Assembly: GCA_963662175.1 (NCBI GenBank)
Contig: OY759214.1
Location: 8,370,001 to 8,434,000 of the forward strand
Direction: 5' to 3'
Length of the DNA stretch: 64,000 nt
From: Aradus depressus
Taxonomy: Eukaryota > Arthropoda > Insecta > Hemiptera > Aradidae
A program made the translations under genes and the position numbers. Of the stretch, positions 1 to 64,000 are shown in pieces. Position 1 is the first letter of the stretch, and each line of letters starts with the position of its first letter. A model generated the notes under the pieces. It did not search any database. It was given only the letters and a program-made list of their open reading frames with translations, and was not told the origin of the DNA.

Positions 1-2300
1 GATGGGATCGGCAGGCTCAGTAGTATACTACTTCGAGCTGCCGATGAGACCATCCCCAAGAAGGTAAACCGGATCAGGAAGGTACCCTGGTGGAGTGAGA
101 ATCTTACCCTCGCCAAGAAGGCTGTATATCGTGCCAGGAGGAGGTTTCAGCGGTGCCAAAACCAAAACCCACTCCAGAGGGTAATACGGAGGGAGGAGTA
201 CCGGCAGCTTAGCAAGGCTTATGGTAGAAGAGTCGAGGCCGCGAAGAAGGAGAGCTGGAGGAAGTTCGTTGAAGACGAGAGCAGCAAAAACCCGTGGGGA
301 ATCCCTTACCGTGTCGCCGCCGGGAGGCTAAGGCCGGTCGCCCCGGTGGCCTCCATCAGGGTTGGCAACCAGTATGCCATGTCCCTGGAGGAGGCTGGCG
401 GGATGTACTTGAGGGAGGCCTTCCCGGAGGACGACCCGGCGGAGGATTCACCCAGCCAACGAGACATCAGGAACGCTGCCCGTACTTGGCCGGATACGGG
501 GAACGCACCTGATTGGGACGAGATTGACCTGAGCTTGGCGGTTGGGAGGCAGAAGAGTGGCGGCGCCCCTGGGAGCGATCTCATAGACGCTGCTATAATC
601 AAGAAAGCCTTCCCGGCCATCAAGTCGGATCTCTTACTACTTTATAACTCCTGCCTTAGGAGGGGCCACTTCCCTAGGACTTGGAAACGAGCACTCGTGT
701 GTACGTTTGTTAAGCCTGGTGATAGGGACCTTTCCCTGGCAGGTAGCCACAGACCAATCAGCCTGCTCCCCGTATTCGGTAAAGTATTGAGACTCTTATC
801 TTCAATGGAATTCGGGCCCAGGTACATGCTTTTGTATCCCACAGGCAGTTCGGTGGCTTGAGGGGCAGATCCGCCGAAGATGCGTTGATGATGCTGAGGG
901 CGGATGTGGAGAATGACCGTGGGAAATATGCCCTGTGTGTCTTCTTTGACATCGCGTCGGCCTTCGACTGCGCCTGGTGGCCTGCCATCCTCACGCGACT
1001 GCGGGCTGTGGGACTGCCTGGGAATGTGTTTGGGTTGATATCCAGCTTCCTCAGCGATCGACCTGCGACCATGAGTCAGCTATACGCTAGCACTACAGTG
1101 GACGTCACTAGAGGCTGTCCTCAGGGCTCGGTCCTCGGACCGATACTTTGGGCCATACTCTTTGACGGACTGCTCCGTGATCTCGAGGGCCGTGGATATA
1201 AGGCAATCGCCTACGTCGACGACCTCGTTGTTACGGTGCACGCTGATAGTCGAGCTGCTCTAACCCTTCGCGCCCAAGCCGCCATTGACGATATAGACAA
1301 CTGGTGCTGCGCCAACAAACTGGCTCTCTCTCCTAGCAAGACCTCGGCTTTGCTGATGAGAGGGAGAACCGACGCCCGACACCCCCTGGTAATCAAAATC
1401 CACGGACGCCGCATTGAGAGCCCGGCAACGGTCACTTATCTCGGAGTGCGGATCGGGCCGGGCCTCAACGTGACGCCCCACGTTGTTGCCATTAAAGAAA
1501 GGACTACCGCCACTTTCAACGCTTTGAGCTGCCTAGCCCGCGCGACGTGGGGCCTCGGCTATTCTGCGTGTGGAATCATCTACACTGGAGTATTCGAGGC
1601 TGTAGCAAGGTACGCCGCTGCTGGGTGGTGGCATCGTCCCACGAAGCGGCGACGCGTTATCCTTGTGCAAGCCCAGAGAGCAGCCCTTTTAAGGGTTACA
1701 AAGGCCTATCGTACTGTCTCTACGGCTGCGCTACAGGTGCTGGCAGGAGCTCCGCCAATAGACTTAGTCTTGGACGGGGCTGTCGCCTCGTACTATTGTA
1801 GACGCAACTTGCCCTTAGGAGCAGATATAGATGAGCCTTTACGTCTAGCCCTGGAGGAAGAGATGCGCGGACAGTCCAGACCGGAGCGTTGCAGGGACAT
1901 AGTCCAGGAATGGATAGTGGAGAAATGGCAACAGCGGTGGTCACGATCATCGGATGGCCGAACGACCTACGCATATTTACCGGAAATCCGGGTACGTCTG
2001 GACTCTACTTGGATACTGCCTGACCACTGGATGTCCCAGATACTATCAGGTCACGGAGATTTCAACTCCAAGCTGTTCTTCTATAAGAGGAAGAACAACC
2101 CGAACTGCTCGTGCGGCGGGGTCGAGACTGCGGAGCACGTGGTCCTCGAATGTCCGCTGTACGACGGGCCTAGGGTGGAGTTGATACGCGGGACAGGATC
2201 GTATCTGGGACTCGACCTGCGGCAGCTGATGACGGAAACCGGCTACCCAATGTTCAGCCGATTCGTCGCCTCCTGGCGGAGAAAGAAGCAAGCATTTTGA
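1..2300 (+). pseudogene. reverse transcriptase ORF of R1-like LINE, frameshifted
   Basis: The frame is open from base 1 (linker between endonuclease and RT, rich in Lys/Arg). It covers the first RT blocks, including a HRPISLLPVFGK stretch near 750-785, and then shifts frame around 786-790. The second part, ending at 2300, holds RT motif A (FFDIASAFD near 942-968), the GCPQGS motif near 1113-1130 and the catalytic YVDD near 1213-1224. A C-terminal CxCx7Hx4C zinc knuckle lies near 2107-2153. The single-base frame change is the only break I see, so the copy is recent but not functional as it stands, unless it is a sequencing error. The product would copy element RNA at nicked genomic targets. 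Confidence 0.85.
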
Positions 2301-2620
2301 CCCTGCGCCGGGGAGGCCTGCAGTCGTCCCCGGCACCGTAATGAACCACAATTAGCGATCGCCCTACATTTATCCCGAGCTCTCTCGGGCCGCCAAGAAA
2401 ATTAAGGTGGGCTGGGAGTGACCGCAGATGGTCGGCAGCGGTCGCTCCTAGCCTACCACAGCATCATATGTTCTGGATTTTTAATTATGTACTTATTTAG
2501 TATTTTAATTTTGTAAATAAATTTGTTAGGCCTCCCATTTTCCCCGACGATTCGGCGATGGTGTCGTGGCGTCCAACGGAGGTCGGCAACCCAAAAAAAG
2601 AAAAAAAAAAAAAAAAAAAA
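1..2620 (+). mobile_element. R1-clade-like non-LTR retrotransposon, 3' portion with poly(A)
   Basis: The window opens inside the second reading frame of a non-LTR retrotransposon, so the endonuclease and 5' end lie outside. The reverse transcriptase frame ends at 2300. A 3' untranslated region follows to 2592 and an impure A tract closes the element at 2593-2620. The C-terminal CCHC-type knuckle and overall layout fit the R1/TRAS group of arthropod LINEs. Its GC-rich codon use contrasts with the AT-rich surroundings. Other copies of the family lie at 3776-3965 and 25766-26174. Confidence 0.85.
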
Positions 2621-3775
2621 GGGGTGGGGACAGGGAGTGGGAAAAGGGGGTGGGAACAGGGGGTGGGAACATAGGGTGGGGACAGGGGGCGGGAACATAG
2701 GGTTGGATTAGGGGGTGGGGGTGGGGACAGGGGTGGGATTAGGGGGTGGGGGTGGGTACAGGGGGTGGGTACATGGGGTGGGCGTGGGGACAGGGAGTGG
2801 GAAAAGGGGGTGGGAACATAGGGTGGGGACAGGGGGCGGGAACATAGGGTTGGATTAGGGGGTGGGGACAGGGGGCGGGAACATAGGGTTGGATTAGGGG
2901 GTGGGGGTGGGGACAGGGGTGGGATTAGGGGGTGGGGGTGGGTACAGGGGGTGGGTACATGGGGTGGGCGTGGGGACAGGGAGTGGGAAAAGGGGGTGGG
3001 AACATAGGGTGGGGACAGGGGGCGGGAACATAGGGTTGGATTAGGGGGTGGGGGTGGGGACAGGGGTGGGATTAGGGGGTGGGGGTGGGTACAGGGGGTG
3101 GGGACAGGGGGTGGGGTCAGGGGGTGGGGGTAGGAACATGGGGTGGGATTAGGGGGTGGGGACAGGGGGTGGGAACATGGGGTGGGATTAGGGGGTGGGG
3201 GTGGGTACAGGGGGTGGGAACATGGGGTGGGCGTGGGGACTGAGGGTGGGAACAGGGTGTGGGGACAGGGGGTGGAACAGTCCAGACCGGAGCGTTGCAG
3301 GGACAGGGAGTGGGAAAAGGGGGTGGGGACAGGGAGTGGGAAAAGGGGGTGGGAACAGGGGGTGGGGGTGGGATTAGGGGGTGGGGGTGGGATTAGGGGG
3401 TGGGGGTGGGTACATGGGGTGGGCGTGGGGACAGGGGGTGGGAACAGGGGTGGGAACATGGGGGTTAGGGGGTGGGGGTGGGTACAGGGGGTGGGAACAT
3501 GGGGTGGGATTAGGGGGTGGGGGTGGGTACAGGGGGTGGGAACATGGGGTGGGGACAGGGGGTGGGAACATGGGGTTGGATTAGGGGGTGGGGGTGGGAA
3601 CAGGGGGTGGGGGTGGGAACAGGGGTGGGATTAGGGGTGGGGGTGGGAACATGGGGTGGGATTAGGGGTGGGGGTGGGAACATGGGGTGGGATTAGGGGG
3701 TGGGGACAGGGGGTGGGAACATGGGGTGGGCGTGGGGACTGAGGGTGGGAACAGGGGGAGGGGACAGGGGGTGGA
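2621..3775 (+). repeat. G-rich minisatellite
   Basis: About 1.15 kb made of variants of GGGGGTGGGAACA, GGGGACAGG and GGGATTAGGGGG units arranged in higher-order blocks; the block at 2640-2760 recurs near 2780-2960 and 2970-3090. Almost every unit has G runs of three to five, so the plus strand could form G-quadruplexes. Long open frames on both strands are by-products of the repeat. A 29-bp piece of the neighbouring RT gene is embedded at 3277-3305. Confidence 0.95.
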
Positions 3776-3965
3776 ACAGTCCAGACCGGAGCGTTGCAGG
3801 GACATAGTCCAGGAATGGATGGAAGTTCTGCATTTTAAATAATGTACTTTAGTATTTTAATTTTGTAAATAAATTTGTTAGGCCTCCCTTTTTCCCCGAC
3901 GTTTCGGCGATGGTGTCGTGGCCTCCACCGGAGGTCGGCAACCCAAAAAAAAAAAAAAAAAAAAA
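3776..3965 (+). mobile_element. internally deleted R1-like 3' end joined to minisatellite
   Basis: Bases 3776-3820 match the RT gene at 1871-1915 exactly as read by eye. From about 3826 the sequence jumps to the element's 3' untranslated region (compare 2470-2592) and ends in a poly(A) run at 3944-3965. This is therefore a second copy of the same retrotransposon lacking roughly 550 bp between the two segments, abutting the minisatellite. Confidence 0.85.
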
Positions 3966-4363
3966 TTGACAGTGACAATCCGACCAACCGTTAAAGAGTT
4001 AGCTCTATATTTATACTTAGGCCTACCCCCACAACCCCCCCTCCCGTTCAAAACTTTGGGCGCCACACACCTTTTTTTCCTATTTGGCTTTTAAAAATAC
4101 TACATGTGAAATTTCATAACAATTCGACCATTAGTTAATGAGTTAGCACTATTTATATACTTAGGCCCCTCTTACAACCCCCCCTCCCGATCATAATTTT
4201 GGGACGCCACATAGCCTATTATTCAATCGGGCTCATAGGGATGCTACATGGGAAGTTTCATAAAAATCCGTCCAACCGTTTGGGCGTGATGCTGGAACAA
4301 ACATACATACATACATACAAACAAACAAACAAACAAACCCCGTTTCAGCTTTATTAATATAGA
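3966..4363 (-). mobile_element. truncated Helitron, 5' terminal part
   Basis: Read on the minus strand it starts TCTATATTAATAAAGCTG, runs through (TTTG)n and (TATG)n tracts and then about 1.5 copies of the roughly 140-bp unit also found at 20100-21060. The same start is seen in the complete element at 19928. It is cut off at the poly(A) tail of the retrotransposon at 3965, so the LINE insertion or a later deletion removed the remainder. Confidence 0.7.
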
Positions 4364-4457
4364 TTGTCTAGTTTTCTCCAATGTAGCACTAATTTATTTA
4401 TCTATATGTTATTAATTGTCTAGTTTTCTCCAATGTAGCACTAATTTATTTATCTAT
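4364..4457 (+). repeat. 52-bp tandem duplication
   Basis: The sequence beginning TTGTCTAGTTTTCTCC at 4364 is repeated from 4416 with period 52. It lies immediately outside the Helitron end. Confidence 0.85.
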
Positions 4458-4599
4458 TTCTTTGTACATACTGATAATGTATTTCATTGTTTCCTGTTCT
4501 TTACTCTGTATGTATTTATTCTTAAGGGACCTAGGTCCCAAAATAATAATTTTTTTTTTTTCATTCCATTTTAGTCTACCAATAGCGTTTGAGCTAATA

Positions 4600-4900
4600 T
4601 TCAACTGACACCATTCCGTTCTCATTGGATTTTGACTTCAAATATGAAATTTCATGTCGACAATTATTAGGGTTTTTGATTTGAGCCCCCTTTCCATAAG
4701 TTTCGTCCTTGGGGTGTTGAATTCATATATAAAATTTCGTGTTGATGCATTCATTCTATCGGGAGTTATCGTGTTCACGGACCCACAGACAGACAGAAAT
4801 TATATTTTTCATATTTGGAATATGGAGGTCGGAAAACATGAAATTCCATTGAAAAATCCGCATCAAAGTTTTGACCGCTTAGAAGTAAAAAACTAGCATT
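4600..4900 (+). repeat. dispersed repeat family A, partial
   Basis: Carries two internal sub-units (each with AAATTTCATGTCGA-like and CATTCATTCTATCGG-like blocks) and the distal AAACATGAAATTCC block, but not the terminal ACTTCCCC part. See 27645-28275 for the full family description. Confidence 0.75.
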
Positions 4901-4934
4901 ACTTAAACAAGATCTGAAATAGGAGCAACGAAGA

Positions 4935-4985
4935 CAAGTCTGTAGGTTAGTTCAGGTTTTATAACTCATGCCCGGGTGTCGTGCC
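4935..4985 (-). repeat. SINE 3' tail fragment
   Basis: Only the tail of the tRNA-derived SINE is present, reading GCCCGGGCATGAG in reverse complement followed by an ACCTAAC-type end. Confidence 0.6.
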
Positions 4986-5289
4986 CGTGTCGTCTTACAG
5001 GCATTCATGATTTTTGATTTGTGTCACTTCTGAAGCGGGGGTGCGATATGTCATGGTTATACGGGCAAACAATATTCCATTGATGAAGTCTTCAAATTGC
5101 TAGAAGTAAGGTTGAAAGTTTTTGCTTTAAAAATAGTGAGAAATAACAGAAAAACAGAGAGACATTTAATTTAAGATTGATGATCTGGCAAAAGCAGAAA
5201 GAGAAAAAGCAATGAAGGGTTAATGCAGTGTGAAAGGGGGGTGAGGACAGTGCTATTGAGGTTAGCAGTTGGGACAAGTAGGACAGTAG

Positions 5290-5530
5290 CGTTACGAGAT
5301 TTGTTGGGGGGGGGACTCTGCTCAAATTCGGGTCAACTTGTATTACTTGCCCAGCTAGACAAAGTATAGGGGAGGTTATATAATCCTACACAAATACGAT
5401 GTTGAATTTTCAACAGAATTTCATGTTTTCCGACCCTCTGATTACAAAAACGTGTCTGTGAACAACTCCCGATAGAATGAATGTATCGATACGAAATGTT
5501 ATATGTCGATCCCAGATTTTCAGTCATAAC
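5290..5530 (-). repeat. dispersed repeat family A, partial
   Basis: Reverse-oriented copy. It begins near the pattern AGCTAGACAAAGTATAGGGGAGGTTATATAA, runs through the GGAATTTCATGTTTTCCGACC block and one sub-unit, and stops after TCAGTCATAACTG. Confidence 0.7.
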
Positions 5531-6340
5531 TGTTCATTGGTTTTAGAGGGAGAGCAACAACGTTTTTTTTCTTGGAGCATGGACAGGAGGGGGCTACGCC
5601 TACGGTAGTACAGGGCTTGCCAAGGTGTACAAGGCTTCCTTCTGCTATTTTAAACCCCAGACTGCACCCACTTCAACACTATTCTAGTCACAAGAACATC
5701 TAATTAACTAATTATTTCAAACAGGTCAATTAAGTTGTATTTATCAATAGGATCGTACCAGCCAAATTCAATTCTTATTCAAATGTTAAACTACATTTTT
5801 TTACTCCCCCAGATATATAAATGTTAGGGGATGTTATGTAATCGGTCATAAAATTCTATGTTAACATTTCATCGGATCCCCAGAAATAAAAAAAAAAATT
5901 AAAAGTATGTGTGAACTTGATAACTATCGATAGAATGAACATATCTAGGCGTCAGTAGAGGATGGAAACAGGGTGGAGGGGGGTACGTTGCAAAAGGTGG
6001 TGTAGAAGCTTTTATTTTTTTAACTTGTATATATGGGTACGAACATGTAAAAAACAAAAATGCTAACACGGGCGACCTCGGGACAACTTTTGGCAGCCAA
6101 AAAACCTCGAAATTTTAGGACTTTTTTTGGGGGTTTTTGTCTAAAATTCCTAAACGATGCATCCTAGCGAAAAAGTTACAATATAACAAATTGAAGAACA
6201 TTAAATTCTGAGTCGATTAAGTACCACAACTTAATAATTCGATTAACTGGAATGGTCGAAAACCACGGTCAAAAACGACGATTTTTTCCATCTTTGTCAA
6301 AAAGTGAGATTAAGTACTATATATCGTCTTAACCTTGGGT
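5531..6340. other. gene-free stretch with one family A fragment
   Basis: Bases 5815-5965 are a diverged reverse family A fragment with an expanded A tract. The rest is unclassified AT-rich sequence; 6040-6330 shares word-level similarity with 7080-7330 (repeated phrases around AACCTCGAAA), suggesting an old unclassified repeat. I see no coding exon. Confidence 0.5.
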
Positions 6341-6545
6341 TTTTTTTATCTGGGAGGTGAAAAAATCCTTGAGCACCCCCCGAACTTCGGATGGGACGTA
6401 ATGCCATGCTCCCGAGCCTGTACGAAGTCAGGTACTTCTTAAAGACTGCTAGGTCGGGCTTATATCAACCAGAGTGCTCTGGTAGTAGACAATATGACCT
6501 CGTAGTTGAAGCCCGGGCATGAGTCGTTATAACCAACTTATTGAT
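6340..6545 (+). mobile_element. tRNA-derived SINE, body only, diverged
   Basis: The body starts at TTTTTTATCTGGGAGGT and ends GCCCGGGCATGAG, with internal deletions. The tRNA-like head is missing. Confidence 0.8.
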
Positions 6546-6739
6546 ATTCAGTCAAATCTGCCCTAGGGAAGGGGAAACCAACACATAAAACCCAATAGTA
6601 GTCTACGTAATAAATGTATCATGTGTCCCTGAACAAGGCCACCCATTGATTTTCAACCAATTCGATTTCTGAGGATGTACGATGCTGGTTGTATTTCGGT
6701 AATAAAGATGCAACTGTTGTGTACCATACCAAGCAGCTC

Positions 6740-6910
6740 TGTTGATACGCCCCCCAGCACCAATTAATCAATTAATTTTTCGTCCTCCCTCTACAATAAG
6801 CGATGAGAAGCCTCTGAATCCTCATACTGAATATTTTTGTCGATACATTAAGCCACCTCCCCTCATCCCCCCTTTCCCTTTGGCTGATTTCGCTGAAATT
6901 AACAGGAGGT
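6740..6910 (+). repeat. dispersed repeat family A, partial
   Basis: Holds the AATTAATCAATTAATTTTTCG start and one sub-unit, ending in a CCTTTCCCTTTGGCTGATTT block. Confidence 0.6.
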
Positions 6911-7069
6911 ACATTAATTAATTCAACAAAATAAGCAAAACTACATCTAGCGTATCAGCATTATCTGAAAAATTATTAATACTAAATTAAACTAACACCG
7001 ATCGCAGCGCCCAGTCATCTAATAACTAACCGGAATTCGTCTACTCGATACGAGCACCAAAAAATTCGG

Positions 7070-7430
7070 CGACTAGGAGCAAAATAATTGTGAAAGCTGG
7101 CTTTTTATCAGGTAACTGCGGGTTTCCCAATCCATGGTATTATATGCCAATTGACAGCTGCCAAAACCCCTCGAAAATTTAAAAAAGTTTTAATTTGTCT
7201 AAGTTTTTGTTAACGGATTTTTACAACTTAAATGAGTGTTTTTTGGGTCGCTGATTACGAATTCAATATTTATTTTAGACAAAAGTGGTCCTAATGTTGT
7301 CATTTTGACCTAAAGTGGTCCAAATTCAATATATTGGCTAGTTTTGCCACTGGCATATAATACCTTGATTGTGAAACCCGCAGTTATCTGATAAAAATCC
7401 AGCTTTCACAAATATTTTGCACCTAGTTTC
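7070..7430. repeat. inverted-repeat element (about 100-bp arms)
   Basis: The phrase AAAGCTGGCTTTTTATCAGG with GCGGGTTTCCCAATC and TATTATATGCCA near 7097-7150 returns in reverse complement at 7335-7420. The arms are imperfect and separated by about 180 bp of AT-rich sequence. A MITE or foldback remnant is likely. Confidence 0.7.
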
Positions 7431-7600
7431 ATCCAAATAGATCAAAAATTGAGCGGGGGCTCGAATTTTGAAAATCAAAACTCATAAATTTCACACTGTG
7501 CGGCGGGTCAACAATTTATTATTTAGGATACATCATAGTTTTTTTCTTGTCATATCATGTATTAATATATGAAGATGGCTGATATAGTGAGAAGTGATTA

Positions 7601-7903
7601 TTTCACAGGTTGTAAAATAAAATATAGCTTCGACTCTCACAAATTTTATTTATATTTGCTAGCTGGCTTTCGAGGTTGCCCTCATCATCAGGCAGTCTGA
7701 TAAAATATTTTTGAAATTAACATACTCGTAATTAAAATGTTTTAATTAATAAAATTAAAATTAAAAAAATATTTTTGAAACTTTAAAGTTTCAAAATTAT
7801 TTTACCAGACTGCATGATGATGAGGGCAACCTCGAAAGCCGGCTAGAAAATATAAATAAAATCTGTGAGTGGTCAGACTATATTTTATTTTATAACCTGT
7901 GAA
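7601..7903. mobile_element. MITE-like inverted-repeat element
   Basis: The ends TTTCACAGGTTGTAAAATAA and its reverse complement enclose 303 bp. The arms are each about 110 bp and include CTCGAAAGCC-type and CCTCATCATCA-type blocks in opposite orientation. The AT-rich centre carries no coding sequence. Confidence 0.85.
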
Positions 7904-8104
7904 ATATCATGTATTCGAAATAATATAATTTTAACTTTCCCATCAGTCCTTTTAATAAAGTAGTACAGGTTCCTCCATTAAGAGTAGTACAACTAAAAGC
8001 TAGAAATATTCGGTCAGGAGTTTCGGGTTTTGCCTAGTCACTTCGCGAACTGTCTATTTTCCAATTTTAAAGGTAACATATATAGATAAACAAACTGTAC
8101 TTAC

Positions 8105-8191
8105 ATAGTCTTCCGAAGCTGTGACTCAATCTTTTTTTGATTTTCTGCACACGGCTCAGAGCACCACCTTTCTTCTCTCGCATTGTCACTC
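8105..8191 (-). CDS. probable host coding exon, CDK14/Eip63E-like N-terminus
   Basis: On the minus strand a TTGTGCCGCAG acceptor (AG at 8193-8192) is followed by an exon with ATG at 8183. It encodes 26 codons and ends in phase 1 at a strong GTAAGT donor (8104-8099). The peptide runs MREKKGGALSRVQ, then KIKKRLSHSFGRL. From what I know of the PFTAIRE/PCTAIRE cyclin-dependent kinases, the 'Lys/Arg-rich, R-x-L-S-x-S-F-x-R-L' pattern is their N-terminal signature. The split codon beginning with T would allow Ser next. The gene would continue towards base 1, but I find no further exon in the window. Both splice sites and the basic peptide inside TE-rich DNA argue for a real exon; the kinase assignment is inference. 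Confidence 0.5.
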
Positions 8192-8491
8192 CTGCGGCAC
8201 AATAAATAACTATAATTAGGTATGATTTTCTTGTTTACATGTTAACAATAAATGCACCACATCTACTGTGTTAAGGCAAGCATGCTATTTCTATTTCAGT
8301 AAAAGCAAGGCTGTTGAAAGTCATGCCAGAAGAACAAGGAACTAAAATCAAAGTGATAAAATTATTTAAATAAATGTATTTAATTAAATTTCAATACAAA
8401 AGAACACTAACTCATGAGGCGGAAGATGAGCTTCAGGGACGTGCCAGGGACACCAAACATGACGTACATTCCGAAAGAATAATAATACGGA
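8192..8491. other. gene-free, possible intron
   Basis: AT-rich unclassified sequence upstream of the putative exon. A minus-strand stretch of about 24 codons at 8418-8490 looks codon-like but has no visible splice acceptor. Confidence 0.4.
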
Positions 8492-8580
8492 GGGTGCCAG
8501 TAGCTCAGTGGTATGCGTGCTTGCTTACTCGGCCGACGCTCTGCAATTAAGCCCGGGCATGGGTCGTAATAACTAATTGT
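8492..8580 (+). mobile_element. SINE copy with internal deletion
   Basis: The A-box region TAGCTCAGTGGTATGCGTGC is joined almost directly to the AAGCCCGGGCATG tail, so the B box and the body (about 240 bp) are missing. Confidence 0.85.
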
Positions 8581-8664
8581 ATTTGTGAGAAGTCATAGGA
8601 AAGGGAACTTTCATTTTAGTTTTTGTACATTTTGGGAATTTTGCAATAGCTGACTAAAATTAAA

Positions 8665-8960
8665 AAAAATTGTCGGTGAATCACCGACTATGTTTTTCCC
8701 CAGCATGAATTAATCAACAAAGTTTTCGCTCTCCCTCCAAAACAAACCGATCGTTTGTGCTAAAAATCAATACTTGACTTCTGAATCATCAAACTAATAT
8801 TTGTGTCGATGCAATCACAAATACACATTCTATCGGGAGTTATCGTGTTCACAAAAGGACGGAGACTTTTTTTTTTTTTTTTTTTTTCGGAATCAGGGAT
8901 CGAAAAACAAGAAATTGATGAAAACTCATCGTGAAATTGATAAACGTCTAAAAAAATTGG
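8665..8960 (+). repeat. dispersed repeat family A
   Basis: Starts with the palindromic GTCGGTGAATCACCGAC end, then the AATTAATCAACAAAGTTTTCGCTC segment and one sub-unit. A T tract (8870-8887) has expanded near the distal block. Confidence 0.8.
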
Positions 8961-10234
8961 TTTCAAAAACACATTTCAGGACAGGTTTCGGCATCGTAAA
9001 CCAAGCGAATTTCGAAAAAATGTATTATAAATAAAAGTTTTTTCTATAACTTAAATTTGAAGATATTTTTGATTAGGTCATAAATATAAGTGGTACCTAT
9101 CTAGAAAAATGTACTCGGACCCAGAATGGTCCTAAATCTTGTCCGATTTCGGCTGGAATCAGATCTAAGTTAGCACATATGACATCTTCATGTCTTTCAA
9201 GTGCATAACTGCAATCGTTTGTGCGTTGGAGCGCTCACAAAGTTCCAATTACGAATACAAAAATGCGAAAACAGACATCATCACGAAAATGGTTTAAATC
9301 TTGGATTTTCGCAAGATTACAATACTTACTGATACTAAAGGTTCAAGAAAATAAAAACAGTATTTTTTTTTAACATAGTTTTCTTTATGTACTAAAATGA
9401 TTTTAACATGAACATAGAGAAAGAATATTCTGATTTGCCGGGGTCATTTAAATGAGAAGGGGGGGGAAGCAAATGAACGGAACAAATGCACTGTGTTATC
9501 TCATCTGCATTTGGCTGATTCCCAAATGCATGCCCACTCAAAGAGATCAATAGCAAATTTGCATTTTACATGATCCCTGACTTTTTGTTACCCCCCCCCC
9601 CCCCCCCCCCCCCCCACTGTAATTCCCCACACAGCTCACAACACAAATATTTGAAAGGGAATCTCTACTTCTGGAATATTCAGCCAAATCGACCTAAGAG
9701 GAAGCCATTCCAGAGGAAATTACTCAACTCACTGGAACAACTGGAGATAAATAGAGCACTACAAAAAGGAAATTGTATGAACGATGAGACCAATCTCAAA
9801 TATTCCTTTTTATCGCCAATAATATAATCCTCAAGTCTCTCTGTATACTTGCTTACTACTTTCTCAAAACCGTATTTTTACTCATATATTTACTATGATT
9901 TTTTTAGTATATACAATTTAAATTAAAATTTGTACTTTAATAATCACTGATACTATTTCAATTTGTATTTTGTTGTTAAGATTTCAATTTGAGACGAAAT
10001 TTAATTTTTAATGTTTTCAATGTTTTTAAGACTTTACTGTACAGGAGGAGAAAGGGACAATATTTGTTAAATCATGGCCAAAAATGGTAGCAATATCGAA
10101 AGTACTCCCATATATTATTTATATTTTATGAAATAGACAATATGTTTTTCTTTATTATATTTTTTTTCTTCATATATATTGTTTCAAATTATGTAGAAGT
10201 CGATACGATGAGGGAGAGTACCATTGCCGTCGAT
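8961..10234. other. gene-free stretch, poly(C) tract
   Basis: Unclassified AT-rich sequence with a poly(C) run at 9591-9616. The frame at 9640-9827 is open and has mixed codon content, but I recognise nothing and see no splice context. A copy of an unknown gene or repeat cannot be excluded. Confidence 0.4.
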
Positions 10235-10590
10235 CTAATTTTTTACTACTCCAGCTATACAAAATGTAGGGGAAGTTATGTAATCGGTAAAAAATTCGAT
10301 GCAGAGTTTTCAACGGAATTTCATGTTTGGAGGAGGGGATTAGATGCTTCTTAACATAAAAACTCTAATATCTTCCGTTTTAATGAATATACATATCGAC
10401 ACAAAATTTCATGTGTGAATAACTGCCGATGTAATGAATTTATCAATACAAAATTTATTTTGATTTAGAAGTCCCTATGCAAGTCAACTGTTGAATATTA
10501 GCGCAAACAGTCGACTGGTATTGAGGGGGAGAAAAAGTAAATAGATTAATTCGTTCTGGGGAAGTACATTGCCGGTCATTCACAGACAGA
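10235..10590 (-). repeat. dispersed repeat family A
   Basis: Reverse copy from CCAGCTATACAAAATGTAGGGGAAGTTATGTAATCGG through two sub-units to the GAAGTACATTGCCGGTCATTCAC end; close to full length with an internal deletion. Confidence 0.8.
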
Positions 10591-10984
10591 CTTTTTTTCC
10601 TTACTTGGGCGATTATAAAGAACATCGAAAGACCGAAAAATATGGTAGAGAAAATAAGGAGAATGTTAGAAAGACAAGATAGGATTGGTTTTCATGGAAA
10701 CTCATATTTCATGATGGTAGTGCTGATCTGAAGGATGTGTGATTTATAGACCCCAGGGGGCTTATATGGTGGCTCCAATGCCCGGGCTCTCAGCCCTGAA
10801 ATAAGCCAACATGGATGGAGACTCCATTTTTGTTTGTTTGCAAGTTTGAAAAGTGAAAACGAATGAGAGCGGGACATGTCAGCTGTGGAGAGGACATGTT
10901 GGGACAACAAGCAGAACATGGAGGGGATTCCAACTGGGGCCATCAATGACGGAAGGGTAGTGTTCACGGCGTCACCGGTAAAGT
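10591..10984. other. unclassified sequence
   Basis: About 390 bp without recognised repeat similarity. A 100-codon minus-strand frame (10692-10994) has no family signature and runs into the adjacent repeat. Confidence 0.3.
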
Positions 10985-11515
10985 ACTTCCCCAACTAAAC
11001 AAAGTATAGGGGAAGTTATGTAATCGACCAAAAATTCGATCTTGACTTTTAAATGGAATTTCATGTTTTCCGACCTCCAGATTCCAAATATACGAGTATA
11101 AAACAAAACCTTTGATAACTCCCGATATAATCAACAAATGAATCATAACAAAATTGTATCTATGTGTGAATCCAAGACGCTTTAACGACAACACCTATTT
11201 CAGCCTAATTGATTTTCAGCCAAATCGACCAAAGGGAAATTAGGGGGGAGGCTTAACTCAAAAATCCTAATAACTGCCGTTGTATGTCGAATGTATCGAC
11301 ACGAAATTTCATATGTGTATCCGAAACCCCAAGGATCCCGATAGAATAAATGTAGATACAAATAGATGTAAAATCTATACACCCATCGACACACCCACAC
11401 AGACAGACATAATTTGTTTTTAGCATATTTGGAATCTGAGATCGGTAAACATAAAATTCCGTTGAAAACTCCACATGAATTTTCGACCGATTACGTCGAC
11501 CGAGTTTCGATTAGC
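10985..11515 (-). repeat. dispersed repeat family A, rearranged
   Basis: Begins with CCAACTAAACAAAGTATAGGGGAAG in the reverse orientation and contains two sub-units. From about 11400 the distal AAACATAAAATTCCGTTGAAAAC block appears in the opposite direction, so two copies or an internal inversion are joined here. Confidence 0.7.
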
Positions 11516-11524
11516 TGGTGAAGT

Positions 11525-11720
11525 AAAACGTCGTCGTGAATCTGCGGCAATGTATTTCCCCAGTAAAAATAAATAAATTAAGTTGTCGCTCTTCCTCCAA
11601 AAGACATACCTGAATCCTCATATTAAATTTTGTGTCTATACATTCATCTGCAGTTGTTAGGGTTTTGAGTCAAGCCCCCCCCCCCCCCCCCCCCCCCCTC
11701 CTTTATGCCAATTTCGTGGA
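11525..11720 (+). repeat. dispersed repeat family A, start region
   Basis: Starts near TCTGCGGCAATGTATTTCCCCAG and ends in one sub-unit whose usual GAGCCCC motif has become a poly(C) run (11676-11698). Confidence 0.75.
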
Positions 11721-12179
11721 ACATTAATAGATGCTGTCTTTATGGGGTTGTCAATTTTGTAGAATTTGGCGCCAAAGTGTCTGAGATGAATGGGCGGTAG
11801 CGCGAGGGAAGGAAGCAGACATGGTAAAGAGAAGTACAACCCAAGTCGCCAATGATAATTATAAAGATAAACAAAGGTTGTCTTATCATCGACACTTCCT
11901 TGTCGACGACAACCTTGACTTTACCACTTGAGCTCATGCTAACAACCTGTTCTGTTTTGTAGAAGCTGCATACTGTTAAATGCGCCAACATTAGCATTAT
12001 GCAATGTTCCAGTGGTCGTGCATCACTAACCCGTATTGTAGAACTGCTAAGGAATCAGTCATTCTTACCAGGAGTTATATACATATATATTTAATATATG
12101 TATGTATATAATATATATATACTTTTTACTTTCGTATACCTTTAGTATTAAGAAAGTAATGTATTCATTGCGAAAATAG
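11721..12179. other. unclassified sequence with AT microsatellite
   Basis: An (AT)-rich microsatellite lies at 12076-12122. A minus-strand frame (11740-11997) includes a plausible ATG at 11936 but no known domain, so I make no gene call. Confidence 0.35.
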
Positions 12180-12400
12180 TATCCCCAGCACGATTCAATC
12201 AATTAAATTCCGTCTAAAAATCAACAACATTCATTACATGGGCAGTTATGAAGGTTTTTGTGTTCAGCCGCCCTCCTCTGATCCGCCCCTTCCCTTCAAA
12301 CGATAGATCTCATCCTTATTGGAGTTTGAAATGTAAACATAAAATTTCACGTCGATTCCTTCATTATATCGACAGTTATTGATAGTTTTTGAGGTTAAAA
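12180..12400 (+). repeat. dispersed repeat family A, partial
   Basis: The CCCCAGCACGATTCAATCAATTAAATTCCGTC start is followed by two short sub-units. Confidence 0.7.
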
Positions 12401-13086
12401 TATCGTTACCTTAATACTACAACTAGACATCTCAAAATTATTAGTTTTGAGAAAAACTCAATTTTTTTTTTTTTTTTCAATCAGCCGCTGTAGAATGACA
12501 CAAATTGAACTACTGACATTTTTACATAAGTTCTTAATATACTTTCTTAGAGTTGTCTACTTCTAGCACATTAAAGATACCTGCAAAATACAACTAATGG
12601 TACAATTATCCCGTACATGCCGATTTTCGAGTTATCTAGTTGTAGTATTAAGGTGACGATATGAAGTTCCAGTGAACCCGAACTTCATTTTTCTGACTGG
12701 TTACATAACTTCCCCTATGCTTCTTATAGCTGGGGATGTAACAAAGAACTTGTATAACATTCATGTTGTCTAATTTCACAAAACACAAATACAACGTTGA
12801 ACTTTGTGCTGACCATGGCGAAAGCCGAAACCGGTACCACTTTATGTATATATTTTTATGGGAAGAGACAATATAAATGTTAAACAATTCCTTTTTTTCT
12901 TTATGTGTTGTTATTAACAAGAGATCTACATTCCATTGGCCTTTTGTGAATGGCAAGATGACAGGTAAAGATAACATTCCGTTGTGACTTTCACTTGGGA
13001 GGCAGAAGGCAGGAGCGGCCAGGCATAGAGATCAGGGTTGAAACAGGAGAGGCGATGGTGGGAGATCAGAAGTCAGCATCGCTAGC
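12401..13086. other. gene-free stretch, family A terminal fragment
   Basis: Bases 12680-12735 carry only the GGTTACATAACTTCCCCTATG end of family A. The rest is unclassified. Confidence 0.5.
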
Positions 13087-13400
13087 TCTTTCAGCTTGAC
13101 CAAAATTTGAAATTTGGATCAGTTTGTACAAAAACCGAGATAAGTCGACTTGTTTTGGGTCGTCTCCAATGAAACATTCTATTCTCTTAGACGACGTGTG
13201 GGCCGCATTATAAATAGGAGTGGAGACGGTGTGAGATCAGAAAAAAGCCTCGGTCGCTCGTTCGACTTGAGAAATTTGGATCAGTTTGTACAAAAACCGA
13301 GATAAGTCGACTTGTTTTGGGTCGTCTCCAATGAAACATTCTATTCTCTTAGATGACAGGTCGGCTTCCTTTTTTCCACGTGTGGGCCGCATTATAAATA
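13087..13400 (+). repeat. direct duplication, about 150 bp
   Basis: The segment with GGATCAGTTTGTACAAAAACCGAGATAAGTCGACTTG and the following CGTCTCCAATGAAACATTC occurs at 13114-13193 and again at 13268-13352. The copies are nearly identical and continue into GTGTGGGCCGCATTATAAATA, with a 24-bp insertion in the second copy. Confidence 0.9.
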
Positions 13401-13454
13401 AGGTTTCTTCTTCCTTTTTATCTTGTTCATGCAACAAAAATTAAGAATTATTTA

Positions 13455-13610
13455 CTCTTTAGGTGTTCTCATATCTCTAGGAGTTTTTGAGTAACTTATC
13501 TCGTCATAAGACAACTTAACTTGATTTGCTCTTTAGGTTTCCTTATATCTCCTGAAGGTTTTTGAGTATCTCGTCCCGTCTTACGACAATATGACTTCGA
13601 TAGACTAACG
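13455..13610 (+). repeat. short tandem duplication, diverged
   Basis: A unit of about 76 bp containing CTCTTTAGGT, TATATCTC and GTTTTTGAGTA occurs twice with about 80 percent similarity by eye. Confidence 0.65.
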
Positions 13611-14199
13611 TTTTTGTAAAGTATCATTTCGCATTTTAAAAAAATCCCCAGAGGACCAGAGATATGCATAAGGGTAGCAGCAGACCTCTAGAAGGATGAC
13701 TTGCTCCACAGACAGACACACCTCTAAATTGTTTTAGAAATTGTCTAATAGAAAGGTGAGAAGAAAGAGAATTCCTTTCCAATAGCCCAAGCCTATTACA
13801 CAGGTTAATCTTTTGGTTCCAAAACATTTTTCTAGGGAAAGTTAATACAATAGTATAAAGAATTGAAAGTAAAGAAAGAAAATTAATGGAAAGTGAAGTT
13901 CAAATTATTGTTGTAAAAAGTATAGATCCTTGGTTTTTTTTACGTTTTGGGTTCCCAAAGTAGTTGTTCATGTTGCTAGGATACGGTATTGTTGACATTT
14001 TACTCAATCTTTCCAGTCTCAAGTTTTTCGACGATAATATTTCGGCCAAACATGGATTTTTGGCCTGGACAACATGGAATCAATTATGAGCGTTACCCCA
14101 AAACTCTCCCCTGCTAATAAATATAGTTATCAGATAGATATACTGGGAGGGCTGGAGTGTACACCTACGGACCTAAGTACCTAATACTCTTATCCCTTC
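13611..14199. other. gene-free stretch
   Basis: No repeat family, RNA gene or convincing coding exon is visible. Confidence 0.4.
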
Positions 14200-14400
14200 C
14201 CAGTTAGCTCTACTGTGGTTGTCCTCAATTTTGCCTATTTAGGTTCTGTTACCCAAGGTAAGGCTAAGGGTCCTTAACAACTACCTGACATCACACAGGC
14301 TCGGGACCATTAGCTTAACGACCCATCCGAAGGAAGCATGCTCAAGGATTTTACCTCCCAGATAAAAAACCTGAGGGTCTCCGCCGGATTTCGACGGGAA
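14200..14400 (-). mobile_element. tRNA-derived SINE, reverse copy, diverged
   Basis: Read on the minus strand it passes from ATAAAATCC-type body sequence through TTAAGCTAATGGTCCCGAGCC to the TTGCCTATTTAGG region. It is head-to-head with the next copy. Confidence 0.75.
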
Positions 14401-14424
14401 AGCCGGGTTTATAACTTACACAGA

Positions 14425-14695
14425 TCAGTGTCCATGAGCGAGCTCAAGATCGCGAGTTCGAAACACTTTCAATTGGGAGGTGTTTTTCAGTCCTTCGGAT
14501 GGGACGTTAAGCGATGGTCCCGAGCCTGTATAATGTCAGCTACTCGTTGACCCTCTAACCTAGGTAACTAAACCTGGGTAGGCCAAATTTATGACACCAC
14601 TGTAGAGTCGGGCTCATGTCCACCAGAGCGACGAAAGAGCGATATGACCTCGTAGTTAAAGCCCGGGCGTGACACAATAACCAACCTAACATAAT
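14425..14695 (+). mobile_element. tRNA-derived SINE, partial head plus body
   Basis: Contains the B-box GCGAGTTCGAAACAC region and the body from CCTTCGGATGGGACGTTAAGC to GCCCGGGCGTGAC, ending CCAACCTAAC. With 14200-14400 it forms an inverted SINE pair. Confidence 0.85.
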
Positions 14696-15150
14696 CGCAA
14701 TCCTACAAATATGGATTATATAATTGATTTAGCAATTATTACTTTTAGTAAAAAAGTAAGTTAATCTGCAACGCATTCTGATGAGTTCGATTTGTAATGA
14801 CAACAAATTTTCAGCTCAACAAAATACAAAAAATGGTAACAATCAACTCAACAATAATTACAGGTAGGTTTCTATGACCTGTATGTTTCTACTTTCTATC
14901 TGGCAGAAGTTTGCTCAACAATAGCTTCTAAATTCATTGTGGCTCCCCCTGCCACACTCAGACTTCGTCTTCTGGGAGGAGGTAGCCTATTTATCATTTG
15001 TCTATAAATAAATAAAAAGTACCTTTGTGCATTAAAAAAAATATATATATATATATATTTGCAGAGTAACTGATTAACTACCCTTAATTACAGATTTCTT
15101 GATAGAATATTCATTTTTGGCAAAAGAAATTAGTTTATCGAAAATCGGTA
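14696..15150. other. gene-free stretch
   Basis: AT-rich with a (TA)n run at 15042-15058. Nothing coding is seen. Confidence 0.4.
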
Positions 15151-15468
15151 CAGGTTAACTACCCTTAATCATTACCCGATTTTGCAAACTTTTAACTGAA
15201 CTTATACGCAGAGTTTCATAACAATCCTTTCAGTGGTTCTTGAGTTAGGCGTGTGAGAAGTTCTGATCTGTGACAAGGAAATAGTAAAATCGAAAAATAC
15301 CAAAAAATATGTCCGAAGGACAGAGGAAGCTAATGATTGATCATCAATACCAACAGGATGGACGGATTTTTATGAAACTTGATATAAAAATATAAGTTCG
15401 GTTTGAAATGTAGATGGTACATTTTAAAACTTTCCAAAATCGGGTAATAATTAAAGGTAGTTAACCTG
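15151..15468. mobile_element. MITE with CAGGTTAACTACC termini
   Basis: The left end CAGGTTAACTACCCTTAAT with ACCCGATTTTG matches the right end in reverse complement (15425-15468) with a few changes. The 318-bp interior has no open frame of note. Confidence 0.8.
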
Positions 15469-15474
15469 CAACAA

Positions 15475-15560
15475 CCATGCCGTGCAGGCTAGAGCGTGGG
15501 GCTTTGGTCACATGGTCTCACCATGGTTGCGGGTTCGTATCCCGTCCGGGAGAGTTTTAT
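15475..15560 (+). repeat. second type of tRNA-derived sequence
   Basis: A B-box GCGGGTTCGTATCCCGTCC is preceded at tRNA-like distance by GGCTAGAGCGTGG. The 5' half does not fold into a convincing acceptor stem, so a SINE head or tRNA pseudogene is more likely than a gene. Confidence 0.5.
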
Positions 15561-15734
15561 TTAGTAGATAGAACTCCCTCTCAAATAACTGAAAAATCCT
15601 TTTTTTTTTTTCTTTTAGAAAATGTACATTTTATCCCAAAAATCACGAAATACAAATAATTGTATAATAATCAATGGTAGGTTTAGATGCGCCGGTGCTT
15701 CTTACTCGGATCAAAATTGCAAATTACAGTTTTT

Positions 15735-15955
15735 TTATCAGGCAGGTGAAAAAATCTTGAGCACGCCATCCTTCGGATGAAACGTTAAGTAATGGTCCCG
15801 AGCCTATTCCATGTTAGGTTCACATTAAAATAGGTAACATTTAGGACTACCACAGTAGTCGGGCTCATGTCCACCAGAGTGACAAAAGAGCGCTCTGTTA
15901 GTAGACGATATGACTCCGAAATTAAAGCCCGGGCTTGAGTGACTTCGACTAACTA
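15735..15955 (+). mobile_element. tRNA-derived SINE, body only
   Basis: From TTTTATCAGGCAGGTGAAAA to GCCCGGGCTTGAGTGAC. The head is absent and the central part is shortened. Confidence 0.85.
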
Positions 15956-16257
15956 ACTAGGTTTAGATGCGAGGAAGCTTTGTTCAATTACTTGGCAGAT
16001 GTTTATTATATGTATTTAAAACAGCTGTTATATATTCACTACTCACTTGCGCAGACTGAGTGAAATAAATATATGCTAAACGTGTTAAATGTATTTATTA
16101 CTTAATTAATGTATGTTTTTTGACAATGCTAGTCAACAGGAGCCATGTTTGTATATCTGTTATCTGTTAATCCTTTCATTGAAATAATCCTCTCCAATTT
16201 GGCACCGTCTCAGCTAAAGCATTGTTATTTCACCTGGCCGAGGCCCTTACGTTATCG

Positions 16258-16470
16258 GAAGTGAAAAAATAACCTGAGGACGTCATCCTTCGAATGGGAC
16301 GTTAAGCGATAGTCCCGAGACTGTGCGATGTCAGGAATTCTTTAAAGACTTACCCCAGGTTAATTTAGGACTCTCATAGTAGAATCGGGCTCATGTCCAA
16401 CCGAGCGAGAAAAGGAAGCTTTGGTAGTAGGCGATATGACCTTGTATTTACCTGCCCAGGCATGACTTTA
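16258..16470 (+). mobile_element. tRNA-derived SINE, body only
   Basis: Runs from GGAAGTGAAAAAATAACC through GACGTTAAGCGATAGTCCCGAG to CCCAGGCATGAC; no tRNA head. Confidence 0.8.
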
Positions 16471-16479
16471 ATAATAGGC

Positions 16480-17060
16480 TAAGGGGAGGGAGCTCAATTC
16501 AAAACCCTAATAACTGCCGATATAATTGATATATATGGAGGGCGCCGGTAGCTCAGTGGTATGCGTGCTTGCCTTCTGAGATCAAGATCGTGGGTTCGAA
16601 ACCCGGCTGAGGCCTTAGTTTATTTTATCTGGTAGGTAAATAAACTTAAGCACACCGTCCTTCGGATGTGACGTTAAGCGATGGTCCCAAGCCTGTACGA
16701 TGTCAGTTACTCGTTAAAGACCCCCCCTGTCCTAGGTGAATAACAATTCAGGGTAGGCAAAATTTAGGACTCCCACAGTTGAGTAGGGCTCACGTTCACC
16801 AGAGTGAGGAAAGAGCCCTCTGGTAGTGGGCGATATGACCTCGTAGTTAAAGCCCGGGCTTGAGTCAACTAACTAATGAATATATGGATACAAAATTGAG
16901 TACAAGGATTCAGAAGCCCCGATGTAATGTAAGTAAACTGTTTATGTATAGCCAGAACAGTGGACTGGTTTTGGAGAGGGAGCGAGAAGTTAATCGATTA
17001 ACTCGTTCTGGGGAAGTACATAGCCGGTGATTTACCAACTTTTGTTTTTTCATCCAAGGA
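16480..17060 (-). repeat. dispersed repeat family A split by a SINE
   Basis: The left part (16480-16540) ends in the ACTGCCGATATAATTGATATAT sub-unit. The right part (16871-17060) resumes with GGATACAAAATTGAGTAC and continues to the GGGGAAGTACATAGCCGGTGATTTACC end. The SINE between them landed inside one family A copy, so this family A copy is the older of the two. Confidence 0.8.
16541..16870 (+). mobile_element. full-length tRNA-derived SINE
   Basis: Head GGCGCCGGTAGCTCAGTGG with A box, B box GGTTCGAAACC at 16594-16604, and body to GCCCGGGCTTGAG. It is flanked by similar ATATATGGA sequences that may be diverged target duplications. Confidence 0.9.
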
Positions 17061-17115
17061 AATGAAAACTCAACATTTGTAACCGATTTACATTTCAAAT
17101 ATTATATACCTACTA

Positions 17116-17809
17116 CAGGGTGTCCTTTTTAGATGGCCCGGCTGAATTTCACGTTATAAAAAAAATAAAAAATACGTATTTAATATTTTTCAGTCTAGTT
17201 TAATATTTCGAGTTGTTTTTGAAAAAAAAAATTGTACGGGGTGCCCCAGGACCAATACAACTTTAAAATTGGTCAAAAAATAATAAAGTTATGGTTCAAA
17301 CAAAACAAAAAAAAAAAAAACATTTATTTTGTTTCGGTATTAATTCCAATAAACCGAATTTGCTTGCTAATTTTAGTAAAAACGTTAAATTGCTTTTATT
17401 GTTTACATTCACTGTCATTGTTTACCCAAATGGTCTTATGATAGGGCAGTCAGTTTGAACATGAAATGTAGGTTCACCAACCTCTAGGGGTATGGGATTT
17501 TTTTATTATTAAAAATAGCTAACAAAATGTATTGTTTTTTTTTTCTTTTAATTTTGAACCATAAATTTATAATTTTTTGACCAATTTAAAATCGGGTTGC
17601 ACCATTGATTTCAGCGTAAAAAATCCTTTAAAATGATGTATCGGAAGGTATAGGGTCCTATTTGAAATTTTAAAGTTGTATTGGTCCTGTGTTTTCAAAA
17701 ACATCTCGAAATATTAAACAAGGCTGAAAAATATTAAATACTTTTTTTTTTTATATAAAGTTATCCGTTCAAGAGAAATTCAGCCGGGCCATCTAAAAAG
17801 GACACCAAG
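17116..17809. mobile_element. foldback element with TA flanks, 694 bp
   Basis: The outer ends CAGGGTGTCCTTTTTAGATG and its reverse complement sit between TA dinucleotides. Imperfect inverted arms extend about 180 bp (left) and 250 bp (right), including GGCCCGGCTGAATTTC and GGTCAAAAAATAA blocks. TA flanks and CAGG termini fit a non-autonomous Tc1/mariner-type element. The internal frames are short and unrecognised. Confidence 0.85.
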
Positions 17810-18587
17810 TATATCTGTGCAGGCTAGGTCTGCTGTGCAGGCAAGGTCTGCTCAGACTAACCTGTCCTATTGACAAATATTGACTGAGGGTCTATGACGG
17901 TATTTTAAAGTTGTAACCGATGATTTTCAAATTGGGAAAGTACAATTGACTGAGAAGCATAACGAATTGATGTAAACTTCCAGTAAGGTTGATCATATTG
18001 AGTGAAGATCCTTGCCGGAGGAGGTTGACAAAAGAGGGGTTGGGTTGAAAGGGGTCAACCGAGGAGGTTGCAAGGAAAACCAGGCCAAGGTCGGAGCGAA
18101 CCTAGGGAAACTAGTAGATCACACATTGAAGGGGTCCGCACTCGACAGGGACATGCATTCAAGGTTCATGTTCTACATCATCGGAAGTCCGATCTTTTCA
18201 CAAAAGACGATCTTCCACTGTGTTACATACGATGTTTATTGTTCTTCTCATTGTTCAAAAATAATAAAATAACCATAAAAAAATCGTGTTTCGTATCCAA
18301 ACACATTTTTTGTTACATAGCCTTTTTATTTTTATGTGTTAGGCTGAGTTTCTCCATAGATATCCTCTTCAAGGCTTGTCGATCTACGTTTTCATTATTT
18401 ATATACTAATTTATTTATTTTGATTTTTTCTTTAATGTATTTTATATTTTTTTAAATAATGGTTATTGTTATTTTGTGTTTGGAACGGACGAAAATCGTC
18501 GTGAAAAAGACAATTATTATTTTATTTTTAATTTAATTAAAAAAATGTATCTACTATATTTGTTATATAATTTATCTACTTACTGTA
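17810..18587. other. unclassified; 18270-18587 is the left half of an interrupted repeat
   Basis: Bases 18270-18587 resemble 57040-57237 and 58745-58900 (shared GTCGTGAAAAAGACA and neighbouring AT-rich text) and continue after the nested insertions at 19602-19810. Bases 18010-18260 contain a moderately GC-rich open frame with no recognised family. Confidence 0.45.
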
Positions 18588-19228
18588 CAGGGTGGCTCAG
18601 ATAAGCGGGCCCCAAGTGAAATAACTGGTAAACGAGAGATATCAAAATTGTGCATAGGACTAAAGTTGTAGCACTCGCCGAGAGCTATAGTATGGCGTCC
18701 TCGAAAAGACAAAAATGATCCTTTTAATGGCTCAAACAGCCCTTCGAAGGGCGGGGTTCCCTTTTGATCCTTAAGTTTCATTACATTTTATTAAAGTACT
18801 AAAGAAACAAGGAAGAACTGTGCAAACAGATTTTTGATACGTCAAGTAGTTCTCGAATAAAAAACGTTTAAAGTTGCACGTTTTTCTTATTCTGAAGTTA
18901 GTTGGAATTTAATAACTTCAGAATAAGAAAACCGTGCAACTTTAAACGTTTTTTATTCGAGAACTACTTGACGTATCAAAACTCTGTTTGCACAGTTCTT
19001 CCTTGTTTCTTTAGTACTTTAATAAAATGTAATGAAACTTAAGGATCAAAAGGGAACCCCGCCCTTCGAAGAGCTGTTTGAGCCATTAAAAGGGTAATTT
19101 TTGTCTTTTCGAGGACGCCATACTATAGCTCTCGGCGAGTGCTACAACTTTAGTCCAATACACAATTTTGATATCTCTAACAGTTTAGGAGTTATTTCAC
19201 TTGTGGCCCGCTCATCTGGGCCACCCTG
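18588..19228. mobile_element. near-perfect foldback element, TA flanks, 641 bp
   Basis: The termini CAGGGTGGCTCAGATAAGCG and CGCTCATCTGGGCCACCCTG sit between TA dinucleotides. The arms are about 310 bp each and very similar; only about 15-20 bp around 18898-18914 is unpaired. A single-stranded transcript or DNA would form one long hairpin. A solo left arm of the same family is at 54689-54946. Confidence 0.95.
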
Positions 19229-19240
19229 TATAATATTATT

Positions 19241-19587
19241 TGAGGGCGCCGGTAGCTCAGTGGTAAGCGTGCTTGACTTCTGAGCTCAAGGTCGTGGGTT
19301 CGAAACCAGACCGAGGCCCTTAGTTTATTTTATCTGGGAGGTAAAATAAACTTAAGCACGCCGTCCTTCGGATGGGACGTTAAGCGATGGTCCCGAGCCT
19401 GTACGATGTCAGGTACTCGTTAAAGACCCCTACCCTAGATGAATAAAAATTTAGGGTAGGCAAAATTTAGGACTCCCACAGTAGAGTCGGGCTCATGTCC
19501 ACCAGAGTGACGAAAGAGCGCTCTGGTAGTAGGCGATATGACCTCGTAGTTAAAGCCCGGGCATGAGTCATAAAACCTAACCTAACC
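19241..19587 (+). mobile_element. full-length tRNA-derived SINE with target site duplication
   Basis: This is the best copy for defining the family. A tRNA-like head (GAGGGCGCCGGTAGCTCAG, A box; GGTTCGAAACC, B box) is followed by an approximately 250-bp tRNA-unrelated body with CTTCGGATGGGACGTTAAGC and AGCCCGGGCATGAGTC blocks. The tail is AAACCTAACCTAACC. Direct repeats TGTATAATATTATT flank it at 19227-19240 and 19588-19601, proving LINE-type retrotransposition into the edge of the foldback element. RNA polymerase III would transcribe it from the internal A and B boxes. Confidence 0.95.
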
Positions 19588-19601
19588 TGTATAATATTAT
19601 T

Positions 19602-19927
19602 ATTTGTGTACTCATATTTTCAAGTATTCAATTATTTATTTAATTTTATTTTTTAGTAGTATTGTTAATGCTAATCCATCTGTGTCCGACTCTAAGAGTT
19701 GATATCTGTTTGTGTATCTAATTTATAAGCTATCTTAATGTATACAACCTTATGACGTATCCTATTACCATGTTACGGTGTAACAGATATAAATATTATT
19801 ATTGTTCTTTTTCATTAAACTGTTGAATTCTAACTACGTGGGCATACCAGCTCATCTGCTCATTTTAGATATCTATTTTGAAAGGCAATTATAAATAAAT
19901 AAATATTTTTTCGAAACAATAATTATA
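19602..19927 (+). repeat. right half of interrupted repeat shared with 58900-59135
   Basis: TTTAATTTTATTTTTTAG, AAGCTATCTTAATG, TATCCTATTACCATGTTA and ATAAATATTA blocks occur in the same order at 58980-59130. The end resembles a retroelement 3' terminus, but no coding part is seen. Confidence 0.6.
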
Positions 19928-20099
19928 TCTATATTAATAAAGCTGAAACGGGGTTTGTTTGTTTGTTTGTTTGTATGTATGTATGTATGTATGTATGTAT
20001 GTATGTATGTATGTTTGTTCCAGCATCACGCCCAAACCGCTGGACGGATTTTTATGAAACTGCCCATGTAGCATTCTTTTGAGCCCGATTGAATAATAG

Positions 20100-21060
20100 G
20101 CTATGTGGCGTCCCAAAGTTTTGATCGGGAGGGGGGGTTGTAAGGGGGGCCTAAGTATATAAATAGTGCTAACACATTAACTAATGGTCGAATTGTCATG
20201 AAATTTCACACGTAGTCTTCTTAAAAGCCAAACAAGAAAAAAAGGTGTGTGGCGTCCCAAAGTTTTGAACGGGAGGGGGGGTTGTGGGGGGGGGGGGAGG
20301 GGGGGGCCTAAGTATAAATATAGAGCTAACTCATTAACTAATGGGCGAATCGTCATGAAATTTCACATGTAGTATTTTTAAAAGCCAAATAGAAAAATAA
20401 GGTGTGTGGCGTCCCAAAGTTTTGAACGGGAGGGGGGGTTGTGAAGGGGCCTAAGTATAAATACAGAGCTAGCTCATTAACGGTTGGTCGAATTGTCACA
20501 AAGTTTCACATGTAGTATTCCTGAAGACCAAATAAAAAAAATAGGCGGTGTAACGGCTCAAAATTTTGTACGGGAGGGGGGGTAGTGGCGGGGGGGCCTA
20601 AGTATAAATATGGTGCTAGCTCAATAACGGTTGGTCGTATTGTCATGGAATTTCACATGTAGTATTCTTAAAAGCCAAATAGAAATATAGGGTGTATATG
20701 TCACAAAATTTTGAACGGGAGGGTGGGTTGATGGGGGCCTAAGTATAAGTATAGTGATGTCATTAACGGATGATCGGATTGTCACGAAATTTCACATGAA
20801 GTATTCATAAAGGCCAAATAGAAAAATAGGGTGTGTGACGTCAAAAAATTGTGAACGGGAGGGGGGTTATGGGGGTAGGCCTAAATTTGAAGATAGTGAT
20901 AGGTCATTAACGGATGATTGGATTGTCACGAAATTTCACATGTAGTATTCTTGATGGTCAAATAAAAAAATACACTATGTGACATTTTAAAAATTTGGGA
21001 GGGGGGGCTAAGCATAAAAATAATGCTGAATCATTGAAGGGTAATCGGATTGTCATGAAT
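20100..21060 (+). repeat. tandem array of about 140-150-bp units in Helitron
   Basis: About seven units, each with a GGCGTCCCAAAGTTTTGAACGGGAG-type segment, a G run, CCTAAGTATAAATA, ATTAACGG and a TCACATGTAGTATTC segment. Divergence increases to the right. Confidence 0.9.
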
Positions 21061-22258
21061 TTCACATGTAGTAGTAGTAACTATGTATTCGCTGTGGGGT
21101 TCACTGTTGCAAGACATTTACTAGCTGGGATGCCCAGCGTTCCTAATATCGTACTAGCTGTGGGGTCCGCTGTTGCAAGGCACTTACTAGCTGTAGTGCT
21201 CAGCCCCAGCGTTCCTAACTATGTACTGGCTGTGGGGTTCGCTGTTGCAAGGCACCTACAAGACATTTACTAGCTGTGATGCCCAGCGTTCCTAATTACG
21301 TACTAGCTGTGGGGTCTGCTGTTGCAAGGCGCTAGCAGTGCGGCCCAGCGTATTTAACTACGTAGGTACTAGCTGTGGGGTCCGCCGTTGCAAAACTCAT
21401 ACTAGCTATGATGCCCTGTGGTTCTAACTACATACTATCTGTGGGGTCCGCAGTTGCAAGGCACCTACTACCTGTAGGGCCCAGCGTTCCTAAAAACGTA
21501 CTAGCTGTGGGGTCCGTCGTTGCAAAAGCATACTAGCTGTGATGCTCAGCGTTTCTAACTACGTACTAGTTGTGGGGTCCGCTGTTGCAAGGCACTTACT
21601 AGCTGTGATGACCAGCGTTCCTAACTTCGTACTAGCTGTGGGGTCAGCTCTTGCGAGGCACATACTAGCTGCGGTGACCAGCGTTCTAACTACGAACTAG
21701 CTGTGGGATCCGCCGTTGCAAGGCATATACTACCTCTGGTGCCCAGCGTTCCTAACTACGTACTAGCTGTGGTGCCCAGCGTTGCAAGGCATATATTAGC
21801 TGTGGTCACAAACGTTCTTAAGTTCGCACTGGCTAGGACGTCCAGCGAAGCTAAGTATTCACTAGCTGTGGTTTCCGCCGTTGAAAGGCGCATACTAGCT
21901 GTGGTGCCCAGGGGTCCTAAAAACTTACTAGCGTTGCTATAGTTGAAGGACTATAAGCCTTATTCCGTATGAATAATTGAAAATTATAACATCATGAATG
22001 TACTGTTAAAGGGTAAGCGGATTGGCATGAATTTCACATGTAGTAGTAGTAACTATGTATTCGCTGTGGGGTCCGCTGTTGCAAGGCATTTACTAGCTGA
22101 GGTCAATAGCGTTCTTAAGTACGCACTGGCTAGGATGTCCAGCGATGCTAAGTATTCACTATCTGTGGTTTCCGCCGTTGAAAGACGCATACTAGCTGTG
22201 ATGCCCAGGGGTCCTAAAAACTTACTAGCTGGGGTGTTTGACGTTGAAGGACTATAAG
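21061..22258 (+). repeat. 33-bp minisatellite in Helitron
   Basis: About 33 units alternate between ACTAGCTGTGGGGTCCGC-TGTTGCAAGGC and ACTAGCTGTGATGCCCAGC-GTTCCTAACTACGT forms. The reverse complement of a unit ends in CAGCTAGT like a Helitron 3' terminus. The period is a multiple of three, so an 11-residue peptide repeat is open by chance. The block after 22011 repeats the start of the array together with its left flank. Confidence 0.9.
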
Positions 22259-22385
22259 CCTCATTCCGTATGAATAATTGAAAATTATAACATCATGAAT
22301 GTACTGTTGAAGAATTTAAAAGACTTATAGGAGATAATAGTAGAAAAGTCAAAGTTCCCCGGGCAATGCCGGGTATTACTGCTAG

Positions 22386-23362
22386 TTTAATAATAATTAC
22401 ACTCATAGAAATTAAAGATGTCTTCCCACGATTTTATTTCCGACGAGAACCAGCTTTAACGCAACTACTACATCATCAGTCGGTTCTGGTCGAAAATAAA
22501 ACAGTGGGCAAACGTCTTTATTTTTTGAAAATTCATAAACTTTTGCTAGACATTTTTGCAATTAGGGGTCAGAGGACATGAAACAACGGTGAAAAATCAA
22601 CATTGAATTTCTCTCATCTCGCTATACTTCATATATCTGAGAAAGTAAAAAAAAAAAAAATAATAATATAATTGTGTTTCTTAAACTTCTCTGGGATGTT
22701 CCACTTTTCGTTGTGGAACGACGTTCATAGTGACCAGAAGAAGGGACCTGCAATTGTCCCGAAATATTGTCCAACGAAAAAGAAAAAAGAAGACACCTCT
22801 GGAGGAAAAAATGCCGGAAACAACGAAAAATAATATAATTAATTTTTCAATTAATAATTATTAATTGAAAATTATTCTTTAGTTGTAGATTATTGCAAAT
22901 TAAGTTTTTCTTAGATTAATTTTCAAGTTTGTATTCCTTGGATCCTTCCTTCATAATCTTAATTACAATCTGCCAACTCTGTAAAAGAGCGAAAGAAAGT
23001 TACGCTAATTAAAAAGCTGTAAATTTGTTAAAATATGTACATATTCAAATTTTTAAACAAGAAAACTTTGGTGGGATAAACAAATAAAGTCAGAAAGTCG
23101 ACCCTGTCAGCATCATTAACGAATATTTTAAATTAATTCTTTTTAACCTAATTTGTCGCAGTCAAGAATGGAACCGTTATTCCCTCTAAATATTTCTTTG
23201 TTTATAAGCTAATAAATTTGTTCATAATTTTTCATGAGGTCTGAATTTGTAACAGCATTTTATATATTTAAAAAAAAAAAATAAATTAGCATTTTTCTTC
23301 AAAACAATAAATCAGTTGAATGGAAAATAATGTAAAATTTTAAAATAAAATATGCACAGTTG
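22386..23362. other. gene-free stretch
   Basis: AT-rich. Bases 22690-22815 contain a palindromic GAAGGGACCTGCAATTGTCCCGAAAT stretch similar in style to 58820-58860. No gene is recognised. Confidence 0.4.
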
Positions 23363-23525
23363 GTTAGGGTAGCCTCATGCCCGGGCTTTAACTACAAGGT
23401 CATATCGTCTATTACCAGAGCAAATTTCGTCCCTCTGGTGGACATCTTAAATGAGTACCTGACATTGGACATGTCGGAGGACGGCGAGCTCAAGGTTTTT
23501 TCACCTCCGAGATAAAAATCTTAAG
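23363..23525 (-). mobile_element. tRNA-derived SINE, body, shortened
   Basis: Reverse copy from TCATGCCCGGGCTTTAACTAC to CCTCCGAGATAAAAATC with internal losses. Confidence 0.85.
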
Positions 23526-23744
23526 GGCCTAAAATATGTACATATCTATGAAATGAGAACATTTTTGCTAAAATCGAATGAACAATGACTTGAAAGCATG
23601 GGGATAACGAGATGGATTCCGAGTGGCCTCGGGCTAGTTCATTATTATCTGAATATTTTTCATTTATTTATATTATTTTTTATTTTTTGTGATATAGTGA
23701 TAGAGTTTTGGTGATAATCTTCCCACCAAATCCCGCCTTTTCTC

Positions 23745-23895
23745 TTGGCCGATTTGGCTGAAATTCAAGAGAGTTCTGGGTACAGATATAAAATTGTATC
23801 GGGAGTTATCGCGTTCGGAGGTCATCGGGAGGTAGGAAAACGTGAAATTGTTCATCGAATTTCTGACCGATTATGTAACTTCTTTATAGGGGAAG
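23745..23895 (-). repeat. dispersed repeat family A, partial
   Basis: CTTGGCCGATTTGGCTGAAATTC, one sub-unit and then GGTAGGAAAACGTGAAATTG and a TTATGTAACTTC end. Confidence 0.65.
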
Positions 23896-24195
23896 TAATA
23901 TGGCATTAACTTCCGTAGGTCTTACTGATCAGGTGAGCGCGGAAGTTGGTTTATCGTAGAAATGATGAGATGGAGGAAGAGAAGAGAACAGTTAGATGTC
24001 GAACCTACATGAGGGGCTGTCTGTCTCTCCAACATACACAACAGAACAGACACTGGTCGGCAGCCACTGGGCAGCCCGGAAACGTCTTCAGTCCCATATC
24101 TGAATACTAAATATACCATTATGTCACTTCTTATAGTTTCGCCACAATACCTCTAATAAGAATGATACCTATAAGATATTCTTGGCAGGTGAGGC

Positions 24196-24640
24196 TAAGA
24201 AATCGACTCTACCAGCTGACACCTCTCCTCAACATCTCTCAGCTCCCCCTCCACCTCAAGAGGCTCTTCTATACGATGCTCATCAGGTCCATGTGGCTTT
24301 ACGGCTGCTCTATCTGAGGTTCTGCCTCCGATTCTCAAATAAAACATATTCAGACATTCCAGAATCGGGCCTTACGGATAATCACCAGTGCACCCGCCCT
24401 GGTTCGTCCGAAACAAAACTATACACAATGATCTTCAGATCCCTGAGGTGAAAAAATGTCTGCCTATTTGTTATGCCAGTCTGCTGCGGACCATGCAAGA
24501 TCATCAAAACCCTCTGCTACCATCCCTCTCCACCTGCCTCCGCCAAGACCAGAACATCCGACTGAAGAGGAAGCACCATAGCGACCTTAATCAAGAATTT
24601 GATTTTAGCACAATTAAATGTACATTGTACAAAAATTGCC
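24196..24640 (+). pseudogene. Jockey-like LINE reverse transcriptase C-terminus, broken
   Basis: Translating in more than one frame gives the end of a Jockey-clade RT: a LLYDAH/LIRSMWLYG-like stretch and then APWFVRNKTIHNDLQIPEV at about 24391-24447. The frame changes near 24390 and upstream. The copy is old and cannot be functional. A relative with better preserved frame lies at 60299-60718. Confidence 0.75.
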
Positions 24641-24645
24641 AATAA

Positions 24646-24959
24646 ATGAAAAAAAAAAAGTGATGAACAAATCGTGAAGACAGCTCAGGATGTTTAATGT
24701 GATACTTGTATCTATATAAAATCAATGAAATGACAGACATTTCACTACTTCAGATATACGAAGAATAGGGAAAAATATGGAATCGGTCAGAAATTCGAAG
24801 TTGAACTTTGAAGTGCCCAGTAAGTGAAGAGGAGAGATAATCAAGTACCGAAGTGACGTCAGAACAGTGGCCATCTTTGCAACTAGTATCGAGACATCAG
24901 CACAATTCACTTCACCGCACTGCTCACAACTACAGTTCAGCCATTCTCTCATTTATAAT
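24646..24959. other. gene-free stretch
   Basis: Mostly unclassified; 24770-24815 is a small family A piece. Confidence 0.4.
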
Positions 24960-25285
24960 GGTATTAACCCAGTACACCAAGTATAGGGGAAGGTATGTAA
25001 TAGGTCAACAATTAGATGCCGAGTTTTCAACGGAATATCATGTTTTCCGACCTCTAGATTCCAAATATGAAAAAAATTATTTCTGAAACCACAGTAACTC
25101 CCGATAGAAAGAATTTATCTATATGAAATTGTTTATGTATACATGATACTCTCAAAGGACGATACCTAATGATTTTGAGCCAAATCGGCCGAGGGAAGAA
25201 AAGGTTTAGGGGGGAGGTTTACAAAAATCTAATAATTGCCCTTGTAATGAATGTATCGACAAGAATTTTCATAAATAATATATAT
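24960..25285 (-). repeat. dispersed repeat family A
   Basis: Runs from CAAGTATAGGGGAAGGTATGTAATAGG through the AACGGAATATCATGTTTTCCGACC block and two sub-units. Confidence 0.8.
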
Positions 25286-25765
25286 AATGGCCATAATAGG
25301 TCTTCTTAATACCAACCACTTTTTTACTGATCACTTTCATACTGGATATACAAAAGTAATGTATGGATGTCAGCCATTTTGTTTGTTTTATTGTAGTCAG
25401 TAACGCCAGTATGATATTGATAACATGGGAGGGAGGGTCTTGTAAAATTTGGAACCTTGGTTAGATACGTTCCGTATCGTTGTTCACGAATGTTGCTGTA
25501 AAATTTTTTTTAAGGCTTTAAGATTAATGGGATACGAGTATATCATAGAAAACCATCATAAAATGGCAACTTGCAACCCAGTTTTTTAAGTGTTTCCTTA
25601 ATTTACGCGAAAACAGTTTGTCCTATCGAAAAATTGATCGTTACAAAAATATTCCTTTCAAAATTTCCAACCTTCAGTATATCCTAAGTTTCAAGATAGA
25701 GCCAATAACAACAAAGTTAGAGCGCTCCAAACAATGTATGTAGGAAATAGTTCAAAATAATGTAA
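25286..25765. other. gene-free stretch
   Basis: AT-rich single-copy-looking sequence. No coding, RNA or repeat signature found. Confidence 0.4.
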
Positions 25766-26174
25766 TAGAGTGACTCAACATGGGTACAGCCTAATGACTG
25801 GACGTCTCAAATATTATCAGGTCATGGTGATTTCAACTCCAAGCTGTTCTTCTTTCACAGGAAGAACACCCCGAACTGTTCGTGCGGCGGTATCGAGACT
25901 GCAGAACATGTGGTCTTCGAATGTCCGCTGTACGACCAAGCTAGGGTGGAGTTGATTCATGGGACAAGATCGTATTTGGGACTAGATCTACGGCAGATGG
26001 TGACGGAAACAGACTACCCGATGTTCTGCCGATTCGTCGGCTCCTGGCGGGAGCAGAAACAGGCAATGTAAGATGGTAACCCCTTGATCCCCGAGCTTTG
26101 ACCAAACGTAGACTGGGTGATATTGCTGCAATGCAAGGCGCACCCTCTTTTGAAAGCAAATAAAAAAAAAAAAA
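25766..26174 (+). pseudogene. 5'-truncated R1-like LINE, RT C-terminus and tail
   Basis: Homologous to 2005-2300: TCTCAAATATTATCAGGTCA, then an in-frame CxCx7Hx4C zinc knuckle (25877-25923) and a stop at about 26068. A short untranslated region ends in an A run at 26161-26172. The truncation point at about 25766 gives the 5'-deleted structure typical of LINE insertion. The untranslated region differs from that of the first copy, so it is a related subfamily. Confidence 0.85.
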
Positions 26175-26937
26175 TGTTTTAATGTTTAAATTTTAACACA
26201 AAAATTAAAAAAAAAAAATGTTTTTGTTATTGACAGTTATTAAAAATATTTTTTGGGGTTATATTGTGTTATTCTAAATTAAATTTTTTTATAAAAAGGA
26301 ATTCTTGGAGTGAAAATTATTATTAATTTTAAAACCTTAAAAATATTTATCTGAATTTGATTATTATCTCACCAGAGTGGTTCCATTTTTAGAATAAAAG
26401 TTAAGGATACTGAATGGACTTATGAGCTTGAATTGCAAAATTATAATCGGTTTAAGCCTCTACTGAAGAAAAAATTCTCATCTTAACGAAAATTTAAAAA
26501 AATAATAATTCACATAAACTGGGACAGATATTTTTAGAAACTAAATAATCTATATCTATGTTCATTTGCTATTATCACATAACCTATTTGTCCTAGTTTT
26601 TAAAATTGTTTTATCAAACCTAGATCTATGAATTTTTTTTTTTTTTTTTTTTTTAAAGCAAAAATTTCGCATATTGAATACACAATTTGGTGATAAAGGA
26701 GGCAGAATGCGACCTTCGGATATGCCGGAGCCTCCAGCCGTAGGTTTTCCAGCTTCCAGTTATCACGTTCCACGTCCCAACAAGAAAAAATCCAATTTAG
26801 TTATAACCAGCAATGAATTTCGGTCCACCTAGAAAACCCTCTGTACGAGTAAATTTAAACAATTTTTCATTTAAAAATATTCGGTGTTGACCTTACCCAT
26901 GTGAGACATGATCAATACTTCTTAAGCAGATTTCGTA

Positions 26938-26975
<38 letters not shown>

Positions 26976-27644
26976 GATATTTAAAACTGTATAAAAATAA
27001 ATACAACAAGCAAATGTGCTAATAGAGAGATAATGGCAATGTCAAAATGTCAAGAGGGGAGAAATCACCCAGTGGTGACACTATCACTGCTGCTGCTAAG
27101 GAGATCTCTATGGCCATTGACGCTTAAGCCGACGTTGGGGAAGTGTGGCAGAATGGAGGGTACGAATTAGAGGATTAAGAATTTTCCACTTAAAATAATT
27201 TTTTCAGTTCATCTCGATAACTCGCTGCGAACAATCAGTGGTTCGGTTAATGCACAGTTTTCTATTGTGTTTTAATTTACGTTACGAAACGCTAGGAAAG
27301 AATAATAATAGATCAATGACTCAAAAAAATATATAAAAATTTATTCGACTATTATATTACAATTTTTTTATCTTTAAAAAAAAAAAAGCTCAAACTTGGA
27401 ACAATTTTTTTTATTACAAAAAAATTGAAAAAAGAAACTGAACAAAATAAGGATATCCTGGCAATTAGAAAGAAAGTATTAAAAATCGCAACAATATTAG
27501 CGAAGTGGGTCAAAGAAAGTGGACAAAAGTAAATGTTGTCTGTCAGATCAGTGTCAGGTTCTCGTCACTACCAACATAGTGGACGAAGCGCACATAAAGT
27601 AACTCAACATATGTACAATACATATGTTTTAGTTCCTCAGCTGT
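26175..27644. other. gene-free stretch with poly(T) tracts
   Basis: AT-rich. T runs at 26634-26655 and 26941-26968 suggest 3' tails of reverse-oriented retroposons. The GC-richer parts 26690-26800 and 27040-27160 next to them are candidates for their bodies, but I recognise no family. Confidence 0.45.
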
Positions 27645-28275
27645 ATGAAGTAAAAGCGAAGTTATGTGATATGTCAAAAATTCGATGCGGAGTTTTCAAT
27701 GGCATTTAATGTTTTCCGACCTCTAGATTCCAAATATTTAAAAAAAAGTGTGTGTGTGTGTGTCTGTGAACACGATAACTCCCGATAGAATGAATGTATC
27801 GACACGAAATTTTATGTGAGAATCCAGTCTAATGACGACACCTATTGCTTTTCGGTCGAATCGACCAAAGGGAAGGTGACTTGTGAATTCAAGAGGGGAG
27901 GGGGATCTGAGGAAGGCTCAACTAAAAAATCCCCTATAACTGATAATATAATGGATGTATCGACATGAAATTTCATATTTGAAACCAAAACCCAAAAAGG
28001 GCATACCTGTCAAATTTCAGCGGTAAAGGCCGAAACGAAGGGATGGTTCAGGGGTAGTGGCTCGATTCAGAAACGCCAATAACTGCCAACTTAATGAAAT
28101 TATCGACATAAAATGTAGTATGAAGATTTAGGAGCATCTATGTAAGTCAACTATTGAATATTAGCGCAAACGGTCGACTGGTTTTGGAGGTGGGGGGGGG
28201 AGGGCAAATAATTAATTGATTAATTCGTTCTGGAGAATTTTACATAGTCGGTGATTCACCGACTTCTTTTTTTTC
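27645..28275 (-). repeat. dispersed repeat family A, full-length copy
   Basis: The most complete copy, about 630 bp. In this orientation it starts with an AGCTGTATGAAGTAAAAGCGAAGTTATG end, followed by the GTTTTCCGACCTCTAGATTCC block. Three diverged sub-units of about 110-150 bp follow, each with AACTNCCGATAnAATGAATGTATCGACACGAAATTT. The end is a palindrome, GTCGGTGATTCACCGAC. No coding capacity. Copies occur in both orientations over the whole window outside the Polinton. The transposition class is unknown. Confidence 0.8.
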
Positions 28276-28284
28276 AGTTATTGA

Positions 28285-28375
28285 AAAAAAGCTGGCAGAG
28301 GGTATCGAACCTGGTATTTGCACACTGCTAAGGAGGCACCTTGACCACTCAGCTATGAGAAGGCTCTGTTAGTCA
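28285..28375 (-). repeat. tRNA-like sequence, third type
   Basis: On the minus strand TAGCTGAGTGGTCAAGGTG (A-box-like) and CAGGTTCGATACCC (B-box-like) are spaced as in a tRNA with a short variable region. Pairing of the outer stem is poor and it abuts a family A end, so a tRNA-derived SINE head or pseudogene is favoured over a working tRNA. Confidence 0.5.
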
Positions 28376-28506
28376 CCGGTAACTCCCCATGAAAGGCCGT
28401 CAACTGCTGCGTGTCAATGTTCCTCCCTGGTATTCCGGATTCCGGTTCTGGGCCACTTTGCATGCTAACTCTCCACTTCTCCCTCTGACTCATTGGTCTA
28501 ATATTA

Positions 28507-29200
28507 CAGTGGAATCCCGATATTTCGTATCCCGATTATTCGTATTTCCGGCTAATTCGTACAAATTTGCCGGTCCCCAGAAAAAATCCCGATAAGTTGT
28601 ATAAAAACAATGCATTTCGGACCCCTCGGTAATTCGTATTATTTTTATCCTCGAGGTCACTTAAAACGTCTTATAATTCGTATTCCCAGCTTAAAAACCT
28701 TGTTAATTCGTACTGTTTTCAAGAGGGGGAGAGAGGACAGTGAGAGACGAGAGAGCAGAATGAGTACGAGATAAATGTTTTCTAGGAAATCACTTGATTC
28801 CTACAGAGGCAAAGGGGAGAGCGAGTGAGAGAGACAAGTTTTCTATGAAATCTCATATTATCTCATGTAATTCGTACTCTTTTCACTGAAAGGAAATGAG
28901 GAGAGGAGTGGAGAGGGGGAAAGTTTTAGCAATTTTATTGATCTTTTCTAACATTTATTCGATCAATTTTTGATTGGTGTTTATTTAATCTAGAACATAA
29001 GTATGATGTACATAGTTTTTATTGCATGTATTGTTTATTGTATAGTTTAGTATAAAACAGTGTTTATTGCATAGTTTTTATTCTTACCACATTGTACATA
29101 CTTCTTAATACATACATATTTGCATTAATACGTTTTTAATTTTTTTTATTTTGTACTCCCGATAATTGGTAATCCCGATAATTCGTACCAAACCTAAATT
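28507..29200 (+). mobile_element. Tigger/pogo-type MITE, degraded right end
   Basis: A TA is followed by CAGTGGAATCCCGATATTTC. Repeated sub-terminal 'CCCGATAATTCGTA' words occur at 28510-28700 and again at 29157-29190. The right terminal CAGT motif is not seen, so the element has lost its end. A related start occurs at 30651. Confidence 0.65.
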
Positions 29201-29759
29201 TGCAAAAATGTTCAATCCAATCCAAAGGTATAAATTATCTTACTGGGTTTACAGGGAAATGAATAGCATAGAATAAGAGAACAAATATTGGGTTTATTTA
29301 CCTAAACCTACATTATAAATAAAATCTAAATATCAATATGAAATAAAAGAGCAAAACATACAATAAAAATCTTACATACTAATTTCTACATCTACTTTAG
29401 TCTATTTTCTTTTTAAATATTGTGGTCATTCTTTAATTCAGTGTTATTTTGGGTATATAAACATGTAAATAAATAAAAGTACCTCTGCTCTTATATTTCA
29501 CTGTTATTTTACTCCTACATGTTTCACCACACTTCTCTCACTAGACTGTCCACTTCCACATCTCAACTCAGACTGTTTCTCACTATTAGAGCAGCTGAAC
29601 GTTGTATTTTGTTCTCCATTCATTGGTTGTTCGCATTTCGTTTTAAAACAAAATGCGACTAGTCCATCTTTCGTATATTTATTCACTAATTAAGTTACTT
29701 CACTCCTAACGTTTTTTCATTGTTTTCATGCAAATAATAATAATTGATTTTATAATATA
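29201..29759. other. gene-free stretch
   Basis: AT-rich. A 60-codon minus-strand frame at 29504-29686 has no known family. Confidence 0.4.
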
Positions 29760-30235
29760 TCAATGTGTGTAAATTTTGTTACATCACAAGCCTTTTCCCT
29801 CCATCCTCTGATGCCCAACACTCGGAGATCCACCTCGACGTCGTCCAGCCAGCGGAGTCTCCGCCTTCTCCTGGCACCGCCTGGGCTACCGTAGAAGGCT
29901 TGTTTAGGGAGTCTTCCTCCTTCCATTCTCTCTACGTGGCCCAACCAACGCAATCCCGCCTGCTTGAACACGTTCACCAGGTCGCAGTCCCCCTAAGAGG
30001 TCTCTCAATTCCCTGTTCCTCCGCATAACCTATCTGCCGTTCTCAGAAACAGGTCCAAAAATCTTTCTAAGTTCCTCCTGTTCACACAGTGGCAGAGTCT
30101 CTTCATTTTCTTTTGTCAACGCCAAAGTTTCACCAGTTAAGTCACAATTCGACGGACAATGGTTTTATACACAATTATCTTGGGTCTCCTCGTTAAGATG
30201 CGGAACTTGAATATTCTTTGGACAGTGAAAGCAAA
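29760..30235 (-). pseudogene. LINE reverse transcriptase C-terminal fragment
   Basis: The minus strand encodes a FRILTRRPKIIVYKT-like thumb region near 30200, then a frameshifted and stopped segment. At 29977-29780 it reads LRWLGHVERM followed by an Arg-rich linker and [15 protein letters not shown]. This is the standard C-terminus of 'endonuclease-reverse transcriptase' LINEs in insects. The same family supplies 53165-53710 and 60970-61265. Broken by stops, not functional. Confidence 0.8.
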
Positions 30236-30399
30236 TAAAATTATAAATGTAAAAAAAAATATTCGAGGTTTTCAGTGCTATTTTAATCAAAAAACGTAAT
30301 TATTCCTCTTTCCCCACGGGAAAATAATGTGAAGACGAAATAATTCATAACCGATTGTTAATTAATCATACATTGATTAATTATTACAATATAATTGAA

Positions 30400-30640
30400 G
30401 AATTGTTGGGTGAATCACCGACAATGTACTTCCTCAGGTTGGATTAGTCAACTGTTGTTGTTCCTCTGAACAATTCAATAGGTGACTTACTACGAGACTT
30501 CTCAATCATGTTGTGTCAATAGATTCGTTCTATCTCAAGTTATCGTGTTCATAGACACATGAAATTCACGTGAAAACTGAACATCGGAATTCTGACCGAT
30601 GATTACATAACTTCTCTTATACTTCAAAATTTCTAATACA
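30400..30640 (+). repeat. dispersed repeat family A
   Basis: Begins with TGGGTGAATCACCGACAATGTACTTCC and ends GATTACATAACTTCTC, with a large internal deletion. Confidence 0.75.
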
Positions 30641-31280
30641 GTAGAATCCCGATAATTCTTATGGCCCTTTTCGGAAACTACTGTAGAAATCAAAATTTTG
30701 TAAAATACCAGAGATATAATTTCTAAAGGAAATGTGGTAATTTTATTATTTCATTATTATCAATAATTATTGTTTTAATTATTTATTTTATTTAACAACT
30801 TAATTTCTTTTATCACAACAGACACAAAATATTCCCTATAAGGGATTCTATTTTATTTTTATTTTTTAAACCAACGAAATCTTAAGTGAATCAGGGTTCT
30901 TCTTTTGCAGAGAAGTGATCCTGCATTGTGAAGCAACACAATATGAAGACAACATTCCAAGCCAACCATAACAAAAGTTCAGGTCAGGTATAGTAGTGAG
31001 TCTCTCAGACTGGCGACAGGGCACAAGAACAGCAATACCCTGTCTGGAAACAGACATTTCTGAAAATTGCAGAGAAAGGGAACGCAACATAGGCTCACCA
31101 GATATATTCAATTATTTTCTTCATACATTTTGTTTTAGTACTAAATACTAACTGTGTAACAGTGAAATTCAATTTATTTTTAGCAATTTTGGGTCACCTA
31201 CCAGTGAGAATTTATCATTAAAATGTCTTTCACTATCACGATTGTTGGTAGAAATGTTGAAATGGCAAGAAAGATATTAA
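30641..31280. other. unclassified, with MITE start at 30651
   Basis: ACAGTAGAATCCCGATAATTC at 30650 is a Tigger/pogo-type end without a visible partner. The rest holds no recognised gene. Confidence 0.45.
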
Positions 31281-31312
31281 ATTTCCCGGGCAACGCTGAG
31301 TAACACAGCTAG
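31281..31312 (+). mobile_element. Helitron 3' terminus
   Basis: CCCGGGCAACGCTGAGTAAC followed by ACAGCTAG and T resembles the end at 22362-22385. The matching 5' end cannot be placed. Confidence 0.6.
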
Positions 31313-31569
31313 TAGGAAATCAAATTGATAAAACCTAATAAAGACTAGATAGTTCGCAGTCAAAAGATAAAAAAATTATACAATCGTAATTATTTAAAAA
31401 ATACATACTTGCGGAAACGGAACCAAATAAAAATAACAACGGATTTATTAACAACAAAAATATATCTTGTTTTGGTAATAAATCTGCATGAATATCGGTC
31501 AAAATCTTTCCTTTTTTTACTGATATTGTTATTTACCACAAAAGTAATAGATTGAAACAAGAAGGTCGA

Positions 31570-31720
31570 CATTTCAGCTAGTATATGCTGGACAACAGCC
31601 GGCACCTCAACTAGTACATGCTGGACAACAGCCGGCACCTCAGCTAGTATGTGCTGGGAAAAAGCCAGGACCTCAGCTAGTATGTGCTGGACAACAGCCG
31701 GCACCTCAGCTAGGCAGTAT
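31570..31720 (+). repeat. 36-38-bp minisatellite with CAGCTAGTA units
   Basis: Four units of CAGCTAGTATGTGCTGG-ACAACAGCCGGCACCT type. The motif is related to the Helitron minisatellite and to 34478-34565. Confidence 0.85.
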
Positions 31721-32154
31721 GTCATGACATAGAGAATAACAACCATAAAGTTAATTTTTATCGACCCAGATAACGATATACAAATTGCCTTGTCAATATT
31801 AGTAGGTTTTCCAAAAATCACCTTTCACTTAGAACGATTTCCCAACAGTTTTTGAGATATTAGGCATGATCAAGTAGAAACCCATTCTTAACAATTCATA
31901 TTTTCAAATTTTCTCATGGAAAAACCTAACTTTTATGATTGTAATTGTGAGTAAATGACACTCCCTTGTACTGAGACAAATCAAATGCAGTAAACTAAAG
32001 CACATAATAATCAGATCAGCAGTTGAGGCTGTGGGCGTCTAAATGTTGAAAGATGGAAAGGGAACAAACCCGAATTTCTTCCCAATTTCAAATCCGAATT
32101 TAAGTAGCCTGAAAACGCCTATAAATTCTCTGTTAAGTATATACTTGGCAGCCT
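31721..32154. other. gene-free stretch
   Basis: AT-rich, no signature found. Confidence 0.4.
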
Positions 32155-32315
32155 CAGAGGATGGAGTTTGTACTGAAAACCCCTAATAACTGTCGACGAA
32201 ACGAATCTATCAACACGAAATTTAGTATGAAGATTCAGAAGTCCTTATGAAAGTCAAAAAGGGCATTGATTTTCAAAAAAATCGACGACTTTTATCTTTT
32301 CCCTTTTACAGTGAT
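32155..32315 (-). repeat. dispersed repeat family A, partial
   Basis: One sub-unit (CTAATAACTGTCGACGAAACG) and the start of a second. Confidence 0.65.
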
Positions 32316-32897
32316 TGGAGGTCCTCAGGAACGCGGGGCTTTTCGCGATTGTGACCGGTAATCTCGTAATTCCGCCCCATGAAGTTAGCCAAAGAAGAGA
32401 AGAGTTTCCAAGTTACATACAAATTATTCAAGTTAGGAAATTGAATAGCTGGTATTTACAGATACATTTGTCAATATATTTTCAACAAATAATATATTTA
32501 AAGAGATAAATAAATAAATGGTAACCTGAAGGTAGTAAGTATATCTTGGGGTTTGGTAGGATACCAGTGTTGCCACAACACGAAACACACTAAATACACA
32601 CAAAGTGAACACAAAGCAGAGGAGGTCTGAGGGCCTGACAAGAAATGACAGTCCTAAACCGCGACAACTGAGAAGCGCGAGATGCGATCTGGGATGACAC
32701 TAGGTGGTGTCTAACGTTGGACACCACAGAACGGACTGGGGAGCTCCGCGACAGAGGGCAGCCCCCTCGCTCGATAGGAGGGTGGGGGTGTGTAAACAGC
32801 AGCCCCCCCCACCATGGGAGCGGGGACAAAACACTCCCTGTAATCAACACTATCTTCCCTAATTTAACTGTTTAATAAATTTACGGAAAAAGATATA
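32316..32897. other. GC-richer unclassified stretch
   Basis: Bases 32600-32830 are notably GC-rich for the region and open on the minus strand for 86 codons, but carry no recognisable domain, signal or splice pattern. Confidence 0.35.
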
Positions 32898-33486
32898 CAG
32901 TAGAACCTCTATAAGTCGAACATCAAGAGAGACGCCAAAAAATTCGAGTTATAGAGTTTTCGACTTATGGAGGATTTCGACTTAGGCGGATTTTGATTTG
33001 ACTTGTAGAGGTTAAGATTCGTTCTAACTAATTTTGAGTTAGAGAGGTGAAATAAATAAAAATTCAAGTTACAGAGGTAACAAACATATTTATATTTATT
33101 ATAAATCAACATTATTTCAAAACATCCTTAAAATAAAAAAATATGTAGGTATTAAAAAAAGTCAGTAATTTTTTTTGCTTTAGATAATTGGTAATCCTAT
33201 TTATTGTATACTCCTAAATTGTTTCAAATAAAATGTTTCAAATAATCGAGTTGTAAAATAAAACATAGCTATGTTCGAGATACAGAGGTTCAATTTATTT
33301 TTTCGAGTTATAGAGGGAAAATATGTACCAAAATGGCTTGTAGGGACTCACTGATTATTTCGACTAATAGAGGGTTGAAATTTCGAGTAATGGAGGTTTT
33401 GGGGCTTGAAGGGAAAGGAACAAAACTTTTTATCGAGTTTTGGATGTTTTCGACTTATCGAGGTTCGACTTAAAGAGGTTCTACTG
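32898..33486. mobile_element. Tigger/pogo-type MITE, complete, 589 bp
   Basis: The termini CAGTAGAACCTCTATAAGTC and GACTTAAAGAGGTTCTACTG are flanked by TA on both sides, the signature of pogo/Tigger elements. Numerous sub-terminal 'TTCGAGTTATAGAGG' words in both orientations could be transposase binding sites. No transposase is encoded. Confidence 0.92.
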
Positions 33487-33509
33487 TACAAGAAATAGAA
33501 TCAAAGGAA

Positions 33510-33790
33510 ATGTACTTCCCCAGATCGAATTAATCAAATAAGTTTTCGCCTCCCTCCTGAAACCAAATCCGATTTGCTTGGAAATCAAAAGGTGTTACTT
33601 TTTGGATCCACATATACAATTTCGTATCGATACATCCAATATATCGACAGATATTCCGGCTTTTCTATTAGGACCCCTCTACAGGAAACATTTTTTTTTT
33701 TTTTTTTTTTTGAATCAAAGAGTCGGAAAACATGAAATTTCAATGAAAACCCAACATCGAATTTGACCGACTACATAACTTCGTATAGCA
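33510..33790 (+). repeat. dispersed repeat family A
   Basis: Starts GTACTTCCCCAGATCGAATTAATC, contains one sub-unit and an expanded T tract, and ends GACTACATAACTTCGTATAGC. Confidence 0.8.
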
Positions 33791-33799
33791 GGGATCTAA

Positions 33800-34020
33800 A
33801 CATCTCCAGTCTCGCTGTGGGCCTGTCAACACGATAATTCCCCATAGAATAAATATACCGCATATAATAAAAGAATAAATATACATAATAAATATAATAA
33901 GGGCGGCTTAAAACAAAAATCCTAATAAATGCTGATGTATCGACACGAAATTTTATATGTGAATCCAAATTTTCAAAGTAATCAGCAAAAGGGAAATGGG
34001 GGATCAGAAGGGAAAGCTCA
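33800..34020 (-). repeat. dispersed repeat family A, cut by gap
   Basis: Reverse copy with two sub-units that runs into the unsequenced gap. Confidence 0.7.
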
Positions 34021-34220
34021 NNNNNNNNNNNNNNNNNNNNNNNNNNNNNNNNNNNNNNNNNNNNNNNNNNNNNNNNNNNNNNNNNNNNNNNNNNNNNNNN
34101 NNNNNNNNNNNNNNNNNNNNNNNNNNNNNNNNNNNNNNNNNNNNNNNNNNNNNNNNNNNNNNNNNNNNNNNNNNNNNNNNNNNNNNNNNNNNNNNNNNNN
34201 NNNNNNNNNNNNNNNNNNNN
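34021..34220. other. assembly gap (200 N)
   Basis: Exactly 200 undetermined bases, probably a scaffold gap of nominal size. Open frames spanning it are artefacts. Confidence 1.
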
Positions 34221-34246
34221 GGAGGCGAGGCTGGGAGGGGGCCGGC

Positions 34247-34275
34247 TATAATACAGAGACCAGCCTCACCCCAGT
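34247..34275 (+). promoter_or_regulatory. core promoter of host-type gene (TATA box)
   Basis: TATAATA at 34247-34253 lies 26 bp before CCAGTC (about 34271-34276), a plausible start site. The first ATG is at 34291. The surrounding GC-rich DNA differs from the TE-rich flanks. Confidence 0.55.
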
Positions 34276-34290
34276 CTCACTCACCTCACC

Positions 34291-34347
34291 ATGGCTCTCT
34301 CCTCTCTCATCGCCAAACTCGGCCTCTGTCTCTGTCTCCTTGCCTAT
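34291..34347 (+). CDS. first coding exon encoding a signal peptide
   Basis: A CTCACCATGG start context is followed by 19 codons giving MALSSLIAKLGLCLCLLAY, then a consensus GTAAGT splice donor at 34348 in phase 0. A short first exon holding only the signal peptide, behind a TATA box, is typical of insect secreted-protein genes such as cuticular or digestive proteins. I cannot tell which family, since no second exon is visible. If the gene continues rightwards, the minisatellite at 34478 and the whole Polinton would lie in its first intron. Confidence 0.6.
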
Positions 34348-34477
34348 GTAAGTATACCATAATCATTGACTAGTTAAGTCGCTCCCAGGCTTAAAAACTT
34401 ATTAATAAGAACTAATTTTCATAAAACTCTAATAAGCTCCCTAATAACATATAGGTATATACTAGGAGCAAAGTAAG

Positions 34478-34565
34478 GAGTCAGCTAGTATATGCCAGGC
34501 AATGGTCGGCAAATCAGCTAGTATGTTCCTGGCAACGGTAGGCACCTCAGTAAGTATGTTGTTAG
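34478..34565 (+). repeat. short CAGCTAGTATG minisatellite
   Basis: Two and a half units of TCAGCTAGTATGTTCCTGG-CAACGGTAGGCACC type, the same motif as at 31570. It ends 47 bp before the Polinton. Confidence 0.8.
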
Positions 34566-34612
34566 TAAGTAGACCGACGCGTTGAAATTCCGGCCGTGAT
34601 CACGTACCTAGG

Positions 34613-34943
34613 AGTAGTATAGAAATGTATGTCCTGGGACACCGATAACGATCAAGGGACTTAGCGACGTCACAGAATGAAGTTTGGGGGTGTGTCCGCC
34701 CCATCCTGGCACGCTGATTGGCTGACAGGCGAGATAACATGCTTAGCTACGTCACAGGACTTGATATTTCAAGCCCAATGTCCCAGGACATACATCCGGG
34801 TTTTGAGGAATTTGTGTCCTAGAAAAGTAAGGAATGCGTCCCAGAACATACACCTATGTATTTTCAATGGGGATAGATAAGATGTTTGTAAACAAGTCAA
34901 TAAAAACAGATTAGAAAAAATGCAATTCATTATTTTTAATTGG
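34613..34943 (+). repeat. left terminal inverted repeat of Polinton
   Basis: 331 bp beginning AGTAGTATAGAAATG. It contains a 17-bp inverted pair, ATGTATGTCCTGGGACA at 34625-34641 and its complement at 34779-34795. It also has two direct copies of CTTAGC[G/T]ACGTCACAG at 34660-34675 and 34742-34757. A 67-codon open frame inside is present in both repeats and is probably chance. Confidence 0.95.
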
Positions 34944-36080
34944 ATAGATAACGGAGTCTAGTTGGTAAACAATAGTAAAAACACTATTTGCTTCCTTATT
35001 ATGAATGGGATGTTTGTAAAATAGTTTTTTTAAAGGCAGTAGTAAAAGATAATAGTTCTCATTCATTGATAACTATCTTGTGTACACATTAGAATGAATC
35101 TTCTTGCGTAGGAGTATCTTGAGGGGGGGCGAGTATTGATAAAAATTGCCTATGATGACATTACAATACGTCACTGAGGGCATACTATAATAGTGTTAAC
35201 AACGTCACAGCCCATAACGTAAGAGGGTTAACAAGCTTGTAAAGGTGGGCTTTAGCAAAATCAAGCTTTTTCAAATTACTTAGGAAATAAGGGGATTTTT
35301 TTTATTTGATATCCTGGCATGTAAATTTTCTCCTTTGTGGAGAGTGAAAAAATTGTTTAGAGAGTAACACCGTACAAGAAAGGATCTGAAAATCGTATTC
35401 AGGCTATAGCGAATCAGACAAAAGATGAGTTGTCTTGAAATCAATTTGGGTGCGGAAGACTTAACAGGCGAAAATGATATACGAATCCCGAGATAATATC
35501 AATTGGGAATTAGAGAAGATAGACTGGCATAAAGCATGTAGGCATCTAGTATTTTCTGAAGATTTCATAATTAATCATCAGGACTATATGAGTACTTATT
35601 CATTTCAAGAATGTATCGCATATTTGCGTTAAAATAAATAACATATTAAATTTTTATGTTTTCTTTTTCCATCCTGTACTACTATTAAATTTCGCGGAGG
35701 TTATGAGTAATTTAAGCATTTTGTGATAAAGTATTTATTGAATTATATTTACATATACATTATGTTTCAAAAAAACGCTTTAACAATTTTTATTGAAATA
35801 TTATCAATTATACATATACATATAATTTATACAAAAATTAATTACACAGAGTTAATAATATATACTTAATGTTATGAGATTATTTGATGCTCTGAGAATA
35901 CAAATAACATTCATAGCGCTGTGGTTAGCCTATTACATTGAATATTATGTAGCTATGATGCTCAATGTAATAAGTTCGCTAACAGCGCTGTGAATGTTAT
36001 TTTTTTTTTATAATACACTGTATTTGGAGAAAATTTAAAATAATATACTTTTAACATTTATCATAATAAAAAAACGTTGA
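34944..36080. other. non-coding left arm of Polinton
   Basis: About 1.1 kb with no gene. It has two more ACGTCAC motifs (35168-35174, 35202-35208) and a hairpin at 35903-36001. Confidence 0.6.
35903..36001. repeat. 99-bp imperfect hairpin
   Basis: AATAACATTCATAGCGCTGT at the left pairs with ACAGCGCTGTGAATGTTATT at the right. Inner pairing of TTACATTGA with TCAATGTAA leaves a loop of about 20 bp. It lies 80 bp beyond the 3' end of the dUTPase gene, where it could act in RNA 3' end formation or be a tiny insertion. Confidence 0.85.
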
Positions 36081-36512
36081 TTAATTGCCAGATGAACCAA
36101 AACCAAGAACACCTCTTGGTGTTTCTGGCATATTTTCAATGGAAGGCAATTCAATAATAGCAGGAATTGTAATTTGTTCACAAATTAGCTGCGCTATTTT
36201 CATTTTGCATGTAACCATAAAGTCCATATCATTATTGTTTATTACTATTATCCCGATATTGCCGGTGTAGTCATAATCGATTACACCTGCCCCAATATCA
36301 ATGTTTTGTAAAGACAATCCACTCCGAGGTGCGATTCTACCATAATGTCCTTTTGGCAAAATAATTCGAAGATCGGTTGAAATTAATCTTCTTTGCCTGG
36401 GGGGAATGGTCACCGTGTAGGCACTATATAAATCCATACCTGCAGAGAGTGGAGTGTTTCGAGTAGGTGAAGTGGCGAGGGGGGATAATTTCTGAAATAA
36501 TAATTGACTCAT
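36081..36512 (-). CDS. dUTPase
   Basis: A 143-residue trimeric dUTPase, which hydrolyses dUTP to dUMP and pyrophosphate, keeping uracil out of DNA during replication. All five family motifs are present in order: AGMDLYSA (24-31), APRSGLS (61-67), GAGVIDYDYTGNIGII (74-89) with the catalytic Asp, KIAQLI (104-109) and the flexible C-terminal RGVLGFGSSGN (133-143). Length is normal for the family. A TATATAAAAA stretch about 80 bp upstream (near 36590, minus strand) may be its TATA box. It is the first gene inside the left arm. Polintons do not always carry it, and it suggests replication in cells with low dTTP pools. Confidence 0.97.
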   Translation of the reverse strand: MSQLLFQKLSPLATSPTRNTPLSAGMDLYSAYTVTIPPRQRRLISTDLRIILPKGHYGRIAPRSGLSLQNIDIGAGVIDYDYTGNIGIIVINNNDMDFMVTCKMKIAQLICEQITIPAIIELPSIENMPETPRGVLGFGSSGN

Positions 36513-37022
36513 ATTTTAACTAACAAACTTGACAATATTATACGGGCTAAAATATTAAAGTCAATAGGGGATAGTATAAGTTTTTATATACAGTATATAT
36601 ACGCTTAGATAACGCATTTTAAAAATATTATTGTTGATAACATATCAAATGATTGAGAAGGATGTTGAAATATGGATAAAATAGAAAATGCATTCTTATA
36701 ATTGTAAAGATAAAAAGTTGGAAAACAAGGAGGAATTTGATGATATTAAAGTGCATAGGTTAAGGGAAAAATATCAGTAAACAAGGCCGAATAACACACA
36801 TTTCGTAAACAAATTAAGAAACATGCTGAGGCTGATTGCAACGAGTTCAAAGGTTATTGTCAGTATTAATTTGGTAAAAAAGATTAGAAAATGCTTCCTA
36901 TTATTTTATAATCATTTAGATAAACATTGAAAAACAGTTGAAGGAATTTGAAGATATCTATTAAAAAGTGCATAGTCCAAAGAAAAATAACAATAACAAG
37001 TTTAAGAGATATCCGAAAGTAG
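36513..37022. other. divergent promoter region of Polinton
   Basis: AT-rich spacer between the leftward dUTPase gene and the rightward 270-residue gene. TATATATAC and TATATAAAA motifs face left around 36585-36605. Confidence 0.5.
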
Positions 37023-37062
37023 TATATAAACTCGTTGAAAATGAACTAATATCATCAGTTTG
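37023..37062 (+). promoter_or_regulatory. TATA and TCAGT initiator of Polinton early gene
   Basis: TATATAA at 37023-37029 and TCAGTT at 37055-37060, with the initiator A at 37057, are 34 bp apart. This is the arthropod RNA polymerase II core promoter arrangement, so host machinery probably transcribes the gene. Confidence 0.7.
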
Positions 37063-37111
37063 TTTTGTGTTCCCAAGTTTTCTTTCACTGTGCCAATTAT
37101 TCTCCTTCAAC

Positions 37112-37188
37112 GTGAGTATTCTTTGAATTGACTTAGAAATTTTATTTTAATAATATACAATATTACAATAAGAATTTTTTGTTCATAG
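37112..37188 (+). other. predicted 77-bp intron in 5' leader
   Basis: A GTGAGT donor at 37112 and a TTTTTTGTTCATAG acceptor ending at 37188 place the splice one base before the ATG at 37190. This is inference from splice consensus only. Confidence 0.55.
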
Positions 37189-37189
37189 T

Positions 37190-38005
37190 ATGGCTGCTGT
37201 ACCAATTTTATCCCTGATAATACGGATTTTAGAATTGGGGCTCACTACAATCCGTGAATGGGATTCTGTTTTATTAATATTAAAAAAAGGCCCGAAAATA
37301 TTAGTGGATAGTGGGAAAACAAGTATCATTGATAATTTATTCAATGTACTAATTGAATATAAATGTAAAATTGAAGACAGCCAACAGGCGCAATATTTTG
37401 ACTTGGGTGCTGAAGAGGTCTGCTTAGACGTAATCAAGGAACTTGTCGCCGGGTCCATCGAAGTATATGATTCTAAAAATGCCGACGAAATTATTAAAAT
37501 GATTAGTCGGCTATTGGTTAAGCAGCAAAAATCTATTAAGCGTAAAGTTATTTCTAAAATTTCTGCCACTAGCTCTATACCTTGTATGAGTAGAACTAGT
37601 TCAGAAACAATCACTATTGACGAGAACTCTGATTTATCCGATTCAGAGGATATTTTAGATTTTTTATTCGAAAGTAAGAAAAGGAAATTGGAGGAAGTTT
37701 CGATCCGGCAAAGTTTAACAATTAATTCGAATGGAAATTCCCATAAAATTAGTACACCCGGAGAAGCAAATGGGACACATTTGGTTAAAATCGAAATAAG
37801 TGATTTAAAAGATTTGAGTGATATTCCATCAAACGACTGGTGGAAGCATGTTAATAAAAAATTATATTTTTTAACAGACTCGAAAAAAGATACTTTATAT
37901 AAAGATTTGAATGGGATGATTAAACTGGCCGGATCAAAACTTCTGAAAATTCCAGGAGTTACAAAAGAAACCAAAAGCTTGTATGGATTTAGGCGTTTTT
38001 AATAA
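37190..38005 (+). CDS. unrecognised Polinton protein, 270 residues
   Basis: I do not recognise a family. The first 110 residues look helical and hydrophobic. Residues 130-185 are a low-complexity Ser/Asp/Glu region (SETITIDENSDLSDSEDI) followed by a basic KKRK cluster that may be a nuclear signal. The last 80 residues again look ordered, with DWWKHVNKKLYF at about 219-230. It has its own TATA/initiator promoter and leader intron and precedes the polymerase gene by about 140 bp. Its position suggests an early regulatory or replication accessory role; by position alone a terminal-protein role is possible but unsupported. The frame stops with TAA at 38000-38002. Confidence 0.7.
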
Positions 38006-38147
38006 GTTATAATTTTTGTTGTTTATTCCATATAGAATCATATATTCGTATATAAAACATAATAGAATCATATTTTTACTTTTATAGATTTTTGATACTT
38101 ATACATTATTAAAACTAGTGTTGGTTTTTTTTAATATAGGGAATTAT

Positions 38148-41100
38148 ATGGAGGATATTGTTTTATCTGAAATGGAAGACGAGATGGAAAATGTAAAAAT
38201 TTATAATGAATTCGTTAAGTTAAAAAACGAAAACATTTTTTATTTGAAAAATAGTATAAATATAAGTAGTATAAGTTTAGTTATTAACACGTATTATTAC
38301 AAGTTTTTGCATATTTTATCTAATTTAATAGGTATTTATAAAAAAATTAATATATCTTTAAAAGTAAATTGTGAATATAAAAATATTAATGATAATATTA
38401 TGTATAATATTACATATCCTATTAAGAAATCTATTCAAAAAATAGAAGATATAGATGTTACATTACAAAATATCAAGTCTACCTTACATTTTTTTGATTT
38501 AAAAAATCGTATGCAGGATTATGTATTTCAAAAAGTTAACAATATTTTATTAATTGTTTCACCTAATGTTGATATTAATACATTGGATTTAACTGATGAC
38601 AGTGATTATAGTGATGTTGATGATGAGAGTGATAATGACGAATCTATTATTGTACAAAATGCTAATTTTAAAAAAAAGAAGGATAGGCTTCAATTTTGTA
38701 ATATAAATAATAAATTTATAGAAATTGAAAATGCATTTAAATGCAATTTACAAACTTTTTATGTGAAAAATACCGATTCAAGTTTTAAAGATATTCAACT
38801 TTTATTATTATATTATAAAAATGAAATGAAGCATATATTAGAAAATGCTTTGAGAAAACATGGGTCAATTAAGTTCAATTTATTACTTGAGGCAACATAT
38901 TTTAAACCTGTAATAAATGAATATCAAAATAGATCATTTAAAACAAATAATTCTATATTATATAAAGAAACAAATATAAATAATTTATTATTAAAATGTT
39001 TTGAAAAATTGAAAAATGAGGAGGCTAATTATGAAGGGCAAAAAAGTGGGTGGTCATTATTCCATATCGATGGTATAATGATACGAATTAATAAATTTAC
39101 CCCATTAAGAGGTTCATCTTATTTAAAACTTCCAAAAAAATTAGCTAGCAAAAAAGCTATTATAAATCCTAAAAATAATGATATATATTGCTTCAAATGG
39201 GCAATATTAAGTCGGTATGTAAACGGCCCTCATAGGGAAAGGGTAAATCACAGATATTTTGCACTAGAATCAAAATTCAATTTTAGCGGTATTAATTTCC
39301 CAGCTCCGATACAACAAATATCGAAATTTGAAAAAAATAATAAGGTATCCATAAATATTTATGCCTATAATGACAATATGAATATTTATCCTTTAAAAGT
39401 TACAACAAAAGAGATGAAGAATCATTTTGACTTACTTCTTATCACCAATAATGAAATATTTCATTATGCATACATCACGTCTTTATCAAAAATAGTAAGA
39501 TCTCAAATTACATGTAATACTAGGAAAATACATATTTGTAAAAGATGTTTAATATTTTTCCATTCGAAACAACGGTTAAACAGCCATAAAAAAGAATGCT
39601 GCGAACATAAGCCTGTTCGGGTGATAATGCCTGATTCGTTTAATAACGAAATTAATAAAGAATATTTACCTATATTGAAATTTAAAAATTATCATTACCA
39701 ATATAGATTACCAATAGTAATATATGCCGATTTTGAGAGCATCTTAAAACCTTATAGTACATGTTTACCTTCTGAAACAATATCATTTACAGAATCTAAA
39801 CAATTACATGAACCAATGAGTTTTTGCATATATTTTGTTATTGATGAAAGCGTGCCAGAACTTATTCGATCTAAATTACCTAATGAACCATATTTGTATC
39901 GAGGGCTTGACGCATCCAAGCATTTCATAAGATATATTGTTAAAATGTGTAACTATATAGGCCAATTATGTAGTATAAATGTTAAATTAATTATGTCCAA
40001 TGAAGATACGCATAGGTTTGAAAACAGTTTGAAATGCGAAATGTGCCAAAGAAATTTTAGTGATATTTGGTCGCCGGTTAAAGACCATGACCATTTAACA
40101 GGCCAATACCGTTCTGCATTATGTTCATCTTGCAATCTTAAACGAAAAAAACAGACTTATATTCCAGTAATTATTCACGGCTTTTCTAATTATGACAGTC
40201 ATTTCATTGTCAGAGAATTAGGATATGATATAGAAAATATTCGTGTAATTCCTAATACTAGAGAAAAATATATAACAATTTCAAAATCACTTAACGATGA
40301 AATGCAAATACGGTTTATTGATAGTTATCGTTTTATGCCTAGAAGTTTAAATGAATTAGCACAAAATTGCACTAAAGACCAATTCTATCATTTACAAAAA
40401 GTATTTTCGCATAATGATTTTCCTATTATTACACGTAAAGGTATCTATCCTTATGAGTATACAGATAATTGGGATAAATTAAAGGAAACACAATTACCTC
40501 CTAAAGAATGTTTTTATAGTTCTCTTACAGATGATCATATATCTGATGAAGATTATGATTATGCTAAAACCATTTGGAGCCATTTTAATATACAAAATCT
40601 TGGAGAATATTCTGATTTATATTTAAAAATTGACGTCATGCTTTTATGCGATATATACGAGAATTTTAGGCAATTGTGTATAGATAATTATGGCTTAGAT
40701 TGTGCCCATTATTTTAGTATTCCGGGATATACATTCGATGCAATGTTAAAATTTACAGGTGTTGAATTGGAACTTTTAACAGATTATTCAATGTATCTAT
40801 TCTTAGAACGTGGTATAAGAGGGGGGATATCAATTTGTAATAAAAGATATAGTGTTGCGAATAATCCATACCTTGGCCACTTATATGACTCTAATAAACC
40901 AACATCTTATTTGATGTATTTAGATGCAAATAATTTATATGGATGGGCATTGTCACAGTATATGCCAATATCCAATTTTAAATGGAGAACCAATTTAAAT
41001 CTTAATATTTTGGAACTCCCTGATGATTCTGATATTGGGTATATCTTAGAAGTGGATATAAAATACCCTGAGAAATTACATGATGAACACAATGATTTTC

Positions 41101-42170
41101 CTTTTTTACCTATAAATGAATGTCCCCAAGGTTCTAAATTAAAGAAATTATTGTTAACATTAAAAGATAAAAAAAAATATGTCGTTCATTATCGAAATTT
41201 AAAACAAGCAATGCAAAATGGGCTTATTTTAACTAAAATTCATAGGATTTTACAATTTAATCAATCACCTTTTCTAAAGCCATATATAGACTTTAATACT
41301 CAGAAACGAAAAGAAGCAGAAAATGATTTTGAAAAAGAACTATATAAAAATGTTATTAATTCCATGTTTGGAAAAACCATGGAAAATATACGCAAGCGAA
41401 TTAACTATGAATTAAGTAGTAATCCAAAGCGAGTGCAAAAACTAATTAATAAACCCACATTTCTTGATAGGGTAATATACAATGAATTTTTATGTGCTAT
41501 AGAACTGCAGCAGGAATCTATATTTTTTAATAAACCTATTTATATCGGGTTCAGTGTACTTGAGCTAAGTAAAACATTAATGTATGATTTCCACTATAAT
41601 ATTATTAAAAAAATGTATAAAAATAATGTCACCATAATGTATATGGATACAGATGCATTATTTTATGAAATTATATATCCCGAAAAAAGCGGTGATTTTT
41701 ATAAAGATTTAGTGAGCGATCCTGTGTTTATGAATCATTTTGACACTTCAGATTATCCTCCTTCTCACCCATGTTATTCTATAGTTAATAAAAAAATATA
41801 TGGAAAATTTAAAGATGAATGCGCAAGTATTCCAATTTTAAAATATGTTGGCCTTAGATCAAAATTGTATACTTTTATTAAATTTATAAATGAATGTGTA
41901 TCTAGTGATAAGCTTCCAACTATTATGAAAGTTAAAGGCATTAAGAAATCTGTTGTTAAAAAATCAATTACTTTTGATGATTTTCTAAAATGTTTGAATA
42001 ATCAACATTTAAAATTAAGAAGAGTTATGAATGTAATACGTTCCCAAAAACATATACTTCAAACACTCTCTGTAAATAAAATAGCTCTAGATTTTAATGA
42101 TGATAAGCATTATATATGTGAAAACGGAATTGACACCTTAGCCTATGGGCATTATAAAATTCCAAAATAA
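38148..42170 (+). CDS. pPolB: protein-primed family B DNA polymerase
   Basis: Replicative polymerase of the element, 1340 residues from the ATG at 38148; the frame is open about 10 codons further but without ATG. Exonuclease motif I is YADFES (Asp528, Glu530). Polymerase motif A is DANNLYG (Asp926), motif B has NSMFGK near 1071, and motif C is MDTDAL (Asp1167, Asp1169). A C2H2-like finger (CKRC...H...C, about 463-490) and a CxxC...DHDH...CxxC treble clef like endonuclease VII (about 630-670) precede the polymerase core, as in other Polinton enzymes. Residues 1-440 are AT-biased and poorly conserved, with an acidic run near 155-175. A pyrimidine-rich ...TTTTTTTTAATATAG just before the ATG looks like a splice acceptor, so the leader may be spliced. 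Confidence 0.97.
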   Translation: MEDIVLSEMEDEMENVKIYNEFVKLKNENIFYLKNSINISSISLVINTYYYKFLHILSNLIGIYKKINISLKVNCEYKNINDNIMYNITYPIKKSIQKIEDIDVTLQNIKSTLHFFDLKNRMQDYVFQKVNNILLIVSPNVDINTLDLTDDSDYSDVDDESDNDESIIVQNANFKKKKDRLQFCNINNKFIEIENAFKCNLQTFYVKNTDSSFKDIQLLLLYYKNEMKHILENALRKHGSIKFNLLLEATYFKPVINEYQNRSFKTNNSILYKETNINNLLLKCFEKLKNEEANYEGQKSGWSLFHIDGIMIRINKFTPLRGSSYLKLPKKLASKKAIINPKNNDIYCFKWAILSRYVNGPHRERVNHRYFALESKFNFSGINFPAPIQQISKFEKNNKVSINIYAYNDNMNIYPLKVTTKEMKNHFDLLLITNNEIFHYAYITSLSKIVRSQITCNTRKIHICKRCLIFFHSKQRLNSHKKECCEHKPVRVIMPDSFNNEINKEYLPILKFKNYHYQYRLPIVIYADFESILKPYSTCLPSETISFTESKQLHEPMSFCIYFVIDESVPELIRSKLPNEPYLYRGLDASKHFIRYIVKMCNYIGQLCSINVKLIMSNEDTHRFENSLKCEMCQRNFSDIWSPVKDHDHLTGQYRSALCSSCNLKRKKQTYIPVIIHGFSNYDSHFIVRELGYDIENIRVIPNTREKYITISKSLNDEMQIRFIDSYRFMPRSLNELAQNCTKDQFYHLQKVFSHNDFPIITRKGIYPYEYTDNWDKLKETQLPPKECFYSSLTDDHISDEDYDYAKTIWSHFNIQNLGEYSDLYLKIDVMLLCDIYENFRQLCIDNYGLDCAHYFSIPGYTFDAMLKFTGVELELLTDYSMYLFLERGIRGGISICNKRYSVANNPYLGHLYDSNKPTSYLMYLDANNLYGWALSQYMPISNFKWRTNLNLNILELPDDSDIGYILEVDIKYPEKLHDEHNDFPFLPINECPQGSKLKKLLLTLKDKKKYVVHYRNLKQAMQNGLILTKIHRILQFNQSPFLKPYIDFNTQKRKEAENDFEKELYKNVINSMFGKTMENIRKRINYELSSNPKRVQKLINKPTFLDRVIYNEFLCAIELQQESIFFNKPIYIGFSVLELSKTLMYDFHYNIIKKMYKNNVTIMYMDTDALFYEIIYPEKSGDFYKDLVSDPVFMNHFDTSDYPPSHPCYSIVNKKIYGKFKDECASIPILKYVGLRSKLYTFIKFINECVSSDKLPTIMKVKGIKKSVVKKSITFDDFLKCLNNQHLKLRRVMNVIRSQKHILQTLSVNKIALDFNDDKHYICENGIDTLAYGHYKIPK

Positions 42171-42564
42171 AATTATTATATACTATCTGTCGCTTTTTCC
42201 ACAAGTTGAATAAACAATGTAAACATTTTGTTAATCTGTGTTTTTCTATTCCTTATTCCTTTTATTTTTTAATGAAAATATATATATTTGAAGAGTGTGT
42301 GTTGTTTATTACCTATTTTTCTTTATTTTTATAATTAAATAGTATGAAGCAGTACAGGTGGTGCAAATGAAATAAAAACAAAAGTTGCTTTTTAGGTTTT
42401 TATTGGTAATAAAAGTTACAGAAAGCAAAAGAGAAATAATACAAAAAATATTTTATTCATATAAGATTACACAAGAGTTACAAAAAATAGTAAAAAAGTA
42501 TTAATGTATATATTTTGTAAATTTTTAAAAACATAAATATAAACGCATTAAAAAGCCAATTCAT
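42171..42564. other. convergent 3' region between pPolB and capsid gene
   Basis: About 390 bp, very AT-rich. Plus-strand AATAAA-like signals (near 42210) and minus-strand TTTATT complements (near 42398 and 42451) are suitable for polyadenylation of the two converging transcripts. No gene seen. Confidence 0.5.
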
Positions 42565-43773
42565 TTATATAATTTTTTTTATCATGCCGGATAAAGCTGT
42601 ATACTCTACAATAGCATCATGAATTATCAGGCAGTAAACTACTGTGTTTGTTGGAATGTTAGATTTTAATTCGAAATCTATGCGGCAGTCTACACTTCCC
42701 GTCTTTAACGTTTCATCCTGTTTACTACAATCAATTACAATTAGCGGTGCCTTAGTTTTAAAAATATCCAAATTCAGAATAGGTTCACTCTCAGTTCCGT
42801 TAAACATTTCTTGCATATCCGAATACATTTTATACATTATTGTACTATTCCCATTTAAATTATCATAGGGGTAATATTTTGAATTCAAATATAATTTGGC
42901 ATTTCTGAGAGCACAAAAATCAAACTGGCTCATATTTTTATGCTTTGAATTTTTTCGTTCGGTCTGAAATCCTATTATTGCATAGCGAGGCTTCTCCAGC
43001 CTCTGGCTTGTTCTTAGTGTCCATTGGTAAGTATCAGTATCCTTCCAGGTATGTAATTCATACAACTGCCATTTTCGAAAAGGAATTTGTATAGATTCAT
43101 CACGGTTAACAGTTTTCAGCAAATTTATTCGAACAATATCAGTGACATCAATGTGTTGCATCTTCCAATTCAATACATTTATAGCGAGATCATAGTCTTG
43201 TATTAATTGAGGTACTTCTACAGTATTATCATTAGTAGACGAACGTAACAAAATAAGTTCCTGCTTCATATTCAATAATATACGATTATAATCCTCAAAA
43301 AAACCCATGAGCATTTTTAGAGGTATAATAAAAGAAAAGGAACCATCATTAGAGAGAAATATCGTTGTCAAGTCTTCATGCCAGCCCATCATGGGTAATT
43401 TCATCATTTGACTCTTCTTGTATGTAACTAAATTTTTTAATAAAGATGTAATGCCAGGGTTTTTTACATTGTCCACGGTTTCTCCATTTATTTCATAACG
43501 TATTTCTTCAAACAAGAATGCTATTGCATTTGTTATTAGTTTTAATGTAGCATCATATTTCTTATCTTTTCCCAGTAGCCTACCTTCGATGAATATATAA
43601 CTCGTATGCGGTAGCGTATACTTATCCTGTTGTTGAATTGGTATTCTTATTTCATCGTTATTTTTGAATGTACTTGATGCTAATGCAGGATATGTGTGAT
43701 ATTCCGCTCCTGTGATAACTTCTTCAAATGTTGCTTTGTCCTTTACTTGCAATACATTGGGAAAGACGCTCAT
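42565..43773 (-). CDS. candidate major capsid protein (hexon-like, double jelly-roll)
   Basis: A 402-residue protein, the last gene of the minus-strand virion block. Its features match the Polinton capsid protein group often annotated as F54H12.2-like. An early strand-rich segment has a 'Y-x-L-x-x-S-x-F' pattern (about 25-40) and EIRIPIQQQDKYTLPHTSYIFIEG (in two parts, 42-65). There is ordered beta-rich sequence throughout, and the C-terminal tail is RIDFELKSNIPTNTVVYCL then IIHD (about 365-388). The downstream position relative to penton and protease supports the call. It is shorter than many double jelly-roll capsids, and a structure prediction would be decisive. ATG at 43773 overlaps the stop of the preceding 59-codon frame as ATGA. 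Confidence 0.75.
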   Translation of the reverse strand: MSVFPNVLQVKDKATFEEVITGAEYHTYPALASSTFKNNDEIRIPIQQQDKYTLPHTSYIFIEGRLLGKDKKYDATLKLITNAIAFLFEEIRYEINGETVDNVKNPGITSLLKNLVTYKKSQMMKLPMMGWHEDLTTIFLSNDGSFSFIIPLKMLMGFFEDYNRILLNMKQELILLRSSTNDNTVEVPQLIQDYDLAINVLNWKMQHIDVTDIVRINLLKTVNRDESIQIPFRKWQLYELHTWKDTDTYQWTLRTSQRLEKPRYAIIGFQTERKNSKHKNMSQFDFCALRNAKLYLNSKYYPYDNLNGNSTIMYKMYSDMQEMFNGTESEPILNLDIFKTKAPLIVIDCSKQDETLKTGSVDCRIDFELKSNIPTNTVVYCLIIHDAIVEYTALSGMIKKII

Positions 43774-43949
43774 GATTGTGCCGTGGATACAATGTATCCT
43801 AAAGAGTGTAGAAACTGCCGATTCTTAGGGGTTAAATATTTCTGCTGATGATTCCTTTGATCAGGATGCAGTAATCTTGATTCCGCAAAGTTTTGAGTAT
43901 TAATGACCGTTTGTCCTAATGCTTTTTGGCTTTTAAAAACTAACCCCAT
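43770..43949 (-). CDS. small ORF between penton and major capsid genes, 59 residues
   Basis: The frame starts at ATG 43949 and ends at TGA 43772-43770, sharing ATGA with the start of the capsid gene. It is in the same frame as the penton gene: after the penton stop TAG there are five sense codons and then this ATG. The peptide begins MGLVFKSQKALGQTVINTQN and ends in FLHSLGYIVSTAQS; it is basic, with no membrane segment. Tight packing between two virion genes and the overlap argue for a real gene. Alternatively it is a read-through extension of the penton protein. Family not recognised. Confidence 0.65.
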   Translation of the reverse strand: MGLVFKSQKALGQTVINTQNFAESRLLHPDQRNHQQKYLTPKNRQFLHSLGYIVSTAQS

Positions 43950-43964
43950 CCCTTCTTTTCTGCC

Positions 43965-44705
43965 CTAAATGCGCTTCAATTGTAAATAAATCAGCGAGTA
44001 TTCGTTCTGGAAATCGATTAATTTCCCGTTTTGATTTTCAATTCTTAATTCTATTTTTTCAATTTTTGTTGTATTCAGTGGATAAAAAACAATATTCTTA
44101 GGTATTTCTATTATTTTGTAACCACTGCCAACGTTCGGAGTGAACTGATGAATAATATGATCTTCAATACCGTTTTTATAGGAACCTCGAGCAATGTTAC
44201 ATACGAACCGTATAACGTTCACAGAAGTAATATTTATATTGTTTTCAGAGACGTGCCATTTATTAGGTTTCAATAGGACATTTTTGAAGCCTAATAGGGG
44301 GGCAATAGTATTCAATTTCTTAAAATCTATCCATTTATTAGATAAAATTTCGCATTTTGCTGTTGTCTTATCAACACGAATACGTAGCTGAACATCATCT
44401 ACTAAATTACTACTTGTTAAATATCTTTCAATTTCATTGTTTAGCCTTGATTCGATGTCACTAATTTCATACGCCCCTGTAGGAAGTTTAACTGCATGCG
44501 CCCGAATTTTACCAACATTTTCTTCAGGATTTTCATCATAAAAGTATAATTTATTATTTTTCCCTTCCACCACATTGGGAATTGTATTGTAGCCGAAGAA
44601 ATTGACAAATCCTACATACCAACCTCCTTCACTTAAATCTATTGGTTCATCAAAATAACTAGTGAGGAAAGAGGTACGCCCATCTAGAAAAAATCCAAAG
44701 GACAT
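43965..44705 (-). CDS. penton-like minor capsid protein
   Basis: 246 residues. The Polinton minor capsid (single jelly-roll) pattern is visible. There is a short N-terminal GWYVGFVNFFGYNTIPN strand pair (28-44) and LPTGAYEISDIESRLNNEI (74-92). LLGFKNVLL follows at about 136-144, and CNIARGSYKNG (168-178), GSGYKIIEIPKNIVFYPLN (193-211) and a C-terminal LIDFQNEYSLIYLQLKRI come later. It would form the pentameric vertices. It lies between the protease and the hexon-like protein, the usual Polinton order. Stop is TAG with an open in-frame continuation. Confidence 0.8.
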   Translation of the reverse strand: MSFGFFLDGRTSFLTSYFDEPIDLSEGGWYVGFVNFFGYNTIPNVVEGKNNKLYFYDENPEENVGKIRAHAVKLPTGAYEISDIESRLNNEIERYLTSSNLVDDVQLRIRVDKTTAKCEILSNKWIDFKKLNTIAPLLGFKNVLLKPNKWHVSENNINITSVNVIRFVCNIARGSYKNGIEDHIIHQFTPNVGSGYKIIEIPKNIVFYPLNTTKIEKIELRIENQNGKLIDFQNEYSLIYLQLKRI

Positions 44706-44729
44706 TGTTACTCTAACACTTAACTTCAG

Positions 44730-45098
44730 CTAATGACTGAATGACCAAAGAAATTGCAAACATAAATGCCCGCAATTTGACGTATTTGGTTTTTGATAAC
44801 GCTTATGATTGTAATAGATTTCAGCATGAGGCCCTAAAAACTTTATTAACTCCAAAGGAGGCCTAAGATTTCCAAAACTATCAAAATATTGTATTTTGTT
44901 CTCAAGTTTAAAATAACACACCCAATGTGTGCCAGGACCATTTGTGCCATCTAAATTAATTATAGCAGACTCTAATTTTTTAGCAGTTTTTGGTAACGCG
45001 TCCCTCATAAACACCCCCCTAAAATATTTAATACCCAATTTTTTGGCGTATAGCATTAAATCAAAATTACTTAAAGCTCGTTGTGGAATACTCTCCAT
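44730..45098 (-). CDS. adenain-like cysteine protease (PRO)
   Basis: A 122-residue C5-type maturation protease that in Polintons and adenoviruses cleaves capsid precursors. The catalytic residues are His58 in THWVCY, Asp73 in YFDSFG and Cys109 in NCGHLCLQFL. Gln102 sits seven residues before the Cys, as the oxyanion Gln does in adenain. The protein is much shorter than adenovirus protease (about 200) but typical of Polintons. Its ATG overlaps the stop of the PLA2 gene by one base (TAATG), suggesting coupled translation on a shared RNA. Confidence 0.94.
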   Translation of the reverse strand: MESIPQRALSNFDLMLYAKKLGIKYFRGVFMRDALPKTAKKLESAIINLDGTNGPGTHWVCYFKLENKIQYFDSFGNLRPPLELIKFLGPHAEIYYNHKRYQKPNTSNCGHLCLQFLWSFSH

Positions 45099-45610
45099 TA
45101 TTCGGTGTTTTTTTTTACCACAACATCATAAACACCGCGTTTTTTCTTTTTTGCAATGCCGCAAATAAGAGAACCGACCGCAGATTGAATACCATTTAAA
45201 TTACTCCTTATAATTTTTTTCGGCTTCCCCCCCTTTTTTTTACCCCTTTTGGTTTTTAAACCAGAACCAATTTTACTTTTTGCTTTCATAATGTTGGTAA
45301 CCACCCAAGCAGCAGATTTTTCGCCTATACTAGAATCAGGTGCTTTAACGCGCTCCCAAGCAGTTTCAGCCAATGTTTTATCTGCAGCAGCTCTTCTTGC
45401 TGATTCTTTAAATTTAGAATAAGCTATGTCATGTTGTTTACAAGCAGCATCTAATTTATTAATTCCGGTGTCCCCCCGCTTCAATCTTTTTTCAAGTTTA
45501 GTTCCCGGCCCACAAAATTGATATCCTCCAGGAATATGTAATTCTACAGGTAATTTGTCAATAACCCGATTCACAATATCTCCGAAAATACCACTTCCTC
45601 TTCTTTGCAT
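45098..45610 (-). CDS. phospholipase A2-domain capsid-associated protein
   Basis: 170 residues. The N-terminal half is a parvovirus VP1/Polinton type PLA2 domain: calcium loop YQFCGPGT (30-37) and active site CKQHDIAYS (His60, Asp61, Tyr64). It would hydrolyse phospholipids during escape from the endosome. Residues 120-140 are Lys/Gly-rich (KTKRGKKKGGKPKK) and fit a DNA-binding or nuclear targeting tail. A C-terminal GIQSAVGSLICGIAKKKKRG stretch resembles a basic core peptide. Its location next to protease and capsid genes supports a virion role. Confidence 0.92.
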   Translation of the reverse strand: MQRRGSGIFGDIVNRVIDKLPVELHIPGGYQFCGPGTKLEKRLKRGDTGINKLDAACKQHDIAYSKFKESARRAAADKTLAETAWERVKAPDSSIGEKSAAWVVTNIMKAKSKIGSGLKTKRGKKKGGKPKKIIRSNLNGIQSAVGSLICGIAKKKKRGVYDVVVKKNTE

Positions 45611-45679
45611 TTTTTTACTCGACTATTAACTGTAATTAGTAAAAATAATTTGCTATGTTTAAATCTACTTAGTGAATGA

Positions 45680-46945
45680 TTAGTTTTTCTTTTGTCTCCC
45701 TATTATTATACCTGCTTCTTCCAATTCTTCAATAATCGATTGAATTTCATTTCCATGGCCTGTATGTCCAGCTTTCTGCGAGGCTACCAATACTTGTAAA
45801 CGTTCACACAATTCATTAACATCATCATAATAAATATAATTCGGCTTTTTATCGGTAACAGTCATCATTCCACTTCCTAACGACATTTCCATATCATTAT
45901 CACTGCTATAATCATGAATGGACCGACGATATCGAGACTTAGGTTTTTCTCTTGGTGTTACCTTTTTGTTTGGGAAAAGTTTTGCTATAATATTAATATA
46001 TTTATAACCCCTGTTCGTTTTAATTCTTTTCGTAGCTGAATTACCTTGTCTGTGGGCGTTTGTATTTTTTAAAATATCTGCATAGACCTCAAGGTCGTTA
46101 TCTGTATATAGGTACTCATTAGGCCGAGATTTAAACAGAAGTTCATATAAGCCAGGAGATCCTTCATATTTAACATTGTTAATAATGAAATCGTCCTCTT
46201 CTAATTCGATTTGTGAATCTCCAATTATAAATTTATCACCATCGATACGGACCCCATACACTTTATCTACATTGTCCTCCTTAATGAGTTCGATGAAATA
46301 TTTCTTTGATATTTTCCCCTTGAAGTTTTCTTTTATCCATTTAACAGCTTTATTTTTACCTTCGTCCGATTCTAGCTCTAACATAGGATAAGACGATTCA
46401 AAAACTTCTTCATCTTCGTTATTATCATTGGTACTATCTTCATTTATTGACTCGGCTTCCATGTTATTATCACTCTCTGATTCTGTGTCCATAGGACTTT
46501 CAGGTATGAATGGGGCACGCTTGGATAATATCTCTTCTTCATCAGTAATTTTTCTTTTGTTTGCAGAACGCCGTTGAGCTTTATTTGTAAATGTAGGCTG
46601 CTTTTTTAACGATTCATTTTCTCTCTTAACTCCTCGACTCAATAGTACTTTACTAGGTTTAGGGTATTCATCATTAAGAATATTTTCTATTTCCTCTTTA
46701 CCAGCGGTTCTTTTCTTGGCACTTTCATTCGGTTTTTTCACATAAGAAATAATATTAGTATCTACATCTCTTTTCCTTTTCAGAGGATTAGACGATGCTT
46801 CAATAATTGCAGTTGTAATTGGTTTAAATTTTTTCTCGTACAGCTCCTCCGTTTCCATAACATCGTGTTGGAGGGCACGATGCTTTTTTTTAATATCTTC
46901 ACTGATTTTTTTAATTTCCTGAGTGATCTTCTCTTGGTTATTCAT
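45680..46945 (-). CDS. DUF8207-like Polinton protein
   Basis: 421 residues from the ATG at 46945. The N-terminus is charged and probably coiled-coil (residues 4-40). A long disordered acidic and basic region follows, with SESDNNMEAESINEDSTNDN near 155-175. An ordered core at about 215-330 contains GDKFIIGDSQIELEEDDF, YEGSPGLYELLF and YADILKNTNAHRQG. The pattern 'G-K-x-I-G...PGLYELL...Y-x-x-IL-x-x-T-N-A' is what I know as DUF8207, repeatedly found beside Polinton capsid genes. Its function is not established. A GSGMM motif near 372 might be a protease cleavage site (inference). Confidence 0.7.
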   Translation of the reverse strand: MNNQEKITQEIKKISEDIKKKHRALQHDVMETEELYEKKFKPITTAIIEASSNPLKRKRDVDTNIISYVKKPNESAKKRTAGKEEIENILNDEYPKPSKVLLSRGVKRENESLKKQPTFTNKAQRRSANKRKITDEEEILSKRAPFIPESPMDTESESDNNMEAESINEDSTNDNNEDEEVFESSYPMLELESDEGKNKAVKWIKENFKGKISKKYFIELIKEDNVDKVYGVRIDGDKFIIGDSQIELEEDDFIINNVKYEGSPGLYELLFKSRPNEYLYTDNDLEVYADILKNTNAHRQGNSATKRIKTNRGYKYINIIAKLFPNKKVTPREKPKSRYRRSIHDYSSDNDMEMSLGSGMMTVTDKKPNYIYYDDVNELCERLQVLVASQKAGHTGHGNEIQSIIEELEEAGIIIGRQKKN

Positions 46946-46987
46946 GACTAGCAAATAAAGAACGCCTGTAATACCTCACTTTATTTA

Positions 46988-47299
46988 TTACTTTTTATTA
47001 TGCTTCCTCCTTCTCCTCTTCTTTGTATTTACATTTATATTTATACCTTTACCACCAAATTGGGTTTCACCATAAGGCCACGGATTTAAATAAACACCCT
47101 TTCCGTTTTTTTTATTTTTTCTAAAAGCATTGATTAAACTTGAGGTGCCTCCCATAAGGCTCCCTAAAGCAGAAATACCTGCTATAATAGGCACTAAAGG
47201 TAGAGCACCACCTTTTTTCTTTATTTTTTTAGGATGTTTCAAATTATATATTTTTCTTTTTGACAAAGTGCATTTTTTAGATTTTTTTCGCTTTGCCAT
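46988..47299 (-). CDS. small basic core-like protein
   Basis: 103 residues, about 35 percent Lys/Arg, with both ends strongly basic (KRKKSKK at the start, KKRRRRKHNKK at the end). Between them lies a Gly/Ala-rich hydrophobic helix, GGALPLVPIIAGISALGSLM (30-49). This arrangement is typical of adenovirus pX/pVI-like and Polinton core peptides that condense DNA or disturb membranes. The GG and GKG sites could be protease targets. Assignment rests on composition and neighbourhood. Confidence 0.7.
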   Translation of the reverse strand: MAKRKKSKKCTLSKRKIYNLKHPKKIKKKGGALPLVPIIAGISALGSLMGGTSSLINAFRKNKKNGKGVYLNPWPYGETQFGGKGININVNTKKRRRRKHNKK

Positions 47300-47392
47300 T
47301 ATTGTTTATTTGCACGCTAACAACTGTCTTTACCTCTCTTTTTAGCTGACCAAATTATACTGATTGATTTTATGCAAAGGTTTTTCCTTTAT

Positions 47393-48160
47393 TTATAATT
47401 TCTTATTCAATGGAGGTATAATTAAAAAAGTATCAAAACTAGATCTATAACGTCCATTGTTTATACAACGTTCTTTATCTATTACTAGGAAACCATTACC
47501 GGCACAGTTCCATGCCTTTAAACATATGTCTCTGAATTTATTAAATGTCATGTCACTGTTCACATGATCATCATAAATGTGCCGTAAATTCCGATCGTCC
47601 TGTTTGAACGCTACCAGCAGATTAACATTATCACGAATCAGTTGTTTAGGAATACTACTATATGTTTGGCCCAATAAAAAAACATCTATATCCTTATGGC
47701 GAGCCGTAGTAAAATAATTCCGTATATTATTCTGTCGTTCACATGCAATGTCATCAAAAATGAAAATAGACCTGGTTTTAGCTTCATTCATTGAAAATAC
47801 TTCATCATTTTCTGAGAACTCATAATACCCTATACATTTCACTTTATCTGTTAAAATATGTTTCAATAATTTATATTTAGGCTGGTATAGAGACTTGGAA
47901 AAAATATAGACATTTTCAAAACGTAGCCCATTTTCATTAAACAGTAAATTCAACATCAAATTAGTTTTTCCTGAATTAGATGGTCCACAAATTATACACC
48001 TAATATTTGAAGGTAATAAATTACCATGCCGTTTAAATTTCGTGGTCATATTTGTTTTTTCACAACTTAATTTATCAAAATTTACAATGTTCAATTTTTG
48101 CTTTTGTTTAATAGTCTTTATACAGGGCTCCATACTATATGAAAGAAGTAAACTATCCAT
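47393..48160 (-). CDS. A32-type DNA packaging ATPase (FtsK/HerA)
   Basis: 255 residues from the ATG at 48160, just after the integrase stop. An in-frame ATG at 48205 would overlap the integrase by 35 bp. Walker A GPSNSGKT is at 59-66 and Walker B SIFIFDDI at about 131-138, ending in two Asp. A following QTYSSIPKQLIRDN segment (about 189-202) fits the sensor and arginine region of A32-like enzymes. It would pump the genome into capsids. It sits immediately downstream of the integrase in the same direction. Confidence 0.94.
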   Translation of the reverse strand: MDSLLLSYSMEPCIKTIKQKQKLNIVNFDKLSCEKTNMTTKFKRHGNLLPSNIRCIICGPSNSGKTNLMLNLLFNENGLRFENVYIFSKSLYQPKYKLLKHILTDKVKCIGYYEFSENDEVFSMNEAKTRSIFIFDDIACERQNNIRNYFTTARHKDIDVFLLGQTYSSIPKQLIRDNVNLLVAFKQDDRNLRHIYDDHVNSDMTFNKFRDICLKAWNCAGNGFLVIDKERCINNGRYRSSFDTFLIIPPLNKKL

Positions 48161-48170
48161 AGGCTGGCAT

Positions 48171-49106
48171 TTATATAATGGCGCTTCTAGGAATCCAAGA
48201 ATCAAACTTAGGGTTCATACCAAGCCATCTGACATATACTTTATCCTTTTTTGATTTTAATACTTTTTCTACTAAATATAAATCACCGTATTTCACTTTA
48301 CTCAATTCTTGCTCGTAAAACCCCCCTTTTAAAATATCGCTATTCCAATCTGACAATGTGTATGTAATAGGGTAGGTTTGGTTAATTTTATATATGTTGA
48401 ATATCTCATTAGTCCAATTAGGTTTATAACCTTTTGTAAATATCCTTTTTTCTCGGCTTATCCTAACCTTATCATTAACTTTAAACTTTGGCTTATTTTT
48501 ACTAAATTGTCTAATTTTTACTTTTAAGTTATTGCTAATTCGCTTTAAAACTTCTTTCTCGTTTTCACTATTTACTTCATTCGGCCTCATTCCAATAGTT
48601 CTATGCAATGTATTATTGTATTGCTTTACCAAATCAAATATACTATTAATCCACTTAAAATTTCCTTGTTCAGTAAATTTACACCACATATTTGACTTTA
48701 AAGTCCGATTAAACCGTTCAACAATGGACGCCTTTTTACCAGAAAAAGTAGAATAATGATTTACATTGAAAGATGTTAATAACTTTTTCACGAATCGGTT
48801 ATACCACTCCTTACCTTCATCAGTCTGAAAGTGCTTCATAGAATGCTTTTTGAGTATAGGTTTTAGAGCTTTTACAATTTCAGAACTACTTTTATTTTTC
48901 AAAGGAACTGCATAAGCAAATTTACTGAAACAATTTATTATAGTCATTATATACTTATAACCCTGATTATATTTCGAATATGGAATCATTTCCACAAGAT
49001 CTCCTTGATACAAATCATTTATTCCTTTTATCTCTACGGTTCGAGTTGGAAAATATTTCCTTTTTTGCTTATGCAATTCTTTAGCTAATTCTGCTCTCAC
49101 ACCCAT
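48171..49106 (-). CDS. retroviral-type integrase with chromodomain
   Basis: 311 residues. RVE core acidic residues are Asp36 (YQGDLVEM), Asp96 (FQTDEGKEW) and Glu130 (SIVERFNRT). An SH3-like domain with KVNDKVRISREK lies around 210-225. The C-terminal 50 residues form a chromodomain ending VYVRWLGMNPKFDSWIP, which may direct insertion to particular chromatin. It would join the element's ends to the host chromosome. An HHCC zinc finger is lacking, as is usual in this family. Confidence 0.96.
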   Translation of the reverse strand: MGVRAELAKELHKQKRKYFPTRTVEIKGINDLYQGDLVEMIPYSKYNQGYKYIMTIINCFSKFAYAVPLKNKSSSEIVKALKPILKKHSMKHFQTDEGKEWYNRFVKKLLTSFNVNHYSTFSGKKASIVERFNRTLKSNMWCKFTEQGNFKWINSIFDLVKQYNNTLHRTIGMRPNEVNSENEKEVLKRISNNLKVKIRQFSKNKPKFKVNDKVRISREKRIFTKGYKPNWTNEIFNIYKINQTYPITYTLSDWNSDILKGGFYEQELSKVKYGDLYLVEKVLKSKKDKVYVRWLGMNPKFDSWIPRSAII

Positions 49107-49201
49107 CTCTTAACTAATACTGGATTCTTCATACAAAACATATTATCTTATAAATGATAATAGGATGAATAAAAAACAAAAATAGTGTAACAAATAATTT
49201 A

Positions 49202-49528
49202 TTACAAATTCATATACAAAAACTCGCAATCTGGGTTTGAATTATAATGTTCAATAATTGGATCGTCATCAGAGTCCCAATTGTTTAATATAAGGCCGCA
49301 AACAATACATTCTGTATCATCACCATCTCCAGTATAGAAAAATCCTGCTTTCACTAAATTTTCTCGTGTAGGCAAGCTCTTGGGGAAACATTTGAATGAT
49401 TCATGCATCATTTTCAGCATCTTTTCCTTACAATTTTTGGCTTTCAAATAGAGGCGGCAGGTTAAACGCAGGCTCATGATGATACTACCAATGATGAATA
49501 TTGAACAATAAAAAATATATTCCATCAT
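49202..49528 (-). CDS. membrane-anchored BIR-domain (IAP-like) protein
   Basis: 108 residues. Residues 45-106 form a single baculoviral IAP repeat: LVKAGFFYTGDGDDTECIVC followed by the zinc ligands Cys74, Cys77, His94 and Cys101 in exact CxxC-x16-H-x6-C spacing, with the DDDP-x-x-EH signature. IAP-type BIR domains bind caspases or IAP antagonists and suppress cell death. Residues 4-24 are a hydrophobic segment that could anchor the protein in a membrane. No RING domain. It lies upstream of the integrase in the right arm. A TTTTATAAAG box is about 25 bp before the ATG. Alternatively it could be a survivin-like remnant captured from the host. Confidence 0.92.
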   Translation of the reverse strand: MMEYIFYCSIFIIGSIIMSLRLTCRLYLKAKNCKEKMLKMMHESFKCFPKSLPTRENLVKAGFFYTGDGDDTECIVCGLILNNWDSDDDPIIEHYNSNPDCEFLYMNL

Positions 49529-49575
49529 TCGGAAATTTGTTCTTCTTTATAAAACGAATGGGCAACTACTTATAA

Positions 49576-49758
49576 CTATCTGGCGTTTTTATCTTTTATA
49601 GACAACATTTGCATTTTTTTCATAATCATATTATTTTCATACAATGTGATTTGTTTCTTCAACAAGTGTAATTCATTTAAATATTTATCGATTCTATACT
49701 TTTTATTTTCATAAATTGTCAACGACATCCTCGCCCTCAAAAAGGATAATCCATTCAC
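49576..49758 (-). CDS. small ORF, possible coiled coil, 60 residues
   Basis: Overlaps the next gene by 50 bp in another frame; an internal ATG at 49728 would shorten it to 50 residues. The middle (KYLNELHLLKKQITLYENN) has heptad-like Leu/Ile spacing. Not recognised; may be chance. Confidence 0.35.
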   Translation of the reverse strand: MNGLSFLRARMSLTIYENKKYRIDKYLNELHLLKKQITLYENNMIMKKMQMLSIKDKNAR

Positions 49759-49975
49759 GAAGAGGCTGTAGTCGATTTTCCACTTCTCGCAAGCCGATTA
49801 GCTGATTATTAACTATCTCTAAAAGCACTGAATTATTGTTTAATATTGCCACACGATCTTCAGGAAAAAAATCTTTTATAAGAAATAATAATTGCGCCAC
49901 AGGATATGCATAACTTGTTATAACAAATGTGCATTTAAACATTTGCTCTTCTTTTACTCCATTTACACATACCAT
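49709..49975 (-). CDS. unrecognised 88-residue Polinton protein
   Basis: Starts MVCVNGVKEEQMFKCTFVIT. Mixed hydrophobic and charged without signal peptide or membrane helix. A TCAGTT initiator-like motif lies about 35 bp upstream of the ATG with a GATAATAAG box about 30 bp further, so it may have its own promoter. Family unknown; the position suggests an accessory early gene. Confidence 0.5.
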   Translation of the reverse strand: MVCVNGVKEEQMFKCTFVITSYAYPVAQLLFLIKDFFPEDRVAILNNNSVLLEIVNNQLIGLREVENRLQPLREWIILFEGEDVVDNL

Positions 49976-50189
49976 GTTTCACTAACTCGCTGAACAATAT
50001 AATTACAACTGATTGCTTCAATGAGGGTAGCATCTACTTATTATCAGCAACTATGACGTAAAAGGTTCTAAGATAAGAATAATTATGCAATTAATAGGAA
50101 ATACTCATAAACTTCAACGGCACAGCCCCCCCTATCGTTAGCATAAGACGCCGTAAAAACGGCAATTTAACGAGTACCTCAACAAGGAC

Positions 50190-50382
50190 ATTAACGTAAA
50201 TTAACGTAATCGTTAAGTTAAATTAACGTGGCGTTAACCTAAATTAACGTGACGTTAACCTAAATTATCATAACTTTAACCTAAATTAACGTAACGTTAA
50301 CTTAAATTAACATAGCGGTAACCTAAATTGGCGTAGTCTTAACCTAAAGTAACGTAAATTTAACCAACATAACGTTAATGTA
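50190..50382. repeat. 21-bp palindromic tandem array
   Basis: About eight units of CGTTAACCTAAATTAACGTGA, each with TTAACGT and ACGTTAA facing each other across the unit junctions. It lies in the only long gene-free stretch of the right half of the Polinton (49976-50454), between divergently conserved accessory genes. Confidence 0.9.
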
Positions 50383-50454
50383 TTGTAGGTAACGAAATGA
50401 TATAGTTTTAAAAATTTAAAGATGTTTTAATTATTTTTTGAAAATTTACATGGA

Positions 50455-51063
50455 TTACCATTCCATTATTTTCTTATTATCTTTTTTACACTGTTTAAGA
50501 AGTATTTGCAATCGCTGATTTTTCCTTTTTTCACGTTTTTCTATTATATATTTATCTTTTTCTAGCGAAAGTAAAGTATTATTCATACGTGTAATAAAAT
50601 TATAGAGCTCAGTAATTTTATTATTATATTGACGGATATTTTCCTTCAAGTCTTCTTGCATTTTCGCATAGCCATCTAAACGCTCATAACATTTATCATC
50701 ATCCATTTCGCTACTAGTATCGGGATTTTTACCATCAAGTTTCTCCTCTTCAGAGGTCCCCTCTTCAGAGGTCTCCTCTTCAGAGGTCTCCTCTCTCAAA
50801 ATACCATCTTCTACGTCAGCTATTATGTCATCCTCATCCTTCGTACTTGAAACATTTTCATGAAGCAATTTATTAACCATACCATAACTGATATTAAAAA
50901 GAGGATGATTCTCCAAATATGGCGTGTACTGAATTTTCACTTTCGTATCTGCCACCCCATGAGTTATATGAGTAGACCCATTAGGCCAATGCTGAGAAGT
51001 AAAATTCGAATATCCTATCATTGGTATAGATAAGGCAATTATTAAAAATAGCATACTTCTCAT
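50455..51063 (-). CDS. secreted acidic coiled-coil protein, 202 residues
   Basis: Start taken at ATG 51063, giving a clear signal peptide (MRSMLFLIIALSIPMIGYS). NxS/T sites in the following segment suggest glycosylation. Residues 95-115 carry a degenerate EETSEE repeat three or four times. Residues 135-195 are a Lys/Glu-rich heptad region likely to form a coiled coil. No membrane anchor. TATAAAAA at 51128-51121 on the minus strand is a likely TATA box. Not recognised; it could be a secreted or virion surface factor. Confidence 0.6.
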   Translation of the reverse strand: MRSMLFLIIALSIPMIGYSNFTSQHWPNGSTHITHGVADTKVKIQYTPYLENHPLFNISYGMVNKLLHENVSSTKDEDDIIADVEDGILREETSEEETSEEGTSEEEKLDGKNPDTSSEMDDDKCYERLDGYAKMQEDLKENIRQYNNKITELYNFITRMNNTLLSLEKDKYIIEKREKRKNQRLQILLKQCKKDNKKIMEW

Positions 51064-51320
51064 ATCTGCTGTGATAGACAAGAGAACTGGAAATAATTGA
51101 AGTTATCAGAGAAACAATCCTTTTTATATCATGAAGTCACGTGTATATAAGCTGCTTCAAACATAATTCATTTGCTACATTGATCCCCCGCGCCATGCAT
51201 ATCACGATCACATTCATCTTTCCATTTATACAAAATCTATTACTATCATCATCTATTTAAAAAAAATATCATTTTATCATCATTTAAATAATATACAAAG
51301 GCTTTAATATATTTAAAAAA

Positions 51321-51530
51321 TTAATCTTCAGAAAATTGTTCATAGCAATATATTTTATTTTGGATGTAATACTCTTCTAAATCTTTTTTTATTGTGCCAG
51401 GAATATTTATTTTATCAATATCTGCCAATTCTGAAATAATCTTATTTTTAATAACATATATTGTTGCTATCTCTTTCAAACTTTTAACATTATTATTTTT
51501 TTCATTCCTTTCCTCCATCTTAGAAAGCAT
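51321..51530 (-). CDS. short ORF, 69 residues, uncertain
   Basis: From ATG 51530 the frame is lysine and glutamate rich (MLSKMEERNEKNNN) with a helical look. It has no recognised domain and no clear promoter. It is the outermost possible gene before the right terminal repeat. Confidence 0.3.
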   Translation of the reverse strand: MLSKMEERNEKNNNVKSLKEIATIYVIKNKIISELADIDKINIPGTIKKDLEEYYIQNKIYCYEQFSED

Positions 51531-51893
51531 ATTTTTTATTTTATCTGACTTACAATAACTAATATTTCGAAAAAAAATGTTCAATCTTTATGCACTTGAT
51601 TTTATTGAAAAAAAGCTTGGCTTTGCTAAAGCTCACCTCAACAAATATTATGTTTTTCTTTCCTGTATATCATTCCTTTTTTTTGAACGTGTATACATGG
51701 GTTATTTAGAGTATGTCATCTCTCTAATGCATGTACATACACACTATTCCTTACCTCTTATTGGTGGGGGGGGCTAGGAATTACTACTATTGACTCATAA
51801 TCTAATTTCATGAATGGGGAATTAAATACGTGACACACCCCTCATGATACGTCACAAAGACTTGTCTACTATCCACTGACTGATAATATTTAG
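51531..51893. other. non-coding right arm of Polinton
   Basis: Contains an ACGTCAC motif at 51849-51855 like those of the left arm. A 66-codon plus-strand frame at 51577-51777 is not convincing. Confidence 0.4.
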
Positions 51894-52224
51894 CCAATTA
51901 AAAATAATGAATTGCATTTTTTCTAATCTGTTTTTATTGACTTGTTTACAAACATCTTATCTATCCCCATTGAAAATACATAGGTGTATGTTCTGGGACG
52001 CATTCCTTACTTTTCTAGGACACAAATTCCTCAAAACCCGGATGTATGTCCTGGGACATTGGGCTTGAAATATCAAGTCCTGTGACGTAGCTAAGCATGT
52101 TATCTCGCCTGTCAGCCAATCAGCGTGCCAGGATGGGGCGGACACACCCCCAAACTTCATTCTGTGACGTCGCTAAGTCCCTTGATCGTTATCGGTGTCC
52201 CAGGACATACATTTCTATACTACT
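51894..52224 (-). repeat. right terminal inverted repeat of Polinton
   Basis: Reverse complement of 34613-34943; I find no mismatch by eye. The outermost bases are TATACTACT, and similarity stops sharply beyond 52224 and inside 51894. Confidence 0.95.
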
Positions 52225-52359
52225 AACGAGTTTATAAAACTTTGGAAAATACTTACTTCTCAAATGGAATAAGAAGTTGTCTTGCCACACTACAGTGTCA
52301 TCCTCTGTGGCTTATCACCAATCACTGCAAGGTTCGTACAAACTAACCTAATGAAAAAA

Positions 52360-52600
52360 GTAGTCTAGTAATTCTCATATTTTGTGTCGATACTTTCATT
52401 ATATCGGCAGTTATTAGGATTTTTGAGTTAAGTCTCTCCCTTAAAGCCCTCTTCCCTTTTTTTCGATTTGGCTGAAAAACAATAGTTGTCCTTATGAGAT
52501 TTGGAATTGACAAATGAAATGTTCATTCTATCGGGAGTTATTGTGTTCACAGGCAGAATTTTTTTTTTTCATTTTTGGTATGAGGGGGTCGGAAAATGTT
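52360..52600 (+). repeat. dispersed repeat family A, partial
   Basis: Two sub-units, an expanded T tract, and then the start of the GGTCGGAAAATG block. Confidence 0.75.
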
Positions 52601-52865
52601 TTTTTTTTTAGAGGTAATCCTTTTATTTTGTCATTGGGTGAGTAAACTTTTGGAAAGTACATTAGTGTGACAGTTCTCCAGTTGTCTTATCATTGGGTCA
52701 GCTCATGACATCCCATGTTTGAAGGAAGCGGCGCTTCCCCTTCCGTCAGATAGTCTTGGGAGGAAGTTCCCCTACTGCAGCCTCGTTCAAGGAATTTCAA
52801 TCATTCACTAACTCAGTTTCTATCCTCATTTTAGGATATTACGGTTATTTACTGCCGCCTTCTCA
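52601..52865. other. gene-free stretch
   Basis: Moderate GC, no signature recognised. Confidence 0.35.
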
Positions 52866-53010
52866 ACTGGAAACTCAATAGCATTTCTCTTCACGATATG
52901 CCCGGCCTACTGGAGTCTTCAGACCTTCATCTCTCTCCACGACATGCTTGGTCTACTGGAGTCTTCAGACCTTCATCTCTCTTTACGACATGCCTGGCCT
53001 ACTGGACTCC
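52866..53010 (+). repeat. 51-53-bp tandem repeat
   Basis: Units with CTCTCTNCACGACATGCCTGG and CCTACTGGAGTCTTCAGACC occur nearly three times. Confidence 0.85.
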
Positions 53011-53164
53011 TGGAGTACTGCATGTTCTTGGTTGAAGGACTCGGCTCACCTCTGCGCGCACATCGCATATATGAGCCCAGCTAGACAAAGCCATGAACCG
53101 CCTAGAATGAATACTCGGCAATTTGAAGAGTGTTTAGGTCCCTTCTTCGTCTTCCATCTGCCAC

Positions 53165-53710
53165 CATGAATTTTGCTTTTTCTTCGTTGACGGTTAAGCC
53201 CATTCTCCTTGCTGTCGCTTCCAAAGCCTCGAAAGAGCTTCTTAGGACGCTCTGACCGGGCTATGATGTCGACATCATCAGCATATGTCAAGGTCGTGGG
53301 TTCGTAGCCCGACCGAGGCCCTTAGTTTATTTTATCTGGGAGGTAAAATAAACTTAAGCACGCCGTCCTTCGGATGGGACGTTAAGCAATGGTCCCGAGC
53401 TTGTACGATGTCAGGTACTCGTTAAAGACCCCTACCCTAGGTGAATAAAAAATTAGGGTAGGCAAAATTTAGGACTCCCACAGTAGAGTCGGGCTCATGT
53501 CCACCAGAGTGACGAAAGAGCGCTCTGGTAGTAGGCGATATGACCTCGTAGTTAAAGCCCGGGCATGAGTCATAAAACCTAACCCAACCTCATCAGCATA
53601 TGCGAGGATCTGCACGGATTAGTTGAAAATGTGCTCGTAGGTCTGTATGCCTGAGTCCCTTATCACCTTCTCCAGGGTTATATTAAAGAGGGGACAGGCC
53701 AGGAGGAGGC
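53165..53710 (-). pseudogene. LINE reverse transcriptase fragment split by a SINE
   Basis: On the minus strand 53705-53590 encodes PLFNITLEKVIRDSGIQTYE and leads into a VQIL segment. After the SINE, 53287-53170 continues with AYADDVDIIARSE, the catalytic YADD motif, and a degraded GLxxNxxKxKI end. Removing the SINE and one copy of the 13-bp duplication restores collinearity at the position level. A stop is visible upstream of the YADD motif, so the fragment was dead or has died since. Confidence 0.88.
53288..53589 (+). mobile_element. 5'-truncated SINE with 13-bp target duplication
   Basis: Starts at TCAAGGTCGTGGGTTCG, just before the B box, so the A box is missing. It ends AAAACCTAACCCAACC. 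TCATCAGCATATG flanks it at 53275-53287 and 53590-53602. Confidence 0.95.
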
Positions 53711-54024
53711 GAAATCGGCCGCAGGGAAGGAGGCGCTCTGGGGAGGGGGCTCAACTAAAACCTCAATTACTGCCGATGTAAATGAATTTATCTACACAAA
53801 ATTTAGTTTGAGGGGGGAAGTAGATTGGCGATCATTCAACGATGTCTTTTCTTTTGTTACTGAGATAGTCATTATCAATAATTGCTTGATATTAGCACAA
53901 TGGAAGAGCTAACATAGGAAATGTGATGTTTTTAACCTTGATTATCTATCTAACATCCTGTTAGTTACTGACCACTTCTTGCTTTGGACATTCTGATTAT
54001 AAAAAATACATATTGTTATAATTC
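53711..54024 (-). repeat. dispersed repeat family A fragment and unclassified flank
   Basis: Family A covers about 53711-53855 (GCCGCAGGGAAGG, CAATTACTGCCGATGTAAATG, GAAGTAGATTGGCGATCATTC). The remainder is unclassified. Confidence 0.6.
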
Positions 54025-54345
54025 TTAGAGAATGTCGATAGCTCAGAGATAGCAATCTTGCTTACAGAGTACAAAACCTCGGGTTCGAAACCCGGCCGAG
54101 GCTCTTAGGTTTTATATCTGGGAAGAGAAAAAAATTGAGCACGTCATCCTTCGGATGGAACGTTAAGCGATGATCTGAGCAGTACAATATCAAGTACTCG
54201 TTAAATACCTCTGCTCTAGGTGAATAAAAAAATTAGGGGAGGCAAAATTTTAAACTCCCATAATAGAGTTGGGCTCATGTCCACCAGAGCGACAAAAGAG
54301 CGCACTGGTTGTAGGCGATATGACCTCGAAGTTAAAGCCTCTCCA
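54025..54345 (+). mobile_element. tRNA-derived SINE, full but diverged
   Basis: Head with TCGATAGCTCAGAGATAGC, B box CGGGTTCGAAACCCGG and body to CTCGAAGTTAAAGCC; the GGGCATGAG tail is lost. Confidence 0.88.
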
Positions 54346-54688
54346 AGATTCTAGCCTCTTCTTTTATCAGATAAATATACAATTTCTCAATACTATACAA
54401 TTCTCAACACCAAACTTTTAACGGGGGAACACTTCAATAGTTCTCCTTGTCTACATCCAAATCACTCCATTTTTCTTTTTGCACCCTCATCAGTCCTAGT
54501 ATTCTTATATATAATATATATATATTTGGTAAGTTTTTGGAATTGGGGCTCCTGATGCCCAGTCGTCCTAGAATTTTTAAAAATATTTTTTCATGTTTTT
54601 TCTGATAAAACTAAGTAAAAAATAAAGGGGGAGCATAAAATATATAAATATATATTTTTTTAATGCTTTCCCATGGGGTTTCTCTATA
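54346..54688. other. gene-free stretch
   Basis: AT-rich, with an (AT)n run near 54505-54525. Confidence 0.4.
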
Positions 54689-54946
54689 CAGGGTGGCCCA
54701 GATAAGCAGGCCACAAGTGAAATAACTACTAAACGGTTAGAGATATCAAAATTGTGCATAGGACTTAAGTTGTAGCACTCGCCGAGAGCTATAGTATGGC
54801 GTCCTCGAAAAGACAAAAATGACCCTTTTAATGGCTCAAACAGCCCTTCGAAGGGCGGGGTTCCCTTTTGACCCTTAAGTTTCATTACATTTTATTAAAG
54901 TACTAAAGAAACAAGGAAGAACTGTGCAAACAGATTTTCAGAAAAG
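54689..54946 (+). mobile_element. solo arm of the 18588 foldback family
   Basis: After a TA, CAGGGTGGCCCAGATAAGC begins a sequence collinear with 18588-18833. It stops at CAGATTTTC with no second arm, so half the hairpin has been lost. Confidence 0.9.
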
Positions 54947-55074
54947 GTCAACATTTTATTTCTTCGGATACAATACATACAACTAGATTTTTGAAATCCT
55001 TACTGTGGTTTACAGTTTTATGCACCAATCCTAGATTATTTCATTCAATATTAACTAAAATACGAAGAATGTTT

Positions 55075-55400
55075 TATATAGTTAGTATAACTCATGCCCG
55101 GGCTTTAACTACGAGGTCATATCGCCTACTACCAGAGCGCTCTTTCGTCACTCAGGTGGACATGAGCCCGACTCTACTATGGGAGTCCTAAATTTTGCAT
55201 ACCCTAAATGTTTACTCTAAATTAATCATACATGGTAGGGGTCCTTAACGAATACCTGACATCGTACAGGCTCGGGACCATCGCTTAACATCCGAAGGAC
55301 GGCGTGCTTAAGTTTATTTTACCTCCCAGATAAAATAAACTAAGGGCCTTCCTTGAGCTCGGAAGGCAAGCACGCATGCTACTGAGCTACCGGCGCCCTC
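55075..55400 (-). mobile_element. full-length tRNA-derived SINE
   Basis: Reverse copy from the AACTCATGCCCGGGC tail to the TGAGCTACCGGCGCCCTCA head; the region around the B box is shortened. Confidence 0.9.
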
Positions 55401-56286
55401 AGTGTTTTATATTTTATAATTATAACTGTATTTTATAATGTAAGTTCCATGTCACAATATAAATATATATATTTATAGATGAGAAGCTGTACGTGTTTGT
55501 TATATAATATATAATTCAAATCACCTCATGGATCCGAACAAGGTTGTCTTATATAAGATACCGTCTAGCGACATCAACTAGGAACTGTGGTCGATAGCCG
55601 TTCTCCAAACTAACTAAGAGGATGTAAGTCAGAAATCAAGGTTCTTTGGTTATATCATCAAATCTCCAACAATATCATGCCAGTTTCGATAATAACAAAC
55701 TATTCTCGATAATGTCAAACTCAAGATTTTCTTGAGTCAATAAAATTCGAAGTTAAATATAAGAATACAAATAAAGTTTAAAAATGCGAATATAAAATCA
55801 ATAATAATGTAAGAATAACGTCCTCAGATTAAAAAAATTATTTGGAAATAGCAAACAGAATAAATACATTGTGTTATAGGTTAAGTGGTTAGTGGTTTAG
55901 GAAGGTTACCTGGGAAACCGGGGAACGGAACATACGAGTCCTATACTACTACGGAATGGACTACCTCTCTATCGATATCGGATTAGGAAATCGATTATTT
56001 GAGTTGAAGTAAAAAGTTGTGGGAGATTGGAAGTAATTTCAGTTGGCTGTGAGAAGGACATAATAGTTTTATCTTAAATACACATATCGGTAGATGAAAC
56101 CAAAACAAAAATATCGATACCGTAAATATCAAAAACTAAAACACCGATACAAATATTTTTCTAAGCAGTATCGATATATCCCGTGTCGATATGCATCTCT
56201 TGAGTTTAATAGCTCTCGGAACCCAGAACAGTAGTATACGTAATCAGAACATACTGACCGCATGAAATACAGTATCCTGTCTTATA
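55401..56286. other. gene-free stretch
   Basis: Nearly 0.9 kb with no recognised repeat, RNA or coding exon. Confidence 0.4.
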
Positions 56287-56615
56287 GTAGGTTTGGTTAG
56301 ATTTTATGACTCATGCCCGGGCTTTAACTACGAGGTCATATCGCCTACTACCAGAGCGCTCTTTCGTCACTCTGGTGGACATGAGCCCGACTCTACTATG
56401 GGAGTCCTAAATATGCCTACCCTTAATTTTTATTCATTTAGGGCAGGGGTCTTTAACGAGTACCTGACATCGTACAGGCTCGGGACCATCGCTTAACGTC
56501 CCATCCGAAGGACGGCGTGCTCAAGTTTATTTCACCTCCCAGATAAAATAAACTAAGGGCCTCGGTCGGGTTACGAACCCACGAACTTGAGCTCAGAAGA
56601 CAAGCACGCATACCA
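56287..56615 (-). mobile_element. tRNA-derived SINE, nearly full length
   Basis: From GGTTTGGTTAG tail sequence and TCATGCCCGGGCTTTAACTAC to GGGTTACGAACCCACGAACTTGAGC (B-box region) and a diverged A-box end. Confidence 0.9.
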
Positions 56616-56707
56616 CTTGTCTTACAGTAGTAACCTGTCATACAGGTTTATCAATTAAGGTTGTTGTATGGTATTTTATAGATTAAAGTTGTTGTATGTT
56701 AGATTTG

Positions 56708-56854
56708 AGTAAAATATATGAACATTAAAACTGTGACTAAACAAACAATAACCTTTAAATTATTTACACCTAAACAAACTAAAATATTATATCTAAACAA
56801 AACAAAATACGGTTATTGTTTGTTTAGTCAGTTTAATGTTTCATATATTTTACT
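56708..56854. repeat. 147-bp hairpin element
   Basis: AGTAAAATATATGAACATTAAAACTG...CAATAACC returns in reverse complement at 56810-56854. The arms are about 45 bp with a 57-bp centre. Confidence 0.85.
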
Positions 56855-57039
56855 AAAACCTAGCATACATCATCTCATTAATATTGTGTACATGTCAATA
56901 CAGGCCCTGAAGAAAGTTTGGCAGATATTCCACTAGTTGATGAAAACATCGACCATAGCGCCATCTCTCCTTTCTCATACAGGTTTATGTTAGAGGTAAC
57001 TCTGTATTCGCAAACAGAATTTTTTATAGGTATTCAAAA

Positions 57040-57237
57040 ATAAAAAAAAAATCTTGTTTCAAATCCAAACATTATTTCATTTTTTTTGCCAGTTACGCCC
57101 CAGATATTTATTTCGAATCTTATATATAGTAATTCATTTTATTTCTCTTGGTTTATTCTTTTATGAATTTTCGTTATTATTTTATTTTTATTATTATTTA
57201 TTTTTTATTTATTTATTCATTCACATGTTTCTAATGG
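57040..57237 (+). repeat. left half of repeat interrupted by foldback
   Basis: Resembles 18270-18440 in composition and blocks (ATCCAAACA and long T-rich tracts). Continues beyond the foldback at 58745. Confidence 0.45.
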
Positions 57238-58744
57238 GGGTCATTCCATCTATAATCGGACAGAAATTAATCAACCACCACCAATTTTACTGAAAACAAT
57301 TTTTTTCGACTTATTGTTATGAAAAAACAATATTGAGCTTATAAAAAACATTGAAATATTTATCTCTTCAGTTTTGAACGAATAATATCGATTTTAATGA
57401 AAATCGATGGACTTTTTAAACAAATGCTTTTACAAATCATCTGAAACGATACAAAAAATTAATCTACACTGCATTTCGGTAGCCGGGAGTCTATTCTATC
57501 AAAAATTGTGCGAACAGATTTTTGTTTTCTATACAGACTCGAATAATAGCTTAAATACGATAAAAATGAGCAAAATTTCAAAAATTAATTCCTCAAAAAC
57601 ACAATCTCCGATTTTGCTGAAATTTTTACACATGTTTCTTCAGAGTCTAAACTATTTTCAGGAATAATTTCAGCCATGTTTATTTATACTATTCAAAGAT
57701 ATCACAATTTACACTTTAGAAGAACAATTTAACGAATCGACTTCCTTCTGGTGTTCATCCTACAGTCTTGCGTTTCCTGGTTGACCTGAAAAATCGATTT
57801 ACTTTATAATTTTGTACATTTTCAACAATATATGAAAGTAAAAGACTTAATTTTTACAGAGTTAAGAGAGGCCCATGTGCATTTTCATTGTAATTTTTGG
57901 AAACTTCATATTGGACACCACGTACAATCCAAGACTAAGTCTTCAATTCTGCGTTACCATCAGCTAGTGGCAAACACGCATAAAATTTCCTGATCCCTCT
58001 GATGACCACAGCATTCTTGAATCTTCTTTCCATCTTCGTGTTATGAATTTTCATTTGATCGATGAATTTGACATACCAACTGTCGGTAATATGTACTCCA
58101 TGAAATAATCGTATAGATGCACAGAGTTTGAATGGTATTTATAATGCATATATATAATCGACACTGTAGATAATTTATAATGATCGAAAAAAGAATTAAA
58201 TTCCCAAAAATAGTCTTTTTTATAAACACCAGGAAGAAAGTCGATTCGTTGAATTGTTCTTCTAAAGTGTAAATTGTCATATCTTTGAATAGTATAAATA
58301 AACATGGCTGAATTTTTTCCTGAAAATAGTTTAGACTCTGAAGAAACATGAGTAAAAATTTCAGCAAAATCGGAGATTGTGTTTTTGAGGAGTTAATTTT
58401 TGAAATTTTGCTCATTTTTTTCTCATTTAAGCTATTATTCGAGTCTGTATAGAAAAAAAAAATCTGTTCGCACAATTTTTTGATAGAATAGACTCCCGGC
58501 TACCGAAATGCAGTGTAGATTAATTTTTTGTATCGTTTCAGATGATTTGTAAAAGCATTTGTTTAAAAAGTCCATCGATTATCATTAAAATCGATATTAT
58601 TCGTTCAAAACTGAAGAGATAAATATTTCAATGTTTTTTATAGGCTCAATATTGTTTTATCATAGCAATAAGTCGAAAAAAATTGTTTTCAGTAAAATTG
58701 ATGGTGGTTGATTAATTTCTGTCCGATTATAGATGGAATGACCC
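57238..58744. mobile_element. 1.5-kb foldback element
   Basis: GGGTCATTCCATCTATAATC and its reverse complement form the ends. Inverted arms of about 520 bp (57238-57760 and 58221-58744) are highly similar, with a 460-bp unique centre. The right flank is TA; a TA lies 4 bp outside the left end. Open frames in the arms mirror each other and have no known domain. Non-autonomous. Confidence 0.93.
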
Positions 58745-59135
58745 TAATATATATTTTTAATATTAGTTATTGTTATTTTGTTTTCTTTCTCATTTCTTAT
58801 ATTTCGCACAATTTGACCTGATGAAGGGACGAAAAAACGTCCCGAAATATAGTCGTGAAAAAGACACTCCCCAAAGAGTTATAAAAAATTATTAGCTTAA
58901 TTTAGATTAAATAAAAAACTGTTTATTGTATCATTATTTTTGTACTATTTCAATTATTTATTTATCTATTTAATTTTATTTTTTAGTTATAAATTGTATT
59001 GTTATTACTCTCTCTCACATTTATTTGAGAGAAATAGTTGTTTATGTATCTAATTCTTAAGCTATCTTAATAGATATAGTCTTATGAGGTATCCTATTAC
59101 CATGTTATGGTTTGAAGGAAATAAATATTAGTATT
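58745..59135 (+). repeat. right half of repeat shared with 19602-19810
   Basis: Contains GACCTGATGAAGGGACG with AACGTCCCGAAAT and GTCGTGAAAAAGACA, then the TATCCTATTACCATGTTA end block. No coding part. Confidence 0.6.
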
Positions 59136-59415
59136 ATCACAGTAACCGAAATACAGAAGTTAGTTGGAAAAACATGAAAACCGCGTCTGATAAACATGAC
59201 ATATAGAGTGTTAGACCATGTTGGCTGATTTTTTGATAAATGATAGCGCGGCTGCAAGAGAGAACTTTATTAGATGCTAAATGACAAAAGTGTCAACAGT
59301 GACATCATACCTCACACTGACTCCTGTCTGATTTATAAATGAGAAGTGGAGTGGAGGGGGGAGGGCATCATTAGTCGCGGCCGCGTATCCAGGTTACACA
59401 TTGTTGTGGTCATTT

Positions 59416-59755
59416 GTTCATCACTCAAGGGATATCCGGATGAGTGAAGTCGTCTCTCCTTCACTCAATGGATATTCGGATAAGTGAGGTCGCCTCTCAT
59501 CCATCCTATCAACTGTTCATCACTCAATGGCTATCCGGATAAGTGAGGTTGTCTCTCATGCATCCTATCAATGGTTCATCACTCAATGGCTATCCGGATA
59601 AGTGAGGTCGTCTCTCATCCATCCTATCAACTGTTCATCACCCAAATGATATCCGGATAAGCGAGGTCGTCTCTCCTCCATCCTATCAACTGTTCATCAC
59701 TCAATAGATATGCGGATAAGTGAGGTGGCCTCTTCTCCATTCCATCAACTCCCCA
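59416..59755 (+). repeat. 59-bp tandem repeat, about six units
   Basis: Units of GTTCATCACTCAATGGCTATC-CGGATAAGTGAGGTCGTCTC-TCATCCATCCTATCAACT type. Confidence 0.95.
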
Positions 59756-59905
59756 GCTCGAACTGTCTTCGTAAATGTAACTAGAACTCCCAAGCTCGAA
59801 CTGTCTTCGTAAATGTAACTAGAACTCCCCAGCTCGAACTGTCTTCGTAAATGTAACTAGAACTCCCCAGCTCGAACTCTCTTCGTAAATATAAATGTAA
59901 CTGTA
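59750..59905 (+). repeat. 40-bp tandem repeat, about four units
   Basis: Units of CCCCAGCTCGAACTGTCTTC-GTAAATGTAACTAGAACT directly follow the 59-bp array. Confidence 0.95.
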
Positions 59906-60298
59906 CATTGAATACTTCTGAAAATTATTTGGATTTTATTCATTTCACAGTATATTGAAAAATGTCTGAAAAGTCTCGGAGGTTCTCCACTTTAAAACGA
60001 CACGGACCCCTGAACCTCCATTGACCCCACGCCCACATCCTAAGGGGACCATATTGACCACTTCTATAAACTGTTACACAGACCTTCGGGTCACATCATC
60101 CTCTCCATTCGCCAAGTATCTCTCATTTAAATATGAAGAGTTTGGACCTAATGCGGACGTCCGCTCCAATCTGTCAACTCACTGACTCTACCCACCAGCG
60201 CTCTGCTCACCTAAATACAGTACCGTACCACAAGATATTTAAAATGATCAACATACATAGCGTCAGAGATCTCCTAAGTCTACTTTAACACTGATTAA
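59906..60298. other. degraded LINE upstream sequence
   Basis: GC is mixed and it leads into the RT fragment. Probably further decayed Jockey-like coding sequence, but no frame is clear. Confidence 0.4.
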
Positions 60299-60718
60299 CT
60301 CTTTGTACGACTCACATGGAAACTACACATTAACAGAAAACTACAGCTAGCATATTCACGACTTAACACCCTCTACCCTCTCATAAACAGAAACACGCCA
60401 CTTAAACACACATGTACTATTCTGCTATACAAGACACTCCTACTTCCACTTCTAACATACGACTGTCTAGTCTGGATCGGTATCAGCAACACTAACATGA
60501 AACGACTACAAACATTTCAAAATAAAGTACTCCGAATAGCAACAAACGCACCCTGGTTTGTCAGGAATCACAAAATCCACGAAGAATTGGGTGTTCCTCT
60601 TTTTGCAGCTCACATCGAGAAACTAGTGAAGAATGACCACGAAGGCCTTGTGAATTGTGATGCGCCTACTCCTGGGAGGCGACTCAAACAAAGACTGTAC
60701 CAGGACTTCCTACTTTAA
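60299..60718 (+). pseudogene. Jockey-like LINE reverse transcriptase C-terminus
   Basis: The frame is open from about 60299 to the stop at 60716. LTWKLHINRKLQLAYSRLNT is followed by LLLPLLTYDCLVW, then LQTFQNKVLRIATNAPWFVR and an IHEELGVP segment. These are the conserved post-catalytic blocks of Jockey-clade LINEs. The catalytic YADD part and everything upstream are lost. Confidence 0.85.
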
Positions 60719-60969
60719 ACTTCTTTTTGCATATATTTGTGCATAGCATGTATTCTGCTGGACCAAATAAATGTTATTGTTTGTTCGCTTAATGACCTAG
60801 CTAGTCCAAAAGAAAGCTTATCAAACTAAAAATGTAAGCAGAAAATACACAAATGTCTCTATATAACTAATAAAAATCACCTCTGTCTAAAATAAACAAC
60901 ATTACTTATATTTTAAAAAGTATATTCTCAACCAAATAATAATAAAAAAACTGGATGAAATAAACAATA

Positions 60970-61265
60970 AAAGCAACTATTCTTCTTCTTCTTCTTCCTG
61001 CGGCGCTACGGTCCTGAAAGAACACGGGCCTCCGTCACAATCCTCCTCCATTCGTCTCGATCCAAAACCTTCTCCCTCCATCCTCTGATGCCCAACACTC
61101 TGAGATCCACCTCGACGTCGTCCAGCCAACGGAGTCTAGGTCTTCCTCTTCTCCTGGCACCGCCTGGCCTACCCTAGAGGGCTTGTTTAGGGAGTCTTCC
61201 TCCGTCCATTCTCTCTACGTGGCCCAACCAACGTAATCTCGCCTGCTTGATCACGGATACCAGGT
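60970..61265 (-). pseudogene. LINE C-terminus and 3' end with (GAA)n tail
   Basis: Minus-strand relative of 29760-29980 (LRWLGHVERM-type block near 61230-61200, Arg-rich linker, DDVEVDL near 61120). Its 3' untranslated part ends in a (TTC)n run at 60980-60997 on the plus strand. Confidence 0.8.
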
Positions 61266-61319
61266 CAGAATCCCCGTAGAGGCAACTATTAACACACACA
61301 AATTTCTAAAACGTAGAAG

Positions 61320-61680
61320 ACTCCTTAGTCCTCATACTAAACTTTTCCGTCGATATATTCATTACATCGGTAGTTTTTAGGGTTTTTGAATTGAGTTCCC
61401 TCCCTTGAACCTCCCCTTCCCATGGCCATGGCCTGAAAGTTTGAGTTCAAATATGAAATTTCATGTCGATATGTTCATTACATCGGCAGTTACTGGTTTT
61501 TGAGTTGAGTTCCCAGTCTGATCCCCCCCTTCCCTTCTGGCGATTCCGCTGAAAATGAATGGGTCGTACTTATGGGGTTTTGTTATGAGATTTCTTTACG
61601 TTTGAAGACTGAGCGGAAACTCGGTTAATTTCTCATGGGGAAGTACATTACCACTTATTCACCAATAATTTTTTTTACTT
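61320..61680 (+). repeat. dispersed repeat family A
   Basis: Two to three sub-units, ending in ATGGGGAAGTACATTACCACTTATTCACC. Confidence 0.8.
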
Positions 61681-61974
61681 TTACATTCAATTCGTTCAAA
61701 AATTGTCTTTTACATAAAAATATTTTATATTTCCGAGCAATGGAATTAAGCTATGAGCTAGGAACGTGACTGAATGTGTGGCGTGTCGCGTTAGCTAACC
61801 TTGAGAGAGAGCGATTATCCATAGAGTATGAAGTGTATGCGTGACCTGTCCTCTCTACAAGAGATCAGAGTCATCAAGCTAAAGGATAGCTTACTTTTCG
61901 TAAAATATATGATATTAAAGAGAAACCGAAGGAGTATGACGGAGATCCCATGTATATGAGGCTAGAGTTAGTTA

Positions 61975-62155
61975 TTATGACTCATGCCCGGGCTTTCAAC
62001 TACGAGGTCATATCGCCTACTAACAGAGCGCTCTTTCGTCGTTCTGGGTGGATATGAGCCAGACTAAATTTTGTTTTATTTACCAGAGATAGGGTCTTTA
62101 ATAAGTACCTTAACGAAGGACGGGTTGATCAAGACTTTTTTACCTCCCAGTTGGA
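61975..62155 (-). mobile_element. tRNA-derived SINE, body only
   Basis: From ACTCATGCCCGGGCTTTCAAC to TTTTACCTCCCAG with a deletion across the central part. Confidence 0.85.
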
Positions 62156-62324
62156 CGGCGTGAAACATAAATCATGTCTTTGAAATTTCGATAACGTTGT
62201 ACTGTCTGAGTTAGAAACTGAACACAAAACACAACTTACGTTCCCATATATTTAAATCCAAAACCACAAAAGGACGTCAAAGATACATTTTTAGCCGAGA
62301 AGAACCGGGAGTGAGGGATGTGGG

Positions 62325-62600
62325 GTTGAAGGAGCAGCTGAACTCGAAAACCGTGATAACAGCGATCTAATGAATGTATCGACACGAAATTTTATATGAG
62401 AAGATTTAGAAGTCCTTGAGTTAGATACATTTGATTTTCAAAAAAATCGGTAGAACGGAAGAGCGAAAACTTAGTTCATTAATTAGCGCTGAGACTAAAT
62501 TTGTGTAGGCAAAATTTAGGACTCTCACAGTAGGAGTCGTGCTCGTGTCTAGGCGATACGACCTCGTAGTTAAAGCCCGGACACGAGTGACAAATACATA
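62325..62600. repeat. family A fragment followed by SINE tail
   Basis: Bases 62325-62490 are reverse family A (ACCGTGATAACAGCGATCTAATG). Bases 62498-62600 are a forward SINE 3' part (GGCAAAATTTAGGACTCTCAC to GCCCGGACACGAGTGAC). Confidence 0.75.
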
Positions 62601-62639
62601 TAAATAAACTAACGTAAAGATAAATTACTTATCAAAAAA

Positions 62640-63175
62640 GATAACGAGTTAATCAGTTAACTTTTCACTCCCCCCTCCAAAACTGTTTAAACAAATATTC
62701 AACAGTTGACTTACACAGGGGCTCCTAAATCCTCAATTAAATATGTCGATAAATTCATTACATCGGCATTTTTTTTTTAGTTGAGCCCCCCTCCCCCCCG
62801 ATCCCCCCTTTATTTCTGCCGCTGAAAACTAATGTGTCGTCCTTTTGGGGTTTCGAATTCACATATGAAATTTTGTATCGATACATTCATTCTATCGGCA
62901 GTTATAACAATTTTTCAGTCTCTCCCTTAAAGCCCTCTTCCCTTTGGTCGATTTGGCTGAAAAACAAAAGGTGTCGTCGTTAGGGGGTTCTGGATTCACA
63001 TATAAAGTTTTGTGTTGATACATTTTATCGGGAGTTATCGTGTGCACAAACACACAGACATAATTCTTTTTTTTTTCATATTTGAAATCTAGACTTTGGA
63101 AAACATGAAATTCCGTTGAAAACTCCGAATCGACATTTTGACCGATTACATAACTTCCCCTATAGCTGTGGAAGT
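62640..63175 (+). repeat. dispersed repeat family A, near full length
   Basis: Forward copy with three sub-units, ending in the CGATTACATAACTTCCCCTATAGCTG terminus. Comparing it with 27645-28275 defines both ends of the family. Confidence 0.85.
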
Positions 63176-63784
63176 AAAAATGGATCGTGCGAAATGATAA
63201 TATCTCTGTTGAGACGGGCATTAAAATGACTAAAGGACAACTGGGACATGCGCTCTCGCGGCTGTTTAGAACAGTCTATTTAGTTTGACGCCGTGCCCTA
63301 TAATGGACAGTGGTCAGTCACCGACCTTCCGAAAGTCGAGTTGTACGACTGATATGTCTGTCCAAGATATGGGTAGAGTGGAGAGCTAGATTGCATACAT
63401 CTAGAAATGTGGTAACCATTGGAGAGGGATTTCCTCAGAGAGGTCTGTGATTCAGACAGAGGCGGACTGTGGGCGCAGCCACGACGACCTTTCAGGAACA
63501 GGACCAGGACAGGCCAGCTGCCAGAGAGAGGGCTGTGTAGGTAGAACAGCTCGGCAACAACAAAACCAAGGCAATATACTCGTACTTTCATTGATCAAGT
63601 ATACTTTCTGTCTCTCTCTAAAACCAAATGACCGATTTTGGAGAAAATCAAAGTCTTACTCATTGACTTCATTATACAGGTAGTGCGCTCATAATTTCAC
63701 GTAACGCCGGCATATATTTGAAGGGTTTTGGGCTAGAAGGTGGAATGTCACTTGTCAAAATTTCAGAGAAAATTGCAATTGTTA
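63176..63784. other. unclassified, moderate GC
   Basis: About 600 bp with no recognised repeat or coding exon; open frames on both strands at 63298-63683 overlap each other. Confidence 0.35.
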
Positions 63785-64000
63785 TTATGATTCATGCCAG
63801 GGCTTTAACTATGAGGTCATATCGCCTACTACCAGAGAGCTCTTTCGTCACTCTGGTGGACATGAGCCCGACTCTACTATGGGAGTCCTAACATGTACCT
63901 GACATCGTACAAGGTCGAAACCATGCTTAAGTCTTTTTCTTTTTCCACTCCCAGATAAAATAAACTAAAGGTCTCGACCGGGTCTCGAACCCGCGATCCT
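63785..64000 (-). mobile_element. tRNA-derived SINE cut by window end
   Basis: Reverse copy from the GCCAGGGCTTTAACTATGAGG region to the B box GGGTCTCGAACCCGCGATC; the A box would lie just outside. Confidence 0.9.

Follow-up and report, generated by a model that had tools for sequence, protein, structure and literature searches.

A young, multi-copy Polinton/eupolintovirus family in Aradus depressus, with one assembled copy whose left junction is most probably a mis-join

The Eupolintoviridae, a name that has replaced Adintoviridae according to PMC12451622, and the animal Polintons combine terminal inverted repeats (TIRs), 6-bp target-site duplications (TSDs), a family-B DNA polymerase (PolB), an integrase, an A32-like ATPase, an adenain-like protease, a double-jelly-roll (DJR) major capsid protein (MCP) and a penton. 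In vertebrates, PMC8097293 describes intact Mavericks of 12.7-24.6 kb with TIRs of 46-1447 bp and 6-bp TSDs, with as many as 38 of them in a single genome and with core genes under purifying selection; as of 2021, the same paper reports particles of animal Polintons as unobserved. Drosophila-associated adintoviruses, according to PMC8363768, are contigs of 13.3-14.6 kb from insect samples that carry PolB, integrase, capsid, protease and FtsK genes, and for which host and integration are treated as uncertain.

The window, i.e., the whole 64,000-nucleotide stretch of Aradus depressus DNA that was analysed (GCA_963662175.1, contig OY759214.1), contains a Polinton-like element of 17,612 bp (34613-52224) with 14 open reading frames (Table 1). 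It is a Polinton/eupolintovirus, an identity proposed in the original prediction and upheld by profile matches for its genes, and its family is an additional member of this known group. With a probability of roughly 0.88, we read it as a single assembled member of a young family with many copies that would follow a viral cycle, its left junction most probably being a mis-join. All of the hallmarks listed above for Eupolintoviridae and animal Polintons recur in this family, whereas the many near-identical copies in one genome, the joint presence of BIR, PLA2 and dUTPase genes, and an end-duplicated copy set it apart. Vertebrate Mavericks are alike in size, TIRs, TSDs, copy number and selection but differ in their hosts; the Drosophila-associated contigs share the genes named and an insect source but are shorter. 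The literature searched gave no match for a Polinton with both an inhibitor of apoptosis and a phospholipase A2 (the founding adintovirus paper lay outside its scope) or for a Maverick/Polinton with a BIR domain; PMC8905726 and PMC2836289 co-mention Polinton, Maverick and inhibitor of apoptosis.

Table 1. Features of the element and its left flank (window coordinates).
Feature	Coordinates	Strand	Remarks
Left flank, 392 bp	34221-34612		probably misplaced from chromosome C2 (17.6-18.5 Mb)
Left TIR	34613-34943	+	331 bp, starts AG
dUTPase, 143 aa	36081-36512	-	PF00692 3e-36
ORF270	37190-38002	+	nothing above curated cut-off
Family-B DNA polymerase, 1340 aa	38148-42170	+	exonuclease and polymerase motifs in order
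MCP, double jelly roll, 402 aa	42565-43773	-	PF21738 1e-90; predicted structure
Penton (minor capsid), 246 aa	43965-44705	-	predicted fold: mavirus penton 7e-10, adenovirus penton bases
Adenain-like protease, 122 aa	44730-45098	-	His/Asp/Cys motifs; best PDB sequence match adenain, E 0.0045
Phospholipase A2-like protein (PLA2), 170 aa	45098-45610	-	PF08398 4e-12
ORF421	45680-46945	-	full length in 9/10 other copies read
Basic 103-aa protein, possibly core protein X-like (weak)	46988-47299	-	Adeno_PX 0.037, under cut-off
A32/FtsK-like packaging ATPase, 255 aa	47393-48160	-	PF04665 2e-10; GPSNSGKT motif
Retroviral-type integrase, 311 aa	48171-49106	-	rve 2e-9
Single BIR-domain protein, 108 aa	49202-49528	-	PF00653 1e-19; N-terminal hydrophobic stretch (by eye)
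ORF88	49709-49975	-	open frame
21-bp tandem array	50191-50365		8.3 units
ORF202	50455-51063	-	signal-peptide-like start, acidic repeat (by eye)
Right TIR	51894-52224	-	331 bp; borders C1 sequence

As originally predicted, the polymerase, integrase, ATPase, protease, MCP and penton genes are all open, and the dUTPase, PLA2 and BIR genes lie open beside the virion set. The putative PolB is assigned by six family-B motifs in the correct order, with identities that we presume, and matches neither the DNA_pol_B profile nor PDB sequences; its residues 625-664 form an endonuclease VII-like segment (PF02945, 1e-6). The integrase C-terminus is weakly chromo-like (chromo 0.028, under cut-off). The Pfam score of the protease falls just under its cut-off (20.4 vs 21.3); truncation was considered and rejected, as the protein contains the His, Asp and Cys motifs. 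A search of PDB sequences with the MCP profile gave no match. Structure prediction agreed with the earlier reading of both proteins as capsid-type: the MCP model resembles capsid proteins of mavirus and NCLDVs, and the penton model those of mavirus and adenoviruses, at about 10% sequence identity. The penton fold and the adenain-like protease (a weak sequence match) would thereby be shared with adenoviruses and mavirus, and the MCP fold with mavirus and NCLDVs. Adenoviruses are not known to have an integrase. In 4 of the 10 other copies read, ORF202 is 5-10 residues shorter with its frame intact. Of the 120 MCP relatives listed, two are assigned to a named species, in each case a hemipteran. 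Elsewhere in the window, an R1-type reverse transcriptase frame (786-2297) has named matches of 29-39% identity that include a moth as well as mirid bugs and wasps; R1 elements mark arthropods.

Base-by-base alignment found the two TIRs inverted and identical at 331/331 positions, with divergence soon beyond 331 bp; arms of 338 bp are the longest inverted repeat detected within 33500-53500. Dating the window insertion by this identity was nevertheless rejected: the copy has no TSD (CCTAGG left, AACGAG right), its left flank is C2-like, and the C2 copy is broken at a gap. An assembly gap of 200 N (34021-34220) lies 392 bp left of the element, and the intervening flank resembles a repeat cluster on chromosome 2, with 10 of its 11 best non-self matches at C2:17.65-18.55 Mb (94-99% over ~150 bp). 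The element copy in that cluster ends at an N gap within PolB and is identical to the window copy over the 10,930 bases compared. Both gaps are signs of unresolved assembly. On the left, the element was most probably joined in error to a flank from chromosome 2 during assembly; on the right, it borders C1. Since the left flank would come from another insertion on chromosome 2, so would the left end; the two ends thus probably derive from different insertions, and TIR identity is unable to date the window insertion. Zero differences over 331 bases are a weak clock in any case. Ectopic recombination between the C1 and C2 copies, i.e., a translocation that swapped their flanks, would also account for the missing TSD, the C2-like flank and the identity of the two copies, but an N gap so close to the element and a C2 copy that stops at another within PolB make this biological explanation improbable.

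Searching the host genome for further copies yielded 43 termini and 19 inverted pairs of 16.0-20.8 kb (reversed control, 0). Perfect 6-bp TSDs of differing sequence flank 17 of the 19 pairs, the exceptions being the window copy and C15; one of the 17 is uninformative because it lies inside a TA repeat. Paralogous empty sites were found for two copies. Over 18 pairs, the 331-bp TIRs show 5 mismatches in 5,958 bp, the 19th (C14) being omitted as an indel shifts its alignment. PolB is uninterrupted and full length in 13 copies, including that of the window, and MCP is uninterrupted in 20 of 21 (96-100% identity). Five of the 10 other copies examined gene by gene (C1b, C2a, C2c, C3, C7b) retain all 14 frames, none deviating by more than 5 residues from its length in the window copy. 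Counting gaps, the divergence of these five from the window copy does not exceed 0.7%, and C1b shows 3 mismatches over its two pieces. The assembler may in part have merged or interchanged identical copies, as it probably did at C15 and at the window locus. It is very improbable that the insertions are older and owe their likeness to gene conversion or to collapse in the assembly instead of to recent spread; some TIR variants do match at both ends of one copy, and assembly errors exist, but the 17 differing TSDs, the empty sites and lesions that differ from copy to copy argue against this. By its sequences, this multi-copy family appears still young, and some 20 nearly identical copies with capsid and replication genes imply that it probably moved recently.

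Variants present in at least 2 of 11 copies comprise 15 synonymous and 11 non-synonymous changes (omega 0.22, p 1.5e-4; 78 variants, with the window as reference and not an ancestor), and such shared variants show purifying selection; the contrast between shared and private variants alone gives p 0.05. No constraint is shown for the protease or PLA2, with 1 synonymous against 4 non-synonymous changes in either gene, or for ORF270 (0 vs 5). Of the original suggestion of recent integration or ongoing mobility, recent movement of the family is supported by its near-identical intact copies, TSDs and constraint, ongoing mobility is conjectural, and the argument from TIR identity fails. The family might instead move only intracellularly, as a transposon that keeps virion genes without producing particles. 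Every copy found is integrated, IMG/VR gave no relative (one pattern search had no match, and in another 20 stretches matched, of which 0 were confirmed), and the protease and PLA2 counts fit such a course; we consider it unlikely, however, given an MCP open in nearly every copy and the counts for MCP and penton (2 synonymous, 1 non-synonymous each) and ATPase (6 vs 2).

One copy (C8) carries, in place of its left end, a 3-kb inverted duplicate of its own right end, and C12 is probably alike; these invite comparison with adenovirus end-duplication genomes. A second PolB family is palindromic, and other MCP families are concentrated on one small chromosome. Equalization of the ends in every cycle was rejected, as a variant at position 243 in the left ends of two copies is missing from their right ends. 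Tentatively, the eupolintovirus may swap ends, one terminus sometimes being copied from the other, which would also yield left-end inverted duplicates (C8, probably C12) that spread with the help of intact copies. A relative of this lineage, in which a giant palindrome bears two intact polymerases that face outward and no capsid gene was found in the vicinity, may be a satellite of these viruses that has reached at least a dozen sites. Among the literature matches listed, none concerned palindromic Polintons by title.

Returning to the viral reading, a transcribed copy would supply its own family-B polymerase, and the linear genome would replicate from its terminal repeats, with protein priming as expected from the family. 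The ATPase, protease, MCP and penton would build a capsid, and the integrase would insert daughter genomes, generating the 6-bp target duplications. The BIR protein would probably block apoptosis, PLA2 would probably breach a membrane during entry, and the dUTPase would keep uracil from the AT-rich genome. Of this picture, the gene set, the predicted capsid folds, the 6-bp duplications, the many near-identical copies and the constraint on shared variants are observed; current activity, virions, protein priming and anti-apoptosis are inferred.

Ultimately, near-identical copies, full virion sets, constraint and assignable insertion sites make the question of whether animal Polintons are living viruses testable in one animal. 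The copies with exchanged ends and the palindromic relatives are relevant to the replication of such genomes and to the possibility that these genomes give rise to parasites of their own.

The gene set of the element (Table) matches the definition of the Polinton/Eupolintoviridae family. Fourteen ORFs of 88–1340 aa were taken as genes, leaving out a 91-aa ORF that overlaps ORF270 on the opposite strand; ORF270 and the family-B polymerase (PolB) lie on the plus strand and the twelve others on the minus strand. In agreement with the original prediction, polymerase, integrase, ATPase, protease, capsid-type proteins, dUTPase, PLA2, and BIR are all present as open frames, and the inverted terminal repeats, aligned base by base, agree at 331/331 positions. 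The element is AT-rich, its 2-kb blocks having a GC content of 0.235–0.337 vs 0.324–0.597 in the remaining window blocks. The window further contains an R1-like open frame with a reverse transcriptase domain, whose named relatives among the matches listed are insects, as well as an inverted repeat (96% identical) to the right of the element.

Coordinates of the element, its surroundings, and selected copies (window positions unless a contig is named)
Feature	Position	Length
Polinton/eupolintovirus element, inverted terminal repeats at ends	34613–52224	17,612 bp
Left terminal repeat	34613–34943	331 bp
Right terminal repeat	51894–52224	331 bp
Left flank	34221–34612	392 bp
R1-like reverse transcriptase frame	786–2297	~505 aa
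Inverted repeat in right flank	57238–57758 and 58222–58744	523 bp
Unpaired element end on C2	C2:17590128	
Gap reached by that C2 copy	C2:17603058	200 N
C8 copy	C8:8249361–8265376	
Outward-facing PolB pair, intervening palindrome	C1:60499950–60504990	
Two C14 element ends	C14:14601458 and C14:15381494	

By profile search, the major capsid protein (MCP) matched a DJR-like capsid family (1e-90), the packaging ATPase matched the A32 ATPase family (2e-10), and the integrase matched the rve family (2e-9), with family matches likewise obtained for dUTPase (3e-36), BIR (1e-19), and PLA2 (4e-12); the protease scored slightly below cut-off against an adenain-type profile. The same approach gave no polymerase profile match for PolB, in which an endonuclease VII profile matched above cut-off. 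PolB carries, in order, YADFES, YLKIDV, YLDANNLYG, KNVINSMFGK, and MYMDTDA, which we take to be the order expected for exonuclease then polymerase motifs. A passage of one account notes endonuclease insertions of varied kinds in Polinton PolBs (PMC11071308).

Structure prediction supported both capsid candidates. The penton model (246 aa; mean pLDDT 94.9, from 40 sequences) had the mavirus penton as its top PDB match (E 7e-10); most of the next matches were adenovirus penton bases. The MCP model (402 aa; pLDDT 85.8, from 26 sequences, with averages of 66–86 over five models) matched double-jelly-roll capsid proteins of iridovirus, PBCV-1, and mavirus (E 4e-16 to 3e-14). The MCP has 1,327 protein relatives, the best at 52% identity; species names are attached to 2 of the 120 listed.

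Further copies were found in the host genome (698 Mb, 74 contigs). The terminal 38-mer, with ≤3 mismatches allowed, occurs 43 times (reversed control, 0), and these termini sort by orientation and position into 19 inverted pairs and 5 single ends. Perfect 6-bp target duplications are present at 17/19 pairs, that of the C4:24.68 Mb copy falling within a TA repeat, where the match is weakly informative. A perfect duplication is lacking only at the window copy and at the copy on C15, the latter of which stops 30 bp short of a scaffold end and has a flank that is the reverse complement of the left flank of the C8 copy. For two copies hosted by repeats, namely a tandem array with units of about 97 bp (C10) and a dispersed repeat also present in the window (C7b), other repeat members align across the insertion point. 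Separately, two C14 element ends 780 kb apart share the same 400-bp flank, inverted (99.75%), this locus being either duplicated or mis-assembled.

The left flank of the window copy is followed outward by 200 N. Ten of its 11 best non-self matches lie at C2:17.65–18.55 Mb (94–99% identity), covering the ~150 bases farthest from the element, and the eleventh is on C4 (86%); nearer the element, a 33-bp tandem unit matches many places. The flank at the unpaired C2 end terminates in the palindrome CCTAGG, as does the window copy's left flank. This C2 copy equals the window copy at 10,000/10,000 bases of the first piece and 930 bases of the next (2,000 bases between the two stretches being outside the DNA comparison) before running into its gap within PolB. 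On the simplest reading of these sequences, the left end and flank assembled in the window would be the right end that the C2 insertion lacks. There is little doubt about the sequence of the element itself; its left address is doubtful, and the terminal-repeat identity therefore gives no date, contrary to the proposal that it points to recent integration of this copy.

PolB is full length and uninterrupted in 13 copies, counting the window copy (37 genome matches; 35 of 1,432 candidates scored). It has a single TGA in C11, begins at residue 143 in C12 (i.e., the first 142 residues are absent), is interrupted by the assembly gap at C2:17.6, and survives as pieces (97–100%) on C14 and C4. The MCP is uninterrupted in 20/21 matches (96–100% identity); two more fragments at C1:17.88 Mb (93–95%) are parts of one broken copy. 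Ten further copies were read gene by gene as separate pieces, leaving out eight other paired copies and the single ends. Five of these (C1b, C2a, C2c, C3, and C7b) have 14/14 frames within 5 residues of the window length; C2b has a deletion fusing ATPase and integrase into a single frame, C4a a broken PolB and a 159-aa PLA2, C5a shortened PLA2 and ORF421, and C7a a shortened PLA2, while C8 is without dUTPase, ORF270, and part of PolB. In 10-kb pieces, the five full copies are 99.36–100% identical to the window, gaps counted, with C1b differing at 3 positions in total. Across the 18 pairs compared (C14 excluded for an indel), the two terminal repeats of a copy differ at 5 of 5,958 positions in all. 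The element family is thus young and well preserved: near-identical intact copies and 6-bp duplications uphold recent mobility for the family, though not the argument from the window copy's own repeats.

Coding variants called in 11 copies against the window as reference numbered 78 (omega 0.43, p 3e-4), of which 32 were synonymous and the other 46 non-synonymous. Those present in ≥2 copies comprised 15 synonymous vs 11 not (omega 0.22, p 1.5e-4), and private ones 17 vs 35 (omega 0.62, p 0.07). Such a pattern would be expected if selection constrains the genes between insertions and relaxes once they have inserted, though the contrast itself reaches only p 0.05. Signs of constraint are lacking in ORF270 (0 synonymous v. 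5 not), protease (1 v. 4), PLA2 (1 v. 4), and BIR (0 v. 2).

Among the 18 pairs, the terminal repeat has six variable positions. Variants at positions 24 and 31 (2 and 4 copies) occupy both ends in every carrier copy, and one end is therefore sometimes copied from the other; the remaining four occur at a single end only. Of these, the position 243 variant occurs at the left end of two copies that differ in target site and was therefore inherited without reaching the opposite end, which rules out that the ends are made alike every cycle. The C8 copy begins with 3,058 bp of inverted right-end sequence (window 52224 to 49192; 3 mismatches, 25 gap positions), joined mid-PolB at window position 39280, and is flanked on each side by CATATG; in the C12 copy, both ends are right-type (400 bp read). 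Unless the rearrangement post-dates insertion, a helper probably supplied the polymerase for copies of this kind. Adenovirus end-duplication genomes resemble them.

Other families contribute 81 MCPs at 40–47% identity, 70 of them uninterrupted (103 of 462 candidates scored). C14 (16.4 Mb, 2.3% of the genome) holds 28/81, with 1.9 expected (binomial p 3e-25, for copies that may be non-independent). Because C13 is numbered after the 29.7-Mb C12 despite extending beyond 54 Mb, we infer a possible sex-chromosome identity for C13 and C14, the latter perhaps sex-limited. A second PolB family, 45–46% identical to the element PolB, has open frames of 1230–1252 aa with no stops in 14 matches; at five loci these genes form outward-facing pairs, and four others hold a single one. 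The sequence between one such pair is, as assembled, a palindrome with a 73-bp spacer, whose 1,101-base arm forms full-length inverted pairs at 12 more loci (arms unequal at C1:97.54 Mb, 99% vs 95% to the query) and three incomplete pairs (40 of 205 candidates scored). No MCP lies within 100 kb of the 13 two-armed loci among the 103 of 462 MCP candidates scored; single or incomplete arms on C14 have an MCP at 43–51 kb. Ultimately, the element itself is of a known kind, and the novelty is the exchange of ends together with the palindromic relatives.
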